Shown here one piece after another: positions 1-64,000 of a stretch of 64,000 nt of DNA. Each line of letters starts with the position of its first letter. The stretch's first letter is position 1. The notes under the pieces are model-generated. The model made no database searches, had not been told where the DNA came from, and saw only the letters and a list, made by a program, of their open reading frames with translations. A program made the translations under genes and the position numbers. The stretch covers positions 2,864,501-2,928,500 of the forward strand of contig NZ_CP029553.1 of the NCBI RefSeq assembly GCF_003173755.1. The letters are read 5' to 3'. Source of the DNA: Methylobacterium terrae. GTDB lineage: Bacteria > Pseudomonadota > Alphaproteobacteria > Rhizobiales > Beijerinckiaceae.

Positions 1-22
1 CCGTCAGGGGCAGAGGTGGAAG

Positions 23-628
23 TCAGAGGGCGGCGGCGGCGCGCCACAGCGCGTCGAGCGCCGCGGCGTCGTAGCCGAGGGCGGCGCCGAGCTGCGCGAC
101 CATGGGGTGGGCACGCTCGAACGAGGTGGCGCCCGACAGCAGCATCCGGGCGGCGAAGCGCTCCGCCTCCGGCAGGCTCGCCACCGCCGCCTCGATGCGC
201 TCCGGCAGCGTGCCGGTCATGACCGCGGCCAGCGCCTCGTCGGGCGTGATCGCCCCGGCCTGCGCGAGTGCCTGGAAGAACTGCCGATCCGATACCGCCG
301 GCAGGCCCGCGGCCGGCGCCGGCGCGGCTTGTAGCGCCGCGAGCTGCGCCGCCAGGGCATCGCGCTCCCGCCGCGCGGCCTCCGCCTCGGCCAGCGCCGC
401 GTCCCGCCCCGCCAGCGCCGCCGCGTCGATCCCCGCCAGCACCGCCGAGAGCGGGAACCCCGCGGCCTCCGCCTGCACCGGGGTCAGCGTGCCAGACTGG
501 ACGAACTGCGCCTCCCTCGCCCCGGGCGGCGTCACGTACTGGCCCAGCACCACGTGCCAGGCCGGCGGCTCGGCCGAGCCCGCCGGCCGGCCGCGAAACA
601 GGAACTCGTAGAGGAAGGGCTCGCTCAT
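23..628 (-). CDS. Fibre-associated phage protein, unknown function
   Basis: 201 aa. The ATG at 628 follows GAGG; the open frame extends further upstream but without a ribosome site. The N-terminus (FLYEFLFRGRP, then WHVVLGQYV) is followed by an alanine-rich coiled coil at about residues 60-95 and a helical C-terminal region. It lies just after the 482-aa fibre gene with 7 bp between them, at the distal end of the tail operon, where fibre assembly or chaperone proteins are usually found. I do not recognise a family; a fibre-tip or fibre-assembly role is inferred from position. Confidence 0.7.
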   Translation of the reverse strand: MSEPFLYEFLFRGRPAGSAEPPAWHVVLGQYVTPPGAREAQFVQSGTLTPVQAEAAGFPLSAVLAGIDAAALAGRDAALAEAEAARRERDALAAQLAALQAAPAPAAGLPAVSDRQFFQALAQAGAITPDEALAAVMTGTLPERIEAAVASLPEAERFAARMLLSGATSFERAHPMVAQLGAALGYDAAALDALWRAAAAL

Positions 629-635
629 GATGACC

Positions 636-2084
636 TCACGCTGCGACAGCGGCTTCGTCGGACAAGCGCCTCCAGGCGCCGTTGGAGTAGCAGGCCAGCA
701 CGCCGGTGCCGGCCCCGGCCGCCTCACCCGGCTTGCGCGCGTTCGAGGCGAAGACCACCACCCCGACCGTGCCGGCCGGCAGCGTCGCGACCGTGTAGAA
801 GGCGAGCTGCAAGGTGCCGCCGAGCGTCGTCCCGCCCGTGACGGCCAGGGACATAAGAACCGTTTGGCTGGTCGCCCGGTTAATGACGATAGGACCGCTA
901 AGGAACCCGCCGCCGTCGCCGTAGGAGAACAGCTTCAGGTTGGCGCCCGAATTGCCGCCTCCGAGCGCATCGCCGAGGCCCCAGCCCCAGTATTGGAGGC
1001 CAGTGTCGTTCGCGAAGCCGACGCCCACGTAGCCCCCGGCCGTGATCGCGCCCCGGGTCTGAATAGCCCCGTTCAGGATCGCGCCCATGAAGGTGGGGAT
1101 GTTCCCGACGCCGAGACCGAGCGCCGTCGCCCCCTGGCCTGCCGTGCCGGTGAGGACGATACGACCTGACGCGCTGGCGTCGGCGATGTCGGCCGAACCC
1201 GACCTGATGACAGGTTTGCCGGACGCGCGGGCGTAGCTCCGCACGCGCCAATTGCCCGACCCATCGGACGTGGCGTGAAAGCAGTCGCCGGCCGCGGTGG
1301 TGATATTCGCCCCGCCCGGCAGCACCAGGCTCGTGGCGTTGTAGGTCAGCACCGCGCCGCCATCCATGATGTGCACCAGGCGCTCGAGGTGCTTGCCGAC
1401 GCCGAAGGACAGAATGGTGGCTGAGCCCGTCACCGCCACCTTGCCGGTCGGCGCCGAGCCGAGGTCGACGGTCGGCGCCGAGGCCATCGTGGCGCTGGCC
1501 TTGCGCAGGTCGGCCCCGCCGGTGGCGAGGTCGATCAGCAGGGCATCGATCGGGGTGGTGCCGTCCGGGTAGGCCCTGAGGGAGACGGTCTCGGTGGTGG
1601 TCTGCGCCGCGCCGGTCGGCGTGTAGGTGAGGGTGCGCTGCTCGACGGCGCCCCAGGTGCGGCCGGAGATAGCGAAGAGCAGGCGCGAGATCGCGCTCGC
1701 GTTATCCTTGTCGAGGGCGACCTGACGCGAGCCGGTGAACAGGTTGGTGAGTGGACTGGTGAGGCGCAGAAGCGCGTTGAGCGTCTGCGTGTAGCTCGCG
1801 ATCAAGTAGTTCGGCGCGGTGCCGTTGAAATCGCGCGTGTCGATCACGAACGCGACTGAGTTGTAGGCTCCCGCCACCGGATCGACCACCGTCAGGGTGC
1901 CGCCCGATGTGCCGCTCGGCGTGACGGTCGCGATAATGTACGCGTCGCCGGTGAGCCGCCCGCGGGCGCCGAGGCTGATCGTCATGCCCGGCAAGACGGT
2001 GCCGAGGTCGAGGCCGGAGATCGCGACGCTGGTCGTGTTCGCTGCGACCGTCGCAGTTGCAGCGCTAGAGAAGAGCAGAGACAT
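636..2084 (-). CDS. Tail fibre-like protein
   Basis: 482 aa, rich in Gly, Thr, Ser and Ala with long beta-prone stretches typical of trimeric fibres. The C-terminal part has glycine-rich segments (GGYVGVGFANDTGLQYWGWG) and ends in a block containing VGVVVFASNARKPGEAAGAGTGVLACYSNGAWRRL, here shortened in sense to the 'tail-tip WRR' ending that many phage fibre C-termini share. It follows the 2080-aa tip protein gene after a gap of about 37 bp. Receptor binding is inferred from position and composition, not from a recognised domain. Confidence 0.7.
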   Translation of the reverse strand: MSLLFSSAATATVAANTTSVAISGLDLGTVLPGMTISLGARGRLTGDAYIIATVTPSGTSGGTLTVVDPVAGAYNSVAFVIDTRDFNGTAPNYLIASYTQTLNALLRLTSPLTNLFTGSRQVALDKDNASAISRLLFAISGRTWGAVEQRTLTYTPTGAAQTTTETVSLRAYPDGTTPIDALLIDLATGGADLRKASATMASAPTVDLGSAPTGKVAVTGSATILSFGVGKHLERLVHIMDGGAVLTYNATSLVLPGGANITTAAGDCFHATSDGSGNWRVRSYARASGKPVIRSGSADIADASASGRIVLTGTAGQGATALGLGVGNIPTFMGAILNGAIQTRGAITAGGYVGVGFANDTGLQYWGWGLGDALGGGNSGANLKLFSYGDGGGFLSGPIVINRATSQTVLMSLAVTGGTTLGGTLQLAFYTVATLPAGTVGVVVFASNARKPGEAAGAGTGVLACYSNGAWRRLSDEAAVAA

Positions 2085-2121
2085 GAAGTGGTGCCTTCCG
2101 ATGCTCGTGGAGCGCTAGTTT

Positions 2122-5100
2122 TTAGGCAGCAAGTTCGAGAACAACGAGACGAACGCCCGGCAAGCCATTATCCACGTAACATGAGTAAGTGTGCGTTCCG
2201 GCCCCAACGTTTTCGTCGACCCAGAACGATATTCCCGACAGAGGGAAATGGGACAGATTTTGATTGTTGCCAGCAGCGTAGAAATCGACAAACGTCTGAT
2301 CAAAGGGGGTGCCGTCTCGCGCGATGGTGAGCACTCCCGAGGTGCCTGGTGTCCGACCAGCGCCGGGAGCGCCGTCGAAGCGGGCGAGCACCAGAACTTT
2401 GGAATTCTGGCGCGTCGTGATCTGGATGTCCGTCCTGGGGCTATTCGGATCGTACCTGTATTTGCCGGTGCTCACCGCGCCAGGCAGGAATACATTTGAC
2501 GTGACCCGCAGATTAGGGATTGTCAGCGTGCTTCCGTCGAACTGTAGCGGGTAGCTCACGCCGCCGTTCGCGGTGATTGCAAAGAAATTAGCGTCGACGA
2601 TAAACCGGGAATTGCCGTCCGGGAGCAAATCTAGATACCAACCCGCATTACGCCTCTGCCCGTAACTCTCCGTCGATGCCGTAGCGGCTAAGCGCACAGA
2701 CACGCCAGACGGCGCGGACTGCACCTGCATGGCGAAGCGCCCGAGGGCGCTGCCATCCGCGGATCTGCCATAGAGGTCGGTGATCTGGCTCGCGAAGGTG
2801 CCGTCCGCGGTGGCCCGGGCCTGAGCCTCGCTCGCCACGCCGGCGATCGCGTTCTCGGCGCGCGCGCTCACCTGGTCGATGCGGGAGGAGAGCGCGCCGT
2901 CTGCGCCCGCCCGGGCCTGCGCCTCGCTGGCTACCGACCCCTCGATGTTGCCCGCTCGGGCGTTGACGAGATCGATGCGCGAGGACAGTGCCCCATCCGC
3001 GGTCGCCCGGGTCGTGGCCTCGCTGGCGATGTTGGCCTCGTTGCCCTTGCCGAGGCTGAAAACGAGGTCGACCCGAGAGGAGAGGGCGCCATCCGCATCG
3101 GCGCGGGTCTGCGCTTCGCTGGCGATGCCGGCCTCAGCGCCGCCGAGTCGGGAGACCGCCGCATCGACGCGAGAGGTAGTGGCGGCGTCGGCGTCCGACC
3201 TCGTCTTGGCCTCCGCCACGATCGCGGCCTCGGCGCTCCCGATGCGCGACAGCGCGGCGGTGATGCTGGAGGTCTGAGCTGCATCGGCATCAGCACGAGT
3301 TTTGGCCTCCGTGACAATGCTGCCCTCGGTAGCGCCGATGCGGCCCTCGGCCGCGCCGATGCGCGAGACGGCCGCGGTGATGCTGGACGTCTGGGCGGCA
3401 TCCGCGTCGGCTCGGGTTTTCTGCTCCGCCGTGAGGCTCGCTTCGGCGGATCCAATGCGCCCCTCTGTCGCCGCGATCCGGGACACGGCTCCGTCGATGC
3501 GGCTGGTCTGGGCTGCGTCAGCGTCCGCCCGGGTCTGAGCCTCGGTGACGAGGCTGGCCTCGGTGCCTTTGCCGAGACTGAAGACGAGGTCGATCCGCGA
3601 CGACAGCGCTCCGTCGGCATCAGCCCGGGTCTTTGCCTCCGACGTGATGCCGGCTTCGGTGACCCCGATCCGGCCCTCGGCTGCCGTGATCCTGGAGACG
3701 GCCGTGTCGATGCGCGACGTGGAGGCCACGTCAGCGTCCGCGCGGGTCCTGGCTTCAGTGGCAAGGCTCGCTTCCGCGGTCCCGATCCGGCCCTCGGTCG
3801 CGGTGATGCGCGAGATCGCGCCGTCCACCCTCGATGTCGTGGCGGCATCGGCATCCGCCCGAGTCTTCTGCTCGGTCAGGAGGGCCGCTTCGGCCGAGCC
3901 GATCCGGCCCTCCGTGGCCGCGATCCTCGACACAGCCCCGTCGACCCGCAGCGTGGTCGCGGCGTCGGCCGCGGCCCGGGTCTGCTGCTCGGTCGCGATG
4001 CTCGACTCGGCACTGCCAAGGCGCGAGAGGGCTCCATCGATGCGGAGGGTGGAGGCAGCATCGGCGGCTGCGCGGGTCTGCTGCTCCGTCGTGATACTCG
4101 CCTCGGCGCCAGCGATGCGTGAGATCGCTCCATCGATGCGGGTCGTCTGGGCAGCATCGGCGGTCGCCCGGGTGGTGGCCTCGGTCGTGATCGCCGCCTC
4201 GTTGCCCTTCGTGAGGGAGTAAACGAGGTCGACCCGAGAGGAGAGGGCGCCATCCGCGTCAGCGCGCGTGCGCCGCTCGTCGACGATCGCCGCCTCGGTC
4301 GAGCCAATCCGGCCTTCCGCGCTCCCGAGGCGCGAGACGGCGGTATCGATGCGCAGCGTGCTCGCGGCGTCCGCCGACGCTCGGGTCTGCTGCTCCGTCG
4401 TGAGCCCGGCTTCCGTGGCGCCGATGCGAGAGAACGCCGAGACGATCTGCGACGTGGTCGCGGCATCGGCTGCGGCCCGCACGCTGCGCTCGTCGGTCAG
4501 CGCGGCGTCGACATCGCGGATCTGGGCGGTGAGAGACGTGGACGTCGTCACCAGGGCGGCATTCGTGTCGGCGACGGCCCGGGTGATCGACAGGAACTGC
4601 GCCGCGGCGTCGCCCTGGTAGACCAGAAGCTCTGTCCGCACCTCGGCCGTCGCGCGGCCCGCCGCATCCACGTTGGCCGACATGGCCTCGGAGGCGAGCG
4701 CCAGGCTCTGCGCCAGCGCGCCCTGCTGCCGCTGCATGAAATCCTGGAACCCGGCCAGGGTCCGCGGCAGCATGTCGGCATCGATGCTCGAGGACTGCGT
4801 CGCGAGGATCTGCTGGCTGATCCGGCCCTCGGATGCCGAGATCCGCTGCTCGGCGGCCGAGATCCGCACGCCCTGGACATCCACGCTCGTCTGCGTCGCC
4901 CGGGCGGTGATCGCGGCGTCCTGGGCGCTCAGCGTCTGCTCGGCGGTTGCGAGCCGGGCGCCGAGAGAGGTGAACTGGGCCGAGGTGGCAAGAGAGCTGA
5001 TTGTCTTCTGCTGCGCGTCCAGCGTGAGCTGGACCGAGGCGATAGAACTGATCAGGCCCTGCAAATCGTTGCCCTGAACACTGCCGTACAGGTCGATCTT

Positions 5101-8100
5101 CTTCGACAGGGCGTCGACCGTGATGCTGAAATTGCTGATCGTCTCCCCGACCGAGGTCTGCAGCGCCTCGATGGCGTAGAAGCGCACCCGCCCCTCGGCC
5201 GGAATGACCTCCAGCCCCGCGGTCGTCAGGGCATCCCGCAAGCCCGCGATGTCCTGCATGTTGCGGGTGGCGTTGCGCATCAGGATATCGAGATCCGCGC
5301 GCACGTCGGTGACGATCGGGTCGACGTAGCCCTGGCGCACCAGCGGATCGGCGGCGAGGGCGCGCCGGAAGCTGTCGAGACGTACCAGGGCACTCGCCAG
5401 CGCGGCGGCCGAGCGATCGACCGCGGCCTGATACGCGGTCTGGGCATCCGCCAGGGCCTTAGTGGCATCGGTCTGGGCGCTGGCCGCCCGCGAGATGGCG
5501 GTAAGGGCGTTCGCCTGCGCGCCGTCGGCCGCGGTGCGGGCGTCGGTCGCCCGGCCGAGCGCCCCGAGCGCCCCGGTGTAGGCCTCTTCCGCGCGCGCCT
5601 TGATGCCGTCGAGGCTGTCGATGCGGCCCTGGATCACCGTGTCCAGATTGGCGTAGGTGATCGGCGGCAGGGTGGTGATGTCGACCAACGCACCCTGGAC
5701 GATCGGCGCCACCGTCGTGAACGTCGTGACGACCCAGTCGCCGTGCAGCCCGGTCCGCCCGTAGGCCCGGGCGCGCACCGTCGCCGGCCGATCGGTCTGC
5801 CGCATCTGGGCGCGGCCGCTTGAGGCGGGGCCGAGCGCCGATAGCACCTCCCAGGTCGCGCCGCCGTCGTAGCTGATCTCGACCTCGTAGGCGCGGGCGC
5901 CGTAGGTGACCGAGACGCCCCACACGACCTCGATGCCGGTCTCCACCCGCTGGCAGCGGGCGTGCAGGACCGAGATCTGAGGCATCAGGGGCTCGGCCAG
6001 CGGATCGGCGAGGACCGGCTGCGGTGCGATCGTCTGCTCGTCGAGCAGCTGCCAGACCCGGGCGTCGTCCTTCACCATCTCGATCTGGACGTGGTCCGGG
6101 TCACTCGGGATCGCCGAGCGCGCGACGTAGGTCTCCTGGAGCTCGACCAGGTCGCCGAGCACCACCGTCGTCGGGTCCTGGGTGTCGCGGGCGAGCACGT
6201 CGGCGAGGCTCAAGCCCGTCTGCGCCGAGAGCGCCGCGACGTCGTCGGGATGAAGCTCGAGCCCGCGCGCGCCGACGCCGCGCATGCGCAGGATGCCCCA
6301 TTCCCGGCCCTGGCGCGTGCGGATCGACCCGTAGCCGTAGGCGCCCGGCACGTTGGCGGTAACGTCGAGGGTGAGCACGCGGCCCGCGGCCGAGGCCACG
6401 CCGTAGGCCTGCTTCCCGCGCAGGAACCACAGGTCGCTCAGGATGTGGTCGCCCGGGTAGACCAAGCGCCCGTCCCACTCCGTCTGGATCTTGCGCTCGG
6501 CACCGCGGAACACCGCGACGGCCGCGAGCCACGTCGCGTGCTTCAGCGCGTGCAGACCGTCCGTGATGCCGGCGACCTTGTAGCGCTTCGGGGTCCGGGT
6601 CGGCGCGCCGTAGGAGTAGCGCACCTCGTCCGGGCGCTTCGGGTCGCCGTCGCGGTCGAACTCCACGACCACGTCCCCGCCTTCCACCTTGGTCTTGTAG
6701 GTGGCACCCGACGAGTCCCGCACGATCTGCCGGCGGGTGAGGACGTGGCGCGGCTCGGCCCGGCTCTCGTCGCGCACGAAGGAGTGCACCGCGCCCACCT
6801 TCACCGGGTCGGCGCGCAGCGGCAGCAGCAGCTGACCGGCCGCCTCCCAGAACGAGGATACCTCCGGCAGCGGGCCGTCGTAGGTGTCCTGCGCCGACAG
6901 CAAATTGGCGTAATAGAGCGCCTTGGCGGCATCGACCCTGTCGGGCTGGGCGAGGCCGTAGGTGGACCGGACGAGGTCACAGTAGGCCCAGACCGCCTTG
7001 CGGCTCGCCTTCTCGGTCCAGGTGTTGCCGTCCCACACCGGCACGATGCGGGTCGCGTCCACCATGACGTCCGAGTAGGCCGTGACGGTCAGGCCCTTCC
7101 CGGCCCGGATCCGCAGCACGATTTCGGTGGTCTCGGGGCGGATGCGGTAGTCGTCCTTGTAGGCCGACATGCCGTCCCACGTCGCCCTGTTCTGCTGCTC
7201 GAAGCCGACCGGGTCCGGGTACGCGTTCTGCGCCGAGATCTCGTAGGTGCTGTTCGCCTCGGGCAGGCGGAAATAGGCGCTCCTCCGCAGCGGGGTCGGC
7301 GAGAAGGTGTCGGACAGCTCCGTGCTGCGCTGGATCTCGAACTCGGGGCCGAGCACCTGGCCCGTGGTCGGATTGATCTTCCGGGCGAAGAACACGACGC
7401 CCGCGACCGTGCCGACCTGGCGGCCCTGCGACGACACCCGGTAGATCGCCGGGTAGGTCCAGGACAGCAACGCCGCATCGGCCGTCACTCCCTGCGGGGT
7501 CAGTCGGAACCACGGTGTACGGGCGGGATTGCCACCCGGCCGGGGCATCTCCTGGCCCGAGACGCTGTTCGAGGTGATGACGTCGCCCGAGGCGATCTGC
7601 GACATCTGCTCGTAGATGATCTCGATCGCGGTCCCGAGCGCGCCGCCGGCGGTGCTGCTGAACGGCGCCTGGATGCCGGTAGCCTCGTCCCAGAGCAGCG
7701 CGTCGCCGACCCGGATGCGGTGGACCTGGAATTTCCCGATGCCCGGCGTCATCCGCTTGACGAGCACCATCGTGTCGCCGTCGTAGGTGAAGTAGTCCCC
7801 CTGGCTGAGCGGCGGCGCGGACCAGCATCGGCCGTAGAGCAACGGCCGCCGGCTGCCCGGCTTCGGGACGTTGCCGCCGCCCGAGAGGCTGTAGAGCTCG
7901 GCCTGCTTCGCGTTCTTGCCGGCCCCCTTCGCCGCCTGGGCGGCGTAGCCGAGGGCGATGCCGCCGACCACGATGCCGGCCTGGATCGCTACGGTGGCCG
8001 CGGTGCTCGTGATCGCCAGGGCACCGGCGATGGCCGGCGCGGCATACGGCGCGATGGCGATGAGCGCGATCGACGCGATGGCGAGACCGATCGACAGGAA

Positions 8101-8364
8101 GCTCTTGCCGAGCGGCACCACCGTGATCAGCACGACGTCATCGGGACCGACGAGGGTGCTCTTCCAGGCCGCGCGCAGGCGCACGCTGCGGTCGGTCGGC
8201 TTGAACGCCTCGGCCCCGCGCCGGTGGACCGACACGATGAACTGCCGGCCCGCCGCCGGGCGATGCCGGGCGACGATCGTGGAGAGCCGACGGCGCCGAT
8301 TCGGCAGCCGGACGGGCTCGCCAGCGATCTTGCCGACGACGTTGGCGGTGACGACGAGGGTCAT
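2122..8364 (-). CDS. Host-specificity / tail tip protein (lambda J-like)
   Basis: 2080 aa. The ATG at 8364 overlaps the stop of the upstream gene (ATGA). Order: N-terminal hydrophobic and beta-rich region (about residues 1-150), the J-type tip body (about 150-850), an FN3-like segment (about 820-900), coiled coil, then 17 copies of a TRxxAD motif, each in a unit of about 25-45 residues (about 1280-1850), and a beta-rich C-terminus (about 1870-2080) that ends LVVLELAA. This layout matches proteins with the DUF1983-type central fibre domain that sit at the tail tip and decide adsorption. The C-terminal 600 bp look less GC-rich than the rest, suggesting exchange of the receptor-binding end. Confidence 0.9.
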   Translation of the reverse strand: MTLVVTANVVGKIAGEPVRLPNRRRRLSTIVARHRPAAGRQFIVSVHRRGAEAFKPTDRSVRLRAAWKSTLVGPDDVVLITVVPLGKSFLSIGLAIASIALIAIAPYAAPAIAGALAITSTAATVAIQAGIVVGGIALGYAAQAAKGAGKNAKQAELYSLSGGGNVPKPGSRRPLLYGRCWSAPPLSQGDYFTYDGDTMVLVKRMTPGIGKFQVHRIRVGDALLWDEATGIQAPFSSTAGGALGTAIEIIYEQMSQIASGDVITSNSVSGQEMPRPGGNPARTPWFRLTPQGVTADAALLSWTYPAIYRVSSQGRQVGTVAGVVFFARKINPTTGQVLGPEFEIQRSTELSDTFSPTPLRRSAYFRLPEANSTYEISAQNAYPDPVGFEQQNRATWDGMSAYKDDYRIRPETTEIVLRIRAGKGLTVTAYSDVMVDATRIVPVWDGNTWTEKASRKAVWAYCDLVRSTYGLAQPDRVDAAKALYYANLLSAQDTYDGPLPEVSSFWEAAGQLLLPLRADPVKVGAVHSFVRDESRAEPRHVLTRRQIVRDSSGATYKTKVEGGDVVVEFDRDGDPKRPDEVRYSYGAPTRTPKRYKVAGITDGLHALKHATWLAAVAVFRGAERKIQTEWDGRLVYPGDHILSDLWFLRGKQAYGVASAAGRVLTLDVTANVPGAYGYGSIRTRQGREWGILRMRGVGARGLELHPDDVAALSAQTGLSLADVLARDTQDPTTVVLGDLVELQETYVARSAIPSDPDHVQIEMVKDDARVWQLLDEQTIAPQPVLADPLAEPLMPQISVLHARCQRVETGIEVVWGVSVTYGARAYEVEISYDGGATWEVLSALGPASSGRAQMRQTDRPATVRARAYGRTGLHGDWVVTTFTTVAPIVQGALVDITTLPPITYANLDTVIQGRIDSLDGIKARAEEAYTGALGALGRATDARTAADGAQANALTAISRAASAQTDATKALADAQTAYQAAVDRSAAALASALVRLDSFRRALAADPLVRQGYVDPIVTDVRADLDILMRNATRNMQDIAGLRDALTTAGLEVIPAEGRVRFYAIEALQTSVGETISNFSITVDALSKKIDLYGSVQGNDLQGLISSIASVQLTLDAQQKTISSLATSAQFTSLGARLATAEQTLSAQDAAITARATQTSVDVQGVRISAAEQRISASEGRISQQILATQSSSIDADMLPRTLAGFQDFMQRQQGALAQSLALASEAMSANVDAAGRATAEVRTELLVYQGDAAAQFLSITRAVADTNAALVTTSTSLTAQIRDVDAALTDERSVRAAADAATTSQIVSAFSRIGATEAGLTTEQQTRASADAASTLRIDTAVSRLGSAEGRIGSTEAAIVDERRTRADADGALSSRVDLVYSLTKGNEAAITTEATTRATADAAQTTRIDGAISRIAGAEASITTEQQTRAAADAASTLRIDGALSRLGSAESSIATEQQTRAAADAATTLRVDGAVSRIAATEGRIGSAEAALLTEQKTRADADAATTSRVDGAISRITATEGRIGTAEASLATEARTRADADVASTSRIDTAVSRITAAEGRIGVTEAGITSEAKTRADADGALSSRIDLVFSLGKGTEASLVTEAQTRADADAAQTSRIDGAVSRIAATEGRIGSAEASLTAEQKTRADADAAQTSSITAAVSRIGAAEGRIGATEGSIVTEAKTRADADAAQTSSITAALSRIGSAEAAIVAEAKTRSDADAATTSRVDAAVSRLGGAEAGIASEAQTRADADGALSSRVDLVFSLGKGNEANIASEATTRATADGALSSRIDLVNARAGNIEGSVASEAQARAGADGALSSRIDQVSARAENAIAGVASEAQARATADGTFASQITDLYGRSADGSALGRFAMQVQSAPSGVSVRLAATASTESYGQRRNAGWYLDLLPDGNSRFIVDANFFAITANGGVSYPLQFDGSTLTIPNLRVTSNVFLPGAVSTGKYRYDPNSPRTDIQITTRQNSKVLVLARFDGAPGAGRTPGTSGVLTIARDGTPFDQTFVDFYAAGNNQNLSHFPLSGISFWVDENVGAGTHTYSCYVDNGLPGVRLVVLELAA

Positions 8365-8615
8365 AGAGGGCCGTTCGTGAAGCCGGCCGGACCCCAGCCA
8401 TCGACGGTCACGATGTAGGTGTCCCAGCCGATGCGCTCGTCGAAGCCGTGGTAGGGCTCGACCTTCACCATACTGTCGGTGACCTCGACGCCGCACCTAC
8501 CGAGTGTCGCGGCAAGATGTGCGACGAGGTCGGCGCGATCCGCGATGGTGCGGACCTCGGCCATGGCCTCGGCAAGGCCGCCGCGCTGAGGGCGGAAGAG
8601 GATGGGATTGGTCAT
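8361..8615 (-). CDS. Small tail operon protein, unknown function
   Basis: 84 aa, starting MTNPILFRPQRGGL. It is coupled at both ends by ATGA overlaps: its start overlaps the NlpC/P60-like gene and its stop overlaps the tip gene. No signal peptide, membrane segment or catalytic motif is visible. A region with VKVEPYHGFDERIGWDTYIV suggests a small folded domain. Its place between peptidase and tip protein corresponds to lambda tail I territory, but I see no real similarity to claim that. Confidence 0.75.
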   Translation of the reverse strand: MTNPILFRPQRGGLAEAMAEVRTIADRADLVAHLAATLGRCGVEVTDSMVKVEPYHGFDERIGWDTYIVTVDGWGPAGFTNGPL

Positions 8616-9016
8616 GATGCCATCGGGATCAGGTAGGTGAGCCGCCACCGCTGCGCCTGCGCCAGTTCGAGCGGCGGATCGAGAGCCACGCCGTGCGGCT
8701 CGTCGGTGTGCAGGATCAGCCCGCCGTCCTCGGCGAGCCACGTGCCGGCATGAGTCTCGGCGCCGGCCACCTTGCCCATCAGGACGAGGGCGCCGTCGAC
8801 CGGCGCGGCGACCGGCTGCCAAGCGGCCCGGGCGGGATGGCCTGCCAGCACCCGCGCTCGCTCGCGCGTATCCGCCACTAGCCCCGGATCCGCGACCGGC
8901 AGCAGGCGGCCGAACAGCGTCGCCTGGACGAGGCTGGCGAGGTGCCAGCAGTTGAAGGCGTCGCGGTCGTAGGCCCGGCCGCGGAGGCTCCGAAGGAAGG
9001 CGGCGCGCTCGCTCAC
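8612..9016 (-). CDS. NlpC/P60-type tail peptidase
   Basis: 134 aa from a GTG that overlaps the upstream stop (GTGA). The motif FNCWHLASL puts a candidate catalytic Cys at residue 23, and AETHAGTWL puts the His at residue 89, the usual Cys-His pair of NlpC/P60 cysteine peptidases. Proteins of this kind sit near the tail tip in lambda K-like and gene-transfer-agent tails, where they are thought to cut peptidoglycan during genome entry. It is shorter than lambda K, so the JAB domain is absent. Confidence 0.8.
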   Translation of the reverse strand: MSERAAFLRSLRGRAYDRDAFNCWHLASLVQATLFGRLLPVADPGLVADTRERARVLAGHPARAAWQPVAAPVDGALVLMGKVAGAETHAGTWLAEDGGLILHTDEPHGVALDPPLELAQAQRWRLTYLIPMAS

Positions 9017-9564
9017 GTCGTGAACAGCCCCGGGTACTCGTCCCTGTTGAAGAAGGCGTGCGGCCCGGTCGGGACGTTCTGCTGCCGCCCGTCCGGCCAC
9101 GCGATCGCGCCCTCCGCCCGGTCCGCCGTGATGTCGAAGGCGACCATCTCCATGCCCGACAGGGTGTCGTCGTCGGGGCCGGTCACTGCGGCGAGCCGCC
9201 CGGGCAGGACGCGGTACTGGCGGAAGGTGATCTTGATGGGCTCGTTGTAGCCGATCACGCCCTGCATCAGGTCGTGCAGCAGGTCCGAGACGTTGTCGAT
9301 CTGGAGCCGCCCATCGGTCGGGCCGTCCTGGTCGGCGCCGGGCGGGATCAGCGCGAAGGCGCAGAGCAGGTGGGGCACCTTCGGCCCGCCCTCGACCAGC
9401 GGCAGCAGGATCGTGTCGCCCGGCTCGCCCAACTCGCTGTCGATGTTCTGGGCCAGCAGGATCGCGGCATCGAGCGAGGCGTGGTCGACCTCGACGGTGG
9501 TGATGATGATGCCTTCGGTGTCGCCCGAGGCGTAGGCCTCGCGCAGGGCTGCGGTCACGGTCAC
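9013..9564 (-). CDS. DUF1833-like minor tail protein
   Basis: 183 aa. Features such as EGIIITTVEVDHASL near the N-terminus and NEPIKITFRQYRVLPG in the second half fit the DUF1833 family, found between the tape measure and tip genes of siphoviruses in the place of lambda tail L. The gene starts 4 bp after the upstream stop and overlaps the peptidase gene. A structural role in the distal tail is inferred from family and position. Confidence 0.75.
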   Translation of the reverse strand: MTVTAALREAYASGDTEGIIITTVEVDHASLDAAILLAQNIDSELGEPGDTILLPLVEGGPKVPHLLCAFALIPPGADQDGPTDGRLQIDNVSDLLHDLMQGVIGYNEPIKITFRQYRVLPGRLAAVTGPDDDTLSGMEMVAFDITADRAEGAIAWPDGRQQNVPTGPHAFFNRDEYPGLFTT

Positions 9565-9568
9565 GGAG

Positions 9569-9946
9569 TCACCAGTCCTGGACGGTCAGGGTGAAGGAGA
9601 CGAGCGGCTTGGTGGGGGTGTAGGCCGACCACGCGACCGCGCCGGTGATGCGGCAGACCCGGGTGTCCATCGTCGCGAAGTCGGGCAGCAGCACCGGCGC
9701 CGAGAAGCGCCGGGCGCCGCGGTTGAGGGCGGTCAGGTAGAAGTCCTTGAACGCCACGAACTGCGCGCCGGTCATCGGGAGCGCCATCTGCAGCGGCGTT
9801 TCGTTGAAGAGGGAGCGACGGCGGGCCCGGGACGGCCCGTCGTCGAATTGCGTCTCCTGCGGGGGCGCGTAGAGCTCGCGGGATCCCCCGTTCTGCGACA
9901 GCCCCCGCAGCTTCGGGAGGGACGTGGGCCAAGTCGGGAGCGCCAT
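9569..9946 (-). CDS. Minor tail protein (tail M-like)
   Basis: 125 aa. The ATG at 9946 coincides with the end of the tape measure gene, so translation is probably coupled. The body has ETPLQMALPMTGAQFVAFKD, then a beta-rich second half ending SFTLTVQDW. Size, fold type and place right after the tape measure match distal tail proteins that lie at the start of tip assembly. The family assignment is by position and general character. Confidence 0.7.
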   Translation of the reverse strand: MALPTWPTSLPKLRGLSQNGGSRELYAPPQETQFDDGPSRARRRSLFNETPLQMALPMTGAQFVAFKDFYLTALNRGARRFSAPVLLPDFATMDTRVCRITGAVAWSAYTPTKPLVSFTLTVQDW

Positions 9947-12900
9947 CAGCCTGTCCTTGCCCACGCGCCGCCGGCGGCCTGCTGGAGCGGTCCGCGGCCG
10001 TTCCGAGCCCGGTTCGCAAGCCCGCTCTCGACAGCCCGCAGCGCCTGGTCATAGGAGCCGTCGGCGCGGCGCTGCGGCGGGCCGTCCGCCTCGAGCGCCA
10101 TGCCCGGGGGCGTGACGAAGTTGATGGTCGGCATCGCCGGGCCATTCGAGTTGACGGCGGGCCGGGCCGGCATCGGGTAGGCGCCAGGTCCTACGTAGCC
10201 GCCGTCGGCGTAGCCGCGCCGGCCGAGCCGCATGGCGTCCACAACGGACGGGCCGCCAGCGCGGGCGACGTCGTCCTGCGACCACACCACCTCGCCGCGG
10301 TGGACGATGCCGGCGGGCTGGTAGCGTCCGCCCGGTCCGGTGTAGCCGCCGCCGTCGAACCCAAACGCCTTGGCCGCGCCTGAGAAGAGGCTGCCGATCC
10401 CGCCGCCGACGCCGCTCTTGCTGTCGAACAGGCCGCTCACGAGGCTGTCGATCGCCTTGTTCGTCAGCCGGTCGATGACCCGCGCCAGCTGGTTCTGAAG
10501 CGCGTTGGCCGCCGAGGCGCCGCGCAGCAGGTCGGAGGCGAACCCGCCGAAGGCGTCCTTGGTCAGATCCTTGGTCTGCTTCAGGTTGTCGTTGAGGTCA
10601 GCCGTCGCGAGAGCTGCCTGCGCCGCCGGGCTCGATACGTCCCCGTAGGCACCCCGGACTCGGCTGTAGAGCGCCTGGTCGCTGTCGTTGCGTCCCAGCT
10701 GCTCGCGCTCGAACCGCAGGTCGGCGCCGAAGCGGGAATTCGCGAGCGCCCGATTGGCCTCCGCGGTCTCCCGGGCGTTCTTCTGGATCGCCGCCCGATA
10801 GTCGTCGGTGATCGGGATGCCCTGGAGGGTCGCGCGCTGTAGCTGCTCGTCGGCGACGCGGCGGGCCTCGAGAGCAACCGCGTCCCGGCCCAGCAGTTCG
10901 GTATTGTCCTGGACCGCCCGCTTCTGCGTGTCGAGGGCTGCCGTGCGCTCGCGGTCGGCCTTGATCTGCTCATCCGTGTTCGGCGCCTTGGTCAAGATCG
11001 TGTTGACGTAATCCTTGGTCTCTGGGTTGAGGCGGGAGACGTCGCCGCCACGCCGCAACCAGCTTCGGGTATTGCCCTCACCCATGTTGTAGCCGGCGAG
11101 CATGTTCGTGACGTTGCCATTGAACTCCTTGTCGAGCGCCTGGAGATACTTCGCCATCCCCGTGATGCTGGACTGCGGATCGCGAACGTCGACGCCGAAG
11201 CGATCGGCAGTAGCCGGCATAAACTGGGCGATACCCTGGGCGCCGGCCCCCGACCTGGCGTTCGGGTTGAACCGGCTCTCCTTCCAGAGCATCGACGCCA
11301 TCAGGTCCGGGTCCTGCCCATACTGAGTGGCGGCGCGGAACACCATGTCCCGGTACTGCTCGGGAACGTTGGCGAGCGACTTCACGTAGCGGCCCGAGCC
11401 TTGAGCGCCGCGCTGGGTCGTCTCCTGCTGGATCGTGTCGGTGTTGAGCCGAAGGGCCTCGGCGAGCCCTTCCCGGGTGGCCGCGTTGCGCAGAGCCTCG
11501 TCGCGCGCCGCGGTGAGCCCAGCGATGTCGCGGGAATCCGCGTTGCCGATACGCCCGTCATAGTCCGTGCGGATCTGACCCGAGGACGGGCCGTTCGGGT
11601 CAATGCCCCGCGAGCGCAGCTCGTCATCGTAACGCTGCCGGCCCTGGGCGACCTCGCGCGCAACAGGCGAGTACCCAGCGGTCCGATTATTGAATTGCGC
11701 CTGCCGGACGCTCGCCGCCACGGTCGCATCGCCGAAGCGGGCGATGTCGTCGGCCATGGTCCGCGCAAGCCGGCTGATTCGCTCGAAGGTCTGCTCGGTG
11801 GCGACGAGTTGGCCCTGGTCGAGGCCCCACTTTAACGGATCGCTGATCGCCTTGCGCAGCTGCTCGGCGGCGTCCTGGGTCTTCTTCAACTCTTGCTGGC
11901 CCGGGTTGAACGAGCGCACGAGGTCGCCGATGACCCGGCTGTTCTGGTTGGCCGCCGTCTGCTGATTGGCCTTGTCCCGAGCCGCGATCATCTGCTGGAT
12001 GGCCGCAACCACATCTTGAAGCCGCTGCACCTCGGCCGACGAGTTGCCGAACATCCGGTCAACGATGCCGCCCTGGGACGACTGCGCGCCGGACAGCAGG
12101 TCGCGGGCGGTCGCCAGCTGCTCCTCGAGCGAGTTGCCGCCGGTGAAGCTGCGGTTCACCGCGGCCCCGACCCGGTCCCAGATGTCGGAGACGAAGTTGC
12201 CGACGGCGGTCGTGGTCTGCCCCCACGCGGACGTGGCGTCCCGCGCCTTGAGCAGGCTGGTGTTGTAGCTGTCCATCAACGCACGCTGGGCGCCGAGCCG
12301 GTCGCCCTGCGCCTGGAGCCGCTGGATGGTCTCCAGCGTCGTGTCGTTCAGGAAGCCGAGCCGCTCGTTCAGCGACTGCGCGCCCTTCGCCGGGTCGGCG
12401 AACGCGCTCGCGAGATCCTTGATCGCGCCGGGCACGTCCTGCCCGGTGGTGTACGCGAAGTCCTTGGCGCTTCGGATGAGGCCCGCGTACATCTCCTGGC
12501 CGATCCGGCCCGTCGCTGCGAAGGCGCCGGAGGCCTCCCTGTACTCGCGTTGCGACAGGCCGGCGGCCCCGGCGTTCAGGGCTGCGTCCGCGTTGATGCC
12601 GGCGACCGTCGCGCCAGAGGCGCGGCCCGTGCCGGCCAGCTGGAGCTTCAGGGCGTCCTGGGCCGAGCGATAGGACACCGCCGCGGCCGCGGCGGTGCCG
12701 ACCGCGACGGTGAGCAACCCGAGCGCCCCACCGGCAACCCCGATGCGGACTGCGAGGCCGATCAGTGCTTCGCCCGCCTGCGAGGCGATGCCGCCAATGC
12801 TCGCACCGTTCGGCCCCATGAAGGTCGGCGCGATCTGGCCGCCCTGCTGGAGTGCGATGGTGAGCGGGGACATGCCGCTGGCCGCCGACGCGATGACGTC

Positions 12901-13407
12901 GGTGCCCTGGTAGAAGAGGTTCTGGAGGCCATTGGCGTTGAGGCGCCCGCCGGTCGCGGCGGCGCCCTGCGGCGCCACCTGCGGCACGGCGCCGGTGCTC
13001 GACAGGCCGCCGAGCCGCCGGGCGGCCTCGGCGTTCCGGTCGTACATCTGGACCGCGGAGCGCCCGGCCTCGCCGAGCGCACGCCAGCCGGCCGCCTGCC
13101 GCGCGAGCGCTGAGGTGGTGTCGTTGACGGCGCGCGTGGCGTCGCCCTGGCGGGTGACATAGTTCCCGAGGTTGGTCGCCGTGACCCCGATCTGCGCAGC
13201 AAGGTCGCGGTGCGCGCTGGTCGCTTCACGCGCTCCCGCCGTCGCCTGCGCCAACGATCCGCCGGCACGACCCATGGTCGCTTGCAGCGCGCCCGCGGCC
13301 GTCTGCGCCCCACCCGCAGCCTCCCGGAAGTTGCCGAGAGCCGTCGCAGCGTCTACCGCGGGCCGCGAGTCGATCGCGATTCCAAGAGTGGCGAGGTCTG
13401 TGGTCAT
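9946..13407 (-). CDS. Tail tape measure protein with lytic transglycosylase domain
   Basis: 1153 aa. N-terminus TTDLATLGIAIDSRP, then a long Ala/Gln/Arg-rich helical body with a hydrophobic stretch near residues 180-260. A lysozyme-like SLT domain lies at about residues 680-810: WKESRFNPNARSGAGAQGIA carries the expected catalytic Glu, followed by GYNMGEGNTRSW. The C-terminus is Gly-rich (ADGGYVGPGAYPMPARP) and ends WARTG. Tape measure proteins set tail length and are ejected with the DNA; the SLT domain would open peptidoglycan. The ATG at 13407 overlaps the divergent LprI-like start by two bases. A shorter homologue without SLT domain lies in the nested element. Confidence 0.92.
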   Translation of the reverse strand: MTTDLATLGIAIDSRPAVDAATALGNFREAAGGAQTAAGALQATMGRAGGSLAQATAGAREATSAHRDLAAQIGVTATNLGNYVTRQGDATRAVNDTTSALARQAAGWRALGEAGRSAVQMYDRNAEAARRLGGLSSTGAVPQVAPQGAAATGGRLNANGLQNLFYQGTDVIASAASGMSPLTIALQQGGQIAPTFMGPNGASIGGIASQAGEALIGLAVRIGVAGGALGLLTVAVGTAAAAAVSYRSAQDALKLQLAGTGRASGATVAGINADAALNAGAAGLSQREYREASGAFAATGRIGQEMYAGLIRSAKDFAYTTGQDVPGAIKDLASAFADPAKGAQSLNERLGFLNDTTLETIQRLQAQGDRLGAQRALMDSYNTSLLKARDATSAWGQTTTAVGNFVSDIWDRVGAAVNRSFTGGNSLEEQLATARDLLSGAQSSQGGIVDRMFGNSSAEVQRLQDVVAAIQQMIAARDKANQQTAANQNSRVIGDLVRSFNPGQQELKKTQDAAEQLRKAISDPLKWGLDQGQLVATEQTFERISRLARTMADDIARFGDATVAASVRQAQFNNRTAGYSPVAREVAQGRQRYDDELRSRGIDPNGPSSGQIRTDYDGRIGNADSRDIAGLTAARDEALRNAATREGLAEALRLNTDTIQQETTQRGAQGSGRYVKSLANVPEQYRDMVFRAATQYGQDPDLMASMLWKESRFNPNARSGAGAQGIAQFMPATADRFGVDVRDPQSSITGMAKYLQALDKEFNGNVTNMLAGYNMGEGNTRSWLRRGGDVSRLNPETKDYVNTILTKAPNTDEQIKADRERTAALDTQKRAVQDNTELLGRDAVALEARRVADEQLQRATLQGIPITDDYRAAIQKNARETAEANRALANSRFGADLRFEREQLGRNDSDQALYSRVRGAYGDVSSPAAQAALATADLNDNLKQTKDLTKDAFGGFASDLLRGASAANALQNQLARVIDRLTNKAIDSLVSGLFDSKSGVGGGIGSLFSGAAKAFGFDGGGYTGPGGRYQPAGIVHRGEVVWSQDDVARAGGPSVVDAMRLGRRGYADGGYVGPGAYPMPARPAVNSNGPAMPTINFVTPPGMALEADGPPQRRADGSYDQALRAVESGLANRARNGRGPLQQAAGGAWARTG

Positions 13408-13876
13408 GCGGAGCGCTCTGTTTTTTATATTAATCCTAGCGGGCACCATGCCCGCAATTTGCGCAGAGGGACTACCAACCGACGATCCAACGCTCAGATC
13501 ATACCAAAAAACAACAAAAGAATACTTGGCGCGATGTTCGAATCAAAGTTTATCTCACGTCGAAGAGAGCGGTTGCCTGCAGGATCAAATTACAGCGCTG
13601 GAACGAGACGTAGACTATGCATTCAAGAAAAAGCTGAAAGACGCCAATCCCGCCAAGGGAGACACGACGATTGGCGACAAGAGTCCCAGGCAACAAAGCG
13701 CGGAAAAAAAATCTATATATACAAAATCTCAGACGGCATGGAAGGCTTACACTTCTGCCCAATGCGGAGGGCAGGCCAAGCTAACTGAATTAAGCGGCGG
13801 CAATGGCGGTGATATAGATTATGCTCATTGCGCAATCAGGCATTATGTGGCCCGTTTGAACGAGCTGCAGAACTAA
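13406..13876 (+). CDS. LprI-like (DUF1311) secreted lysozyme-inhibitor family protein
   Basis: 156 aa. MRSALFFILILAGTMPAICA is a clear signal peptide. The mature part has the DUF1311/LprI layout: ARCSNQSLSHVEESGCLQDQ, then a charged helical centre, then QTAWKAYTSAQC near the end, so cysteines are paired across the domain. It runs opposite to the tail operon, its base composition is much more AT-rich than its neighbours, and a strong hairpin follows. It looks like a 'moron' that alters the lysogen's envelope. Lysozyme inhibition is known for LprI family members; it is only inferred here. Confidence 0.82.
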   Translation: MRSALFFILILAGTMPAICAEGLPTDDPTLRSYQKTTKEYLARCSNQSLSHVEESGCLQDQITALERDVDYAFKKKLKDANPAKGDTTIGDKSPRQQSAEKKSIYTKSQTAWKAYTSAQCGGQAKLTELSGGNGGDIDYAHCAIRHYVARLNELQN

Positions 13877-13884
13877 TTAAATCT

Positions 13885-13920
13885 ACCGCCCAGCAGGGCT
13901 GAGGCGCCCTGCTGGGCGGT
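13885..13920. terminator. Perfect 14-bp hairpin between convergent genes
   Basis: ACCGCCCAGCAGGG (13885-13898) pairs exactly with its inverted copy at 13907-13920, leaving an 8-nt loop. It lies between the ends of the LprI-like gene (+) and the AntA-like gene (-), so it can stop transcription from either side. There is no U-tract, so strength as an intrinsic terminator is uncertain. Confidence 0.65.
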
Positions 13921-13924
13921 GCTG

Positions 13925-14659
13925 TCAGACGAGCCGCAGCACCCCCTGGCCGCGCCGCTCGGCGACCTTCTGCTCGATCTCGGCCTTGCCACCCTCCATC
14001 AGCCACTCACGGCTGACCATCGGGTCGAACACGTAGGCCTGCCGGCTGCCGAGGCTGGCGAGCCGGACGACGACGCCCTTGGTGGCGTGGAAACGGTACA
14101 GCCGGCTCGACACCCACCGGGGCAGGCCGCGCAGCCCCTTGCGCGCCGTGACGCCGGCCATCTCGATCACCTGCCCGGCGCTGACACCCTGGATGACCGC
14201 GTTGTGGCCGGTCGCGACCTGCTCGCGAACGAGGGCTGGCACGACCTCAGAGATCTGCCGCGCGACAATGCGCTTCACCATTCCGCCGAGTGCGTTCATG
14301 TCGATCGCCGCGGCCTCGTGGGCCCGCTTCTCGACCTCGATGAAGTAGCGCCGGGTGGCGCGGCCGCGCTCGTTGTTCTCGACCATGGCGAGCTCCTTCG
14401 CCGTGTCGAGGGTCAGATGGTACTCGGTCCGTGCGCCGCGGTTTCCCGCTCCCCCGTTCGGGGGAGCGGCCTCGACGATCACGTAGTCGACGTTCTCGAC
14501 GAACCCGTACTGCGCGATGCGCTTCTTGATCCAGGTGGTGAAGTCCCGCCCGACGCCCAGGCACGCGTGCAGATCGCGCGCATCGGCGGTCTGGACGAGG
14601 CCGGCGCCGATCAAGCCTTCTCGCACTGCAGGGAACGGGGTATTCGTGCTGTCGCTCAT
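13925..14659 (-). CDS. AntA/AntB-type antirepressor
   Basis: 244 aa; GGAG lies ahead of the ATG. The N-terminal half has the AntA layout: ARDLHACLGVGRDFTTWIKK, then YGFVENVDYVIVE, then HLTLDTAKELAMVENNERG and ATRRYFIEVEKRA. Such proteins relieve phage repression by binding or displacing the repressor. The C-terminal half (about 120-244) is unlike the usual short AntA proteins and may bind its own partner. Finding it inside the tail operon is unusual; with the LprI-like gene it forms a cargo block between chaperone and tape measure genes. Confidence 0.82.
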   Translation of the reverse strand: MSDSTNTPFPAVREGLIGAGLVQTADARDLHACLGVGRDFTTWIKKRIAQYGFVENVDYVIVEAAPPNGGAGNRGARTEYHLTLDTAKELAMVENNERGRATRRYFIEVEKRAHEAAAIDMNALGGMVKRIVARQISEVVPALVREQVATGHNAVIQGVSAGQVIEMAGVTARKGLRGLPRWVSSRLYRFHATKGVVVRLASLGSRQAYVFDPMVSREWLMEGGKAEIEQKVAERRGQGVLRLV

Positions 14660-14949
14660 CGATGTTCACTCCATCGATCGGGAAGTTGCCCTGGCTGGTA
14701 ACCGAGGCGGCGAACGGGCGGCGGGGCTTGCTTTTCCAGGGCTGCGCCCCGCCGCCACCCTCCTTGCGGAGGAACTGAGAGCCGAAGGGTATCACCACGA
14801 GGTCTTGCGAGTCCCGACGTGGCGCCTGAAGAGGAAAAGGCGTGGCATTTTTGCTGCACGCCAGCGGTATCTACCGGCAAATCGTTAAAATTGCTTAGGA
14901 GATCGGGCTGCGTGTCAGGCGCTTCAGATCCCCGTCCACGCCGCCGGCG
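14660..14949. other. Intergenic stretch between antirepressor and chaperone genes
   Basis: About 290 bp without a convincing gene. It holds a 10-bp GC-rich inverted repeat (GGCGGCGGGG at 14717-14726 with its partner at 14747-14756), which could terminate or attenuate leftward tail transcription, and a more AT-rich piece near 14840-14900 that could carry a promoter for the antirepressor gene. Short open frames here lack ribosome sites. Confidence 0.5.
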
Positions 14950-15734
14950 CTACCCCTCCACCTCCACATCGACCACCTCAGCGAACGTCCCGAGCATCCG
15001 GTCGATCGCGTCGTAGTCGCCCATCGAGACACGGCGGGTGATCTTCGGCCCGTCGTCATCCTCCGACGGCGGCGTCAGCACGCCCCGCCGGGCACGGTCC
15101 ATCGCCAGAATGATCCGCACCTCCCAGGGACGCAGCACAGCATCCATGAGCCGGCAGTAGGCGTCGATCTCCCGGTAGGTGAACGGCAGCAGCACCCACG
15201 CCGACTGCCGCGTTTCCTCGATCTCCCAGAACGTCTCCCAGAGGTAGGCGCCGCCGGGCGGCACCCGCTCCAGGGATCGATGCACCGGGGCCTGCGCGGT
15301 CTGCCCGAGGCTGATGCGCCGGACCTCGGCGCACAGCCGATCGGTCAGCCGCGCCCGAAGTTTCCCCGGACAGCGGTGAAGGCGAGCACCTGGTCGGCGA
15401 ACCACGGGCGGCGCACGCCGAGATCGACCGCCGCCTCGGTGCTGAACTCGAGCGCGGCTCCCCCGAAGCCGATGCCGCTCCAGTGGGTGATCGCTGCGGC
15501 GGCGCTGCGCGCCCGGGCGAGGATCGCCTGCGCATCTTCGTCGGCCGGCTCGCGCTCCGGGGCCGCGGCGACCGCGTCCCGGATGCGCCGCAGGCTGGCG
15601 CGGTACTGCGCCGAGTCCTGGCCGATCACGCCCACCTTGGCGTCGGTCGGCTTGCCCGTCTTGGGGTCGTGGATCGTCATCTCGGCGCCGCGGCTGGCCT
15701 CGGCGTCGAGGTCGTAATCGGCAAGGTCGAGCAT
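14950..15734 (-). CDS. Tail assembly chaperone, long form made by -1 frameshift (GT-like)
   Basis: If ribosomes slip at 15360-15366, the first 125 residues of the short form join 136 residues of the -1 frame (starting LRARLTDRLCAEVRR), giving 261 aa ending VVDVEVEG. The downstream frame has no ribosome site or credible start of its own at its left boundary and is protein-like throughout (PPGGAYLWETFWEIEETRQS). In lambda, the GT extension binds tail tube protein; the same division of labour is inferred here. Confidence 0.75.
15345..15734 (-). CDS. Tail assembly chaperone, short form (lambda G-like)
   Basis: 129 aa. It lies directly between tail tube and tape measure modules, the usual place of the G/GT chaperones that coat the tape measure during tail assembly. 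Codons 123-125 read CGG GGA AAC and so contain the heptamer G GGA AAC in the correct phase for -1 slippage; the zero-frame stop follows four codons later. Family assignment rests on position, size and the frameshift arrangement. Confidence 0.8.
   Translation of the reverse strand: MLDLADYDLDAEASRGAEMTIHDPKTGKPTDAKVGVIGQDSAQYRASLRRIRDAVAAAPEREPADEDAQAILARARSAAAAITHWSGIGFGGAALEFSTEAAVDLGVRRPWFADQVLAFTAVRGNFGRG
15360..15366 (-). promoter_or_regulatory. -1 ribosomal frameshift slippery site GGGAAAC
   Basis: Read on the minus strand the heptamer is G GGA AAC in the zero frame of the chaperone gene (codons 124 and 125), the canonical X XXY YYZ form; lambda uses GGGAAAG at the same place in G/GT. 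A GC-rich inverted repeat (GGCGC with GCGCC, about 25 nt apart) follows and may be a stimulatory structure. Slippage joins two open frames that otherwise overlap. Confidence 0.78.
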
Positions 15735-15763
15735 GTGGGGAGTTCTCCTCGGCCGGTGCCTGA

Positions 15764-16249
15764 TCAGGTCGCGGCCACGCGGTAGACGGTGGTGTTGATG
15801 CCGACGTTGACCGTCAGGGTGATGGGATTGTTCGCCGACAGGCCGCCCTCGCGCGCGGACATGACCTGCCCGGCGAAGTACAACTTGGCGGTGGTACCGC
15901 CCGGCGTCTTCTTCACCGGCTTTTCGATGTAGAAGGAATAGTCGAAGTTGTTGCCCGGATCGGCCGCGCTGCGGGCGGCTTCCTGGCCCGGGTCGCCTTC
16001 CTTGTAATCGAATACGAAGGCCGGGGTGCCGGCGTCGCTGGTGCCCTTGCCCTTCAAGGTCCGGTTCACGCCGAGCTGGTTGGAAGTGACGGCCGACGCC
16101 TCGTCGCCGATCGCGCCGAGATCCTTCGCGCCCTTGATCTCGACCCAGCCAGTGAGGCTGGTCAGGGACGTGGCGCCGGTAATGGTGTCGATGTCGATCG
16201 CGGGGCCGATAAAGACCTTGGTGCCGTTGGCGGGGGTGAAGCCGGGCAT
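15764..16249 (-). CDS. Major tail tube protein
   Basis: 161 aa. Pattern typical of lambda V/HK97-type tube proteins: an early segment with GPAIDIDTITGATSLTSL, then GWVEIKGAKDLGAIGDEAS, a central loop KGKGTSDAGTPAFVFDYKEG, and a beta-rich end with NPITLTVNVGINTTVYRV. It lies between the tail terminator and the chaperones, the expected order. The tube forms the DNA channel of the tail. Confidence 0.85.
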   Translation of the reverse strand: MPGFTPANGTKVFIGPAIDIDTITGATSLTSLTGWVEIKGAKDLGAIGDEASAVTSNQLGVNRTLKGKGTSDAGTPAFVFDYKEGDPGQEAARSAADPGNNFDYSFYIEKPVKKTPGGTTAKLYFAGQVMSAREGGLSANNPITLTVNVGINTTVYRVAAT

Positions 16250-16324
16250 GGCGGTGTGCTCCTGCTGGAGGTGGGAGGCCGCGGGCGGCGGCGGGTGGCG
16301 GGCCGGGGCCCGATCGGGGCGGCG

Positions 16325-16759
16325 TCAGGCGCCGGCGGAGGTGCCGACGCGCCAGCGGATTGTCACGGGGACGCCGATCCAGGGCGCGTCGTCGAGGACC
16401 GCGCCCGTCTGCGGCTCCTCGTCAATCGCGACGGTGAGACCGTCGCCGGCGATGCGTGTGCCGGCGTCGAAAGCGAGGCGAACCTGGGCGGCGACCTGAT
16501 AGGGCCGGACGAATCCCTGCCCGGCGGGCCAGACCACGGTGACCACCAGCAGGCCGATGTGCGTGCGGTCGCTATCGAAGGCCAGTCCGTCGGCCCGGGA
16601 GCCGTTCGGCAGGAAGGCGGCCCGCAGGTAGGGCGTGTTGAGCCTCGGCGAGAAGGCGACGCCGGGCTGGGCCACCTTCATCTCGGGGTCGAACGCGCGG
16701 CCCGCGAGGTAGCGCATCAGCGTGTCGAGGATCACACCCTCGGTACCGACAACGGCCAT
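16325..16759 (-). CDS. Tail terminator-like protein (DUF4128-like)
   Basis: 144 aa. It carries a fold seen in tail terminator proteins: helix near the start (DTLMRYLAGRAF), then beta strands with PNTP-like NTPYLRAAFLPNGS, and DRTHIGLLVVTVVWPAGQG in the middle. It lies between the HK97 gp10-like and tail tube genes, where the protein that caps the tail tube and joins it to the head is normally encoded. Assignment is by fold pattern and position. Confidence 0.72.
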   Translation of the reverse strand: MAVVGTEGVILDTLMRYLAGRAFDPEMKVAQPGVAFSPRLNTPYLRAAFLPNGSRADGLAFDSDRTHIGLLVVTVVWPAGQGFVRPYQVAAQVRLAFDAGTRIAGDGLTVAIDEEPQTGAVLDDAPWIGVPVTIRWRVGTSAGA

Positions 16760-16761
16760 GG

Positions 16762-17211
16762 TCAGCGCGACCCGGTGACGTGGGATTGCAGGTCGCGGCA
16801 GACCTCATCCACGATCTGAGGCCAGCGCTGCAGTGCGAGTTCGATGAAGTGCCGGCCCTGCTGGTTGTAGGTACGGCCGAGGGCGTCGGTGCCGACGAAG
16901 CCGTAGTTCACGCGGGCGGCGTAGACCGCGGTGTACGAGGCGTAGAGGGTGCTGCCGATCTTGGCGCCCGCAATCACCAGGGCGGCGGCATTCGGGTTGT
17001 AGGTGTAGGCGGTGCCCTCGTTCGCGCTGCGATCGGCAGGGACCGGTACCGTGTTCGAGACCTGCAGCGATGCGCGCAGGAACCCGGTATCCACCGGGAC
17101 ACGCCGCTGCATGTCCTCGATGACGCGTTGGGCCGACTCCTGAAAGGCCGCCTTGATCCGGCCCTCGGTCTCCCGAACCCAATCTGTGACCTGGCTCAGA
17201 AAGTCGGCCAT
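16762..17211 (-). CDS. HK97 gp10-like head-tail connector
   Basis: 149 aa. VIEDMQRRVPVDTGFLRASL is the family signature (the VDTGxLR motif at about residues 40-46), and the end has GRHFIELALQRWPQIVDEVC. Members act as neck or tail-completion proteins in siphoviruses. It lies 2 bp from the tail terminator gene and follows a small linker gene. Confidence 0.82.
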   Translation of the reverse strand: MADFLSQVTDWVRETEGRIKAAFQESAQRVIEDMQRRVPVDTGFLRASLQVSNTVPVPADRSANEGTAYTYNPNAAALVIAGAKIGSTLYASYTAVYAARVNYGFVGTDALGRTYNQQGRHFIELALQRWPQIVDEVCRDLQSHVTGSR

Positions 17212-17217
17212 GCGGCG

Positions 17218-17433
17218 CTACTCGCGGGCCCAGCCCTCGCCCCGGAAGGCGTCCACCTGATCGCCGCGGACGAAGATGCGGACGGAGCCATCACTGCCCT
17301 CGGCCTTCTTCGTCATTGCGATGTCCGGGAAGGCCGAGGGGCTGGCGGCCGGTGCGGGCGCGGGTTTCGTCGCACCGGGCTGCATGACCGTGATTGCGGG
17401 GGCCGTGGCGGCATCGGGCTTCGGATCGTCCAT
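17218..17433 (-). CDS. Small connector-region protein, unknown function
   Basis: 71 aa. A Pro/Ala-rich first half is followed by a compact end, GSVRIFVRGDQVDAFRGEGW. That end resembles the C-terminus of the 151-aa gene next to the coat gene (VEIFVHPNMVGDYLRAGWG), so the two may share a small fold. No known domain is recognised. Confidence 0.65.
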   Translation of the reverse strand: MDDPKPDAATAPAITVMQPGATKPAPAPAASPSAFPDIAMTKKAEGSDGSVRIFVRGDQVDAFRGEGWARE

Positions 17434-17458
17434 GTGGTGCTCCTCTTGTGTGATGGGG

Positions 17459-18472
17459 CTACCGAACCCCCCGGAACGCGTTGAACCGGATCTGCATCCA
17501 GCACCGGCACTGGATGATCTCGGCGGCCGGCGCTTCCGGATCGCCGGGAAAGCGCAGGCGGGCGCCGCTCGGGCTGACGAACTCGGCGCGGAACGGCACC
17601 CGCTGCCCGTCCATGGCCCGGTGGGTGTCCCGCACGCGCGCGTCCTTGGCGCTGTGCCAGATCTTCTCCAGGGCAGCCTCGTCGACCTGCCCGGCAGCGA
17701 TCGCCTGGGCCGAGGCCTCGATCTGGGCCTGGTGCATCGACGCCATGGCCTCGGTGCGCCCGATGCCGTCCGCCCGGGCCTTGAGCGCCCGATTGCGGTA
17801 GGCCTCGATCATCTTCGCGACCCGCTCGGGCGCCAGGGCCTTGCCGCTCTCGATCGCCTTGTTCAGCGCCGCGTCGTACCGCTTGTCCCGCAGCTTCCGG
17901 TTCAGGGCCGCGGGGTCGAGCCGGGCGAGCTCGTCGGCGTAGTTCCGGGCCCAGGCCTCATGCATCGAGGTGAGACCGATGACGCCGCCCGAGCGCTTGC
18001 CGGTCGAGGGATTGATCCGGCCGACGAGGTCGAGCGCCACGTCGGTCGGGTTGGCGCCGCGCTGCATCCCCGCCTCGAGGTGCGCGCGGATGGCGGTGCG
18101 CTGATCCTCGACGATCTCGCGCACCAGCCCGGAGGAGTGATTCCGCAGCCAGCTCTCGGCAGCCGGGTTGCAAGCGTTGAACCTGATCTCCAGCCGGTGG
18201 CCGCCGGCCTCGCGACGGGCTGGGATCTCGGCCGCCGCGGTGTTGCCGGCCGTCTCGAAGGCCTGCGCCACGGCGATGTCGAGTGGGCGAAACGCGGTCT
18301 GGTCAACGCCGACCGCGCGGAGCGCGCCGGCAACGTCCCCGGCGCCCACCATGCGGGCGATGATAGCGATCTGTGCCTCGTCACGGATGGTGGCGATGGC
18401 TGCCAGGAAGGCGCGAGCTATCCGCGGCTCCCAGGCGCTGATCAGCTGCTCGAGGCTTGGAGGGACGGTCAC
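17459..18472 (-). CDS. Phage head morphogenesis protein (SPP1 gp7 / Mu F-like)
   Basis: 337 aa. The C-terminal third has the minor head protein signature: KIWHSAKDARVRDTHRAMDG near residue 275, then FPGDPEAPAAEIIQCRCW. The N-terminal two thirds are helical. Such proteins enter the procapsid with the portal and help head assembly or DNA ejection. Usually the gene is next to the portal; here it lies downstream, among connector genes. Confidence 0.85.
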   Translation of the reverse strand: MTVPPSLEQLISAWEPRIARAFLAAIATIRDEAQIAIIARMVGAGDVAGALRAVGVDQTAFRPLDIAVAQAFETAGNTAAAEIPARREAGGHRLEIRFNACNPAAESWLRNHSSGLVREIVEDQRTAIRAHLEAGMQRGANPTDVALDLVGRINPSTGKRSGGVIGLTSMHEAWARNYADELARLDPAALNRKLRDKRYDAALNKAIESGKALAPERVAKMIEAYRNRALKARADGIGRTEAMASMHQAQIEASAQAIAAGQVDEAALEKIWHSAKDARVRDTHRAMDGQRVPFRAEFVSPSGARLRFPGDPEAPAAEIIQCRCWMQIRFNAFRGVR

Positions 18473-18484
18473 TCGGCTTCTCGG

Positions 18485-18709
18485 TCAGCTTGCGGCGGCG
18501 CGTTGCAGAACTTCATCTGCGGTCAGCCCCGGCGCCCACCTGACCCGCGCGCAGAACTCGCAGGCCTCCATCCGACCACTCGCACAAGTCGACCAGTTCC
18601 CGCGGCAGACCACGATGTTGTCGCCGTCCTCGCATGCGTCGATCGCGGCCTGAACGGCCTCCTGCTTCGTCGCATAGAGGTCGACGTCGATATTCTCCGG
18701 GGCGCTCAC
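18485..18709 (-). CDS. Small cysteine-containing phage protein, unknown function
   Basis: 74 aa from a GTG overlapping the upstream stop (GTGA). Five cysteines, including a CASGRMEACEFCARVRW run, suggest possible metal binding or structural disulphides. No family recognised. It is coupled into the head-tail connector operon. Confidence 0.65.
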   Translation of the reverse strand: MSAPENIDVDLYATKQEAVQAAIDACEDGDNIVVCRGNWSTCASGRMEACEFCARVRWAPGLTADEVLQRAAAS

Positions 18710-19083
18710 AGGTGGCACCTCAGGATCCAGCACGCCGTCGCCGGGTCGGCCTGATACCCGGGCTGACCCTCGCCGTTCCCGTAGACGATCAGCTGCGGGG
18801 TGTTCGGCAGCTGGATCAGGTCGCCCTCGCGCGGTTCGGTCTTCAGGGTCTCGGCGAGCACCAAGATCTTCCAGTCCGCCGCCGCCACGAGGCCGTTGCT
18901 GCGGTGGTAGGTGCCCCACTCGTCGCGCAGCGCGCGGCAGCGGAAGTCGATCGGCGCCCCCGGTGTCGGGTTCCAGGCGTCACCCGTGGTCTCGCCGGCC
19001 CGGGCCAGAGTGGCCGGCAGGAACACCGGGCCGAGGGCCTTCGAGATGGTCTTCGCCAGTCCGCCGAGGAGGAGGTGCGCCAT
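18706..19083 (-). CDS. Connector-region protein, probable head closure
   Basis: 125 aa. The ATG overlaps the stop of the DnaT-like gene. The sequence is a small beta-rich protein with RALRDEWGTYHRSNGLVAAA in the middle and ATACWILRCHL at the end. In siphovirus gene order a head completion/stopper protein is expected between the DnaT-like connector and gp10-like genes, so that is my guess; no motif proves it. Confidence 0.6.
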   Translation of the reverse strand: MAHLLLGGLAKTISKALGPVFLPATLARAGETTGDAWNPTPGAPIDFRCRALRDEWGTYHRSNGLVAAADWKILVLAETLKTEPREGDLIQLPNTPQLIVYGNGEGQPGYQADPATACWILRCHL

Positions 19084-19661
19084 CAGTCCCTCACCGCCCG
19101 CCCAACACCCGCCGTTGCCGGGATCAGCAGCGGCGCGATCGCCATCCCGACCGCCTGGAAGGTCGTCCCAGCCGTCGCACCGGCGCCGTAGGTGACCGAC
19201 ACCGAGCCGGCGGTGATCGACTGGATGCCGCCGCCCCGCTCGAGGTCGGGGGCGAGGGAGCCGGGCTCGGCGAGCTCCCGCAGCGCGGCCTCGCACACGG
19301 CGTCCTTCAGTTCGCGCGGGATCTCGGTCTCGGGGATCGCCTCGTACCCACGGTCCCACCCGTAGGCGGTGCCCGTGTAGGCCGTGCGCCCATCCTCCGG
19401 CACGTAGGTGTAGGCGCCGACCCGGGGCCATTCAAGCGCTTGGCCGCGGCCGCGGCGGCGGTATCCGGGGAAGCGGGCACGGTACCGGGCGTCAATGAAG
19501 CGGGTAGCGCGCACGAGGGCGGCTTCGCGGAAGTCCACCTCGATGTCGGGCGCGAGCCAGGCATCGTTGCGGCTGGCGAGGTGGTAGGCGTCGGCGTCGG
19601 CGAGGGCGATGTAGCTCGCCGCGTCGTGCAGGCCGGTGCCGTCTTCGATAATCATCCCCAT
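19083..19661 (-). CDS. Head-tail adaptor with DnaT-like fold
   Basis: 192 aa. The ATG at 19661 has GAGGGGG ahead; a second ATG two codons later is possible. Sequence such as SYIALADADAYHLASRNDAW, ALVRATRFIDARY and IPRELKDAVCEAALRELAEP matches the phage adaptor family annotated 'DnaT-like ssDNA-binding'. In phages it is a connector ring protein, not a helicase loader. Its stop overlaps the next gene. Confidence 0.75.
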   Translation of the reverse strand: MGMIIEDGTGLHDAASYIALADADAYHLASRNDAWLAPDIEVDFREAALVRATRFIDARYRARFPGYRRRGRGQALEWPRVGAYTYVPEDGRTAYTGTAYGWDRGYEAIPETEIPRELKDAVCEAALRELAEPGSLAPDLERGGGIQSITAGSVSVTYGAGATAGTTFQAVGMAIAPLLIPATAGVGRAVRD

Positions 19662-19689
19662 CTGCGCCCCCTCACGATCGCGCAGATGG

Positions 19690-20361
19690 TCACCGGGCAC
19701 CCCCCTGGATCCGCGCCGCCAACTCGGTCATCGCTTCGCCCTCGGTGGCGAATCCCTTGCTGACGCGCTCCTCGCCGCGCAACACGAACCACCGCCCGCC
19801 CGGGCCCTTCGCCACGGTCAGGTCGGTGCCGGGCTCGTCCACGGGCTTCTCGGAGGCGGCGATCTCCTCCGCGGCGGCCTGCGCCTCGTCGAGGCTCATC
19901 AGGCCGGTCTGGAGCACGGAACCGTCGCGGCGCAGGGTGAAGGCGCCCGAGGGACCGCGGGTTGCGTCGATCGGGCCGCCCGGCGCATCGTAGCGGGCCA
20001 CGAACACGTCCTCGTCGGTCTCCCCGGCCACGCCATCATCGTCGGCGGGCGGCTCCGGCATGTTGGCGATCTCGACCTCGGCCGCGCGCAGCAGAGCCAT
20101 GCGGTCCTCGAGCGGCTGGGCCCGCCAGTCGGAGACCTCGAACCCGTGCCGGCGGGCGATGACCATCTCGAACAGGCGGGCCATCAGGTCCCGTTCGGCC
20201 GGGTCCATGCGCGCCGCGGCGGTCGCTGCCAGGAAGGCCGGATCCTGGTCGCGCTGGACGGCCCACGGCTCGTGATGCGGCTGCAGGTCGGACCGGTTGA
20301 TGGTCATGAAGGTGTCGGGCGCGTTCGGGTTGCGGACGCGGACGGTCTCGATCGGCAGCAT
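19690..20361 (-). CDS. Phage protein of unknown function (head region)
   Basis: 223 aa with an acidic N-terminal half (IETVRVRNPNAPDTFMTINR) and two similar short modules near the C-terminus (FTLRRDGSVLQTGLMSLDEA and WFVLRGEERVSKGFATEGEA), which look like an internal duplication of a two-strand plus helix unit. It sits between the 151-aa gene and the DnaT-like adaptor. No known family recognised. Confidence 0.68.
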   Translation of the reverse strand: MLPIETVRVRNPNAPDTFMTINRSDLQPHHEPWAVQRDQDPAFLAATAAARMDPAERDLMARLFEMVIARRHGFEVSDWRAQPLEDRMALLRAAEVEIANMPEPPADDDGVAGETDEDVFVARYDAPGGPIDATRGPSGAFTLRRDGSVLQTGLMSLDEAQAAAEEIAASEKPVDEPGTDLTVAKGPGGRWFVLRGEERVSKGFATEGEAMTELAARIQGGAR

Positions 20362-20386
20362 GAGGGCCTCGGGCTGGCAGGGGTGA

Positions 20387-20412
20387 CCCCCTCTCTGGAT
20401 ACAGAGAGGGGG
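20387..20412. terminator. Intercistronic 11-bp hairpin
   Basis: CCCCCTCTCTG and its exact inverted copy enclose a 4-nt loop (GATA read on +). It lies between two head genes. There is no U-tract, so it is more likely an mRNA-stabilising or attenuating structure than a full terminator. Confidence 0.5.
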
Positions 20413-20430
20413 CGGTTCAGGATCCGGGCG

Positions 20431-20886
20431 TCAGCCGCGGCCCCAGCCGGCGCGGAGGTAGTCGCCCACCATGTTGGGGTGGACGAAGATCTCCACCGGG
20501 CCGCCGGGCACGTCCGGGGTCGTGCGGGTGAGGTGGACGCGCGAGGCGTCGGGCACCTCGGGCAGGTCCGGCAGCGGGTTCGGGTTGGCCGGGTCGTTGC
20601 CGAGCTTCAGCGCCCGCGGGCTGGCCGCGTCGGTGTCGCCCGGCAGCGGGGCGAGCACGCCGGCGGTGGCGACGGTGGCCGAGCCGGTCTCGGTTTTGCC
20701 CTCGGTCTCGGCGGCCTCCGCGGCGCGGGCGCGGGCGTCGTCGGCCTCCTGCGCGGCTCGCTCGGCCGCCAGCTGCTCGCGCGACTTCTCGGCCTGCGCC
20801 GCCTTGGCGGCCTTCTCGTCGGCCTTGACCTGGGCGGCGTTCGCCTCCGCGGCGGCCTTCTCGGCGTCGGTGGTGGTTTCGGCCAT
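20431..20886 (-). CDS. Phage protein next to coat gene, unknown function
   Basis: 151 aa. A highly charged Ala/Glu/Lys/Gln coiled coil covers about residues 1-65, a Pro/Asn linker follows, and a small C-terminal module has VEIFVHPNMVGDYLRAGWG, like the end of the 71-aa protein encoded at 17218. The gene is just downstream of the coat gene, where decoration or connector proteins often lie; the function is unknown. Confidence 0.65.
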   Translation of the reverse strand: MAETTTDAEKAAAEANAAQVKADEKAAKAAQAEKSREQLAAERAAQEADDARARAAEAAETEGKTETGSATVATAGVLAPLPGDTDAASPRALKLGNDPANPNPLPDLPEVPDASRVHLTRTTPDVPGGPVEIFVHPNMVGDYLRAGWGRG

Positions 20887-20965
20887 GCTGGCCTCCTGAT
20901 CTGGATGTGAGGGGCCCGGGTACCGCCCGGGACGGAGGCAGCCGGCAGGCGCCGGCCTGCCCGGG

Positions 20966-21851
20966 TCAGCCCATCAGGAGGGCGATGTGCTCGGGGTTCG
21001 GCGCGGCCGTGCCCCACACCAGGCCGATCTCGTAGCGGACCTGGCGGTACCCGACGTAGCGGGCGACATCGAAGGCGATGCCGGAGAACGGGTCCACCAC
21101 GGTCTGGTGCTCGCCCATGTCGCCGCCCTTCGGCAGGGCCGGCGCCCGGGTGGCGAGCAGCAGCGCGTCCTGGGTGAATGCGACGTTCGGGGTGAACGAG
21201 TTGGCGATCGTCACCGAGTCGCCCGAGCCGTGGTCGAGGCGCAGGCCGGGGGACTGGAGCGTGATGGTGCCCGGGCCGGCGGTGCCGGTCGCCACGACGT
21301 AGCGGTTGGCGTCGCCGGCGAGCGTGATGACGTCGCCCGCCTTCACGGTGCCGGTGCCGGTGCCGAGCGTCAGGGTCTTGGTGCCGGCGGTGGCGGCGGC
21401 CGACAGCACGTAGCCGGTGCCGGTGCCCTTCACCACGGGCTTGATCGGCGGCGAGTAGCCGATGCCGAACCCGGTCACCTCGCCGACCTTACCGCGGCGC
21501 AGGGTCTCGTCGGTGCCCGCCTCGTTGACCTTGTAGAGGACGGACTGCCGGCCGCGCAGGTTCGCCATGGCGCCGCCGTTGACGACCATGGTGCGCGGGA
21601 GCGCCGGGGCGCCGTTCTCGTCGAGGATCTGCGCGGGGATCGCGAAGTCCGACAGGTCGCCGGCGGTGCCGAAGGGAGCGACGCCCGGGGTGCCGGCGGC
21701 GCGGGAGGCGTTGGCGGCGGCGATCACCGCCAGGTCCTGCTCGACCGCGTTCACGATCGTGCGGAACCCCTGCTGGAACTGCTGGGCGAGGATCGGGTCG
21801 ACACCGAAGCCGCCGTTCTCGAGGGCCAGCGTCTCCTCGCCGTTCCACTTG
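20966..21851 (-). pseudogene. Major coat protein (P22-like), C-terminal part cut off by the nested element
   Basis: Read from the att core, the frame continues KWNGEE-TLALENGGFGVDP and runs to ALLMG, 288 codons after the core. In its present state the only start is a GTG at 21754 (262 aa). GYSPPIKPVVKGTGTGYVLS begins an inserted beta-rich domain as in P22-type coat proteins; later come IANSFTPNVAFTQDALLLAT and SGIAFDVARYVGYRQVRYE. The missing N-terminus lies at 36853-37191. The two parts match end to end without loss. Confidence 0.88.
21834..21851. repeat. Attachment core, left copy
   Basis: The 18-bp sequence TCCTCGCCGTTCCACTTG is repeated exactly at 36911. To its left the coat gene continues; to its right comes element DNA and, 21 bp on, the 3' end of the integrase gene. 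On the minus strand it encodes the coat residues around KWNGEE. A short TGATACCC motif lies inside the element near both ends (21858 and 36824) and might be an arm-type site. Confidence 0.85.
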
Positions 21852-21872
21852 GTGTGCTGATACCCTTATTTT

Positions 21873-23066
21873 TCAGTCACTTGCGGGGTCTTGCGCAACT
21901 GGCGCGCATTTGGCGGGCGGCGGGAGTAGCGGGACCGTCAGCCGGGCGGCCATGCGCTCGATCGCGACGCTTCGGTGGTTCGCGGCCATCACCGGGTGCG
22001 CGTAGGTCTGCAAGGTGAGGTCGAACTTCCGGTGGCCCAGGATGCCGGCCACGTCCGGCAGCGACAGGCCGTTCTCGATCATCCAGCTGGCCGCGAAGTG
22101 CCGGCAGGCGTGGAAGCGGTGGCGGTCCTTGGCCTGGAACAGGCCCGCGCGCTTCAGCAGGCAGTGCCAGTTCCCGGTGTAGAACGCGGTCCGGCTGATA
22201 TGATTCCCTTCGCGCCCCCGGAAGACCAGCTTGCGCGGGTTCTCGATGTAGTATTGAGCAATCCACTCGCGGAGCAGGTCGAGGATGAAGCCCGGGACTG
22301 GCACGTCCCGCTTGCCGCTCTCCGTCTTCGGCGACTTGAGTTCATCGAAGTTCGTCAGGCTGTGCTGCACCCGGATCATGCTCTTGTCGAAATCGACGCA
22401 CGGCAGCGTCAAGCCGTTGATCTCCCCGAGCCGGAGGCCGCAGTAGGCGGCGAGGCAGACCCAGATCCGCGTCATCAGGTTGGGCCGGCGCTGGCCGCCC
22501 TTGCGGGGGTTGGCAGCTGTGTCTAGTAGCCTACGCATCTCCTCCAGGGTGAACGTGCGGATCGGGGTGTGCATGATCCCGCGCAGCTCGGTCATCGCAT
22601 CCTGGTAGATCGACACCTTTACTGCGCCACGGCGGCGGCCGAAATCGTACAGCGTGCCGAAATCCTTCACTCGCAACTTCGCGGTGAAAGGGGAAAGCCT
22701 GCCCCCACGCATCATTGAGCTGTAGAAATCAACGATTTCGTGCGCCTTGATCTCAGCTATTGGCCGGGGCCCAAAGTGCGGGATGATGTATAGGTCGCAC
22801 GCGGATTTTAGGGCGATGAAACGGGCGCGGCCGATGCGGCCATCCTTCAACCGGTCTTCCTGGTAGCGGATGAATAGCTCGGCAATCTCTTTAACGGTCC
22901 GAGCGTCTTTCTTCTCAACGTGGGTTCCCTCCGCTAATTCGTTCTCGACTTGCCTCGCGAAGTTGTCGGCATCCTTTTTCTTGTCAAAAGCCTTGCTGCG
23001 ATACTTGTCTCCGACCTTCCACCGGACTTGGTAGCCGTAGCCCGGTCGCTTCGTGACGCTCGCCAT
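21873..23066 (-). CDS. int: Tyrosine integrase of the nested element
   Basis: 397 aa; AGGAGG precedes the ATG. An N-terminal arm-binding region (about 1-60), a core-binding SAM-like domain (about 60-150) and a catalytic domain (about 165-365). Catalytic residues are visible: R212 in CGLRLGE, K247 in SPKTES, H319 and R322 in HACRHF, H345 in GHR and the nucleophile Y355 in TLQTYAHP. The stop lies 21 bp from the left att core, the typical int-att arrangement, so it most likely integrated this element in the coat gene. Confidence 0.95.
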   Translation of the reverse strand: MASVTKRPGYGYQVRWKVGDKYRSKAFDKKKDADNFARQVENELAEGTHVEKKDARTVKEIAELFIRYQEDRLKDGRIGRARFIALKSACDLYIIPHFGPRPIAEIKAHEIVDFYSSMMRGGRLSPFTAKLRVKDFGTLYDFGRRRGAVKVSIYQDAMTELRGIMHTPIRTFTLEEMRRLLDTAANPRKGGQRRPNLMTRIWVCLAAYCGLRLGEINGLTLPCVDFDKSMIRVQHSLTNFDELKSPKTESGKRDVPVPGFILDLLREWIAQYYIENPRKLVFRGREGNHISRTAFYTGNWHCLLKRAGLFQAKDRHRFHACRHFAASWMIENGLSLPDVAGILGHRKFDLTLQTYAHPVMAANHRSVAIERMAARLTVPLLPPPAKCAPVAQDPASD

Positions 23067-23114
23067 CTCGTCTGCCTCCTGTCGTGAGAGGCCCGGCCGT
23101 AGCCGGGCGGGAAA

Positions 23115-23672
23115 TCAGCGCGCGCCGCCGAGCGGCAGGACACCCTGCGCGGGCGGCTCGCCCATGCCGTCGACCCACGGCAGGCCGAGATGCCGCCACA
23201 GGCGCCCGGACGCTCGGGTGCCGAAGGTGCGACGCGCCTCGGTGACCATGGCGACGGCGAGGGCCTGCGGGACGGGCTCCCGAGCCTCCGCCGGGGAGGC
23301 GAGCGGGACGGGCCGGGCGCCGCCAGTGAAGGCGCTATGGAGCACGTCGTAGGCCTCGCGCTGGTAGGCCTGAACGCTCTCGCGCGTGGCGTCGTCGGGG
23401 ATGCGGCTGGTGTCGATCGTGAAGAACCAGCCGTGGAGCAGGTCGAGGCGGAGGCACGTCGCCTCCTGTGTCCCGCCCGGTCCGAAGGGTGTTGCCATGA
23501 CGGCAATCCCTTCCGACAGGATCGGGTCGCGCTTCAGCCGGCGGAACTGTGCGGACCAGTCGAGGCCCATCGCCTGGACGATCGGCTTGAGTGCGACGAA
23601 CACGGCATCGTCGCGCCGAAATCCGTAGAGCTCGGCGCCGCGGAATGTGACGGTGATGATCTGTCCCATCAT
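23115..23672 (-). CDS. Phage antirepressor (P22_AR_N-like)
   Basis: 185 aa. The N-terminal 120 residues fit the P22 antirepressor N-terminal domain: FRGAELYGFRRDDAVFVALK, PIVQAMGLDWSAQFRRLKRD and LRLDLLHGWFFTIDTSRIPD, then YQREAYDVLHSAF. Such proteins bind and inactivate phage repressors. The target could be the repressor of the outer prophage, which would link induction of the two elements; this is inference. It stands next to the integrase. Confidence 0.85.
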   Translation of the reverse strand: MMGQIITVTFRGAELYGFRRDDAVFVALKPIVQAMGLDWSAQFRRLKRDPILSEGIAVMATPFGPGGTQEATCLRLDLLHGWFFTIDTSRIPDDATRESVQAYQREAYDVLHSAFTGGARPVPLASPAEAREPVPQALAVAMVTEARRTFGTRASGRLWRHLGLPWVDGMGEPPAQGVLPLGGAR

Positions 23673-23695
23673 GGGGTCTCCTCAGATATGAGGAG

Positions 23696-23746
23696 GCCCG
23701 GCCGAGCCGGGGTATGCTCGGATCTGAGCACACCCCGCGGCCGGGC
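23696..23746. terminator. Long imperfect hairpin in the nested element
   Basis: GCCCGGCCG (23696-23704) pairs with 23738-23746, and GGGGT plus TGCTC pair inside it, making a nearly continuous stem around a 6-nt loop. It separates the antirepressor from the genes upstream. No U-tract is present, so it may attenuate rather than end transcription. A smaller hairpin with GCCCGGC arms lies at 23089-23106 before the integrase gene. Confidence 0.55.
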
Positions 23747-23753
23747 CGGGCTA

Positions 23754-23933
23754 TCAGGCCTTGAGGCCGAGGGCGGCGCGCTCAGCCGCCACAATGGACC
23801 GCGCCAGGGCGAGCCGGGCGTCAGCGAGGTCGCGGTAGGCGTCCGCCACAGCGTCGAGGCGCCGGGCGCGGGTCAGGCCCCGCCCTGCGAGCCACACCAG
23901 CAGCCGGGCGCGGAGGATGCGGGCGAGGGTCAT
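23754..23933 (-). CDS. Small basic protein, unknown function
   Basis: 59 aa, MTLARILRARLLVWLAGRGL at the start, then an Ala/Arg helix. The ATG overlaps the upstream stop (ATGA), so it is the last gene of a four-gene coupled set. The hydrophobic N-terminus might associate with membrane. No family recognised. Confidence 0.6.
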   Translation of the reverse strand: MTLARILRARLLVWLAGRGLTRARRLDAVADAYRDLADARLALARSIVAAERAALGLKA

Positions 23934-24406
23934 CGCCGGCTCCGGCGCGGCAGCGCCAGCCGCGGACCCTCGACGGCCGAAGCGAGTAGGCCCACAACGC
24001 GGCCTACCAGCTTCTCCTCGAGCATTCCGGGGCAGTACGGGCCGTCGCTCAGGCCCACCATGCGGCCTTCGTTGAGCCATTGATGCAGCTCGTCGAGGGA
24101 CCGCGGGCGCTGGTACGGGCAGGCCCACCATCGCACGTCCTCACCGGCAGGGGAGCGGTAGACCCGAAGGTTCGTCTGAACGATCCGATCCCGATAGCCC
24201 AAGTCGTAGACCGGGCTGCGGTAGCGGATCACGAACAGCTCGCCGTGGATGGGATCGCGGTCGACCGTGTCGATCACCGCGAACTCGCCGAGCCGGAGGT
24301 GCGGAGCGGCCTCGTTGTCAGCGACCGGATGCGCGATGCACCCGGCCGGCAGGCTGTCGAACAGCGGCAGGGCTCGCAGTTCCGTGAGGGTTGCTGGCAG
24401 CGTCAT
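23930..24406 (-). CDS. S24-like fold protein, unknown function
   Basis: 158 aa. APHLRLGEFAVIDTVDRDPI followed by HGELFVIRY resembles the beta core of S24/LexA-type C-terminal domains, but I see no convincing Ser-Lys pair and no HTH. It may be a repressor-domain relative used in regulation. The ATG overlaps the preceding stop. The call is weak beyond the fold resemblance. Confidence 0.65.
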   Translation of the reverse strand: MTLPATLTELRALPLFDSLPAGCIAHPVADNEAAPHLRLGEFAVIDTVDRDPIHGELFVIRYRSPVYDLGYRDRIVQTNLRVYRSPAGEDVRWWACPYQRPRSLDELHQWLNEGRMVGLSDGPYCPGMLEEKLVGRVVGLLASAVEGPRLALPRRSRR

Positions 24407-24768
24407 GCGATCAGCCCTCCCCAAGCCTTGTCGGCCTCGGGGTCCGTCAGCGGCACGCCGGCCGTGGACAGGATCACCGGTGCGCGCCACTGCGCCTCGG
24501 CCTGAGTGCGCTTCCAGTCCCGGAAATCATGGAAGTCGGACCCCGGGTTAATGCAGGGGACGAACGATCCGCGGTCGTTCTCCCACCCCATGCTGTAACG
24601 GACGGCGCGGGCCTCCATGTGCAGCCACGCGACATAGCTCGCCATCATGCCGCCGGTGAGCGGCACCGCGGCAGCCGTAGGGCTGCCGATGAGGGTGACC
24701 CCACCCCCGATCAGGGGAAGGGCCGTGAGGCCGCGCAGGAAGCCGCGACGGGACGCGGGACCGCTCAT
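24403..24768 (-). CDS. Tat-signal protein, unknown function
   Basis: 121 aa. The N-terminus SRRGFLRGLTALPLIGGG has the twin-arginine motif followed by a hydrophobic stretch, so export by Tat is likely. The rest is a small domain with MGWENDRGSFVPCINPGSDF. Coupled by ATGA overlaps to genes on both sides. No family recognised. Confidence 0.68.
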   Translation of the reverse strand: MSGPASRRGFLRGLTALPLIGGGVTLIGSPTAAAVPLTGGMMASYVAWLHMEARAVRYSMGWENDRGSFVPCINPGSDFHDFRDWKRTQAEAQWRAPVILSTAGVPLTDPEADKAWGGLIA

Positions 24769-25295
24769 CGCGCACCCCCGAAGTCCCGACCCGTCAGGTC
24801 AAGAAAGCGCATCCGCTGCTCGAAGTCGCCCATGGCATCGGCGATTCCGTTGTCGTCACCGGCCTCGCGGTCGTCGGTGCTGCCGGCCGCCCAACCGCGC
24901 TGGTCGGCGCCGTCCATCATACGGCGACCCCCGAAGCCCTCGAACCCGATGAGGTTCGGGTGGGGCAGCAGGGCGCCAAGGCTCGGCTCGTCGTCACCGC
25001 CGTCCTCCAGGTCCGCAGTGCCGTCGATCGCGTCGAGGATGGCGAGGTCCGCTTCGATGCGGTTGGCGATGCCCTCGCGGATCTCGCGGATGCGGTGCAG
25101 CTCGACGCACATCGCGTCGGACAAATCCACGGCCATGCCGGTGGCGGAGAAGTAGTGCTCCAGGCCCTCACGCAGCGCGGCGAGGGCGGGGTGCTCCGGC
25201 TCCGCGGCCTCAACGGCGCGCATGGTGCGGATAGCAGCAGTCACAGGCCCGCAACCCGCAGTATTGCGGCGCGGCTTCGAAGTATGGAAACCCAT
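24765..25295 (-). CDS. Acidic protein of unknown function
   Basis: 176 aa if the ATG at 25295 is used (weak GAGAG ahead); an ATG at 25223 is an alternative. It is acidic in the middle (DAIDGTADLEDGGDDEPSLG) and ends DLTGRDFGGAR. First gene of a coupled leftward set, so its promoter should lie in the divergent intergenic region to the right. No family recognised. Confidence 0.55.
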   Translation of the reverse strand: MGFHTSKPRRNTAGCGPVTAAIRTMRAVEAAEPEHPALAALREGLEHYFSATGMAVDLSDAMCVELHRIREIREGIANRIEADLAILDAIDGTADLEDGGDDEPSLGALLPHPNLIGFEGFGGRRMMDGADQRGWAAGSTDDREAGDDNGIADAMGDFEQRMRFLDLTGRDFGGAR

Positions 25296-25320
25296 GGTAG
25301 GTACTCTCTGGAAGTACCGG

Positions 25321-25354
25321 CTTGTCACGGCCGGGACGCGCATTCTTGTCACGG
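25321..25354. promoter_or_regulatory. Pair of CTTGTCACGG direct repeats in the divergent intergenic region
   Basis: Exact 10-mers start at 25321 and 25345, 24 bp apart, that is on nearly the same DNA face. They lie between the leftward operon and the structured RNA, so they may be a regulator binding site. No protein is assigned. Confidence 0.4.
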
Positions 25355-25424
25355 AACTTGCGTCTATTGTGCCAGCGAACGACACTGGCGCCGGGAGGGT
25401 GACAACACGCCCAGAGAACGTGCA

Positions 25425-25682
25425 CCGCAGCCTTTACCCGAAGGCTGTTGTATCGCCGCCCAGCTTTCGCTTGACGGTGCTGCGGTACTCCCGGCATAGT
25501 GAGCCGGTCGCGCTCACCGGGAGGTGGGCACGTCATTTACGGGGCTCTTTACCCGGCAAGGTGAAGGGCTTCCGCTCTGGACTGAGACGCCAACCCCGGC
25601 AAGGGTCCGTCTCGGGAGTTGTCACGCTCCACGAACTAGAATGCACGAAACCCCGCATCCGGCAAGATGGCGGGGTTTTCTG
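25425..25682 (+). ncRNA. Structured RNA with three identical CGGCAA hairpin loops and an intrinsic terminator
   Basis: Five hairpins in a row: CAGCCTT/AAGGCTG (25428-25447); CTCCCGG/CCGGGAG with an inner TGAGC/GCTCA (25488-25523); TTTACC/GGTGAA (25548-25565); GAGACG/CGTCTC with an inner ACCC/GGGT (25584-25613); and the terminator below. The last three each expose the same hexaloop CGGCAA closed by a C-G pair (loops at 25554, 25597 and 25660). No credible open frame covers the stretch. The repeated loop suggests binding of several copies of a protein or of a target RNA. The 5' end is not determined. Confidence 0.6.
25648..25682 (+). terminator. Intrinsic terminator of the structured RNA
   Basis: AAACCCCGC and GCGGGGTTT form a 9-bp stem followed by a short T-run (TTTT). 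The apical loop is CGGCAA, matching two upstream hairpins. It ends rightward transcription before the three-gene + strand cassette. Confidence 0.8.
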
Positions 25683-25809
25683 CTGCGTGCGGCATCGCGG
25701 AACAGCCCGATTGCCTCGACGTTCAGGCTTCGTGTACCCATAACGGGTAGCCGAGTCGTGTTCTAAGAATTGGATGCCCCTTGCCTGAAACCGTCCGGAC
25801 CTCGACAGT

Positions 25810-26091
25810 ATGAGCCTCTTCCTTGTCGCCGCTACAATTTCATCGGCGCCGCTTATCGAACAAGCGGTGAACGAGAAATATGCGAACGAGAACTATAGGC
25901 TTGAGCGCGGTCAGTGGATCGTTTCTGCGCATGGCATGACGGTGATGCAGGTCGCCAAGTCCTTGGGTATCGGCGAAGAAAATGCGCCCAATATGCTCGC
26001 TATCGTTGTCTTGATCGCGAACTATTGGGGTCGGCACGATCGCGACCTGTGGGAGTGGATGAAGATCAAACTCGAGGATCAGCATGGCTGA
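25810..26091 (+). CDS. Small protein of unknown function
   Basis: 93 aa. No cysteines; possible signal-like start (MSLFLVAATISSAPLI), then IVSAHGMTVMQVAKSLGIGE, which could be a small helical DNA- or protein-binding unit, and a Trp-rich end (ANYWGRHDRDLWEWMKIKLE). Its 3' end overlaps the next gene by 8 bp. Base composition is more AT-rich than the surrounding genes. No ribosome site is obvious. Confidence 0.6.
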   Translation: MSLFLVAATISSAPLIEQAVNEKYANENYRLERGQWIVSAHGMTVMQVAKSLGIGEENAPNMLAIVVLIANYWGRHDRDLWEWMKIKLEDQHG

Positions 26092-26563
26092 CCGTGACAG
26101 GCGGGACGCCACAACGCCTGAGAACTCGCGCCCATCCTCCACTCCTGAGGCGTTCGCGGCGCAGCGCCCGCTTGAGAATTTCATCGCAACAACGCTCAGC
26201 GAAATTCAGCAGGAGCAGGGGCGCCAAGCCGAGCGCTCGCTTGAGACAAACCGTAAGTTCGACGAGCTATACCGTCGTTTGGACAGGCTCTCCGACAAGC
26301 TCGACCAAATGCATTCGTCATCCACGTTGACCTCTGCCACTGTCAACCGTATCGAGCCCAAGGTCGAGTCACACGCAGATTCTTACAGCAAGCTCAGCGG
26401 AATGGTGAGCAGCACGCGGATTTTGCTGGGCATGGCCGCAACGATGCTTAGCGCGATCCTCATTGTGTTCTGGTGGACCAACTCCAGCAGGCTTGAGCGA
26501 CTGCTGAGAATTGTCGACAGCCCGGCAATCGCCAAAATTATCCAGCGCGAGAGCGGCAAGTAG
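26084..26563 (+). CDS. Coiled-coil membrane protein of unknown function
   Basis: 159 aa. A disordered start, a long coiled coil (about residues 30-105, with NRKFDELYRRLDRLSDKLDQ), then one membrane segment (about 112-132, ILLGMAATMLSAILIVFWW) and a short tail. This is an anchored coiled-coil layout, seen in spanin-like and in various phage membrane proteins; I cannot pick one. Translation is likely coupled to the preceding gene. Confidence 0.7.
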   Translation: MADRDRRDATTPENSRPSSTPEAFAAQRPLENFIATTLSEIQQEQGRQAERSLETNRKFDELYRRLDRLSDKLDQMHSSSTLTSATVNRIEPKVESHADSYSKLSGMVSSTRILLGMAATMLSAILIVFWWTNSSRLERLLRIVDSPAIAKIIQRESGK

Positions 26564-26567
26564 CGGA

Positions 26568-26765
26568 ATGCGCTACGCTCTCGCGGCCCTCGGCCTCCTG
26601 GCCCTCGCCATCTTCGCCATCGGCACGCAAGGGCCGTCCTCGCACTTCGGCGACACGCTGGTGACCGGCTGCCTGATCCTGGCCGCGGTCCTGCTGTCCG
26701 CCGCCGCGATCGTCAGCCGGCTCGACCGGGTGATTCGGCTGCTGAAGGATCACCGGCGGGACTAA
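26568..26765 (+). CDS. Small two-span membrane protein, holin-like in size
   Basis: 65 aa from the ATG 4 bp after the preceding stop. Two hydrophobic spans (ALAALGLLALAIFAIGT and LVTGCLILAAVLLSAAAIV) and a charged end (RVIRLLKDHRRD). Size and topology fit class II holins, but many small membrane proteins look so, and no endolysin is seen in the element. It overlaps the end of a convergent gene. Confidence 0.6.
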   Translation: MRYALAALGLLALAIFAIGTQGPSSHFGDTLVTGCLILAAVLLSAAAIVSRLDRVIRLLKDHRRD

Positions 26766-27049
26766 CGGGCGTCGTTTGCCGCGCGCAGCTGCGCCATGAT
26801 CTCCCGCAGCCGCCCGACGAACCCCACGAGCACACCGGCGCTCCAGGTCGTGATTTCGGCCGGAGGAATGCCGCCGGCTGCCAGCTCGGCGCGAGCCCGG
26901 GCGTTCATCTCGCCGAGCTCACGCACCAAGGCATCTTCCTCGGCCTCGGTGGGCACCTGGCCGCCGTATACCCGGGCGGCGCAGGTGTCGGCGTAGGCCC
27001 GGCCGCAGGCGATGCCCTCTCGCTGGGCAAGGGCGTGGCGCCCGTCCAT
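26762..27049 (-). CDS. Small protein downstream of tape measure, unknown function
   Basis: 95 aa, helical (ALVRELGEMNARARAELAAG). The ATG overlaps the stop of the element's tape measure gene. It is unlike the tail M-like gene at the same place in the outer prophage. Unknown function. Confidence 0.6.
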   Translation of the reverse strand: MDGRHALAQREGIACGRAYADTCAARVYGGQVPTEAEEDALVRELGEMNARARAELAAGGIPPAEITTWSAGVLVGFVGRLREIMAQLRAANDAR

Positions 27050-29787
27050 CAGCCTGACCTCGCCCAGGCGCCGCCGGCCGTTCCGGCGAAGGGCCCACGG
27101 CCGTTCCTGGCGCGGCCGGCGAGCCCCGACTCCACCGTCCGCAGGACTTGCTCATACGAGCCGTTTGCCCGGCGCTGCGGCGGGCCGTCCGCCTCGAGGT
27201 TCGTGCCCGGCGGGGTGACGAAGGTGATGTTGGGCGGGCCGGCGGCGCCGGAGGGCGCCGGAGCCGATCGCGCTGGCATCGGGTAGCTCGCGGGCCCGAC
27301 GTAGCCGCCGTCCGCGTAGCCCTTCAAGTGACCATGCAGGCCGGCGAGAGCATCGACACCCACCCGCGAGACGGTCGGGGCATCGAACACGTACTCGCCC
27401 CGGTGAACCACGCCAGCCGGCTCGTACCGGCCGCCGTGCCCCGTGTAGCCGCCATCGGCGAAGCCGGGCCCGTAGGCGCCCGGCGCAGCGGCCGATGCTG
27501 CCTTGAAGTAATCCGCCGAGCCGTAGGCGCTGGCCCCGCCGCCCTTGATGGCCCCCACCAGACTCGAGAACAGGCCGCCGGGGCCCGCGCCCTGGCCTTG
27601 CGTGCCCATGAAGGCGGCGAACGGGCCTTGGCCGAAAAGGGCGGCCTGCAACGCGGCCCGCGAGATGCTTTTCGACAGGTCGAGGAAGGCGTCCGACCAA
27701 GACCGGGTATGGTCCACGAGCGGGTCGATGAGGCTGTTCCCCATGGAGGCGAGCCCGCTCAGCGCCATCTGCGTGTCGCGGATGCTCGCGTTGAACCGAA
27801 GCTCATCCGCCGCCGATCGTGCGCGAGGATCGCTGAGGTTGTCGCCGTAGACCTGCCGGACCTGCGCGGCGACAAGTTGTTCGGTCGGCGTGCGCGAGAG
27901 TTGGTCTCGCTGGAACAGAATATCCCGTTTCAGCGCCGCGTCCGCGTAGGCCTGCGTCTGCCGGCCGATCGCGTCCGATACCTCGTCGATCCGCCGCCGG
28001 TTGGCCTCGCTCAGCGGGATGCCGTCGCTCGTCGCCCGGTTCAGGAGCCCGGCCCGGGTCGTCAGGCGCTCCGCCTCGCCTGCCGTCTTGCCGAGGGCCT
28101 GCGCCTGCGCCGCCTGCGTCCGCGTCGCCTGCTGCAGCGTGTCCGTAAGGCTGCGCGCCTGGGCGATGTTGTTGGTGTCCTCCGTCACGCGGCGGACCTG
28201 ATTGCGGGACTCCTCCGGCGTCGGGATCATGGCGTCCCGCATCCGCTTCTCGTACTGGCCGTAGGTCGACGGGAAGCCGCCGAACGACCCGGTTGGCGCC
28301 ATCGAGGCGGCGCCGAAGGCGTTGCTGAATCGCTCGTCGATCGTCGGAGTGACGACCTTCACCCCAGCCCGCTCCTGGCTCGTGAGAACGTCGCGCTCGA
28401 CGGGGTTGACGTTGAGCAGCTGATTCTGCCGCGACCGCTCGATGATGACCGCGCTCGCGCGCTCGGCATCGGCCCGCCGCCGCGCAAGCTCGCCCTGTTC
28501 GGCCGCCGCTGAGATCTGCTGCGGCGTCGTCGTCAGCCGCGAATCGTTCATCACCACCGCAGCGCCGCGGTTCACATTGGACCACAGGTTGCCCCATGCG
28601 TCGCTAAGGAACGTCGTCGCCTTGGTGCTGTAGCTCGCAAGATCGTTGTACCGCGCGAGCGCCGGGTTGATCTGCTCGAAGGCGACCCGGACCGCATCCG
28701 TGCCCTTGCCCTGCTTCTGCAAATCGCTGATGAGGCGGCTGGTGGTGGCGTTGTAGGCGCCAAGACGGGCGGCGTATTTGTCGTATGCCGTCGAAGTGTC
28801 GCTGAAGAACTCCGTCTGTATCTTCGCGGCCTCGTCGAAGCTTGTGCCGAACGTCGTCGAGAAGTCGCGCGTGAACTTGAGCGCGTCCGCGAGCGTGTCG
28901 CGACTGGCGTTGCCGGTCGAGGCGAAGGCGGTCGCATACCGGGCAGCGCTGTCGGTCGCCAGGGTGCTTGACCGGGCAATCTGCTCGATCTCGCCGGCCG
29001 CGATGCCGCTCTGCCGGCCGAGGCCGGTGATTCCCACCGCCACCTGCTTCTGAGCGGCGTCCCACGCCAGGTAGCCGCGCGCGACCGCGCCGACGCCGCC
29101 GAGGATGCCGCCGGCGATGCCGACCGACAGCGGCACCAGCGCCTGCGCCTCCGTCACGATGCCGCCGATGATCCCGCGCAGCCCTGTCCCGGGACCGAAA
29201 ACCTGCGCGATCTGGGGGCCCTGTTGGAGCAGTACAGTCAACGGGTTCATCCCGCCCTGCAAAGACACGCCGACATCAACGAACTGCGAACGGAGGTTTT
29301 GCACCTGATAGGCAGCGAGCCGGGTCGTGTTTGCTGTTTCCGTGACCGTCTTGTTCCACTTGCCCGCCGCCGCCTCCGCCCTGACATGCGCCGCAAGCGA
29401 CTGCTCCAGGGCGCCAGTAACGCCACCGAGAGAGCGCTGTTGCAAGACCTCGGCGGCCGAGCCCTCCGCCGCCGCGCGCGTCGCGCCGGAGCGGGCTGAA
29501 ACGAACCGGCCGAGCGCGTCGCGCTGCCGGTCGAGCGACTTGCCCGTATCGTCAGCGGCGCGGCTGACCTGCTGGAGGCTGGCGGCGAGCGAGTTGGCTG
29601 ACGCGCCCGCCGCTATCGCGGTGTTGCTCTTGGTCGCCGCCGCGCCCACGTCGGCGAGCGACTTGGATAGTTGCTCGGCGGCGGTCTCCGCTTTCGCCGA
29701 AGATTGGGTGAAGCGCGAAAGCTCGGTGATAGCCTGAGCGACTGGCCGACTATCGATCGCAATACCAAGTGTTGCCAAGTCAGCCAT
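27049..29787 (-). CDS. Tape measure protein of the nested element
   Basis: 912 aa. Both ends match the outer phage's tape measure: MADLATLGIAIDSRP at the N-terminus, and at the C-terminus GRYEPAGVVHRGE, KGYADGGYVGPASYPMPARS, then FVTPPGTNLEADGPPQRRA and WARSG. The middle is different and there is no lytic transglycosylase domain. A hydrophobic region lies at about residues 215-235. If functional it would specify a shorter tail while keeping the termini that contact tail tip and chaperone. It follows the 223-aa gene after 11 bp. Confidence 0.9.
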   Translation of the reverse strand: MADLATLGIAIDSRPVAQAITELSRFTQSSAKAETAAEQLSKSLADVGAAATKSNTAIAAGASANSLAASLQQVSRAADDTGKSLDRQRDALGRFVSARSGATRAAAEGSAAEVLQQRSLGGVTGALEQSLAAHVRAEAAAGKWNKTVTETANTTRLAAYQVQNLRSQFVDVGVSLQGGMNPLTVLLQQGPQIAQVFGPGTGLRGIIGGIVTEAQALVPLSVGIAGGILGGVGAVARGYLAWDAAQKQVAVGITGLGRQSGIAAGEIEQIARSSTLATDSAARYATAFASTGNASRDTLADALKFTRDFSTTFGTSFDEAAKIQTEFFSDTSTAYDKYAARLGAYNATTSRLISDLQKQGKGTDAVRVAFEQINPALARYNDLASYSTKATTFLSDAWGNLWSNVNRGAAVVMNDSRLTTTPQQISAAAEQGELARRRADAERASAVIIERSRQNQLLNVNPVERDVLTSQERAGVKVVTPTIDERFSNAFGAASMAPTGSFGGFPSTYGQYEKRMRDAMIPTPEESRNQVRRVTEDTNNIAQARSLTDTLQQATRTQAAQAQALGKTAGEAERLTTRAGLLNRATSDGIPLSEANRRRIDEVSDAIGRQTQAYADAALKRDILFQRDQLSRTPTEQLVAAQVRQVYGDNLSDPRARSAADELRFNASIRDTQMALSGLASMGNSLIDPLVDHTRSWSDAFLDLSKSISRAALQAALFGQGPFAAFMGTQGQGAGPGGLFSSLVGAIKGGGASAYGSADYFKAASAAAPGAYGPGFADGGYTGHGGRYEPAGVVHRGEYVFDAPTVSRVGVDALAGLHGHLKGYADGGYVGPASYPMPARSAPAPSGAAGPPNITFVTPPGTNLEADGPPQRRANGSYEQVLRTVESGLAGRARNGRGPFAGTAGGAWARSG

Positions 29788-29798
29788 AGTCTATACTC

Positions 29799-30470
29799 CT
29801 ACTTGTCCGCGTCGGCTTCGATGACCTGCATGAAGTCTTCGAAGGCGTCACGGGTCATCCCGCTCGCCTCCTGCATCTCGTTCCGCACCACCGTCGCGAG
29901 GGCGGAGGCCCACTCGTAGTCCTCCTCCTGCGCCTCCAGGGCGGCGAGCGCCGGGCCGTGCTTGCGCTCGATCTCCGCCGCCTCGTGGCGCTCGCGGATC
30001 TCGTTCTGCTGATGCGGCAGGATGCCGGAGAGCAGGGCCGGCGCATCGATGATGGCGGAAGCGCCCTCCGGGTCCTCGGCGAGGGCGTAGGCCGCCGCGG
30101 TGCGCTCGCCGGGCGGCAGGCTGCGGAGGTAGGAGCGCATCTCCTGGCGCCGCATCTCGCCGATCGGGTCCGTGCGGTCGATCGGGGGCGGCTTGAACCC
30201 GGCGCGCTGCGCCTTGGCGTAGCCCTGCGCCTTCCGGAGCGGCCGGGTGACCGCGGCGAACCGCGGGGCGAAGTCGCCCTTCAGGTACTTCGACAGCTCG
30301 GCCCGCTGCCCCACCGGCGTCAGGTCCGGATTGCGACCGAGCTTCGTCGCCATCGCATGGAACTGCGCGGACATGTCGCCCGTCGTCTCGATCAGCCGTT
30401 TCAGGCTGTCGGTATAGGGTTGGTCCTGGCGAATACGGTTGAGCATCTGGTCTTTCAAATGTTCGTGCAT
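29799..30470 (-). CDS. Phage protein between terminase and tape measure, unknown function
   Basis: 223 aa from the ATG at 30470 with GAGGGAC ahead. It is charged and helical: MHEHLKDQMLNRIRQDQPYT at the start, MRRQEMRSYLRSLPPGERTA in the middle, and an acidic end (EDFMQVIEADADK). No catalytic motif. It sits where a portal and all head genes would normally be, directly after the large terminase gene, so it could be a fusion-point gene or a satellite-specific factor. Not recognised. Confidence 0.7.
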   Translation of the reverse strand: MHEHLKDQMLNRIRQDQPYTDSLKRLIETTGDMSAQFHAMATKLGRNPDLTPVGQRAELSKYLKGDFAPRFAAVTRPLRKAQGYAKAQRAGFKPPPIDRTDPIGEMRRQEMRSYLRSLPPGERTAAAYALAEDPEGASAIIDAPALLSGILPHQQNEIRERHEAAEIERKHGPALAALEAQEEDYEWASALATVVRNEMQEASGMTRDAFEDFMQVIEADADK

Positions 30471-30475
30471 GTCCC

Positions 30476-32017
30476 TCACCACGTAATCCAGCCGTTGCGT
30501 CGAGCCTCGTCCTCTGTGTAGAGGCCTTGAAGAATGTCGATCCGATACCGGGTGTCGTTGCGCGGATACTTGAAGCCGTCGCGGAACCATCCGGGGTCCG
30601 TCTCGGGGGCGCCGATCCAGCCGGCGGAGCGGGCGCGCACCTCGTCGACGAGGCCGAGCCGGATGTCGCGGAACCACCGCTCGTCGCGGTGCGGATAGGT
30701 CCAGCCGTCCCGGATCCAGTCCGGCGCCGGGCCGCGGTCCAGCTCGCTGCTGGTCCCGTAGCTGCCGAACGCCGCTGAGCCTCCGCCCTGGTTCACCACC
30801 GCGAGTTCGGTGATGGCCCACACCAGGGCGTCGACCCGGTCGGGCGAGTAGCCGGCCGTCGAGCGATTGAAGTCCGCCGTGAAGGCGCACATCTGGTCTT
30901 CGAGCGCTGTGAAGCTGCCGACGTGGTGCACCTTGTGCTGTTCGTAGAGGGCGGAGACCGGCTCGGCGCGCACCGCCTTGCCGCGGCTCGCCCGGACCTC
31001 ACGGAACGGCACGGCGGCATCCACCATCCGCACCGTCGCGCTCACCAGCTCGCCGCCGTTGTTGACCTCCGCCACGATCCGGTCGGCCTGGTGCCGCCGA
31101 TAGGCCGCCACCGCCAGCCGGGCCCAATCCAGGGGGCCGAGCCGCGCCGTCAGGTCGTCGAGGACGTAGACGTGGCCCGCCGCATCGAGGCCGGCGACGA
31201 TGATGCCCGTCTCGTCCGAGTTCTCCGTGTTCGTCACCGCCGGGTCGATCGCGACCACGATGCGGCGCAGGTCCTCCGGCGCGGCCGTCACCCGGTCCTG
31301 GTCGATCCATTCACGCTGCCACAGGGCGCCGGGCACGTCCTGCAGCAACTCGCCGTCGATCTCCTGCCGGCCGAGCCGGGTGCCGCCGTACCGCTTCTGG
31401 ATCGCGTCGATGAAGCTCGGGGCGAGGTTCGCCGCGTTGTCCATCGTCCGGCCGCGGGTGATCCGCACATCCGACCGGGCGAGCAGATCGCGGATGAGCC
31501 GCACCGGCTTCGGGGTGGTGGTGACGACGCACCGGGGCCGGCCGAGCCGCAGGCCGAACATCAGCATGTCCCAGGCCTCCGGGTAGCGCCACGCGCCGAG
31601 CTCGTCACACCACGCGCTGTCGTGCTCCGGGCCGCGCAGGCGCTCCGGCTCGTCGGCCGAGTAGGTCGAGGCTACCGCGCCGTTCGGCCAGGTCAGCCGG
31701 CGCTTCGACGGCTCGTATTCCGGCCGCATGTGCTTCGGGGCGATCGCCAGGAGCCCGGAGGGTCCCTCCACGATCACGTCGCGGGCGTCGGCCGCGGTCG
31801 CGGCCACCAGGGCGATGCGGCCGGCGCGGCGCTGCTGCACCTGCTCCTGCACCCACTCGGCGCCGGTGCGGGTCTTGCCCCAGCCGCGGCCAGCGAGGAT
31901 GAGCCACCCAAACCAGTCGCCGTCCGGCGCCAGCTGTTCGGGGCGGGCCTTCAGCCGCCAGGAGCCGCCGAGCGTCTCGCTCAGCCGGGCGAAGAGGGCG
32001 GCGTCACGCGCGGGCAT
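30476..32017 (-). CDS. terL: Large terminase of the nested element
   Basis: 513 aa. Walker A AGRGWGKT at 42-49, Walker B region SAWCDELGAW at 134-143, coupling motif TTTPKP at 167-172, nuclease acidic residues D258 (VVAIDPAVT), D268 (SDETG) and D396 (RVDALVWA). This fits the GTA/Terminase_6 type. After the nuclease domain comes GGGSAAFGSYGTSS, then two 37-38-residue repeats (431-468 and 475-511) of the pattern WxRDGxxYPxxDxRxxxDIxxGL...GWI, which are not part of a usual TerL. It overlaps the small terminase gene. Confidence 0.92.
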   Translation of the reverse strand: MPARDAALFARLSETLGGSWRLKARPEQLAPDGDWFGWLILAGRGWGKTRTGAEWVQEQVQQRRAGRIALVAATAADARDVIVEGPSGLLAIAPKHMRPEYEPSKRRLTWPNGAVASTYSADEPERLRGPEHDSAWCDELGAWRYPEAWDMLMFGLRLGRPRCVVTTTPKPVRLIRDLLARSDVRITRGRTMDNAANLAPSFIDAIQKRYGGTRLGRQEIDGELLQDVPGALWQREWIDQDRVTAAPEDLRRIVVAIDPAVTNTENSDETGIIVAGLDAAGHVYVLDDLTARLGPLDWARLAVAAYRRHQADRIVAEVNNGGELVSATVRMVDAAVPFREVRASRGKAVRAEPVSALYEQHKVHHVGSFTALEDQMCAFTADFNRSTAGYSPDRVDALVWAITELAVVNQGGGSAAFGSYGTSSELDRGPAPDWIRDGWTYPHRDERWFRDIRLGLVDEVRARSAGWIGAPETDPGWFRDGFKYPRNDTRYRIDILQGLYTEDEARRNGWITW

Positions 32018-32618
32018 CGATGAGCCTCGGCGGGGCTACCGGGGGCGGTGAATCGGGGCCGTCCGGCGTGTCGCCCTGAAGCTCGGCCAGCCCCTCCATC
32101 ACGTCGCGCAGGGCTGCCGGGTGGGGCGCGAGCCGGCGGATGAGCATCGCTTCGAGGTTCGCCATGAAGGGCGAGCCCATGAAGATGACCGCCTGGTTCG
32201 TGATGTTGGTGACCGTGGGCGTGTTCAGGATGTCACCGGTGAGCCGGCCGATCTCCCGGGACACGTCCGTGGCGGCCCGGGCGAGGTTGGCGGTGGCGTG
32301 CCGGTCGTTGCAGGCGGCGGCGGCCAGTAGCTGCTGCATCACCGTCATGCGGATGATGCCGAAGTGGTCGAGGAGCGAGCCGCCCTCCTTCGCCGCGCGG
32401 GCGGCCAGTTCCTCGAGCGGCACGTCGGCGGCGAGCGCGGCTTTGTAGTCGTCCGGCAGGCTCGCCATGTGCCGGGCGATGGCGTCCCGGTGCACGCCGT
32501 ACTTCGCCGCGATCCGGTCGAGGCTGACGCCGGCGATCCGGGATAGCTCGATGGCGAGCCGGTCCGGGTGCCGGGCGATCTGGCTGCGGCGCTCGCGCGG
32601 GGTCTTGGCGTCCGGCAT
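32004..32618 (-). CDS. Small terminase-like protein of the nested element
   Basis: 204 aa. An N-terminal helix-turn-helix (LSRIAGVSLDRIAAKYGVHR) and a central oligomerisation-type helical region (IIRMTVMQQLLAAAACNDRH), then VIFMGSPFMANLEAMLIRRL. Position just ahead of and overlapping terL supports a DNA-recognition subunit of the packaging motor. If so, the element picks its own packaging site. Confidence 0.75.
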   Translation of the reverse strand: MPDAKTPRERRSQIARHPDRLAIELSRIAGVSLDRIAAKYGVHRDAIARHMASLPDDYKAALAADVPLEELAARAAKEGGSLLDHFGIIRMTVMQQLLAAAACNDRHATANLARAATDVSREIGRLTGDILNTPTVTNITNQAVIFMGSPFMANLEAMLIRRLAPHPAALRDVMEGLAELQGDTPDGPDSPPPVAPPRLIDARA

Positions 32619-32621
32619 GGG

Positions 32622-32837
32622 TCAGATCTGCCGGGTGTGCGGGGGGTTGGTGCCGCGGTCGATGCCGACGCGGTGCTCGCGGGTGATCCGGTCGAACTCG
32701 GCGATGGGGAGGCCGATCCGCAGGCACCACTCGGCGCGCTCGGCCGGCTGGCCGGCGAAGATGGTGCCCGTCACCTCGACGAGGCGTTGGGTGGCGGCCG
32801 GGTCGGCAGCGCGAAGGGTGTCGTAGGTCGACGGCAT
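32622..32837 (-). CDS. Small phage protein, unknown function
   Basis: 71 aa from the ATG at 32837 (GGAG ahead); a start 14 codons earlier is possible. Features AGQPAERAEWCLRIGLPIAE and an end rich in charged residues. It precedes the small terminase gene by 4 bp. Not recognised. Confidence 0.55.
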   Translation of the reverse strand: MPSTYDTLRAADPAATQRLVEVTGTIFAGQPAERAEWCLRIGLPIAEFDRITREHRVGIDRGTNPPHTRQI

Positions 32838-32946
32838 GCGGAGGACTCCAGCGGCAGTCGTTGCCAGCTTGTGAGCCATCCAGCCCGTGCACCTGTCCCC
32901 ATCCAGGGCTCAGGCACGTCAAAGGTGGTGCGAAAACCTATCGCGG

Positions 32947-33591
32947 TCAAGAAGCGACGCGGTCGAGGATGCGGGCCACCGTCTTCATGTCCTTGCCCAC
33001 GGCCCGGCCGATGGCGCCGTAAGACTGGTTCTCGGCCCGCATCCGCTGCATCTCGCGGATCACCGCCTGCTCTTCCTCGTTCGCCACGAGCCGGCCGTCG
33101 ACCACGTTCCACCCGAAGGGCCGCTTGCCGCCGTTGTAGACGCCCTGCGCCGCCAGATGCCGCTTCACGTCCCGGATGCGCTCCCGGATCCGGTCGCGCT
33201 CGCTCTCGGCGACGGCCGACAGGATGGTGAAGACCAGCTTCGAGATGCCGTTGCCGCACACGTCGCCGCCCAGGTCGATCATGTGCAGCGCCACGCCCAG
33301 CGCCTTCATCTCTTCGAGGGTGCCGAGGGCGTCAGCGGCCGAGCGGAACATCCGGTCCAGCTTCGGGGTGATCACCACGTCGCCGCGGGCGAGCCTGCCG
33401 ACGAGGCGGGCGCCCTCCGGCCGCTCGGCGAGGGGGACGGAGCCCGACACGCCGGCCTCGACGTGAATGGCCGCCACCGTCCAGCCCTTCAGCGTCGCCC
33501 ACGCCTCCACCTGGCGTCGCTGCGTCTCCAGGCTCTCGCCGTTCGAGGCCTGCTCCGAGGTGCTGACGCGGATGTAGCCGAAGACTTTCAT
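32947..33591 (-). CDS. Serine recombinase / resolvase
   Basis: 214 aa. The N-terminal resolvase domain has YIRVSTSEQ with the nucleophile Ser at residue 10, then VVITPKLDRMFRSAADALGT and LSAVAESERDRIRERIRD, where the E helix starts. A C-terminal helix-turn-helix (YGAIGRAVGKDMKTVARILD) binds DNA. Small recombinases of this type resolve dimers or invert segments. I did not find inverted repeats that would mark an invertible segment; resolution of multimers produced by the adjacent RepA/iteron system is a reasonable guess. Confidence 0.9.
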   Translation of the reverse strand: MKVFGYIRVSTSEQASNGESLETQRRQVEAWATLKGWTVAAIHVEAGVSGSVPLAERPEGARLVGRLARGDVVITPKLDRMFRSAADALGTLEEMKALGVALHMIDLGGDVCGNGISKLVFTILSAVAESERDRIRERIRDVKRHLAAQGVYNGGKRPFGWNVVDGRLVANEEEQAVIREMQRMRAENQSYGAIGRAVGKDMKTVARILDRVAS

Positions 33592-33753
33592 GGGGGCGAC
33601 CGTATGGCGTTGCTACAGCACGGCCATAAGAACACGGCGCCATGAGGTATGCAAGGGGCGTAAGACCATGATGGGGCAGCCGAATTCGTCCGGGGTCCGT
33701 CGCGCGGGCTTTGGGACAGGGCGATGACCATGGCCGGGATCTGGTACACCCCC

Positions 33754-33859
33754 GTAGCGTAGCAAAACCGTAGCAACTCCGTAGCGACCGCTACGCGTAG
33801 CACTGTAGCGTAGCGTAGCCCCCTCTCTTAAAGAGGGGCTACTTGCTACGCCCTGCTAC
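33754..33859. repeat. GTAGC iteron cluster, candidate replication origin of the nested element
   Basis: Twelve copies of GTAGC or its complement GCTAC in 106 bp: eight forward and one inverted up to about 33819, then three inverted at 33839-33859. A hairpin with arms CCCCTCT/AGAGGGG at about 33820-33838 splits the array. The cluster lies just past the 3' end of the RepA-like gene. The outer prophage shows the same layout with a different iteron after its own primase-helicase gene. Confidence 0.65.
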
Positions 33860-34965
33860 GGGGTGCCTGCGGACCAGACGAGACCGTCTCTCTCGGCGAT
33901 GAGGGAGCGGGCTGTCAGCGCCTCGCGCAGGCGCTTGAAGGTGGCTCGGGGGTTCGTGTCCTCCGCCTCGATGACGCCCCGGGCGTGAAGCTCCTCCCGC
34001 CACCGCTCGACCGGCGCGGCCTTTAGGCCGCTGGGCAAGCCGAGTGCCGGCGGCGGCTCGCGCCCGTGGTTGAGCAGGCATTCGGCGAGGGCTGCCAACG
34101 CCAGCCGGTTGCGATCGGACAGCCGCCGGGCCGGGGCTTGCCGCGAGGGCGCCGCCCCCTCGATCTCGTCGACCACGCAGGAGGTGATAGCATCGCCCTC
34201 GTCGTCCCGCCCGACCTCGACCACACGCAGACGGCTCGCGACCGCCTCGCCCTCGGCGCCGTCCTTCATCCACTCCGTCGTGACCGTGACCACACCTTCG
34301 GCCGACTTCTTCACCGAGAGCAGGGCATCAACCGCGCCGCCGAGCGAGCTATGCCCACGCGGCCGATCGCCGGCGACGCCGCTGTGGTGCACGACGAGCA
34401 CCGTGCACCGTAGCGCGGCCTGCACCTGGGCGGCGGCGCGGATGAAGCGATTCATGTCCTCGTCGTCGTTCTCGCTGCCGGTGTAGGCCCGATTCAGCGT
34501 GTCGATGACGACGACGGCGGGGCCGCCTCCGTCCGGCAACTGCGCCTGCACCGAGGCGATGAAGTCGGCCACGTCGTTCACGAGCACGAGCGGTGTCGTC
34601 ATCAGGTAGAACGGCACCGGGCCGTGGTCCTCGGCGATGCGCTCCTGCCGGAAGGCCTCCACCCGGGCCGAGAAGCCGGCGACGCCCTCAAGCGCGCAGT
34701 AGACGACCGCGCCCTGCCGCACCCGCCGGCCCCGGTAGGCCCAGCCAAGGGCGACATGCATCGTCAGATCGAAGGTGAAGAACGACTTCCCCGACTTGGG
34801 CGCCCCGTAGATGGTCACCAGCGCCTCGCTCGGGATCATTCCGCGGACGATGTGCCTCTGGCCCTGCGTCATGGCCGTTCTCCCGAACTCGACGATCTGG
34901 AAGCGGATCTTCCGGGCGGCGCGCGGCTGGCGGCTCGCCAGGTACAGGATGTCCCGGCCCGTCAT
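33856..34965 (-). CDS. RepA-like AAA ATPase (replicative helicase type)
   Basis: 369 aa; AGGAGG precedes the ATG, which overlaps the upstream stop. Walker A GAPKSGKS at 54-61, Walker B VVVIDTLNR at about 151-159, then VLVVHHSG, the RecA-fold sensor region typical of RepA/KaiC-like phage and plasmid helicases. The C-terminal part is a winged-helix-like region (ARATFKRLREALTARSLIAE). It is a shorter relative of the ATPase half of the 662-aa protein of the outer phage. It probably opens the nearby iterons. Confidence 0.85.
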   Translation of the reverse strand: MTGRDILYLASRQPRAARKIRFQIVEFGRTAMTQGQRHIVRGMIPSEALVTIYGAPKSGKSFFTFDLTMHVALGWAYRGRRVRQGAVVYCALEGVAGFSARVEAFRQERIAEDHGPVPFYLMTTPLVLVNDVADFIASVQAQLPDGGGPAVVVIDTLNRAYTGSENDDEDMNRFIRAAAQVQAALRCTVLVVHHSGVAGDRPRGHSSLGGAVDALLSVKKSAEGVVTVTTEWMKDGAEGEAVASRLRVVEVGRDDEGDAITSCVVDEIEGAAPSRQAPARRLSDRNRLALAALAECLLNHGREPPPALGLPSGLKAAPVERWREELHARGVIEAEDTNPRATFKRLREALTARSLIAERDGLVWSAGTP

Positions 34966-35249
34966 CGGCGATCCTCCTGTGACCGCTCGGCGGGCGGCCC
35001 GATCGCCTCGGCGGTCCGGTGGAGCATGAGCGCCGCGCGCGTGCGCTCCAGCTCCTCGATGCCGGCGACCGTGGCGCGCAGGTAGGCGGCCATGCACCTC
35101 GAGGCGTAGAGCAAGCCCACGTCGTCCCCGATCTCGGCATAGGTCTCGACGAGCGAGGCTTGCACCCGAGCCGCGGCGGCGGTCCTTGCAAGAAATTCGC
35201 GCGCCGGTCCGGGCGAGCCGTGAGCGACCTCGCCGTCATGGTCAATCAT
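34962..35249 (-). CDS. Small protein upstream of RepA-like gene, unknown function
   Basis: 95 aa; AAGGAC precedes the ATG. It is a helical protein (ARVQASLVETYAEIGDDVGL, then GIEELERTRAALMLHRTAEA). The stop overlaps the RepA-like start, so it is the first gene of the replication unit. Unknown function. Confidence 0.6.
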   Translation of the reverse strand: MIDHDGEVAHGSPGPAREFLARTAAAARVQASLVETYAEIGDDVGLLYASRCMAAYLRATVAGIEELERTRAALMLHRTAEAIGPPAERSQEDRR

Positions 35250-35415
35250 GACAAGTCCTTGATGCTGCTGCACAAGTCGGCTTCTTATTTGCTGCTATTT
35301 CGCGTCAAGAATGACTTCGGATGGCACCCGATATTCAGTGCTTGCACTTTGAAGCGCGGCCACCATCTATGGTGCTGCAATCGTGCCTTACTCCCGCGAC
35401 CGAGGAATTTGTCGC
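35250..35415. promoter_or_regulatory. AT-rich divergent intergenic region
   Basis: Between the leftward replication unit and a rightward low-GC gene. A possible rightward promoter has TTGCAC at 35342 and TCTATG at 35366 with an 18-bp spacer. A leftward promoter for the RepA unit must also lie here, but I cannot place it. Confidence 0.4.
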
Positions 35416-35715
35416 ATGACCCGTTTCATTCTCAGTTACGATCTCGAAAAAACCAAACCTGATCCACACCCTGAGTTTTTGCGGCAAGCTGAAGCACTTG
35501 GTTGGAGTAAGTGGATCAAGTTGGCAGACGGAAAATTTAATAAACTTCCGAACACAACACTTCACAAGTCATTTGAAAATATCGAAGATGCTAATAAATC
35601 ATACAGCGATATTGTATCAAAAACTAAAGCGGCCCTTAATGCTACCGTCAATGTAGAAAAGGTCATTATAATCGAAGACAGTCGCTCGCGCTCTTTTAGT
35701 AACGAAGTCAAATAG
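35416..35715 (+). CDS. Low-GC cargo gene, possible VapD/Cas2-like fold
   Basis: 99 aa; GAGGAAT precedes the ATG. TRFILSYDLEKTKPDPHPEF at the start and VEKVIIIEDSRSRSFS at the end place two beta strands as in small ferredoxin-like proteins of the VapD/Cas2/SinR kind, and NKLPNTTLHKSF fits the central turn. The gene is strikingly AT-rich against its surroundings and stands alone on the + strand, so it was probably acquired separately. A toxin or defence role is possible; only the fold resemblance supports it. Confidence 0.65.
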   Translation: MTRFILSYDLEKTKPDPHPEFLRQAEALGWSKWIKLADGKFNKLPNTTLHKSFENIEDANKSYSDIVSKTKAALNATVNVEKVIIIEDSRSRSFSNEVK

Positions 35716-35980
35716 ATTTTGAGATATGGAGCCGGGCGTAGGTAGCGAGCACCCGCCGCCTATCGACCGGCTCCAACCTCGCGAGCGCGTCGACCGATTC
35801 GCGCAGCGCCCCGCCGTCGAACTCGGCCCGGTCCAGCAGCTCGGCGAGGTCCTGGCCGCGCGGCCCGCAGAGCACATGCACCAGGCCGCGCAGGCACCGC
35901 AGCCGGGCCCGCCGCTCGGCCGGCGACAGGTTGTCGGCCCACGGCCCGTAGCGGTCAGCCGGCGCGATCGGGGCCGTCAT
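35708..35980 (-). CDS. Small protein of unknown function
   Basis: 90 aa; GGAGG lies 5 bp ahead of the ATG at 35980. Helical (ERRARLRCLRGLVHVLCGPR; RESVDALARLEPVDRRRVLA). It overlaps the PC4-like gene at its start and the low-GC gene at its end. Not recognised. Confidence 0.6.
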   Translation of the reverse strand: MTAPIAPADRYGPWADNLSPAERRARLRCLRGLVHVLCGPRGQDLAELLDRAEFDGGALRESVDALARLEPVDRRRVLATYARLHISKSI

Positions 35981-36224
35981 CGGCACCTCCCTCGATCAAC
36001 CCCCGCTCGACCGCGAGCGCCTGGGCCTGCTGGAGCGCCACGATGACGGCCGGCAGCAGGTCCGGGCGGATCGCGACGCCCTTCGCGGTCGGCACCACGT
36101 CGCCGTCGCGGTTAGTCGCGAACACGCGCACGTCGGCCATCACCCGGCCGTGCATGTCGGCCAGCCGGACGGCGATCTGCTCGCGCTGGTTCTTCGGGAT
36201 CGTCGCGATGCGGGTTTCTTCCAT
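35955..36224 (-). CDS. PC4/p15-like ssDNA-binding protein
   Basis: 89 aa. The pattern IATIPKNQREQIAVRLADMH then ADVRVFATNRDGDVVPTAKG and VAIRPDLLPAVIVALQQAQ matches the transcriptional coactivator p15 (PC4) domain: curved beta sheet, TxKGVxLRPDLLP signature and a C-terminal helix. Bacterial and phage members bind ssDNA or melted promoters. It could help replication from the iterons or modulate host transcription. Confidence 0.75.
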   Translation of the reverse strand: MEETRIATIPKNQREQIAVRLADMHGRVMADVRVFATNRDGDVVPTAKGVAIRPDLLPAVIVALQQAQALAVERGLIEGGADDGPDRAG

Positions 36225-36314
36225 GGGGCTCCTCCGGGCATGGGGCCGCGGCCGGGCGCGGCGGCCCGCTGGCGGCGGTTCGAGGGTTGGGCGTGACGAG
36301 GGCGTGCGCGCCGG

Positions 36315-36530
36315 TTATCGGCCGTCCCTGGCCGTTCTGGCGGCCCGGGTGAGTGCGTCGGCAGCCTCGGCGTGAGCGCGACCGGCGAGCATCCCGGCCT
36401 GCACCATCTCGCCGTCCGTTGCGCCGGGCCACCGGCGGCGGATAGCGGCGTCGAGGTCGTGGCCGCTGAAGGCCTGCAGCGTCGGATCGTGGAGCATCGC
36501 GTCGGCGATGGCGGCGGGGCGGTCAGGCAC
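36315..36530 (-). CDS. Small protein of unknown function
   Basis: 71 aa. Helical, with LHDPTLQAFSGHDLDAAIRR and GATDGEMVQAGMLAGRAHAE. Its start overlaps the stop of the AlpA-like gene by 8 bp. Not recognised; operon partner of the regulator. Confidence 0.6.
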   Translation of the reverse strand: MPDRPAAIADAMLHDPTLQAFSGHDLDAAIRRRWPGATDGEMVQAGMLAGRAHAEAADALTRAARTARDGR

Positions 36531-36744
36531 GGGCGGCCCCAGCCTCTCGGCCTGCCGCTGCTTGCGCCGTGATCCAGCGGCGCACCTCCGTCCGCCGAGC
36601 GCAGACGGTTCGTCCGATCTTGAACGTGGGGAGGCCGTGCGCGTCCTTCAGGTGGTGCACCTGACGCACCTTCCACCCGAAGGCGCCGGCGATGGCCGGC
36701 ACCCCGTACAGCAGGTCATCATCGGGCTCGGCAGTAGTGGTCAT
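36523..36744 (-). CDS. AlpA/excisionase-like helix-turn-helix protein
   Basis: 73 aa; GGAGGGG precedes the ATG. The sequence LLYGVPAIAGAFGWKVRQVH, then HHLKDAHGLPTFKIGRTVCA is the winged-helix layout of AlpA/Xis proteins (helix pair, then a beta wing with FKIG). It lies near the right att core, opposite the integrase. In satellites and prophages such proteins direct excision or activate the integrase promoter. Confidence 0.78.
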   Translation of the reverse strand: MTTTAEPDDDLLYGVPAIAGAFGWKVRQVHHLKDAHGLPTFKIGRTVCARRTEVRRWITAQAAAGREAGAARA

Positions 36745-36854
36745 GGCTCCCCTCCATGCGCAACTCGTGCGCAACGGACGCGCCGCGAGGCGGTGTAAGT
36801 CAGTCGTAAGTCTTTGAATTCCTTGATACCCATCGTTGACGGCATCCAGGCACT

Positions 36855-36880
36855 AAAAAAGCCCCCAAGCGGGGGCTAAG
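36855..36880 (-). terminator. Intrinsic terminator at the right end of the nested element
   Basis: On the minus strand AGCCCCC, loop GCTT, GGGGGCT, then six T. It is oriented to stop leftward transcription that enters the element from the outer phage's coat gene, and it overlaps the end of the truncated coat frame. Confidence 0.85.
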
Positions 36881-36910
36881 TTATTCTCAGAACTCGCGAA
36901 AATCGGAACT

Positions 36911-36928
36911 TCCTCGCCGTTCCACTTG
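36911..36928. repeat. Attachment core, right copy
   Basis: Exact copy of the core at 21834. To its right lies the 5' part of the coat gene. To its left the reading frame runs 18 codons into element DNA before a stop. A GTAAGTC direct repeat at 36795 and 36806 and a TGATACCC motif at 36824 lie just inside this end and could be integrase or excisionase arm sites; that role is inference. Confidence 0.85.
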
Positions 36929-37191
36929 ATCGGGTACATCTTGGCCTTCGTCATCGTGATGTCGAAGGAGCCGAGCACCTGGTCGCCGTCGTTGGGCGGG
37001 ATGTTGCTGGGGACGATGTCCACGAGGCCGTTCTGCGGCACCGTGAACGCGGTGACGGTCTGGCCGAGCGCCGCGCGGCCGAACCCGCCGTTGTCGCGGG
37101 TCACGCCCGGGATGAAGCCGACGAATCCGCGGCTGACCACCGAGAGGTTCTGGTAGATCGGGGCAATCAGCTTGCCGAGGGTGTTGGCCAT

Positions 37192-37345
37192 GACTTCCTT
37201 CCTTGGGGAGGTTCGACGTTTGGGGTTGGGCTATCCAGCCCGAAGCGCCGCGCCTCATCCAAGGCATCGGCCGATAGACTAGAGAGTGATCCGCCCGGGC
37301 GGCCGCATCCACGGCCGGCAGGCGGGGTGAGCGCGGCGAGCGCGC
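37192..37345. other. Gap between scaffold and coat genes
   Basis: About 150 bp without a gene. It has GC-rich inverted repeats (for example CCGCCCGGGCGG near 37291) that may adjust coat expression relative to scaffold. Nothing else seen. Confidence 0.4.
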
Positions 37346-38146
37346 TCAGTCGACCAGGACGGGCGGGTTCGCGCCGGTCATCAGCTGGGCCTGGGCCATC
37401 GGGCTGAGGGCCTGGAACGCCGCCTGCGTCATGGTCTTGCCGCCGCCGGGCTGGCCCTGGGGGGAGCGCGCGCCGGAGCCGGAATGGTTGGTGCCCTTCA
37501 GGATCATGTCCTTGTGGGCATAGCCGTCGACGAGGATCGACAGTGCCTCGTCGAAGTCTGCGACCTCGCCCGGGCGGGCGACGCTGTGGATGGTCCCGCC
37601 GGCCGCGTTCACGCCGATGACCTTGCCGTCCTCGACCTTGAAGTGCCGGCCGAAGTGGCTCATCAGCAGGTCCATTGGTGCAGCGACCTTCTCCTGCACG
37701 AACTTGGACCGGCCGAACGCGCCGCCGATCTTCTCGCCGTGATAGGTCTGGGTCAGGCCGTCGAGCTCCTTCGTGAGGTGCTGGATCTTCTCGCCCGAGG
37801 CCCGGGCGGCGTCGGCGACCTGCTGCTCGGCGGCGCGCTTGGCCTCGCGGCGGATCTCGTCGACCTGCTCGGCGGTCTTCAGCTGCCCCGCGTTCAGGTT
37901 CGAGACGGTCTGGATCGCCTCGAGCGCCTTGGCCGGGTCCTGGATACCCTCGAAGGCCTTCAGCCGACCCTCGGCCGCCTCGCGCGCCTCGCGGTGGCCC
38001 TTGGCCTCGCCGTTCAGCCGCGTGATCGTGCCGACAGTGTGGACGGCGTCGAAGGGGACGTCCTTGCCGTCCTGCTCGTAGACGGGCTTGCCGTCCTGGA
38101 CGACGGCATAGGTGGCGCCGTTGATCTCGGTGGTCTTGAGCTTCAT
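37346..38146 (-). CDS. Scaffold-like protein (DUF6651-like)
   Basis: 266 aa; GAGG precedes the ATG. The N-terminal 60 residues form a small beta domain (MKLKTTEINGATYAVVQDGK), then a long coiled coil (about 55-140: AREAAEGRLKAFEGI, EQVDEIRREAKRAAEQQ), then a C-terminal region ending QAQLMTGANPPVLVD. A coiled-coil protein encoded right before the coat gene is the standard scaffold position in P22-like heads. Confidence 0.8.
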   Translation of the reverse strand: MKLKTTEINGATYAVVQDGKPVYEQDGKDVPFDAVHTVGTITRLNGEAKGHREAREAAEGRLKAFEGIQDPAKALEAIQTVSNLNAGQLKTAEQVDEIRREAKRAAEQQVADAARASGEKIQHLTKELDGLTQTYHGEKIGGAFGRSKFVQEKVAAPMDLLMSHFGRHFKVEDGKVIGVNAAGGTIHSVARPGEVADFDEALSILVDGYAHKDMILKGTNHSGSGARSPQGQPGGGKTMTQAAFQALSPMAQAQLMTGANPPVLVD

Positions 38147-38251
38147 GGGGTCCTCGGGGCATCCGCCCGCGTGTGGGGCCATCCGGCCCGGGCGCCGCGG
38201 CCCATCCAGGCACACGGCCGTATGCGGCGGCTGGTGAGCCGCCGGGATTGT

Positions 38252-38386
38252 TCAGAGCGCCAGGTAACGGCGCCGGATCAGAAGCTGAGCGCCCCAGGCG
38301 GCGGGCACCGCCTGCCACCAAGGCATGCCGACGAAGGATAGGCGCACGCAGAGCCAGACGAAGTGCCAGAACTCGCGCTCGCTCAC
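38252..38386 (-). CDS. 44-aa membrane peptide
   Basis: A GTG start overlaps the stop of the 133-aa gene (GTGA). The product is hydrophobic and Trp-rich (FWHFVWLCVRLSFVGMPWWQ) and ends RRRYLAL, so it probably spans the membrane once. The tight coupling and clean frame support it; function unknown. Confidence 0.5.
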   Translation of the reverse strand: MSEREFWHFVWLCVRLSFVGMPWWQAVPAAWGAQLLIRRRYLAL

Positions 38387-38784
38387 GCCAGACGGCCCTC
38401 TTGACGAAGCTGCTCGCGGCAGGCCGCCGCGATGTCATCGAACGGGGCGTACTGCCACCACTGCTCCAGCGGCTCACCGCCGGTCAGGTAATCGTGCTTC
38501 TGGATGCGCCGCCGGTCGACCCTGCGCAGCCACATCCACGCACCGTCGAAGGACTGCACCGGGCGCCACGCGAACCACAGTCGCCAGGGGCCGATGGGAC
38601 TGCCGAACATCGGCAGCGGCGGGCCGCTCCGCGATGATGCGACGGTAGTTGATCCTTCCTCCCGGGGTCCGCTGCGTCGAACGATCTCGACGTGCTCGAC
38701 CCCGACGGCCAGGAGCGCATCCTTGGCCCGCGCGGCCATGATCTTGCCCGCCTGGCCGGGGCCGGCCTCGATAAGGACACGCAT
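38383..38784 (-). CDS. Phage protein of unknown function (head operon)
   Basis: 133 aa; ATGA overlap with the preceding gene. It starts MRVLIEAGPGQAGKIMAARA and has a Trp-rich centre (IGPWRLWFAWRPVQSFDGAW). Not recognised; not obviously structural. Confidence 0.6.
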   Translation of the reverse strand: MRVLIEAGPGQAGKIMAARAKDALLAVGVEHVEIVRRSGPREEGSTTVASSRSGPPLPMFGSPIGPWRLWFAWRPVQSFDGAWMWLRRVDRRRIQKHDYLTGGEPLEQWWQYAPFDDIAAACREQLRQEGRLA

Positions 38785-39005
38785 CACCGCATGCCCTTCG
38801 TCAGGTCGAAGGCCGACACGGCGTCCGGATGCTGGTCGCCCCGGGTCACCTCGGCGTGCCGGCGGATGATGACCCACATGCGGACGCGCTGCGGCAGGAG
38901 ATGCCAGGCCACGAACTGGGCCATCTTCTCCTTCGCGCGCTCCCAGCGCTCGGCGAGCGTGAACGTGCGCTCGTAGCGGATGCGATCCGCGACGGTCATC
39001 TTCAT
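38784..39005 (-). CDS. Small basic protein (head operon)
   Basis: 73 aa; GGAG precedes the ATG. Sequence TVADRIRYERTFTLAERWER then MAQFVAWHLLPQRVRMWVII suggests two helices, the second amphipathic. Coupled to the 133-aa gene. Unknown function. Confidence 0.6.
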   Translation of the reverse strand: MKMTVADRIRYERTFTLAERWERAKEKMAQFVAWHLLPQRVRMWVIIRRHAEVTRGDQHPDAVSAFDLTKGMR

Positions 39006-39122
39006 GACGAGGTCTCCGTGCGGCATCCGCCGCGATCGCCTCCGCGCATCCGCGCTCGGGCCTATGCCGATGGGGCCGCCGGCCCGGGCCGGGCGGCATT
39101 CGGGCGTCGGCGCGCCGCGAAA

Positions 39123-40139
39123 TCACATGTACGGCAGCTCTTCGCCGGTCTCGGTCTGGTACCGCTTCAGCAGCTTGGACCGGGCGATGAACAGCTCCCG
39201 GTTCTGCAGGTGCTCCATCGCCGCGAACTCGGCGGGAAAGCGCGCCTTGAGGGCGTCGTTGGTGCCGCCGTAGGTCTTGTTGCGCGCCGCCGCCGCGGCC
39301 TCCGCGCGGACCTTGTCGCGAGCCTCCTCGGCCGAGCCGTCCATCTCGCGCTCGATGTCGCGCTCGGACAGGCCCTGGCGGCGGAAGGCGGTCTCGGCGC
39401 TGGCCCGAGCCTTCCAGTACGGCGCATCATCGGGCCGCTGCAGGCTGATGAGGTAGGTCGCGCCCTGATCCGCCTTGTCGAAGTACCGGGCATTGGCTTC
39501 GACGTGAGCGGTGATGGCGTCCCGCACCGCGGTCTGCTCGATCTCCCCGAGCTCGCCCCGCATGAACACCGGCTGATTGCGGTGGCCGTGCATCGAGAGG
39601 GAGAGATCGTCGATCAAGGAGTCGACGTCGAGCTTGCCCGAGCGGGTAAAGTGTAGCTGCGCCTGCATCACGATCTGCGAGGAGCCAATCTTGCCAGATT
39701 GGCGCTCCAGCAGGTCCTCGAAGGCGTCGTCGTCCATGTCGCCCTGATGGAAGATCTCCTCCGTGCCCGGCTGGTAGGGCTTGCCCAGGTACCCCGGCAG
39801 GTCGACCGCCTCGCCCTTGCCACCGCCCTCCCTGAACTGGATCTCGCCGCGCTTATGCCGGGCGACGAGATTGCGCAGCACCGCCTCTTCGTCGTCGGCC
39901 GCGTCCAGGATGTCGCCGAGCCTGCGGCCATGCAGCTTGTCGGAGGTCTCGGACAGGCTGTCGATGACGTCGTTCCGGTTGATGCCAGCGACCTTCACCT
40001 CGCCGTCGAGGTCGGGCTTCTCGCCGAAGCGACCGTGGAAGCCGCGACGAACCTTGGTCTCGTCAAACGGTCGCCGGCTCAGGGCCGACCGGGGCGCGTC
40101 CTCGTGCTGGCGCGCCGCGGCGCTGTGATGCCGGCTCAT
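39123..40139 (-). CDS. Phage protein after portal, unknown function
   Basis: 338 aa. Its ATG overlaps the portal stop. The N-terminal third is basic, the centre contains SQIVMQAQLHFTRSGKLDVD and the C-terminal third is a charged helix (SERDIEREMDGSAEEARDKV). The place normally holds the minor head protein, but that family is encoded at 17459; this one may be an internal or ejected head protein. Inference only. Confidence 0.7.
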   Translation of the reverse strand: MSRHHSAAARQHEDAPRSALSRRPFDETKVRRGFHGRFGEKPDLDGEVKVAGINRNDVIDSLSETSDKLHGRRLGDILDAADDEEAVLRNLVARHKRGEIQFREGGGKGEAVDLPGYLGKPYQPGTEEIFHQGDMDDDAFEDLLERQSGKIGSSQIVMQAQLHFTRSGKLDVDSLIDDLSLSMHGHRNQPVFMRGELGEIEQTAVRDAITAHVEANARYFDKADQGATYLISLQRPDDAPYWKARASAETAFRRQGLSERDIEREMDGSAEEARDKVRAEAAAAARNKTYGGTNDALKARFPAEFAAMEHLQNRELFIARSKLLKRYQTETGEELPYM

Positions 40140-41713
40140 AGCGGCGCTCCCATCACGGACGGGTCGAACAGCGAGGCCATGTCGGCGGGCGTCACGCCCT
40201 CATCACCGCCGCCAATGGGCCGGCCGGTGCGCGGGTCGATCGCGTCGTCATCCTCACCACCGCCGTTGGGATCGGCCCCCTCGTCGGCCAGCTGCTCCTG
40301 CTCGCGCTCGGGGTGCCAGTTCGCCGAGAGCACGCCGCGGCGCTGCATCTCCTCGCCGGCGGTGCGCTTCGAGATGATCCGCTGCTTCTCGGCGTTTAGC
40401 ACCGATGCGAGCTCGGCGCCCGCTTCGAGGTCCACGCTGAAGTCGTCGTGGATGTCGACCTCGACCGCCTTGCTCTCGTCGCCGAGCCACATCGCGGTGA
40501 ACACGAAGGCCTGCTCGAGCGCGTCTTTTAGCTGGATCGTCCAGGCCTGGAGCGCGCTGTTGGCCTTCTTCGAGACGTTGGCGCTGGTGATGATCGTGAT
40601 GTTCGACTTGGTGAGCGGCTGCATCCCCAGGTCGCGCATGTTGGTCCAGTGATCGTCGAGGCCCTGCATCAAGGTCTTGATCGACTCGGCGCCGGGCTCC
40701 AGGAATTCCCAAGTTCCGTGGTTGCCGCTCGCGTCGGGCTCACTGAACAGCACCGAGCGAGGGCCGACCGGCACCCGCATCGGCTTATCGTCCTCGCCCA
40801 TCGGCTGCCGGACGCCCTGACCCGCCAGCATCGGGAAGCAGGTCATCTCCTTCGTGTGCTTGAGGTTGGCTTCCTGCTGGAAGCCCTCGACCTGCATCCA
40901 TGCGAGATCGCGCAGCGGGGGCTTGCGCTTGTCGGGCTGGAAACGGACAAGCGGGATGACCCCGATGGTGAGCGGCGCCGGGCCCTCGACGACCTCCCAG
41001 ACCTGCCGGCCGTCGGAGAGCGTCTTCTTCTCCTCGACCCGATAGGTGGCCGGACCGAAGGTGACCTGCCCGCCCAGGCCCTTGAGCGCCGGACGGTCGA
41101 GGATGCGGATCCGCTCAACCGTGCGCTCGCCGTAACCGTCCTGCTCGATGCAGGTCTCGTCGATGCGGGCGTGCACCCACACGTCGCGCACGCCGTCGCG
41201 CACCTTGTAGGCCGCTTTCATCCGGTCGGCGGGGATGTGGACCCAGAGCGGTCGGGCCCCGGCCTCGCGCTCCTCGGCGACCGTGCGAGCCCGGCCGTTC
41301 TCCGCCGGCGGCACCTTGGTGTGGTCGACGAAGATCCAGGACCAGGCCTTGTCGATGCCGAGCGCGAAGACGTTCTCGGCGAAGACGTGGAGGTTGTTGC
41401 CCTCGCCGTCGATGTCCTCGCACAGCTGCTCGACGTCGTCCGGGGGCGCGCCTCCCAGCTTCACCTCGCGGGCGAAGGGCTTGGCGGCGAGGCTGCGGCT
41501 GATGTCGCTGTAGAGGTTCGTGAAGGGGGCTGCCGCGACCCGGTGCTTGTAGTCCTGCTCGCCCTCGTCGGCGAACTTCGGCAGGTACTCGGTGCCGGCG
41601 GCCCGCATGGCGGGGGCGCCGCCGTTGATCGCGTCGACCATCCGCCACAACGGGCGCATGGCCTCGTATTCGGACGACGTGGCGTCCGGCCCGAGCTTCT
41701 GGTTTTCGGCCAT
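40136..41713 (-). CDS. Portal protein (DUF4055-type)
   Basis: 525 aa; AGGTGA precedes the ATG. Typical segments are MRPLWRMVDAINGG, RVAAAPFTNLYSDISRSLAA, YTH-like WSWIFVDHTKVPPAENGRAR, GVIPLVRFQPDKRKPPLRDL and ANLKHTKEMTCFPMLAG, which fit DUF4055 portals of podo- and siphoviruses. Downstream of both terminase genes, as expected. The portal forms the dodecameric DNA gate of the head. Confidence 0.85.
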   Translation of the reverse strand: MAENQKLGPDATSSEYEAMRPLWRMVDAINGGAPAMRAAGTEYLPKFADEGEQDYKHRVAAAPFTNLYSDISRSLAAKPFAREVKLGGAPPDDVEQLCEDIDGEGNNLHVFAENVFALGIDKAWSWIFVDHTKVPPAENGRARTVAEEREAGARPLWVHIPADRMKAAYKVRDGVRDVWVHARIDETCIEQDGYGERTVERIRILDRPALKGLGGQVTFGPATYRVEEKKTLSDGRQVWEVVEGPAPLTIGVIPLVRFQPDKRKPPLRDLAWMQVEGFQQEANLKHTKEMTCFPMLAGQGVRQPMGEDDKPMRVPVGPRSVLFSEPDASGNHGTWEFLEPGAESIKTLMQGLDDHWTNMRDLGMQPLTKSNITIITSANVSKKANSALQAWTIQLKDALEQAFVFTAMWLGDESKAVEVDIHDDFSVDLEAGAELASVLNAEKQRIISKRTAGEEMQRRGVLSANWHPEREQEQLADEGADPNGGGEDDDAIDPRTGRPIGGGDEGVTPADMASLFDPSVMGAPL

Positions 41714-41715
41714 CG

Positions 41716-43197
41716 TCACCTGCCGTAGGAGCCGAAGGCCGCGCCCCCGCCCGATCGCTGCAACAGCCGCCCGAACGCTCCGCTCGAGGCGTCGACCTGG
41801 TCCTTGAACTTGCCGGTCGGGAAGGCGGCGAGCTCGTCGACGTAGGCTTCGTTCCAAGGCCCGGCGATCAGCGAGACGTTGCCGGCCTCGCACTGCGCGG
41901 CGAACGGCCTGGCCCGGTCCACCTTGTCGCCCGTCTCGGGCTCAGCTCGCGCCGTGAACCCGGCGAGCAGCGCGATCAGGTCCGACTTCTGCACCTTGCC
42001 GGCTTGGCCGGGATCCTGCGGCAGGCTGATCTCGACCTGCCGACCGTCCGTCTCAGCGATCGCCTTGATCAGCCGGCGCACCGCGTCGCCTTCCTGCTGC
42101 TCGGTGACGACGTGGCCGACGACGTAGCGCCCATCCGGGGTCCGCCCGAGCTTCACGCCGGCCGTGCGGGCGGCGGTCGTCTTCTTGGTCGCCGCAAGGT
42201 CCCAGTGTCGAACCCACCGGGTGCCGGCCGGCGCGGCCGCGATGATGCGGCCCTCGAACCAGTGTCGCTGGAAGATGTTGCCGTGCCGCGGGCCGGGACG
42301 CTGCTGGAACTGGCCCGCCACTGCGTAGGAGCCCATCGGGCGCTTGTCGCGCTCGACGGTGGATCGCGGGAACCGCTCGGGGAACAGCAGGTCACCTTCG
42401 GCTTGGCGTGGGTCGGCGAACCCGATGCTGGTCCGGCAGGCCCGCTCCGGCTCGAACTCCATCGGTAGCATCAGGTGCTCGTAGCCGAGGGCGAGCGACA
42501 GGATCTGGCCGGAGATGTCCTTCTCGTGCAGGCGCTGCATGATGACGACGATCGCCGAGGAGACCGGATCATTGAGGCGGGTCGGCACAGATTCACGGAA
42601 GATGCGCGTGGTGCGCTCGCGCTCGGCATCCGACTCTGCGGTCTCGGTCGAATGCGGATCATCGATGATGACCCGATCGCCGCGGCCGCCGGTGAGGCTC
42701 TGGAATGGCATGCCCTCGCGGGCGCCGCGGCGGGTGTTCTCGAACGAAATCTCGCCGGCCCGACTCAGCACCACCTCGGGCCACAGGGCTCGGTACCAAT
42801 CCGAGGTGACGAGGTCGCGCATGCGGCGACTGTCGCGCTTGGCGTAGTTCTCGGAATAGGAGGTGGTCAGGTAGCGCAGAGACGGCCGGCCGACCGGTCC
42901 CCACTCCCAAGCCGGCCAGAACACCGACGCGATGAGCGACTTCATCGTGCCGGGCGGGATGTTGATCAGCAGTCGGGTCAGGCGCCCGCCGGTGATCGCC
43001 TCAAGGTGGGCGCAGACGGCGTCGATGTGCCAGCCGTGCAGGTAGGGCTGGCCGGGCTCGAGCACATGCCACGCCTCCCGCACGAACCCCGCCAGGGTCT
43101 GGCACCGACCCCGGATCCGCTCGGCATCTTGCGCCAGCGCCTGCCGCTCGCGCTCAGCCGCTCGCCTCGCCCTCTCCGCCCGGATCGCCGCCATCAT
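41716..43197 (-). CDS. terL: Large terminase of the outer prophage
   Basis: 493 aa from one of two adjacent ATGs. ATPase loop LLINIPPGTMKSL at about 77-89, Walker B RVIIDDPHS at 175-183, nuclease start VRHWDLAATKK with D333. It ends GGGAAFGSYGR, a motif also seen in the element's TerL before its extra repeats. The start overlaps the small terminase gene. It is clearly different in sequence from the nested element's enzyme. Confidence 0.92.
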   Translation of the reverse strand: MMAAIRAERARRAAERERQALAQDAERIRGRCQTLAGFVREAWHVLEPGQPYLHGWHIDAVCAHLEAITGGRLTRLLINIPPGTMKSLIASVFWPAWEWGPVGRPSLRYLTTSYSENYAKRDSRRMRDLVTSDWYRALWPEVVLSRAGEISFENTRRGAREGMPFQSLTGGRGDRVIIDDPHSTETAESDAERERTTRIFRESVPTRLNDPVSSAIVVIMQRLHEKDISGQILSLALGYEHLMLPMEFEPERACRTSIGFADPRQAEGDLLFPERFPRSTVERDKRPMGSYAVAGQFQQRPGPRHGNIFQRHWFEGRIIAAAPAGTRWVRHWDLAATKKTTAARTAGVKLGRTPDGRYVVGHVVTEQQEGDAVRRLIKAIAETDGRQVEISLPQDPGQAGKVQKSDLIALLAGFTARAEPETGDKVDRARPFAAQCEAGNVSLIAGPWNEAYVDELAAFPTGKFKDQVDASSGAFGRLLQRSGGGAAFGSYGR

Positions 43198-43543
43198 CAC
43201 CGCCGGCGGCGGCAAGCGGGCCGAAGATGGCCTCGATCGCGTCGAGCTGGTCATCCGTGGCTCTGGTCAAGTCGACGATGGGGATGGGGCCGCCGTTGGG
43301 GCCGGCGTGGCGATGGGCCTGGGTGGCCTTGCCGTACCCGCGGTCGAGGATGTGGTTGGCGGCGGCGACCCGGGCCGAGTCGTTCTCGCTCTTCGCAGCC
43401 ACCTCGGCGAGGGTCCTGATCGCGAGGTCAGTGTAGTCGCGGGCGATCTCCTGGATGGTCCCTCGCTGCTCCAGCGTTGCGGCATTTTTCCGGCCTGCGG
43501 GCCTGCCCGCACCGGAACGCTTACCGCCGTGGCGGCCCTTCAT
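43154..43543 (-). CDS. Small terminase-like protein of the outer prophage
   Basis: 129 aa. Basic glycine-rich start (MKGRHGGKRSGAGRPAGRKN), typical of phage small terminases and DUF-type packaging proteins, then a helical core with YTDLAIRTLAEVAAKSENDS and VAAANHILDRGYGKATQAH, the common 'ANxILDRGYGKA' signature. Acidic tail. It overlaps terL. Confidence 0.82.
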   Translation of the reverse strand: MKGRHGGKRSGAGRPAGRKNAATLEQRGTIQEIARDYTDLAIRTLAEVAAKSENDSARVAAANHILDRGYGKATQAHRHAGPNGGPIPIVDLTRATDDQLDAIEAIFGPLAAAGGDDGGDPGGEGEASG

Positions 43544-43561
43544 CTTGAATCCTGCTTGATT

Positions 43562-43828
43562 TTAGCCAGGCTCGAAAACCGAGCCGTCCTCGAACTCGAT
43601 ACGCTTGACGCGCTTGAAGAGGCCGCGCGGGTCGTTGGGGTCGGCGCAGACGAAGTGGGCGTCGCAGGTGGCCTGCATGTGAGGCATCGCCAGTTGCAGC
43701 GCCGCCTGCGCGACCTCCGTCTCCGCGGTGTGAGACCAGGAGACCGCTGTAGCGCCGCGGATCTCGCGTCCGGTCTCCACGTCGTAGATGCGTGTTCGAA
43801 CGCCGTCGCTCTCGATGCGGGTTCGCAT
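43562..43828 (-). CDS. Small protein ahead of terminase, unknown function
   Basis: 88 aa; GAGG precedes the ATG. Sequence MRTRIESDGVRTRIYDVETG begins a beta-rich domain; two cysteines in QATCDAHFVCADP. First gene of the late operon downstream of the candidate late promoter. Not recognised. Confidence 0.65.
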   Translation of the reverse strand: MRTRIESDGVRTRIYDVETGREIRGATAVSWSHTAETEVAQAALQLAMPHMQATCDAHFVCADPNDPRGLFKRVKRIEFEDGSVFEPG

Positions 43829-44181
43829 AGTGGCCTCGCTGAAGTGTTGCAGCCTTGCCGATGACGACCGCGCCAGATACATCAGGAGCACTGCTGCTCT
43901 TCGCGAACTCGGCTGGCAGTGTCGAGCACTCGCGGGGAGAGTCACGGCAGGCCGTGGCCTCATCGCAGACGGTGTCTGAGAAGGTCGAGCGCTAGGAGTC
44001 CCCAGAACCTGAGGACCAACCGACGCGACCGATCGAGGATTGCCCCACGGGTCCGCTTGGGGTGTTTCTAGAGCACAACGACGGCGCCGATGCTCTCATG
44101 AACAGGGCGAGTTCTGTATCGATGAGGCGCTAGTCCGCAACCTTTGGGTCTGCGGCCGGTCGCGACCCGAGGTTCTCTCCC
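43829..44181. other. Leader region of the late operon
   Basis: About 350 bp between the first late gene and a small + strand frame, with no convincing gene on either strand. If transcription starts near 44435 leftward, this is the distal part of a leader of about 600 nt, long enough for antitermination control. No U-rich terminator is visible on the minus strand here. Confidence 0.4.
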
Positions 44182-44277
44182 ATGAGGAATTCTCGAGTCA
44201 AAGCCAACATCACGATTAAGATTGACCTGGCAGCTTGCCTCCTGGCGGTCGCCGCGATCATCAAGGTCTTGATGTAG
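44182..44277 (+). CDS. 31-aa membrane peptide
   Basis: MRNSRVKANITIKIDLAACL, then a hydrophobic stretch ending IIKVLM. A perfect hairpin terminator follows 5 bp after the stop, which supports expression as a small gene. Size and pattern resemble short single-span peptides common in these bacteria; the ribosome site is weak. Confidence 0.5.
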   Translation: MRNSRVKANITIKIDLAACLLAVAAIIKVLM

Positions 44278-44282
44278 GCCGG

Positions 44283-44317
44283 CGGGGTGTCGTCGAAGGG
44301 CGACACCCCGTTTGCTT
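44283..44317 (+). terminator. Intrinsic terminator after the 31-aa gene
   Basis: CGGGGTGTCG pairs exactly with 44301-44310, loop of 8 nt, followed by TTTGCTTT on the + strand. On the minus strand the hairpin has no U-tract. Confidence 0.75.
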
Positions 44318-44441
44318 TCGGCCACAAGCCTCCATCACCACCCCCTGATGTACTCGGGAGCCGGGTCCACGGGCGCAACACACATCCCCGCAGGGCAGGT
44401 CACACGGTGGGCATCCTTGGTCGCGAACGACCCGAGGCATG

Positions 44442-44469
44442 CATATACTCCCGCATCCCCCAGAGTCAA
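44442..44469 (-). promoter_or_regulatory. Candidate leftward late promoter
   Basis: On the minus strand TTGACT (44469-44464), a 16-bp spacer, then TATATG (44447-44442). It overlaps the stop codon of the NusG-like gene and points at the terminase genes. This is the best sigma70-like match I found in the late leader. Confidence 0.55.
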
Positions 44470-45167
44470 GCCGCATGACTCATTCTTTCCACCTGTCCGA
44501 CTTCTAGCGCGACCGGCGTCCCACGCCCGAAGATGTTGACGCTGACTTTCAGGTGCTGTGACTCAGAGTCAATTTCTTCGATCACAGCACTGAACGAGGC
44601 GAACGGCCCGTCGACCACCCGCACGGTCTCGCCCACCTCGTAGTCCTCGGCGCGGCAGCCGCCAGTTTTCTGCCTCTCATCCCGCGGTATGGAGCCCCCG
44701 AGCGTGCCGGTGAACGTGTTCAACTCTTCCGCCGTGACCTGCTCGAACTTCTCGTTTCTGTAGCGGATGCCCTGCATCTCGATATCGAACTTTTCCCGTA
44801 GCTTGTGCGCGTCATCCTCCGGTGCCAGCCCGACGAACAGCAGGCCCTTGAACAGCGGCATCCGCGTCCGGACAGCCCTACCCGACCGAATCTGCACCAC
44901 GTCCTCGGATAGGCGCAGGGACGGGATTTCGCTGGCCGCCAGGCGCTCGCCCAGCACCTTCGCCTTGCCCACCCGAGCATCGACGAGATGCCACCGCCGT
45001 CCGGCCATGTACGCCGCCTCGTCGGCCTCCGCCCGCTGCCTGCGCTCCGCCCGCTCCTGGGCGGTCTGGTCGCGCTGACCCTGCGCGGCGTGCTCGGCCG
45101 AGCGCCGGCGCTTGTCGCGGCGGCGGCGCTTGGCGTTGAGCCGGGTCTTGGTGGTCGGACTCGACAT
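44466..45167 (-). CDS. NusG-like transcription antitermination protein
   Basis: 233 aa; the ATG overlaps the previous stop. A basic N-terminal extension (about 1-55, rich in Arg and Gln) precedes an NGN-like domain (about 58-150: [32 protein letters not shown]) and a C-terminal KOW domain (about 176-230: [20 protein letters not shown]). NusG paralogues such as RfaH keep polymerase moving through long operons. Encoded directly ahead of the late promoter, it is a good candidate for the late-gene activator of this phage, a role filled by Q in lambda. The N-terminal extension is unusual. Confidence 0.85.
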
Positions 45168-45430
45168 CACTCGACCTCCAGGCGCACGGGGGTGTTGTTG
45201 TCGCGGATGGTGGCGGTGCCTGCGACGGAAACGAACAGGCGCTCGGTGCGGGTGATGTAGGCGTAGCCGTCGTCCCGTGACTCGAGCCACAGGCGGTCGA
45301 CCATGACGCCGCCCTCGCGGGCCAGCCGCTCGCCGAACGCGTCGAGGTCGTCGTCGGGCACGCCGATCGGGAAAGCCAGGAGCCGCCCGTTGCCGACGGG
45401 GATTGTGCTCGTCCAGAACAGCACGACCAT
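45167..45430 (-). CDS. Small phage protein of unknown function
   Basis: 87 aa; GAGG stands ahead of the ATG at 45430. Start [20 protein letters not shown], then [20 protein letters not shown]. Mixed alpha/beta; coupled to the NusG-like gene by ATGA. Not recognised. Confidence 0.6.
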
Positions 45431-45484
45431 GACGCGCCTCATACGCTGCAGGATGAGACCGGCGCCGGGGCGCCGGCCCGGGTG

Positions 45485-45568
45485 TCATCGGCGGAAGAGC
45501 AGGATCCAGAACGGTCCCACGATGCCCACGAGCATGACCACGAGGACGAACGCCGCGGGCCAGCCCAT
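45485..45568 (-). CDS. 27-aa membrane peptide
   Basis: The ATG overlaps the stop of the MucR-like gene (ATGA). Product [20 protein letters not shown], then a short basic end (LLFRR), so one membrane span. Coupling supports translation; function unknown. Confidence 0.45.
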
Positions 45569-45993
45569 CACGCCACCAGCCGCGGCCTGCGCCGGCTCTG
45601 CCCCAGCCCGCTCGACTTCGCGAGATCGCTCCGCTGCGCCGCGTAGTTCGCCGCGACCATCGGGTAGTCAGCCGGCAGGCCCCACTTCTCGCGGTACTGC
45701 TCCGGGGTCAGTCCGCGGCCGGCGAGGTGCCGCTTCAGCGTCTTGTACGGCCGGCCGTCCTCGAGGCTGATGATGTGCTCCGGGGTGACCGTCTTGCGGA
45801 TCGGGATGGGCGGGGTGGGGCGCTCCTCGACCGGCGCGGCCGGCGCGCCGAGCCCTGCCAGCGCCCCGTGCACCGAGGCGATCAGCCCGGGCAGCTCGGC
45901 CGCCGGGACCGAGTTGTGCCGGACGTAGGAGGCGACGAGGCCGGCCGAGAGGGCGACGAGGTCGGAAGCGTCGAGGGTGTCGTGGTCGGACAT
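45568..45993 (-). CDS. MucR/Ros-family transcriptional regulator
   Basis: 141 aa; AGGAG precedes the ATG. The family hallmark [20 protein letters not shown] at the start and, later, [20 protein letters not shown] followed by [20 protein letters not shown] is unmistakable. The usual zinc finger is degenerate: the first Cys is Ser76 (HIISLEDG), D79 and H89 remain, and the last ligand position is not His. MucR proteins without zinc are known, so it may still bind DNA through AT-rich sites. A phage-borne copy could rewire host genes. Confidence 0.88.
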
Positions 45994-46110
45994 GGGTTGC
46001 TCCTGGTGGGGCGGCTCGGGCCGCCCGGGGTTTGCCCGCGGTGGCGGGATTCGGGGGTCAGGCGGCGTTCGACCCGCTGCCCGGCTCAGTGACGCGAAGG
46101 GTGGTCGCCT

Positions 46111-46523
46111 GGACAGCCGTCCGGACATCGAGCGGACAGGCTGCCGGAGGGACGGCGCCTTCCGGGCGCTGTCCCGTCGAGCCGCGAAGTCTCGCCTCGT
46201 CTCGGATGATCTTCTCCAGTTCTACCACCCTGAACCTCCTAACTACATCTAGAACCTTACGAGGGTAGTAAACACAGGGCCGGAGGCCCTGTTTACTACC
46301 CGAGGAGTATTACTCCCCGCATGCGCGCGAGGCCGGACAAGTCCGGACAGACTTCGGACAAACGGCTTGTCCGGCGGCTCTCGTTTCATGGCTAAGTCGT
46401 TGATTTTGCTCTGGACATTTCCGGACAGGGTTTGGACAAGATCCGGATTGAGGGCACGGGGAGGGTCGGTGCGATGCACGTCCTCTTGTCCGATCCTGTC
46501 CGGGTTTTGTCCGGGCCTTGTCC
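46111..46523. repeat. TGTCC iteron cluster, candidate replication origin of the outer prophage
   Basis: Fifteen copies of GGACA or its complement TGTCC: four at 46111-46174 and eleven at 46335-46523, most in the wider form TTGTCCGG. Between the two groups a long hairpin lies at 46263-46291. The cluster starts just past the 3' end of the primase-helicase gene, the same layout as the GTAGC array of the nested element. Direct repeats at such density beside a replication gene suggest initiator binding; the initiator is not identified. Confidence 0.65.
46263..46301. terminator. Long hairpin between iteron groups
   Basis: GGGTAGTAAAC and, after a 2-nt bulge, AGGGCC pair with the inverted copy ending at 46301, giving a 17-bp stem around a short loop. 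It could end leftward transcription from the replication gene or be part of the origin structure. No U-tract. Confidence 0.5.
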
Positions 46524-46540
46524 GGCGTTCGGCGGGGCTC

Positions 46541-48529
46541 CTAGCTGCTGTCGGCCCTCCTCAGGATCGGCCACACGAAGTCCCCTTCGACGCCGATGCG
46601 GCGCTCGGCCCGCAGCGTGTCCATGGCGCGCTGGAAGGCCTTGCGGAGGGCGTCGTCGGTGGATCCGGGGGCGACGAGGTTCTGCCGGCCGCATTCCTGC
46701 TGCCAGGCCTCAAGCGTCGTGCAGGCCCGTTGGTGGCCCGCGATGAACCGGCGCTCGCCGCGCTCGTCGCAGTGGTTGAAGAGGATGTTGTAGGCGTTGA
46801 GCGCCTGGGGCGGCAGCTTGCGCTGAGGCCGCGCCGCACTCGAAAACTTCTGTTCGACCGGCTCGACGAGGCAGCTGGTGATCGCGTCGCCGTCGCCGTC
46901 GAGGCCGATGACCTGGCTCTTGAGCGAGAACCCGAAGGTCTGGCCGTCCTCCTCGTCCTTCTGCTTGGCGACCTTCCAGCGGTTGCCGGCGCCGTCCTCG
47001 CTGCGCTCGACCTCGATCATGAAGTCCAGGGCGCCGCGGAGCGAGGAGTGCCCGCGCTCGCGCGTGCCGCTCGCGTTCATGTGGTGAACCGGGACGATGG
47101 TGGCGCCGCTCACGGAAGCCTGAAGCCGGGAGCAGTTCCGGATCAGGGCGCCCATGTCCTCGGGCGCGTTCTCATCGCCGCCGGCGAGCACGCGGTTGAG
47201 GGTATCGACAAAGACGAGGCCCAGGCCCACGCCGCTGCGCTCGCGCATCAGGCGGTCGATGTTCTGGAGCTCGGCGCAGAGCGGGCCGGTGTCGCCGTCA
47301 TCGGTGCGCAGGTCCACGGCGCTCGGGATGAGCACGAAGGGGTGCTCCGCGAGATTGTCGACGCGGTAGCGCTTCAGCAGGGCCTCGACCCGCTTCACGA
47401 ACCCGGTCTGGCCCTCGGCCGCGATGTAGGCGACGCCGATCGGGTGCACCCGCCGGCCGAACCACCGCGAATCGTCGCCCTCGATGCGGGCGAGCACTGA
47501 CACGGTGAAGGCGAGGTCGAGCGCGAGGAAGCTCTTGCCGCAGCCGGGCTGCCCGACGAAGGCGCCGAAGCCCCGGGCGGGGATCAGGCCCTTCACGATC
47601 CAGGGCGCCGACGAGACGCGGCCCGGGATCTCGTTTAGCCACAGCGCGCCGTAGCGCGACTGCCAGGGCGCCTCGCCGGGCCGGAGAGCGGTGGTCTCAA
47701 CGAGGTGATACAGCTCCTCGGCCGAGCCGCCCCGATCGAGCCAGACCGTGACGTCGTCCTTGGGCCCGAGGCCCGGCAGGTCGAGAGTACGGATCCTGGA
47801 GGCGATGCCGGCGAGCTTGCCCGCGACGAGGTCGCGGTGCTTCAGGCCCGCCTCGTCGTTGTCCGGCACGATCACGACGTCGGCGCCGGCGAAGTGCTCG
47901 CACAGCTCGTCGGCCCACTTGCCGGCGCCCATCGGGTTGCAGGTCGCCGGGATGCCGCGCAGCGCGAGCGAATCGACGTCCTTCTCGCCCTCGACGATGA
48001 ACACGACGCGCTCGAGCGCGATGGCCTCGGCGAGCTCCGGCAGGCGGTACGGCAGCAGGCGGACGCCCTTGACCGACCAGACCCAGCCGTCGCGGATGCT
48101 GCCGGGCTCGTCGCCCGGCCCGGGCCGGCGCCGCTGGCGGAAGGTCTTCGGCTCCATCCGGACGACCTGGAAGCCCAGAGTGCCGGCCTCGTCCTGGTAG
48201 TCGTAGGTCGCGACGATGCGCGAGCGCTGGCTGGCGGAAGACGGCGCGGGCGACCGGTCCGGCATGTCGATGCCGTGGTCGCGCATCCACTCGACGGCGC
48301 CGCCGTTCTTCAGGCCCAGCCGGGCCTCGATCAGCTTCAGGACGCCGCCGCCCTGGGTCGCCTCGTGGTCGTAGAAAGTGCCCTTGGCGAGGTCGACCGA
48401 GACCGACCCGTGCGAGCCGAAGCGCAGCTCGGTCGCCGAGGACAGCCGGGCGTTGGGCTCGCCGAGGATCAGGCGGGCCACCGCCTTCATGTGCACGGCG
48501 AAGTCGTCGCGGTCGGCCATGGCGATCAT
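46541..48529 (-). CDS. TOPRIM-AAA primase-helicase
   Basis: 662 aa (ATG at 48529, ATGA-coupled; an ATG three codons later has a better ribosome site). N-terminal primase-like region with TFYDHEATQGGGVLKLI (about 51-67), TOPRIM domain with VEGEKD at 179-184 and PDNDEAG at 222-228, then a RecA-like ATPase with Walker A GQPGCGKS at 326-333 and Walker B VFVDTLNR at 439-446, then VPVHHMNASG. This joins priming and unwinding in one protein, as in many phage and plasmid RepA/primase fusions. It should replicate the phage from the adjacent iterons. Confidence 0.9.
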   Translation of the reverse strand: MIAMADRDDFAVHMKAVARLILGEPNARLSSATELRFGSHGSVSVDLAKGTFYDHEATQGGGVLKLIEARLGLKNGGAVEWMRDHGIDMPDRSPAPSSASQRSRIVATYDYQDEAGTLGFQVVRMEPKTFRQRRRPGPGDEPGSIRDGWVWSVKGVRLLPYRLPELAEAIALERVVFIVEGEKDVDSLALRGIPATCNPMGAGKWADELCEHFAGADVVIVPDNDEAGLKHRDLVAGKLAGIASRIRTLDLPGLGPKDDVTVWLDRGGSAEELYHLVETTALRPGEAPWQSRYGALWLNEIPGRVSSAPWIVKGLIPARGFGAFVGQPGCGKSFLALDLAFTVSVLARIEGDDSRWFGRRVHPIGVAYIAAEGQTGFVKRVEALLKRYRVDNLAEHPFVLIPSAVDLRTDDGDTGPLCAELQNIDRLMRERSGVGLGLVFVDTLNRVLAGGDENAPEDMGALIRNCSRLQASVSGATIVPVHHMNASGTRERGHSSLRGALDFMIEVERSEDGAGNRWKVAKQKDEEDGQTFGFSLKSQVIGLDGDGDAITSCLVEPVEQKFSSAARPQRKLPPQALNAYNILFNHCDERGERRFIAGHQRACTTLEAWQQECGRQNLVAPGSTDDALRKAFQRAMDTLRAERRIGVEGDFVWPILRRADSS

Positions 48530-49113
48530 TCCGCTGCCATGGGGGCGGGAGGGGCGACATCGAAGCGGCCAGCCTCGCGACCCCAGGCCTCCCAGCCAGG
48601 CCGGGTCTGGCGCGAGAAGAGATCTGCACGGCGAGCGGGCCCGAACAGCGTCTCGGCCATCGCGTAGGCCTCGTCGGGCTTGCGCGAGTGCTCGCGGCGC
48701 GGCGCCTCGAGCACGTTGCGGATGCTGCGAGAGCAGGTACGTGGCCTCCCGTGCTTGCCGAGCAGGAACGCCTCCGCGTTCCCGCGCAGCACGTAGCCCG
48801 GGCCCATGGCGAGCTTGCCCGAGGCCCCCCGCTTCACCCAGGGACCGCCCGTGACGTAGGCGAATCCCCAGCACTTCATGACGTGCAGGGCATCAGGAAG
48901 CATCGGATAGGTGGCCCAGAGCCACAGCCACGCGTCGCCGCGCGCAAGATGGCTGACCGGGAGGGCCCCGATCTCCGCCGTCGGCATGCAGGCGTACTGC
49001 GCCTTGGCGTTCTTCGTGTTCCCGCCCTCGGACCAGTTATCGAAGGACCACGGCGGATCCGCCATGATGACGTCGAATGAAAGAGGCGGCAGAGCGCCGA
49101 ACGGCCACGTCAT
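48526..49113 (-). CDS. MT-A70-type adenine methyltransferase
   Basis: 195 aa. ADPPWSFDNWSEGGN carries the DPPW catalytic motif (about residues 18-21), then AWLWLWATYPMLPDALHVMK, GGPWVKRGASGKLAMGPGYV and GNAEAFLLGKHGRP. These are the segments of MT-A70 family proteins, which in phages probably methylate adenine in DNA to avoid host restriction. ATGA overlaps with genes on both sides. Confidence 0.88.
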   Translation of the reverse strand: MTWPFGALPPLSFDVIMADPPWSFDNWSEGGNTKNAKAQYACMPTAEIGALPVSHLARGDAWLWLWATYPMLPDALHVMKCWGFAYVTGGPWVKRGASGKLAMGPGYVLRGNAEAFLLGKHGRPRTCSRSIRNVLEAPRREHSRKPDEAYAMAETLFGPARRADLFSRQTRPGWEAWGREAGRFDVAPPAPMAAE

Positions 49114-49310
49114 GCCGCCGCCCTCCGCCGCCGCGCCCACATCGCCTCGGGCAGGAGCATGATGGAGCGGTCGAGTATTCGCGTGCCGGTCTCTGTCCCG
49201 TCGACGTGCCAGGACCGAGCGATGAACTGGTGGCGCTCGCCGTAGTCGAGGGCGTCGGCGTAGGTGCCGCAGAACAGAGGGCGGCCTTCCTGAAGGAGGA
49301 TCCAGGTCAT
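49110..49310 (-). CDS. Small phage protein of unknown function
   Basis: 66 aa, MTWILLQEGRPLFCGTYADA at the start; contains RSWHVDGTETGTRILDRSIM. Coupled by ATGA to the resolvase gene before it and the methyltransferase gene after it. Not recognised. Confidence 0.6.
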   Translation of the reverse strand: MTWILLQEGRPLFCGTYADALDYGERHQFIARSWHVDGTETGTRILDRSIMLLPEAMWARRRRAAA

Positions 49311-49864
49311 GCCGCACCTCGCTTCAACAGATAGGGATGAACCGGTGGTGTGAGATCAGGCGCCCATTGCTGGCTCGCCCACCACCACCCGGCGCCGGCA
49401 TCAGCGGCATCAAGGCTCGGTGGATTCCATCCGAGCGCCCGGCAGGTGTCGCGCGCCAGCGGTTTCGCGACCTTGCCCGGCAAATTGCCGTTGCCGAGGA
49501 AGGCCGCCCGCACGGTCGAGACGGCGACACGGCGCACCATGACGCGACGCGCCCGCGCGAAGCCGGTGATGCAGGCCCACAGGCATTTCGTGACGAGCTC
49601 TGATTCCGCGTTCTTCTCGCCGGTCTTGCCGGTGAAGATCGGTGCCTCGACCACCAGGCGTAGGTCTCCGGCCTCGACCGCCTCGCGCTCGACATAGAGG
49701 CGATCGGCGATCCAGCCGACCGCCCGTCCCCAGGTGTCCTCCCAGTCGTCGTCCTCGCGGCGGAGGCGCGCGTCGTAGAGCCGGGGCGTCTGCCCGGGGC
49801 GGCCCTCGGCGACGCCGGTGTTGCCGGCGACGTCGAGGAACAGGATGATGCCGGTGTAGGCCAC
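49307..49864 (-). CDS. RuvC-like Holliday junction resolvase
   Basis: 185 aa. RNase H-like acidic residues are in place: D11 in LFLDVAGNTG, E73 in LVVEAPIF, and D152/D155 in LDAADAGAGW. This is the pattern of phage RuvC-type nucleases that resolve branched DNA before packaging. Size matches the family. It lies in the replication operon. Confidence 0.82.
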   Translation of the reverse strand: MAYTGIILFLDVAGNTGVAEGRPGQTPRLYDARLRREDDDWEDTWGRAVGWIADRLYVEREAVEAGDLRLVVEAPIFTGKTGEKNAESELVTKCLWACITGFARARRVMVRRVAVSTVRAAFLGNGNLPGKVAKPLARDTCRALGWNPPSLDAADAGAGWWWASQQWAPDLTPPVHPYLLKRGAA

Positions 49865-49874
49865 GCGCGCAGCC

Positions 49875-50354
49875 TCAGTTCAGCTTCGAGATGCCGGCGG
49901 TGATCCGGTTCGCGTTCTCGGTCGACACGGCGTCGAGGGCCGAGCCGCGATCCTTGCGCTCCTTCTCCCGGCGCTTCTGCGCGGGCGAACGCACGTCCTC
50001 CTCGCCGTCGGCCGGCAGGGCGGCCTGACCGAGCGGCGTGTCGGCGAGGTCGCCGAGCGCGTGCCGGATCTGGTCGTAGGAATCCTGCTCCTCGCCCTCC
50101 AGGGACTCGCGCAGGTCCTCGAGCTTGCGCGTGAGGGTGCGGGTCTTGATGACCGCCTTCAGCGCACGCCTCGGCAGGCCCCAGGCCTTCTTGGCCTCGT
50201 CGTAGACCGCCTTCGTCTCCTCGGCCAAGCCGGAGCACACGCGCATGTACTCCATGTGCGCGGCGTCCTTCTTCGCCGCGATGGCCTCAATGCGGGCGAC
50301 CGCCTCCTTCGTCCGCTCCGGGTTCGGGCCGTTGCCCTGCTGTGCCGCTGCCAT
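49875..50354 (-). CDS. Coiled-coil phage protein, unknown function
   Basis: 159 aa; AGGAG precedes the ATG. Mostly charged helix (VARIEAIAAKKDAAHMEYMR; RTLTRKLEDLRESLEGEEQD), basic near the end (SPAQKRREKERKDRG). In many alphaproteobacterial phages a protein of this kind (GapR-like or related) lies in the early operon; I see some general likeness (ERIEAIAAEKxxAxExxxxV pattern) but cannot confirm it. Confidence 0.65.
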   Translation of the reverse strand: MAAAQQGNGPNPERTKEAVARIEAIAAKKDAAHMEYMRVCSGLAEETKAVYDEAKKAWGLPRRALKAVIKTRTLTRKLEDLRESLEGEEQDSYDQIRHALGDLADTPLGQAALPADGEEDVRSPAQKRREKERKDRGSALDAVSTENANRITAGISKLN

Positions 50355-50367
50355 CGTCGAACTCCTG

Positions 50368-50613
50368 CTACTCGGGTTGCGAAGGGTGGACATCGCTCGA
50401 CAGCAGCGGCTCGGCCGCGGCGTCGGCGTGACGGGTGAGCATGCTGAAGGCCGCTTCAGGCCCGACGTTGTCCCGAACGAAGGCGGCACAGCTTGCGACC
50501 ACGGCCTCTGCGACGACGCCGGCCTCGGTCATGCCGTGCCGGCGGCTGAACTCGCCGAGCTCGGCCAGCATCTGCTGCCGGGTGACGTCGAAGAGGGCGA
50601 CCGGGTCGGACAT
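50368..50613 (-). CDS. Small phage protein, unknown function
   Basis: 81 aa, MSDPVALFDVTRQQMLAELG, helical, ending SSDVHPSQPE. Nearby GGxxxxA-rich helix GVVAEAVVASCAAFV is hydrophobic. Not recognised. Confidence 0.6.
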   Translation of the reverse strand: MSDPVALFDVTRQQMLAELGEFSRRHGMTEAGVVAEAVVASCAAFVRDNVGPEAAFSMLTRHADAAAEPLLSSDVHPSQPE

Positions 50614-50619
50614 GGTCGG

Positions 50620-50856
50620 TCAGGTCTCCGCCTTGGCTGCGGGCCGGTCCTCGCCGGCAGCGTCCAGCAGCAGCCGGCCGAGCCACCGAGCGACATCGCG
50701 CTCGACGATCTCGTCGACGGCGCCGGCAGGCCCGGACATGGCGAGCATGACCCTGTCGCCCCACGGGACGATCGTGATGCGGGCCGCGCCGACGGCCGAC
50801 AGGATGGTGATGCCGGCAGCGTCCGGGCGAACGCCGAAGATCACATCGTCAGCCAC
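50620..50856 (-). CDS. Small phage protein, unknown function
   Basis: 78 aa, with two beta-rich segments (DDVIFGVRPDAAGITILS; ARITIVPWGDRVMLAMSG) and a helical end. Its start overlaps the end of the preceding HTH gene. Not recognised. Confidence 0.6.
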   Translation of the reverse strand: MADDVIFGVRPDAAGITILSAVGAARITIVPWGDRVMLAMSGPAGAVDEIVERDVARWLGRLLLDAAGEDRPAAKAET

Positions 50857-51334
50857 GGCTCACCGCCTCCGCCGATCGGCGGCTTCCGGACGCCGCTCGC
50901 GGGTCCAGAGCCGCGGCAGCCACTCGCGCGCCGGCCTGTCGCCGATCATGCGCTCCTCGGCGAGCCGGCGGCGCCTGGCGCTCCACCAGCGCATCACCGC
51001 CCTCGCCAGCCTCATGACGCATCTCCTGCAGCGCTGCGGTCAGCGCCTCTTCGTGGTCGGCGGCGGCCTCGACCTTGGCGCAGAGCCGGTCGTAGGCGGC
51101 CGAGATGTTGAGCCAGTCGCGCATCTCGACGACGGCATCGGCGCGCCGCCCGATGAGCTTGCGCACCCAGTTCGGCGACCGGTCGATCTGGCCGGCCACG
51201 GTGTCGTAGGCCGCCATGCGCGAGCCGGAGCGCCAGTGCGCCTCGCGGAAGAGGGCGTGCACGAGGGGCAGCGCCTGGGATTGGGCGTCAGCGTTCGTGA
51301 ACATTGTCCGTCGCGTGGAGATCTTTGCCCGCAC
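50849..51334 (-). CDS. HTH-containing phage protein
   Basis: 161 aa from a GTG with AAGGA 8 bp ahead; an ATG ten codons in is possible. The centre AAYDTVAGQIDRSPNWVRKL looks like a helix-turn-helix, followed by a helical stretch (VVEMRDWLNISAAYDRLCAK). The C-terminus is Arg/Ala-rich and may be disordered. Probably a regulator in the leftward early operon. Confidence 0.62.
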   Translation of the reverse strand: MRAKISTRRTMFTNADAQSQALPLVHALFREAHWRSGSRMAAYDTVAGQIDRSPNWVRKLIGRRADAVVEMRDWLNISAAYDRLCAKVEAAADHEEALTAALQEMRHEAGEGGDALVERQAPPARRGAHDRRQAGARVAAAALDPRAASGSRRSAEAVSRG

Positions 51335-51566
51335 GGTGGGAGTCCTTTCCTGCAAGTTCCCTTGCGACAGAAGGAGCCCAGACATGAAGGAGGTTGATCG
51401 GAAGACGCACGAGTACGCAGGCGTGATCGGCAGCTTGCAGGCGACGACGATCACGCGAGAGGGGAGACCGCCGACGCCGGCCCGAGTGGGTGCGATGAGC
51501 GTCGGCGGCCCTCGCCCGCGGCCTGAGGGGGGCTGCCGCGGTGAGGGGGAGAGAGAGGGTCATGGC

Positions 51567-52040
51567 TCAGCGCCCCGCATGCGCGGCGATCGCGCGAGCG
51601 GCCTCGGCCGGCGAGACAGCGAAGAGCTCGGCGATGTCGTCCAGCGTCAGGCCGGCCGAGTGCACGGCGGCCACGGTCGGGCTGTCGACGCAGAGCGGGC
51701 CGACCGAGCGAACCCGGTCACGCATCCGGCGGATGGCGGTCGAGATGCCAGCGGCAGCGGCGGACGGCGTGAAAGTCGGAGCCGGCCGCAGAAGCTCAAG
51801 CTCCCGGCGCGCACGCGCTGCGATGCGGTCCATCGTCTCCCGGTGGGGCAGGCGGCACGCCTCCGAGATGTCGCGCTGCACGAAGCCGGGCCGGCGCCGG
51901 AGGGTGCGGGCAACGCGCTGGTGGTCGAGGCCGTAACGGGCCGCGATGCGGCCGAAGCTGTCCCCGGCTTCGTACTCCGCCGCGAACTGGTCCGACAGCG
52001 GGTCGGGCTGGCCCGGCTTGAGGGGGGCGGGGCGTCTCAT
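51567..52040 (-). CDS. Putative DNA-binding phage protein with two HTH-like units
   Basis: 157 aa. EYEAGDSFGRIAARYGLDHQ near the start and LTLDDIAELFAVSPAEAARA at the end each resemble a helix-turn-helix. The middle is Arg-rich. It is second or third in the leftward early operon, so it may act as a regulator. Not matched to a known family. Confidence 0.65.
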   Translation of the reverse strand: MRRPAPLKPGQPDPLSDQFAAEYEAGDSFGRIAARYGLDHQRVARTLRRRPGFVQRDISEACRLPHRETMDRIAARARRELELLRPAPTFTPSAAAAGISTAIRRMRDRVRSVGPLCVDSPTVAAVHSAGLTLDDIAELFAVSPAEAARAIAAHAGR

Positions 52041-52174
52041 CGCGCCGCCTCCGACAGGATCCGCACCGGCCCGTTGACCGGGCTCGGCTGCGAGGCGCGG
52101 CGGAAGGTGTTGCCGGCGACCATCAGCACCAGGACCACCCAGGAGCCGAGAACCAGGAGCGAGCAGCTGCGCAT
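52037..52174 (-). CDS. 45-aa membrane peptide
   Basis: AGGAGG lies 6 bp ahead of the ATG, and the stop overlaps the next start (ATGA). Product begins MRSCSLLVLGSWVVLVLMVA, one membrane span, with a short soluble end. Strong ribosome site and coupling support it. Function unknown. Confidence 0.6.
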   Translation of the reverse strand: MRSCSLLVLGSWVVLVLMVAGNTFRRASQPSPVNGPVRILSEAAR

Positions 52175-52175
52175 C

Positions 52176-52676
52176 TCAGGCCTCCTGCGGCGAGAGGCGG
52201 ATGCGGTCGCCGTCGGCGGTCAGGCGCTCACCGGGGGCGAGGGGGCGGTCGAGGCGTGCGTCCGGGCGGCGATCTTCTCGCGCGCGCCGCCCGGTGCCGC
52301 TACCATCGGAGGGGCCAACCAAACCGATGGAAGACGAATCATGGCTGGACTCGCCGACGAATTCAGCGTCGACATTCCCTGTCCGCAGTGCGGGGCAGAG
52401 ATCAAGCAAAGCCTCCGAGAATTGCAAGGTGAGCCGCAACTCACCTGTCCGTCCTGCGGGGTCGCGATCAAGGTCAAATTTGATCCCCAATCGGACAGCC
52501 CGGTCGACGGCCTCGACGAACTCGATCGGATTTTCCGAGACTTCGGCAAGTCGTGAGATCTCGGCGGCGAGCGTCGTCAGTTTGGCGCGCTCGCCTGCGG
52601 GAAGGCCGTGGATCGCGAGATTGCAGGTGCCGCGGTCAACAGCCCGATTTTCGGGAGATGATGCCTCGCGTGTCAT
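52176..52676 (-). CDS. First gene of the leftward early operon (uncertain)
   Basis: 166 aa; GAGG ahead of the ATG and a plausible promoter just upstream. The first 65 residues (RGTCNLAIHGLPAGERAKLT, then LAEVSENPIEFVEAVDRAVR) look like a real protein. The frame then runs antisense to a convincing zinc-ribbon gene on the + strand, so one of the two, or only part of this one, may be real. Function unknown. Confidence 0.4.
   Translation of the reverse strand: MTREASSPENRAVDRGTCNLAIHGLPAGERAKLTTLAAEISRLAEVSENPIEFVEAVDRAVRLGIKFDLDRDPAGRTGELRLTLQFSEALLDLCPALRTGNVDAEFVGESSHDSSSIGLVGPSDGSGTGRRAREDRRPDARLDRPLAPGERLTADGDRIRLSPQEA
52341..52556 (+). CDS. Small zinc-ribbon protein
   Basis: 71 aa. CPQC and, 20 residues on, CPSC form a four-cysteine ribbon; the start is MAGLADEFSVDIPCPQCGAE and the end DGLDELDRIFRDFGKS. 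GGAAG lies 8 bp ahead of the ATG. The cysteine spacing and acidic helical tail are unlikely by chance, so I trust it although it lies antisense to an open frame of the leftward operon. Confidence 0.65.
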   Translation: MAGLADEFSVDIPCPQCGAEIKQSLRELQGEPQLTCPSCGVAIKVKFDPQSDSPVDGLDELDRIFRDFGKS

Positions 52677-52688
52677 GCGATCACCTCA

Positions 52689-52717
52689 AGTATAACCGCA
52701 TATACCCCAAAGGATAA
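52689..52717 (-). promoter_or_regulatory. Candidate leftward early promoter
   Basis: On the minus strand TTATCC (52717-52712), 17-bp spacer, TATACT (52694-52689), with a start about 10 bp ahead of the GAGG ribosome site of the first leftward gene. Fits a sigma70-type early promoter. Confidence 0.5.
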
Positions 52718-52808
52718 AGCAAAGCAGGCGAGCCGATGTCTGATGTTATGGCCGATAATTGCTGCGCAGTTCACTATCTTCCGCGTGACGATGGCGGGGG
52801 TGAACGCG

Positions 52809-53066
52809 ATGCGCCCGAGCGACTTCGACGACATCATTGCGGAGCAGGCCGCGCAGCAGCAGGTTTTGCTGATGGCGCTGAGGCGGATCGCTGCGCTGTC
52901 GAGAGCGGCAGGGCACGACCCGGCGAAGATAGCCGTGTGGTGGAAGCAGGACGGCCACGACGCGATGGACGAGGCGACCTTCCTCGTAGCGCCCGGGCAC
53001 GAAGGCGTTGTGCGCACGAAGGCGAAGGCGCGGCTCGACGAGATCATCGAGATTGGCCTTCGGTAA
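52809..53066 (+). CDS. Small protein of unknown function
   Basis: 85 aa from the ATG at 52809 (GGGGGTG ahead); an ATG six codons earlier is possible. MRPSDFDDIIAEQAAQQQVL then ALRRIAALSRAAGHDPAKIA, WWKQDGHDAM. It converges with the Cro-like gene and overlaps its end by 23 bp. Not recognised. Confidence 0.6.
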   Translation: MRPSDFDDIIAEQAAQQQVLLMALRRIAALSRAAGHDPAKIAVWWKQDGHDAMDEATFLVAPGHEGVVRTKAKARLDEIIEIGLR

Positions 53067-53349
53067 CGAACTCGGGCGAGCCGTGCGGGCTGTGGCAGCG
53101 CAAAGGCTTGGCGCGCTCATGCGCCTCAGTGTCCGGATGCTCGGCGACAGCAGGCATCGGCGCGTCAGACAAAAAATCGTTGGGCGTCACTTGACCGCCC
53201 GTTTCGCGCGAAATGCGCTCAAGCACGTCCCACTCAGGCCGGCGCTCGCCGGACTTGTAGCGCCACAAGGTCTGTCTCGTGACGCCGATCCTCCCGGCGA
53301 AGGTGCTGTCGCCAATCTGGGCGTCGGAGAGATAGTCGGCGAGCTTCAT
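53044..53349 (-). CDS. Cro-like HTH regulator
   Basis: 101 aa. MKLADYLSDAQIGDSTFAGR, IGVTRQTLWRYKSGERRPEW and DVLERISRETGGQVTPNDF form a Cro/CI-type helix-turn-helix of about 65 residues with a disordered tail. It is divergent from the S24 repressor gene; operator-like dyads lie between them. It probably represses the repressor gene and favours lytic growth. Confidence 0.8.
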   Translation of the reverse strand: MKLADYLSDAQIGDSTFAGRIGVTRQTLWRYKSGERRPEWDVLERISRETGGQVTPNDFLSDAPMPAVAEHPDTEAHERAKPLRCHSPHGSPEFVTEGQSR

Positions 53350-53361
53350 GGCCTGCATCAT

Positions 53362-53378
53362 GTCACCAAAACGGTGAC
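53362..53378. promoter_or_regulatory. Repressor operator O1 (GTCACC-N5-GGTGAC)
   Basis: Perfect 6-bp inverted repeat with 5-bp AT-rich centre (AAAAC), just upstream of the Cro-like start. A half site GTCACCGTTTTGG follows at 53393, and ATACCTTTTGGTGT at about 53435 is a degenerate relative next to the repressor start. Confidence 0.7.
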
Positions 53379-53445
53379 GGAGCAAGCCGTCTGTCACCGT
53401 TTTGGATGCTGGCGCGGTCGCCATCGTGGCGACATACCTTTTGGT

Positions 53446-54045
53446 GTGACAGAGAAGTTTCCAAACGGGCTCGCGGAAGCCATGGCGCAATCCAACCTCG
53501 GCCCGACCGAGCTAGGACGTAGGATAGGCGTCACCAAACAGGATATCTCGCGATGGGCTAAGGGTGAGCGGAAACTGCCACCTGCGGCAGCAGCTGATCT
53601 TGCTCCACATTTAAATACCACTGCAGCGGCTCTTCTCTTGCTACCCGAAGAGCCCGCGGTAGCCCGGACCGTCCCGGTAGTCTCATGGGTGAGCGCAGGT
53701 AGACTGCGCGCCAGCCACCCAGTCTTCGAAAGCGACATACTACGGTATATCGACGTCACCGACTTGCCTGCCGGGGATTGGCTTGCGTTAGAAGTTGATG
53801 GCGACAGCATGGATCGAATTGCCCCACCAGGATCGACCATTGTACTAAATAGACGTGAGAGCGACCTTGTTGACGGTCGCTACTACGTCTTTGGCAATGA
53901 GCAGGGAGAGGCGACGTTTAAGAGATACAGAAGCAATCCTGATAGATTGCAACCGTTCTCCACCAACCCGGATCACGAAACCCATTATCTTCAGGGGGAG
54001 ATGATGACAGTGGGAAGAGTGAGAAGGGTAATAACAAACATATAA
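53446..54045 (+). CDS. CI-type repressor with S24 peptidase domain
   Basis: 199 aa. N-terminal HTH (LGPTELGRRIGVTKQDISRW, about 18-37) and a C-terminal S24 domain: cleavage site Ala84-Gly85 in SWVSAGRL, Ser121 in DGDSMDRI and Lys159 in EATFKRYR. These form the RecA-stimulated self-cleavage module, so DNA damage should induce the phage. I chose the GTG at 53446 because the HTH begins at once after it; there is no ribosome site, so the message may be leaderless, as with lambda cI from PRM. Confidence 0.88.
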   Translation: MTEKFPNGLAEAMAQSNLGPTELGRRIGVTKQDISRWAKGERKLPPAAAADLAPHLNTTAAALLLLPEEPAVARTVPVVSWVSAGRLRASHPVFESDILRYIDVTDLPAGDWLALEVDGDSMDRIAPPGSTIVLNRRESDLVDGRYYVFGNEQGEATFKRYRSNPDRLQPFSTNPDHETHYLQGEMMTVGRVRRVITNI

Positions 54046-54064
54046 TCTAATTCGGGGGTTCGAA

Positions 54065-54481
54065 GTGCGCATAACGAAGATCGTCATCCTAGGCGGCATG
54101 CTCGCTCTAGGAGCTTGTAACTCTGCTCGACAGCCGGAAGAGCCTAAAGTTTACGGTCGGGTGGACTGCAAAAGAGCGGCCGACCATCCCGAACTTGATA
54201 TCGAGATGGAGCAGGCAAAGGCCGTATGCCTTCCCCGCGCTGAAGCTGCTGCTGTGGCCGGCACTACAGCTATTCCGGTTGGGCGCGGCATTGGCGGTGC
54301 TATCGCTTCAGGCATCGAGCGCGGCATGGCGCAGCGCCAGATAGGCGAGGCGACCACAATTTCATGCATGGCCGAGCGAGGCTATCTCTTCAAAACCCGG
54401 TCCGAACATCTACAGATGTGCGAGATTATGCAGCAGGATAAGGCTGCCAAGGCGCGCGCTGTAAGGCGTCGGTCCGCTTGA
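54065..54481 (+). CDS. Lipoprotein, lysogenic cargo gene
   Basis: 138 aa from a GTG. Signal peptide with lipobox LALGAC (Cys at about residue 19). The mature part has four more cysteines, a Gly-rich hydrophobic segment (AIPVGRGIGGAIASGIERGM) and a charged end. It follows the repressor gene by 19 bp, so it is probably expressed in the lysogen, like lambda rex genes. Base composition is less GC-rich than the early operon. Function unknown. Confidence 0.75.
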   Translation: MRITKIVILGGMLALGACNSARQPEEPKVYGRVDCKRAADHPELDIEMEQAKAVCLPRAEAAAVAGTTAIPVGRGIGGAIASGIERGMAQRQIGEATTISCMAERGYLFKTRSEHLQMCEIMQQDKAAKARAVRRRSA

Positions 54482-54532
54482 GCGAATTTCGATAGTCCGA
54501 TCCGTTCTTCGACTGGGTGCTACAACGCTTCA

Positions 54533-54563
54533 AGCCCCGCCGGTTAGCGGGGCTTTTTATTTT
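54533..54563 (+). terminator. Intrinsic terminator after repressor-lipoprotein unit
   Basis: AGCCCCGC and GCGGGGCT make an 8-bp stem around CGGTTA, followed by TTTTATTTT. A textbook intrinsic terminator ending the lysogenic transcript before the rightward early region. Confidence 0.85.
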
Positions 54564-54640
54564 GTCGTGCGTCAGAGTGTTGCCAAAACACCACCGCAAG
54601 GCGCGTCCGCATAACGGAAGGTTGCGCCTAGCCAGCGTCC

Positions 54641-54657
54641 GTCACCTTTTCGGTGAC
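54641..54657. promoter_or_regulatory. Repressor operator O2
   Basis: GTCACC-TTTTC-GGTGAC, same arms as O1 at 53362. It lies about 70 bp before the first gene of the rightward early operon. The control of that operon by the S24 repressor follows from the shared dyad. Confidence 0.72.
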
Positions 54658-54670
54658 CTTCACTTGACGC

Positions 54671-54687
54671 GTCACCATAACGGTGAC
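54671..54687. promoter_or_regulatory. Repressor operator O3
   Basis: GTCACC-ATAAC-GGTGAC, centre 30 bp from O2, three helical turns, so two repressor dimers could bind side by side. A TTGACG at 54664 lies between O2 and O3 and could be the -35 element of the rightward promoter; I cannot assign a -10. Confidence 0.72.
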
Positions 54688-54725
54688 AGGTTGTCCCCAT
54701 CGCCACCCCGCGATGGACCCCGCCG

Positions 54726-55187
54726 ATGCTCACCGAAGCTCAAGACCGCGACCTCGCCCGCTACCTCGACCTGCACGCCGGCCTGAACCGCCCGCTGCCG
54801 CACCTCGAGATCGCCGACCGCCGCGCCCAGCGTGACCGCCACGAGCAGATCGCTACCGCCTATGCCGCGCAGGTGCGGGAGGCCATTCCCACGGTCAGCG
54901 ACGAGCTTCTCGACGACTGGCGCCGCGCCGCTGAGAGCTACGGCGCACGGGTCATCGTCGGCGACCTACCGGGCGACGAACTCGCCCGGCTCTGCGACGA
55001 GGAACTGGCGGGGCGGCGAGTAAGCATCCCTCACATCGACGCTGACGCCGTCAGCCGCGCCATCCTGACCGACCGGGCTGATCGGATCGCCGCGAACGCC
55101 GCCGCCGCGGTCGGCGCCGTCGCGGGCATCGTCGCCCTCGGCGCCGCGGCGCAGGTCGTCGCTCTCTTCGTCGGGAGCATCCTCTGA
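54726..55187 (+). CDS. First gene of rightward early operon, membrane-anchored, unknown function
   Basis: 153 aa. A charged helical N-terminal part (RRAQRDRHEQIATAYAAQVR) and an Ala-rich hydrophobic end (about 122-150, AAAAVGAVAGIVALGAAAQV) that probably inserts in the membrane. The stop overlaps the next ATG (TGATG). Not recognised. Confidence 0.65.
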   Translation: MLTEAQDRDLARYLDLHAGLNRPLPHLEIADRRAQRDRHEQIATAYAAQVREAIPTVSDELLDDWRRAAESYGARVIVGDLPGDELARLCDEELAGRRVSIPHIDADAVSRAILTDRADRIAANAAAAVGAVAGIVALGAAAQVVALFVGSIL

Positions 55188-55405
55188 TGCGCCCCAGCCT
55201 GCTCCCCACCGGCCACAGCTCGCACGTCTCCCGCCGCATCATCGGCGGCGACCACGCCATGCCGCCCCTGCGCGCCGAGGATGTGCTGCCGCGGCCGGCG
55301 AATGACCGGACCGGCGTCGTCTACGGGCTGATCGCCATCGCCGGCTTGATCGCCGGGTTCATCCTGCTCGGAGTCGGGGCGTTCATGATCGGGCGGGGGC
55401 TGTGA
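55187..55405 (+). CDS. Small membrane protein
   Basis: 72 aa, with one span near the end (GLIAIAGLIAGFILLGVGAF) and a short tail. The ATG overlaps the previous stop; a second ATG 24 codons in is possible. Function unknown. Confidence 0.6.
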   Translation: MRPSLLPTGHSSHVSRRIIGGDHAMPPLRAEDVLPRPANDRTGVVYGLIAIAGLIAGFILLGVGAFMIGRGL

Positions 55406-55674
55406 TGGACCGCTTCACCCCCAAGCCCGACGAGGCCAAGCGCCCGCGCCCCAAGGCGGCCGTCGGCGGCGGATTCGTCGTCATGCGCCGCGGCGACAGC
55501 AGCAACCGGCTGTTCGGCCACCCGCGCCCCTACGAGCACCCCTCGCTCGAGGTGGCCCAGGCCGAGGCCGCGCGCCTCGCTGCCAAGCACAACCGCGACT
55601 TCTGCGTCTTCCAGCAGGTCGCAGTCGCTCCCGCGCCGGCCGTGCCGGCTTCCAGCACCGATGAGGTCGCGTGA
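55405..55674 (+). CDS. Small phage protein, unknown function
   Basis: 89 aa. Central FVVMRRGDSSNRLFGHPRPY, then LEVAQAEAARLAAKHNRDFC: a short strand-helix unit of the kind found in many small phage proteins. TGATG coupling at both ends. Not recognised. Confidence 0.6.
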   Translation: MDRFTPKPDEAKRPRPKAAVGGGFVVMRRGDSSNRLFGHPRPYEHPSLEVAQAEAARLAAKHNRDFCVFQQVAVAPAPAVPASSTDEVA

Positions 55675-55685
55675 TGGGCGCCCCC
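55663..55685. repeat. 23-bp direct repeat at a gene start, copy 1
   Basis: GAGGTCGCGTGATGGGCGCC plus three C spans the ribosome site and start of the 131-aa gene; the same 23 bp lie at 56058-56080 across the next gene start, 395 bp away. A duplication of the translation start region is likely; recombination would delete the gene between. Confidence 0.7.
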
Positions 55686-56069
55686 TCCACTAAGAACGAG
55701 GCTCGCGCCTGCCGCGTCGAGGACATCTTCGACATCACGGACAGCCCGCCGGCCGACGTGCTCGACAGCCTGAACGCCTACTTCGGCGCGTTTGCCGCAC
55801 CGATCCGGCGCGATGGTGCCCAGTACTGCCTCTCCTGCGACGCGCGCCTAGGCGGCGTGGCTGCGGCGCTCGGCTTCGGCGCCGCCTACCAGTGGGGCCT
55901 CGCGCATGGTGAGGCGACCTGCACCGGCTGCGGCTGGCCCGCTCGCGGCATGCACAGCGTCAAGGGCGCCGACGGGACCGAGATCCTGTCGCTCCGCAAC
56001 TTCTTCCTCGCCTACCATCCCGATCAAGTCGTTCGGCGCGACGACGCCTCTGCTGAGGAGGTCGCGTGA
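55674..56069 (+). CDS. Cysteine-pair phage protein, unknown function
   Basis: 131 aa. CLSC at about 51-54 and CTGC at about 82-85 may bind zinc. Segment GFGAAYQWGLAHGEATCTGC links them. Its start region is duplicated at the next gene start (23-bp direct repeat). Function unknown. Confidence 0.65.
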   Translation: MGAPSTKNEARACRVEDIFDITDSPPADVLDSLNAYFGAFAAPIRRDGAQYCLSCDARLGGVAAALGFGAAYQWGLAHGEATCTGCGWPARGMHSVKGADGTEILSLRNFFLAYHPDQVVRRDDASAEEVA

Positions 56070-56080
56070 TGGGCGCCCCC
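56058..56080. repeat. 23-bp direct repeat at a gene start, copy 2
   Basis: Second copy of the repeat at 55663, here spanning the start of the gene interrupted by an amber codon. Confidence 0.7.
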
Positions 56081-56503
56081 TTCCGCTCTGGCGCTGTCGA
56101 GGCACACACGCCTCGCGCCCAGCAGATGATGGCCCGCAACCGGGTCGCCGCCGCCGAGCGTCGCTTCGGCGAGACGGTCCTCAAGCTCAACGCCGGGCAC
56201 GTGAAGCTCGCGTCTGATCGGCCGACCGTCTTCGCGCTTCGCGACGCGCTGGCCGAGCGCCGCGCTGCACTCGAAGCCCTCGACTAGCTCTACTTTGATC
56301 AGCTCGGCGCCGCCGACATGTGGGAGGCCTCGCGCCGCCCTGGCCTGCCGACGCCGCTCGACGAAGACGACCTGGCGACCGCCGCGCACGAGCGCCTGGA
56401 GCTGAACTACGCCGCGGCGATCGAGGCGGCCGAGCCGCCCGGCGAGCCGACCTTCCGCGATGACGTCCGCGCGACCTACGTCGCCGGCGCCGGCTACCGC
56501 TGA
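56069..56503 (+). pseudogene. Phage gene interrupted by an in-frame amber stop
   Basis: Codons 1-72 (GAPFRSGAVEAHTPRAQQMM, ending AALEALD) are followed by TAG at 56285-56287 and then, in the same frame, by LYFDQLGAADMWEASRRPGL and 71 codons in all to a TGA at 56501-56503. The part after TAG is protein-like and has no ribosome site of its own. A CAG-to-TAG change or amber read-through would explain it. Undisturbed it would be about 144 aa. Function unknown. Confidence 0.65.
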
Positions 56504-56512
56504 GGGGCGCCC

Positions 56513-56725
56513 GTGCTGGTCACCCGCACCTCCAGGCTCTCCGGCATCAAGCGCACGCTCGACCTGCCGATCACCGACGAGCAGGTCGCCGCCTTCAAGC
56601 GCGGCGCCCTCATCCAGCACGCCTTCCCCGACCTTCCCGCCGACAAGCGCGAGTTCATCCTGACCGGCATCACGCCGGAGGAGTGGAGCGCGACCTTTTC
56701 GGACCAGCCCGAGGACGCCGCATGA
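56513..56725 (+). CDS. Small phage protein, unknown function
   Basis: 70 aa from a GTG. SGIKRTLDLPITDEQVAAFK, then AFPDLPADKREFILTGITPE: a compact conserved-looking small protein. Its stop overlaps the next ATG. Not recognised by name. Confidence 0.62.
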   Translation: MLVTRTSRLSGIKRTLDLPITDEQVAAFKRGALIQHAFPDLPADKREFILTGITPEEWSATFSDQPEDAA

Positions 56726-57054
56726 CGCTCCACATCCTCGCCCCGCGCCCGTCGGCCCAGGTCTTCGACTTTCGCACCGGCCGCCCGATCCACCCCGATT
56801 CCGCCGCGGCCTTCGCCCGATTCGACCGGCAGCGCAGCGCGCACGCCGATCGGCTGGCCGCCATGGTCGTCGAGGCCGACAACGTCCTGCTCGCGGTCGC
56901 CGCCGACCTGCTAAAGGCCGAGCAGATGGCCGACGCCACTGACGCTGAGTCCTGCGGGATCCGGCGGGCGATCATCCGGCGAGCCGGCGAGGCGATCGTG
57001 CGGTTCCGGCAGCCGCAGCTGCTGGCGGCGGCTCAGGTCGGGAGCGCGTCATGA
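56722..57054 (+). CDS. Small phage protein, unknown function
   Basis: 110 aa. MTLHILAPRPSAQVFDFRTG, then a long helix (DRLAAMVVEADNVLLAVAAD). ATGA coupling at both ends. Not recognised. Confidence 0.6.
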   Translation: MTLHILAPRPSAQVFDFRTGRPIHPDSAAAFARFDRQRSAHADRLAAMVVEADNVLLAVAADLLKAEQMADATDAESCGIRRAIIRRAGEAIVRFRQPQLLAAAQVGSAS

Positions 57055-57368
57055 GCCGCACCGACCGCCAGGCTGCGACCGCGGCCGTCCTGATGGCCCT
57101 CGGCGCTCCGGCGCCGTTCTGGCCGCTCACCACCTCCGGCCGCCAGATCTGCGACGCGCAGGGCCGGCCATTCCTGTTCGCGATTCCGTCCGACGACCGC
57201 GACGCGGTGGAGCTGGCTCGGGTCGTGTCGCGCCTCCTGAATGAGGCCTGCGGCGTGCCCGAGGCCGGCGTTGCTGCCCCGCTCGACCCGGATCACCTCG
57301 ACGCGGTGCGCGAGGAGACGGAGCGGGCAGGCCGGCAGATGGGGCGGCGGGTTGGGGGTGGGCGGTGA
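57051..57368 (+). CDS. Small phage protein, unknown function
   Basis: 105 aa. AGxP-type middle with FLFAIPSDDRDAVELARVVS, then LLNEACGVPEAG. Coupled on both sides. Not recognised. Confidence 0.6.
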   Translation: MSRTDRQAATAAVLMALGAPAPFWPLTTSGRQICDAQGRPFLFAIPSDDRDAVELARVVSRLLNEACGVPEAGVAAPLDPDHLDAVREETERAGRQMGRRVGGGR

Positions 57369-57781
57369 TCGCGCTCGACGACACCGGCACCGCACCGGCC
57401 ACCCCCGAAAAGCCAGCCTACGGCTCCCCCTGTAACAACTGCGGCCAGTGTTGCCGCAGCGAGCTATGCCCCCTCGGGAACGAGTTGTTCGGCACCTGGG
57501 CCGGCCCGTGCCCGGCGCACGAGCGCACCGCGGACGGATTCGGCTGTGGCCTTGTCCTGAACCCGCAGCGGTACAGGCCGGCCCGGGCCATGGCGCGCGG
57601 CCGCACGGCGCTGTCGCAGGCGGCAGTCCTGCTGATCGGCTCGGGCGCCGGTTGCGACGCGCTCGGTGAGGGCGAGCGGCCCGACCCGGCCGAGACCGCA
57701 CGGTTCAAGACGGTAATGGCCGCGATGGGGCCGCGGGAGATCCGGCGGGCGAAGATCGCTTGGGGAGTGGGTGGGCGATGA
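57365..57781 (+). CDS. Cysteine-cluster protein (YkgJ-like)
   Basis: 138 aa from a GTG overlapping the previous stop. SPCNNCGQCCRSELCPLGNE near residue 22 has the CxxCGxCC pattern of YkgJ-type putative zinc or iron-sulphur cluster proteins; further Cys follow in PCPAHERTADGFGCGL. The reaction is unknown. It precedes the recombination genes. Confidence 0.65.
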   Translation: MIALDDTGTAPATPEKPAYGSPCNNCGQCCRSELCPLGNELFGTWAGPCPAHERTADGFGCGLVLNPQRYRPARAMARGRTALSQAAVLLIGSGAGCDALGEGERPDPAETARFKTVMAAMGPREIRRAKIAWGVGGR

Positions 57782-58713
57782 GCGTCGAGCGCATCCCCTT
57801 CACCACCCGCGAGGCGTGGCTGGCGGCCCGCCGCCAGGACGTAACGGCCAGCGCTGCCGCGGCGCTCCTCGGCGCGCACCCCTTCCAGAGCGCCTACGCT
57901 CTCTGGGCCGAGAAGACCGGCCACGTCAGCGATGAGGCCGACGACACCGGACCGCTGCGCCGCGGGCGGTTGCTCGAGCCGGTCGCCGTGCAGCTGCTCC
58001 TCGAGGAACGGCCGGCCTGGGGGGTGCAGCCGAACCGCGACTACTTCCGCGACCCGGCTGCCCGGCTCGGCGCCACGCCCGACACGATCGTGCTGTGCCC
58101 GGAGCGGGGAATCGGGACCGTCCAGATCAAGAGCGTCGAGCGGTCGATCTTCGCCACCAAGTGGCGCGACCCGGACACTCGCGAGGTCGAGGTCCCGCTG
58201 GGCTACGCGATCCAGGCCATCGTCGAGGCGCACCTGCTCGGCGCGTCCTGGGCCGCGGTCGGCGCGCTTGTCGTCAGCCACGACATCGAGCTCGCGATCG
58301 TGGACGTGCCCGTGCATGCCGGCGTCGTCGCCCGCATCCGCGACGCGGTGGCCGATTTCTGGGCCATGGTCGAGAGCGGCGGCCGGCCCGATCCGGACTG
58401 GCGCCGCGACGCTGCGTTGGCCGCCCGGCTCCACGGTGACGACGGCTCGGCGCTCGACCTCTCCGCCGACAACGCCCTGCCGGCGCTCCTCGACGAGCGG
58501 GCCGACCTCAAGGCGCGCATCAAGGACGACGAGGGGCGCGTCGCCGAGATCGATTCCGAGATCCGCGCGAAGGTCGGCCTGGCCGCCCTCGCCACCGTTC
58601 CCGGCTGGAAGATCAGCCTGCGCGCCGTCGAGACCAAGGCCTACCAGGTCGCCGCGCGCGTCACCCGCCCCATCCGCATCACCCGCCTGAAGCAGAAGGA
58701 TGCCGCCGCATGA
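57778..58713 (+). CDS. YqaJ-type viral exonuclease (lambda Exo-like)
   Basis: 311 aa. Nuclease core residues are in place: E67 (RRGRLLEP), D102 (LGATPDTIV) and the QIK motif at 116-118 (TVQIKSVE). The N-terminus WLAARRQDVTASAAAALLGA is the family start. The last third is a coiled coil plus a small beta domain. Partner of RecT, encoded right after with ATGA overlap: the exonuclease makes 3' single strands that RecT anneals. Confidence 0.92.
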   Translation: MSVERIPFTTREAWLAARRQDVTASAAAALLGAHPFQSAYALWAEKTGHVSDEADDTGPLRRGRLLEPVAVQLLLEERPAWGVQPNRDYFRDPAARLGATPDTIVLCPERGIGTVQIKSVERSIFATKWRDPDTREVEVPLGYAIQAIVEAHLLGASWAAVGALVVSHDIELAIVDVPVHAGVVARIRDAVADFWAMVESGGRPDPDWRRDAALAARLHGDDGSALDLSADNALPALLDERADLKARIKDDEGRVAEIDSEIRAKVGLAALATVPGWKISLRAVETKAYQVAARVTRPIRITRLKQKDAAA

Positions 58714-59651
58714 GCACGGCCGTCGCGGAGCGTTCCGCCAACCCGCTCGTCGTCATGAACGAGCAGATCCAGAGTCGCGAGGAGCAGTTCAAGGCCGCGC
58801 TGCCGGCCCACATCCCCGTCGAGAGGTTCAAACGCATCCTACTCACTGCGGTGCAGAACAACCCCGACCTCATGAAGCTGGAGCGGCGCTCCTTCTTCAA
58901 CGCGGCGATGCGGGCGGCCCAGGACGGTCTCCTGCCCGACGGGCGCGAATCCGCGATCGTCGAGTTCAAGGGCCGCGCGCAGTTCATGCCGATGATCGCC
59001 GGCATCCGGAAGAAGGTCCGGAACTCGGGCGAGATCGCGACCTGGGAAGCGCACGTCGTCTTCGAGAACGACGAGTTCGTCTACGAGCTCGGCGATGCGC
59101 CAGTGCTGCGCCATAAGCCGGCGCTCCGCGGCCGCGGCAAGCCGATCGCTGCCTACTCCATCGCGGTCCTCAAGACGGGTGAGATCACCCGCGAGGTCAT
59201 GAGCATCGAGGAGATCGAGAAGGTGCGAGGCGCCAGCCGGGCGCGCAACGCCGGCCCATGGATGCAGTGGTGGGAGGAGATGGCGCGCAAGACGGTCGCG
59301 CGCCGGCACTCAAAGGTGCTGCCGATGTCGACCGATCTCGACGACCTGATGCGCCGGGACGACGACCTGTACGACTTCAAGGGCGCGCAGGAGAGCGGCG
59401 CGGCGGAGCAGCAGCGACCCCGGCTCGCCTCGATGCTCGACCAGATTGCGCAGCGATCGGCCGAGCCCGAAGCGCCCGCCGCTGAGACCGCCGAGGAGCC
59501 CGTCGACGGCGATGTGGTCGAGGAGGCTGTCGCCGAGGAGCAGGACACCGACCCGGCCGACGAAGAGGCGCTGCCCGAGGACGACTTCCCCGGCAACAAC
59601 TCTATCGAGCCGACGCGCCGCGGTCGCGGGCGCTCGGGCGGGGAGGGCTGA
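58710..59651 (+). CDS. recT: RecT-family annealing protein
   Basis: 313 aa. RecT pattern: RFKRILLTAVQNNPDLMKLE, FFNAAMRAAQDGLLPDGRES, VEFKGRAQFMPMIAGIRKKV and WEEMARKTVARRHSKVLPM. The last 90 residues are an acidic, disordered tail (EEAVAEEQDTDPADEEALPE), as in RecT proteins that load with SSB. Forms a homologous recombination pair with the exonuclease gene before it. Confidence 0.93.
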   Translation: MSTAVAERSANPLVVMNEQIQSREEQFKAALPAHIPVERFKRILLTAVQNNPDLMKLERRSFFNAAMRAAQDGLLPDGRESAIVEFKGRAQFMPMIAGIRKKVRNSGEIATWEAHVVFENDEFVYELGDAPVLRHKPALRGRGKPIAAYSIAVLKTGEITREVMSIEEIEKVRGASRARNAGPWMQWWEEMARKTVARRHSKVLPMSTDLDDLMRRDDDLYDFKGAQESGAAEQQRPRLASMLDQIAQRSAEPEAPAAETAEEPVDGDVVEEAVAEEQDTDPADEEALPEDDFPGNNSIEPTRRGRGRSGGEG

Positions 59652-59657
59652 CCTCCC

Positions 59658-60119
59658 ATGCTCAGCTCCACCACCCCGATCGAAGCCTTCCGCGCCTCCC
59701 GCGCCCGGCACCTCGCCACCAGGGCCTCTGCCCGTGCCGTCGTCAGCACGCCGCGCGGCCCGATGCCGGACGTACTGGTGGTCGAGGCCGCCGGCTACGA
59801 GACGGCGCGCGAACACCCGACCGCGGTGGTGGTGGATCGCGAGCGCCGGTGCCTGCGCCGGAATCGCCTGCGGCTCGACATGCGGAGTGAGCAGGGCTTC
59901 CGACTCGTCGAGTTCATCCTGATCCACCGCGACCAGGACACGGTGAGCCGGGCCAAGGCGATCAAGGTGGCCCGCGCAGGCCTGCCGAAGGCATCGCAGC
60001 GACACACCAGCCACCTCGTCGCGCAGGCCAACCGGGCGTTCGCCCCGCTCGGCCTGCGCGTCGAGAGCATCTGGGGCGGGAGCCTCCGCCTCGTCGTCGT
60101 CGAGAGGAGCGAGGCATGA
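59658..60119 (+). CDS. Phage protein after RecT, unknown function
   Basis: 153 aa. Mixed alpha/beta, with PDVLVVEAAGYETAREHPTA, then RRLRLDM-like basic segment and RHTSHLVAQANRAFAPLGLR at the end. Overlaps the next start. Not recognised. Confidence 0.62.
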   Translation: MLSSTTPIEAFRASRARHLATRASARAVVSTPRGPMPDVLVVEAAGYETAREHPTAVVVDRERRCLRRNRLRLDMRSEQGFRLVEFILIHRDQDTVSRAKAIKVARAGLPKASQRHTSHLVAQANRAFAPLGLRVESIWGGSLRLVVVERSEA

Positions 60120-60544
60120 CCCCCGGCATGAACGCGCGCGCGTTCGACTATCCCAGCCTGGCGCTCGCCGCCCGGGCCGCGGCGCGCGACGCCGAGGATC
60201 GGCGCCAGCAGGCGGCCGAGATCCTGGACCTCGTCGGCGGCGAGCACGTCGGTACCCGGCGCGAGGCCTCTCGGCTGCTCGCCCACGCCGCGGCCCAGCA
60301 CCTCGACCTGCGCCGCCTGGAGCACCTGGCCGCGCTGCACGAGCAGCATCCGGTCCTCGCCGACGCCATCGCCGCACTCGAGGCAGGCGGGCGGGTGATC
60401 GTCGCCCCGCCGATGCGGGTGCGGCCGGTGTCGGGCCCGCCCGGGCCGACGCGGTCGAAGCTCCTGAATCGGTGGCTGGTGGTGGTCGGCTGGCTGCGGC
60501 CGGAGGCTGTCGAAGTGCCGGTGTTCGCGCGGAGGTCGGCATGA
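60116..60544 (+). CDS. Small phage protein, unknown function
   Basis: 142 aa, helical, Ala/Arg/His-rich (ASRLLAHAAAQHLDLRRLEH), with a Trp-containing end (LLNRWLVVVGWLRPEAVEVP). Coupled on both sides. Not recognised. Confidence 0.58.
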   Translation: MTPGMNARAFDYPSLALAARAAARDAEDRRQQAAEILDLVGGEHVGTRREASRLLAHAAAQHLDLRRLEHLAALHEQHPVLADAIAALEAGGRVIVAPPMRVRPVSGPPGPTRSKLLNRWLVVVGWLRPEAVEVPVFARRSA

Positions 60545-60756
60545 CCCTCCATGCCCCCAAGGCTACCGGCTGGGCCCTGATCCGCTGCTCCTGCGGTTGC
60601 GGCACGGCGCATCTGCTCCTGATGGATCGGACCGGCGCCGGCCTGGCGCTGATGCAGGTCACCGCGGAATCGCTGCGCCGGATCGCCGACGCGGTGGAGG
60701 AGAGCACGCCGGAGCGGCCTGCGCTGGCGGCGATGCAGCCGGTGGGGAGGGCGTGA
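60541..60756 (+). CDS. Small cysteine-containing phage protein
   Basis: 71 aa. ALIRCSCGCGTAHLLLMDRT has a CxCxC knuckle. TGATG overlap with the next gene. Unknown function. Confidence 0.58.
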   Translation: MTLHAPKATGWALIRCSCGCGTAHLLLMDRTGAGLALMQVTAESLRRIADAVEESTPERPALAAMQPVGRA

Positions 60757-60953
60757 TGACCACGATCCGCCTCTACCCCGACACGAGCGACGAGGTGCCG
60801 CCCGGTCGGGAATGGCTCGCGCGCATCGAGCGCGGCACCACCGCCACCGTTGTGTGGGGGTTGAGCAAGGCCGAGGCGCGGGAGAGGGCCGAGCGGGCGG
60901 TAACTGAGGAGGCTCGGCTGGCGAAGGCGCGCGGGGCGCGGGTGTCGGCATGA
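60756..60953 (+). CDS. Small phage protein, unknown function
   Basis: 65 aa. MTTIRLYPDTSDEVPPGREW, then a helix (SKAEARERAERAVTEEARLA). Coupled on both sides. Not recognised. Confidence 0.58.
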   Translation: MTTIRLYPDTSDEVPPGREWLARIERGTTATVVWGLSKAEARERAERAVTEEARLAKARGARVSA

Positions 60954-61369
60954 TCTTCAGCGCCCGCACCCAAGCCCTCGCCGAGGCCCAGAACTGGCGC
61001 TGCGCCTACTGCAGTTTCGTCATGCTCGCCCCGTGGGCGGGCAACGGCGAGCTCCGGGCCGTGATCGGCCGCGGGCAGTCCGGCACACATCGCCGGAAAG
61101 CGCGCATCATGCGAACCATCTCCTGCGACCACGTCGAGCCGCGATCGGCACACGGCACGGACGCGCTCGACAACCTCGTGGCCGCCTGCTGCTGGTGCAA
61201 CCAGTTCCGCGGTGACCGGCCGGCCGCCGAGGCGTTCAACCGCATCCAGCGCCTGATCCGGCGTGGCACCCACCCGCATCAAGTCTGGGAGAGGACCGGT
61301 CGTTTCCCCAGCTACGTCGCGATGCGGCAGGTGGGCCAGCTGCGCCAGGCGCCGCGGGAGGTCGCATGA
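60950..61369 (+). CDS. HNH-type nuclease-like protein
   Basis: 139 aa. Zinc pairs C18/C21 and C80/C83 (CCWCNQFRGD) frame the HNH-like core CDHVEPRSAHGTDALDN, in which D60-H61 and N75 are the expected catalytic and structural residues. Small HNH proteins in phage early operons can be homing or recombination nucleases. Overlaps neighbours by ATGA. Confidence 0.8.
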   Translation: MIFSARTQALAEAQNWRCAYCSFVMLAPWAGNGELRAVIGRGQSGTHRRKARIMRTISCDHVEPRSAHGTDALDNLVAACCWCNQFRGDRPAAEAFNRIQRLIRRGTHPHQVWERTGRFPSYVAMRQVGQLRQAPREVA

Positions 61370-61596
61370 CCCTCCGCACCCAGATCCTCCACGACCCGTA
61401 TCTCGTCGGCAACGGCGAGTGGTGCCCGTCCTGCTGCCCGGACGGCGCGCCGGCCAAGGTCTTCGTCACCCGCAAGCCGAAGTTTCGGCGGGGCTGCAAC
61501 CGCTGCCAGGGCCATGGGCGCATCGCCTGGTCCGCCGAGGAAATCGTCGCCCGGACCGTCGCTGAGGCGCGGGCCCATCGCAGGAGGAATCCATGA
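61366..61596 (+). CDS. Small zinc-binding phage protein
   Basis: 76 aa. CPSCCPDG and CNRCQGHG form a DnaJ-like zinc-ribbon pattern; the end is helical. Unknown partner. Coupled to neighbours. Confidence 0.62.
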   Translation: MTLRTQILHDPYLVGNGEWCPSCCPDGAPAKVFVTRKPKFRRGCNRCQGHGRIAWSAEEIVARTVAEARAHRRRNP

Positions 61597-61886
61597 TTCT
61601 CGGATGGCTCAAGCGCCGCCGCGAGGAGCGGGCGCGCCGGGAGGCGATCGAAGCCCGGCGCCGCGAGTACGAGCGGCGGGCATACGGGGCGCGGGACGCG
61701 ACCGCGTCGCTGCCCGGGTATTCCTTCGACACCCTGAGCCCGCTGCACCCGGCATCGCCGCTCTACGGCGGCCACGCGGCGCCCGACACGTCGGTAGGCC
61801 ACGGCCACGACGGCGGGTCCTGCTCCTCGGGCGGCAGCTCGTCCTCGTCCAGCGATGGCGGGTCGTCGGGAGGTGGCTGTGATTGA
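61593..61886 (+). CDS. Small protein with Ser/Gly-rich tail
   Basis: 97 aa. Basic helix first (KRRREERARREAIEARRREY), then a low-complexity Ser/Gly tail with few Cys (GSCSSGGSSSSSSDGGSSGG). Similar tails are common in small proteins of these bacteria. Function unknown. Confidence 0.58.
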   Translation: MILGWLKRRREERARREAIEARRREYERRAYGARDATASLPGYSFDTLSPLHPASPLYGGHAAPDTSVGHGHDGGSCSSGGSSSSSSDGGSSGGGCD

Positions 61887-61939
61887 GGGGATGAAGAGCT
61901 TCCCGGCCCCGACCCGGCTTGATGCGGAGGGTTCGCGCC

Positions 61940-62704
61940 GTGGGTGACCTCGTGCTCTCCCTCTTCCCCGGCATCGGCCTGCTCGACATGGCGTTCGAAG
62001 AGGCTGGCTTTTGCGTCGTGCGCGGCCCGGACCTGCTCTGGGGCGGCGATGTGCGGACCTTCGCGCCGCCGGCGGGCCGGTTCGACGGCGTGATCGGCGG
62101 GCCGCCGTGCCAAGCCTTCTCGGCGATGAAGCGCCTTAACCCGCGCGCCGGCGAGAAGCACGGCAACATGATCCCGGAGTTCGAGCGGGTCGTGGCCGCG
62201 GCGGGCCCGACCTGGTTTCTGATGGAGAACGTGGAGGGCGCGCCGCTGCCGGACGTCCTGGGCTATCGGGTTCATGCTCAGATGCTGCGCCACCACTGGG
62301 TGGGCGGCGAGACGAGCCGCCTCAGGCGCTTCAGCTTCGGCACGCGAGACGGCCGCGCGCTGCGCGTCGAGACGCTGGCGCTTTGTCGGCCCGATCCGCT
62401 GCCCGCCGTCCTCGCTGGCGGCAACGGTCGCGCGGTGCCGGTCGCGATCGGTGGCAGTGGCAAGCGCAAGAAGACGCTCACCAGCGGCGCCGTCGTCCGC
62501 GGCGGCCCGAACCCGGGCGCTCGTGCGTCGTTCGCCGACATGCTGGCCGGGCAAGACCTGCCCGTCGGCTTCCTGAGCGAAGCGCCGTTCAGCGAGTCCG
62601 GCAAGAAGCGGATGATCGGCAACGGCGTCCCGCTCGCCATGGGCCGGGCCGTTGCAGCGGCGGTGCGGCGCGCGATCGGCCAGTCGGCGGAGGTGGCGGC
62701 GTGA
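61940..62704 (+). CDS. C5-cytosine DNA methyltransferase
   Basis: 254 aa from a GTG with GGAGG ahead; an ATG six codons upstream is possible. SAM motif SLFPGIG at 7-13, catalytic PPCQ with Cys57, ENV at 96-98, and a C-terminal motif IGNGVPLAMGRAVA that closes the fold. Shorter than average because the target recognition region is small (about 130-210). In a phage it would modify viral DNA against restriction. The stop overlaps the next gene. Confidence 0.9.
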   Translation: MGDLVLSLFPGIGLLDMAFEEAGFCVVRGPDLLWGGDVRTFAPPAGRFDGVIGGPPCQAFSAMKRLNPRAGEKHGNMIPEFERVVAAAGPTWFLMENVEGAPLPDVLGYRVHAQMLRHHWVGGETSRLRRFSFGTRDGRALRVETLALCRPDPLPAVLAGGNGRAVPVAIGGSGKRKKTLTSGAVVRGGPNPGARASFADMLAGQDLPVGFLSEAPFSESGKKRMIGNGVPLAMGRAVAAAVRRAIGQSAEVAA

Positions 62705-63570
62705 ACCCCTACCTCATCCAGGGCCCCGCCCTCATCAGCTTCAGCGGTGGCCGGACCTCCGGCTACATGCTCAAGCATATCATCGACGCCCACGGCGGCC
62801 AGCTGCCGGCGGATGTCCACGTCGCGTTCTGCAACACCGGCCTCGAGCTGCCGGAGACTTTGGACTTCGTGCAGGAGTGCGCGTCGCGCTGGGGCGTCCG
62901 GATCGTCTGGCTCGAGTTCGACCCGGAGGCAGAGCACAGCACCCGGATCGTCAGCCACAACAGCGCCAGCCGCAACGGCGAGCCGTTCGACGCCTCCATC
63001 CGCACCCGCAACATGCTGCCCAACCCGGTGATGCGGACCTGCACCATCGACATGAAGGTGAAGCGGCTGCAGGCCTACATGCGGAAGATACTGGGTTACC
63101 CCCAGTACAACAGCGTCGTCGGGCTACGGCATGACGAGCAGAAGCGCGTCAAGCGCATGCACGCCCGCGCCAAATCCAACAAGGATGGCAAAGGGATCAT
63201 CCCCGTGATGCCGCTCGACGAGGCGAAGGTCTCGCGTTGGGACGTCGTTGCGTGGTGGAAGCGGCAGAACTTCGACCTGCGACTGCCGTCCATCAACGGC
63301 AAGACCCCACACGGCAACTGCAGCCTGTGCTTCCTCAAGGCCAAGCGCACTGTCCAGGGGATCATGCGCGAGGCGCCCGCCCTGGCGGACTGGTGGATCG
63401 GCAAGGAGCGCACCGCCCTGCTGGTCGGCGCGACGCAGGATCCGCGGCTCTGCCTCTTCCGGGCGGACCGGCCCTCCTACGAGCGGATGCTGCAGCAGGT
63501 CCGCGATCAGGGCGACATCGAGGACATCGGCGAAGGGGAGGTCGACGATGACTGCGCCTGCACCGACTGA
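62701..63570 (+). CDS. PAPS reductase-like PP-loop protein
   Basis: 289 aa from a GTG. PP-loop SFSGGRTS at 13-20 binds ATP-type substrates; FCNTGLELPETLDFV, RTCTIDMKVKRLQAYMRKIL, VVGLRHDEQKR and HGNCSLCFLK follow as in PAPS reductase/DndC-like phage proteins. The end DDDCACTD adds two Cys. Whether it reduces PAPS or handles sulphur in nucleic acid modification cannot be told; the neighbouring C5 methyltransferase makes a modification role attractive. Confidence 0.85.
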   Translation: MNPYLIQGPALISFSGGRTSGYMLKHIIDAHGGQLPADVHVAFCNTGLELPETLDFVQECASRWGVRIVWLEFDPEAEHSTRIVSHNSASRNGEPFDASIRTRNMLPNPVMRTCTIDMKVKRLQAYMRKILGYPQYNSVVGLRHDEQKRVKRMHARAKSNKDGKGIIPVMPLDEAKVSRWDVVAWWKRQNFDLRLPSINGKTPHGNCSLCFLKAKRTVQGIMREAPALADWWIGKERTALLVGATQDPRLCLFRADRPSYERMLQQVRDQGDIEDIGEGEVDDDCACTD

Positions 63571-63763
63571 CCTCCTGCCGCTCGAGCCCGAGGCTCCGGC
63601 CGCGCGCCTGATCCGGGCCGCGGTGCCCTGGGCCAACGACAAGACGTGCTCGCTCGCCCTCGCCGAGCTGGACGACGCGGTGGAGGCCTACCAGGGCCAC
63701 CCGCTCGGGTCGGAGGAGGACGCCCCCGACCTCCCCCCTCTTCGCCGCGGAGTAGCGCCATGA
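63548..63763 (+). CDS. Small phage protein, unknown function
   Basis: 71 aa. Contains AAVPWANDKTCSLALAELDD. It overlaps the end of the PP-loop gene by 23 bp and the next gene by ATGA. Not recognised. Confidence 0.55.
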   Translation: MTAPAPTDLLPLEPEAPAARLIRAAVPWANDKTCSLALAELDDAVEAYQGHPLGSEEDAPDLPPLRRGVAP

Positions 63764-64000
63764 CCGAGATCGAGATACCCGCCCTGACCCGTCGCGCCTG
63801 GTGGCCCGAGGCCTACGCCGACGAGAGCATGCCGGCCGGGCGTGAGACGCCATCGGCTTGGCTCTACCAACTGGACGACGGCGCCCGCCGCTATGGCGAG
63901 CGAGATGGCCAGGACTATCCGACGTGGCCGATCGCCGAGGGCCAGACGGTCAAGTTCCTCGCCAGCGACGATCTCGGCTCTTGCCTGCTGATCGTCGAGG
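63760..64000 (+). CDS. Start of a phage gene cut by the window end
   Basis: 80 codons are visible, from an ATG overlapping the previous stop: MTEIEIPALTRRAWWPEAYA, then AWLYQLDDGARRYGERDGQD. No stop before the window ends. Not recognised from this part. Confidence 0.6.
   Translation, partial: MTEIEIPALTRRAWWPEAYADESMPAGRETPSAWLYQLDDGARRYGERDGQDYPTWPIAEGQTVKFLASDDLGSCLLIVE

Follow-up and report, generated by a model that had tools for sequence, protein, structure and literature searches.

Prophages integrated in comK act as phage regulatory switches, a relation termed active lysogeny, in which precise excision restores the function of the interrupted gene. Among nested phage genomes, MZTP02 is described in passages of PMC3398947 as a small phage-like genome lying within the SpaA1/BceA1 genome, and its authors found no integrase in it. 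Satellites embedded in a helper prophage have already been described in the Enterobacteriaceae as helper-embedded PICIs (HE-PICIs; Tommasini, Mageeney and Williams 2023, PMC10111431), and for one of these, 11capE in prophage 50icd of E. coli NRG857c, excision after mitomycin C was shown, so that the same paper is the precedent for excision and replication of such satellites. In PLE11 and other satellites, the satellite's own tape measure replaces that of the helper in chimeric tails, according to a portion of PMC12987554.

The window analysed here is a stretch of 64,000 nucleotides of the Methylobacterium terrae chromosome (contig NZ_CP029553.1, positions 2,864,501 to 2,928,500), in which an element of 15,077 bp (21834–36910) splits the P22-type coat gene of a prophage, hereafter the helper (Table 1). 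Both halves of the coat gene belong to one family, phrog_283 ("major head protein"), and match it at abutting profile positions, with E values of 8.8e-10 for the N-terminal and 2.9e-68 for the C-terminal half; the latter also has a Pfam match, whereas a Pfam search with the N-terminal half gave none. The core sequence TCCTCGCCGTTCCACTTG is identical at both ends of the element, and these ends are its sole sites in the 6,162,702-bp genome with up to two mismatches allowed, the core read backwards occurring once as a control. A preliminary description of this DNA had placed a mobile element within the capsid gene of another phage, in the same orientation and with a site-specific integrase beside one junction, and the shared family, the paired 18-bp cores and the integrase gene ending 21 bp from the left core bear this out. 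Its further claim, that full coat protein requires precise excision, agrees with the splitting of the gene at the core by a co-oriented element.

An intact coat homologue was also looked for and exists. In a relative, G005, the coat gene is uninterrupted (388 aa) and aligns with both halves up to the junction, at 64.5% with the N-terminal half (residues 1–93) and 71% with the C-terminal half (residues 2–288), end to end. The halves were each aligned separately rather than joined as a single protein, the total of 382 codons being that of the preliminary description, and the N-terminal piece stops at alignment column 96 and the C-terminal piece begins at column 98. The G005 version of the core has a mismatch at one of 18 positions. 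The idea that the cores lie on unusually conserved coat residues found no support, as conservation there is 0.63 against a mean of 0.60 and is equalled by 36% of windows along the protein.

Table 1. Coordinates of the satellite and helper features in the window.
Feature	Position	Strand	Remarks
Helper tape measure protein, 1167 aa	9946..13449	-	similarity to satellite tape measure
Helper coat gene, C-terminal part	20966..21832	-	288 codons; phrog_283 102–383; P22_CoatProtein
att core, 18 bp, integrase end	21834..21851	-	TCCTCGCCGTTCCACTTG
Tyrosine integrase	21873..23066	-	PF00589, tree; 3' end towards coat C half
Antirepressor, P22_AR_N (Bro network) domain	23115..23672	-	PF10547 E 5e-28; phrog_524
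Three small genes, opposite strand	25810..26765	+	weak matches only
Satellite tape measure protein, 912 aa	27049..29787	-	PF06791, phrog_24
Satellite large terminase subunit	30476..32017	-	PF03237 and PF17289
Satellite small terminase subunit, putative	32004..32618	-	adjoins large subunit; no family match
Serine recombinase (resolvase/invertase type)	32947..33591	-	PF00239 E 4e-32
AAA_25 ATPase, probable replication helicase (RepA-like)	33856..35097	-	PF13481 E 4e-36
PC4-like small protein, family F4	35955..36224	-	PF02229 at cut-off; in 5/14 elements
Excisionase-like small protein, family F2	36523..36774	-	in 11/14 elements
Intrinsic terminator just inside entry end	36860..36877	-	direction of helper late transcription
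att core, 18 bp, entry (xis) end	36911..36928	-	TCCTCGCCGTTCCACTTG
Helper coat gene, N-terminal part	36911..37191	-	93 codons; phrog_283 1–93
Helper head scaffolding protein	37346..38215	-	phrog_784; phrog_206 (scaffolding) E 2e-16
Helper portal candidate, large ORF	40136..41893	-	position beside terminase only
Helper large terminase candidate	41716..43254	-	similarity to satellite terminase; copy in G005

PHROG and Pfam scans of 18 ORFs of the element, which did not include several small ones, yielded no match to any portal, capsid, connector or tail-tube family, the tape measure representing the only tail family. With an integrase and replication genes, and with a full structural set missing among the scanned ORFs, the element is on its predicted gene content a phage satellite. 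The guest had been taken for a second phage; it is mobile and integrase-bearing as proposed, and having terminase and tape measure without portal, capsid or other tail family among the scanned ORFs it looks more like a satellite. The AAA_25 protein matches primase-helicase PHROGs in its helicase part only. The excisionase-like protein matches phrog_18541 (of unknown function, E 8e-16) and, weakly, the excisionase family phrog_66 (E 7e-5), and has no Pfam match at E 0.05, the AlpA family included. Relatives of the putative small terminase occur in L036, L037 and the Methylobacterium terricola element discussed below (G053), which like the window element carries its own terminase. Capsid family F3 is found in 9 of 14 elements, the window element being without it, and the element at L075 carries a primase; the elements encode a capsid, terminase or tape measure of their own, or their own replication functions. 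The satellite large terminase served poorly as a marker, a similar copy being present in most relatives (158 of 199 genomes at E <= 1e-60). In an Rfam scan of the window no family reached its gathering score. Like MZTP02 in SpaA1/BceA1, as partly described in PMC3398947, the satellite is a small phage-like genome nested in another phage genome, whereas MZTP02 provides virion and packaging genes.

The helper large terminase candidate is 25% identical to that of the satellite over 198 aa (E 1e-5) and has a 91% identical copy in G005. The two tape measures are similar at both ends. Possession of its own tape measure likens the satellite to PLE11, although the consulted portion of PMC12987554 does not mention a position inside helper genes for PLE11-type satellites. 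We considered that satellite tape measures might shorten tails; the satellite protein is the shorter one in the window (912 against 1167 aa) and the longer one in L113 (906 against 686 aa), and since satellite tape measures are not uniformly shorter, simple tail shortening is argued against.

The 51-nt stretch around the terminator at the entry end folds at -19.2 kcal/mol, and 8 of 200 shuffled sequences fold as well. Wherever the entry end was mapped, in 12 elements, a terminator lay just inside it, as against 28 of 2502 control windows with one; the same applies to six of eight elements whose entry end is less certain (it is missing in L082 and L087). A general terminator scan of the region showed no excess, with 6 sites compared to 7.7 in shuffles. 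The terminator at the entry end of all mapped elements is a new finding of this analysis, and the E. coli prototype 11capE has none. Lying inside the entry end, it should therefore stop helper late transcription upon integration, and the helper genes further downstream should be left accessible to transcription from the satellite.

Scans of genomic and viral contigs with the single integrase sequence found no relatives, and those reported here were found with an alignment (A1). Of the 62 integrases compared, 50 distinct ones remained once the fragment L123 and 11 near-identical copies had been removed, and 48 of these have a readable neighbour; loci L079–L081 (25–41% over part of the query) were likewise left out. 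Target classes were assigned by hand, after scanning 30 of 49 listed downstream ORFs that were hand-picked among those nearest to the integrase. By this assignment 36 of the 48 integrases lie inside a truncated gene (terminase 12, major head 11, portal 8, head protease 4, minor tail 1), eight adjoin a head-module gene whose truncation is not established (L064, L082, L086, L094, L096, L108, L112 and L116), and four loci (L060, L072, L105 and L119) fall in neither class. Both halves of the broken gene are seen in nine loci, at abutting PHROG positions in the window, L062, L071, L076, L084 and L100, and as recognised by relatives in L070, L113 and L115. Some target calls come from short remnants, as in L092 (25 residues, E 4e-5), and those in L075 and L117 from the N-terminal part alone, which stops 14–21 profile positions before the point reached by an intact relative.

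As a control, 40 ORFs located 3' of other tyrosine recombinases were scanned out of 49, nine near-duplicates from P22-integrase loci being left out. The control loci were those of the helper integrase (6), the L036 integrase (4) and P0039 (2), with P22-integrase loci and Methylobacterium PF00589 matches added; L217, L221, L235 and L252 yielded no ORF, and in L228, L241, L242, L245 and L249 the neighbour is approximate, the chosen frame and the integrase frame differing in length. The control ORFs matched 32 families; of the best 25 of these, 16 carry no description and none has one that points to head, packaging or tail.

The element in Methylobacterium terricola (G053, locus L078) shares nine gene families with the window element in the same order and is inserted in a putative head gene unrelated to the window coat gene. 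The C-terminal part of this target matches phrog_13692 at positions 69–490, a family without assigned function, and stands before a head-tail adaptor; the N-terminal part has no PHROG match and is recognised only by the junction sequence. An alternative account of the window, in which a decayed prophage landed by chance in an older, dead prophage's coat gene and both are now immobile, would draw on the broken coat gene and on the lack of portal, capsid and tail-tube families among the scanned ORFs. We regard it as very unlikely: the genes with an assignment have uninterrupted frames, the two att cores match exactly, and the colinear relative occupies a different helper gene; a chance landing is further disfavoured because 36 of 48 relatives sit inside late genes. 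The element's relatives repeatedly break particle-building genes, and their helpers are probably held hostage until excision.

In the integrase tree the group forms its own clade of 78 rows (support 100/98), and 11capE groups with the P4 and G167 integrases (100/92); the tree includes one HE-PICI integrase, on a long branch, and its bootstrap is not fully settled. We counted 25 changes of insertion target on this tree with preliminary target labels, those of L063, L070 and L112 being among the ones later changed. Such frequent differences in target between relatives speak against a domesticated switch of the comK type, through which the helper would time its own coat expression by excision to its benefit or that of the host cell, as does the parasite-like possession of their own genes for replication, capsid, terminase or tape measure. 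The same-frame split with a short core, which precise excision would repair, is what such a switch would look like, and in this regain of gene function the satellite resembles the comK prophages; here, however, the target is a phage late gene rather than a bacterial one, and the guest appears to be the beneficiary. We judge this account highly improbable.

Named hosts of the integrase group are Alphaproteobacteria (one record gives only Proteobacteria), unlike the Enterobacteriaceae of the HE-PICIs. The window satellite nevertheless shares with 11capE its co-oriented position inside a helper late (often capsid) gene, and with the HE-PICIs an integrase group with recurrent insertion in late genes, a short core, own copies of late genes and a Bro-network gene, P22_AR_N being counted as Bro network in PMC10111431. 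This shared configuration might suggest a true member of the HE-PICI clade from Enterobacteriaceae, the reading to which we give least credence. The window integrase is unrelated to that of 11capE (20.6% identical, 23 bits), falls in a separate clade and lies at the downstream end with the xis-like gene upstream, whereas in 11capE int and then AlpA occupy the upstream end. The doubled attP motif with TGTATTGC core of the HE-PICIs had no match in the window with up to three mismatches, and 11capE is without the entry terminator. The window and G053 elements also differ from HE-PICIs in their own terminase, and the window element differs from cf-PICIs, which have their own capsid-forming genes, in having no capsid match among the scanned ORFs. 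Judged by sequence comparison, these integrases form a group of their own, whose named hosts are mostly Alphaproteobacteria and whose members interrupt many late genes of their helpers; searches of an open-access library gave no account of this group.

The satellite has very probably been integrated in the helper coat gene by its own tyrosine integrase, and would block the helper until excision. In the integrated state no full coat protein would be made and helper late transcription would halt at the entry terminator, and therefore helper particles would be blocked. Induction would consist of inactivation of the helper repressor, perhaps through the satellite antirepressor, whereupon Int and Xis would act at the core to remove the satellite, and the coat gene would be whole again. 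The helper would then supply shells and tails, the satellite terminase would pack satellite DNA into the helper-made shells, and the satellite tape measure would be incorporated in tails. Once circular, the satellite would have the terminator immediately beyond its integrase gene and attP, where its transcript would then normally end; integration would shift the terminator upstream, leaving satellite transcription free to enter the helper tail genes. From this arrangement we infer that the satellite may veto or time helper particle production. More tentatively, and somewhat short of probable, the group may constitute a second, independently evolved helper-embedded integrase clade, in Alphaproteobacteria, that captures the helper late operon by combining a late-gene break, its own terminator silencing downstream genes, an unterminated satellite transcript driving the downstream helper genes in place of the helper, and one or two particle parts of its own (terminase, capsid, tape measure).

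If this is true, the breaking of helper late genes has arisen on two or more occasions, in satellites whose integrases are unrelated, and would therefore be a general satellite strategy rather than an enterobacterial oddity. The entry terminator would offer a simple and testable mechanism of cis control over the helper. It would also imply that some alphaproteobacterial prophages considered "defective" because their capsid, portal or terminase gene is broken may in fact be intact helpers captive to a satellite, with consequences for prophage annotation.

The P22-type coat gene of the helper, the prophage around the putative satellite, is divided into an N piece and a C piece that both match phrog_283, and the coordinates assigned to them in the preliminary description hold. 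The genome contains two copies of the 18-bp core when up to 2 mismatches are allowed, one at each junction. The preliminary description had made its reading depend on the existence of an intact coat homologue, and one is present: a second genome of the genus Methylobacterium, G005, encodes an uninterrupted coat of 388 aa to which both window pieces align end to end. G005 also has a copy of the surrounding prophage's large terminase candidate, at 91% identity. The helper region also carries scaffold, head morphogenesis protein, primase/helicase, RecE/RecT-like and tape measure genes, and beyond the window lies a tyrosine recombinase, probably the integrase of the helper. A phosphoadenosine phosphosulfate reductase-like gene lies in the helper region as well.

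Read in the helper late direction (minus strand), the element runs from the core through a terminator, an excisionase-like gene, a PC4-like protein, an AAA_25 ATPase, a serine recombinase, a putative small terminase, the large terminase, a hypothetical gene and a tape measure to three small genes on the opposite strand, which are followed by hypothetical genes, a P22_AR_N antirepressor, the integrase and the core. Eighteen element ORFs and both coat halves were scanned against Pfam and PHROGs, several small ORFs being left out, and none of the 18 matched portal, capsid, connector or tail-tube families.

Features of the window (G000:C1:2864501-2928500, on a 6,162,702-bp contig), halves of broken genes and tape measure comparisons
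Locus	Feature	Position	Match
Window	Coat N piece	36911-37191	phrog_283 positions 1-93
Window	Coat C piece	20966-21832	phrog_283 positions 102-383
Window	Three overlapping small ORFs, opposite strand of satellite	25810-26765	Family matches none or weak
Window	Small ORFs left out of scan (examples)	32622-32879, 35708-35986, 36315-36530	
Window	Phosphoadenosine phosphosulfate reductase-like gene	62383-63570	
Source genome	Probable helper integrase	G000:C1:2933933-2935219	
L062	Both halves of broken gene		PHROG 63-186/184-276
L071	Both halves of broken gene		PHROG 182-453/443-673
L076	Both halves of broken gene		PHROG 608-676/670-981
L084	Both halves of broken gene		PHROG 49-143/138-267
L100	Both halves of broken gene		PHROG 28-107/100-435
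Window	Satellite vs helper tape measure		C end 41.7% over 345 aa; N end 33% over 441 aa
L113	Satellite vs helper tape measure		47% over 209, 32% over 282
L117	Satellite vs helper tape measure		75.5% over full length
L100	Satellite vs helper tape measure		31% over 277
L051/L052	Third tape measure	G000:C1:5767087-5770143	57.9% over 796 aa to satellite's
L105	Second xis-like gene	L105:7551-7817	

The proteins nearest to the window integrase in a set of 5.8 billion sequences are 48% identical to it. A search with an alignment of 34 integrases yielded 22 named-genome loci and 42 viral-contig loci (three distant ones were not used), and 50 distinct integrases remained once copies were removed. Among the hosts of the named genomes whose loci were used are Methylobacterium, Methylorubrum, Sphingomonas, Sphingobium, Azospirillum, Devosia, Hansschlegelia, Faunimonas, Ochrobactrum and Brucella pituitosa. 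When targets were classed by hand, 36 integrases lay inside a truncated gene, namely terminase (12), major head (11), portal (8), head protease (4) or minor tail (1). The first tally had been 38; after a start-codon check L108, with its start intact, and L082, which lacks no more than about 17 profile positions, joined a class of eight that adjoin a head-module gene whose truncation is not established. The rest comprise four without a class and two on contigs that end too soon. Nine loci show both halves of their broken gene, either as abutting PHROG positions (Table) or, at L070, L113 and L115, through relatives.

Thirty ORFs, picked by hand from those listed near integrase 3' ends and scanned against PHROGs, fell into head-and-packaging families in 28 cases and a minor tail family in one, with one unmatched. 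Forty control ORFs lying 3' of other tyrosine recombinases (28 Methylobacterium, 5 other viral and 7 P22-type integrase loci) match 32 PHROG families; none of the 25 families listed has a head, packaging or tail description, and 16 of the 25 have no description. Among the 28 Methylobacterium loci, 5 have an approximate neighbor because the chosen frame differed from that of the integrase. Viral contigs end within 300 bp of the integrase in 27 of 80 P22-type cases versus 2 of 41 in the present group, whose integrase is therefore internal to phage. On one 87.8-kb viral contig (IMGVR_UViG_2643221868_000001) two integrases of the group, L083 and L118, lie about 16 kb apart, and the second element seems to begin directly after the capsid remnant of the first. 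At L105 a second xis-like gene and terminators directly after the integrase suggest a tandem satellite pair.

A terminator (a stem of 5 or more, 4 or more G-C pairs and a T run) starts at most about 110 bp from the entry junction, the xis-side end, in all 12 elements compared (the window, the colinear M. terricola element G053, L062, L070, L071, L075, L076, L084, L091, L100, L113 and L117), some of these junctions being located only to within tens of bases. Away from the entry end each of the 12 has none or one. Over the 330 bp before the xis-like gene at eight further ends, a terminator is present in six (L061, L067, L073, L105, L115 and, weakly, L118) and absent in L082 and L087. Control windows of helper DNA contained one in 28 of 2502 cases and the 160 bp downstream of the integrase in 2 of 49; none was found at the entry end of 11capE, the E. 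coli prototype of the helper-embedded PICIs (HE-PICIs). A general terminator scanner also picks up the window hairpin, but its count of terminator-like sites in the region is not in excess (6 versus 7.7 in shuffles). When the 51-nt stretch around the hairpin was shuffled 200 times, 8 of the products folded equally well. The evidence for the terminator is its position, not the number of such sites.

Tommasini, Mageeney and Williams (2023; PMC10111431) describe 491 HE-PICI cases at 14 sites in Enterobacteriaceae and report phage surroundings only among Enterobacterales, the top five hits per database having been checked. In the open-access papers searched, preprints not included, the term HE-PICI was found only in that paper, and no description of the alphaproteobacterial group appeared among the papers listed. 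In a maximum-likelihood tree of 101 integrases the present group forms one clade of 78 rows (support 100/98) and 11capE groups with P4 and the integrase of genome G167 (100/92); the bootstrap is not fully settled, and 11capE, a long branch, is the sole HE-PICI integrase taken in. The 11capE integrase matches that of the window at 23 bits and lies beside the N part, whereas the window integrase lies beside the C part, and the doubled attP motif of HE-PICIs was not found in the window. For these reasons membership of the HE-PICI clade fails; the statement that the element works like a HE-PICI stands. Seven preliminary target labels require at least 25 changes on the integrase tree, against a shuffled mean of 29.8 (2 of 200 shuffles gave a value this low), so that targets are weakly clustered and often switched. 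In another family of the order, L036 (G167:C1:5418001-5437000) is a similar terminase-bearing element with an integrase of 11capE/P4 type (28% to 11capE, 124 bits).

Gene content was compared among 14 elements with both ends estimated, families being linked groups of BLAST matches. The integrase occurs in 14, the xis-like family F2 in 11 and family F3, a major head protein judging from one member scanned (L062), in 9. A satellite tape measure is found in the window and seven other elements scanned (L061, L062, L070, L091, L100, L113 and L117; weak in L070), and in the four composites where both proteins are visible it resembles that of its own helper (Table). The N part of the L113 and L100 satellite proteins finds its better match in a different helper. 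Satellite and helper capsids of L075, L113 and L117 are 47-51% identical. Replacement of the helper tape measure by that of a satellite in chimeric tails has been shown for PLE11, and other satellites also have putative tape-measure genes, according to PMC12987554.

A third tape measure on the source chromosome, near an integrase at 5758359, possibly marks another satellite or prophage. The 35-kb Methylobacterium currus plasmid NZ_CP089300.1 (L050) has genes for a related tape measure, for toprim and AAA replication proteins and for ParA; no gene in its incomplete gene table is annotated capsid, portal or terminase, and it is possible that it is a satellite living as a plasmid. Large terminases matching that of the satellite at E ≤ 1e-60 occur, mostly in single copy, in 158 of 199 genomes of relatives, with 50-61% identity among the matches listed; this spread fits a gene-transfer-agent-like cluster.

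The split gene, the targeting across the group and the position of the terminator are direct observations, and beside them we infer the following cycle. Integration would block both the helper capsid and helper late transcription, and helper induction would lead to excision of the satellite. In the excised circle the entry hairpin would come after the integrase and attP, a place taken in lambda by the tI/sib region. The satellite terminase may then package into helper shells, the satellite tape measure may be swapped in for that of the helper, and satellite transcription would run into the helper tail genes.
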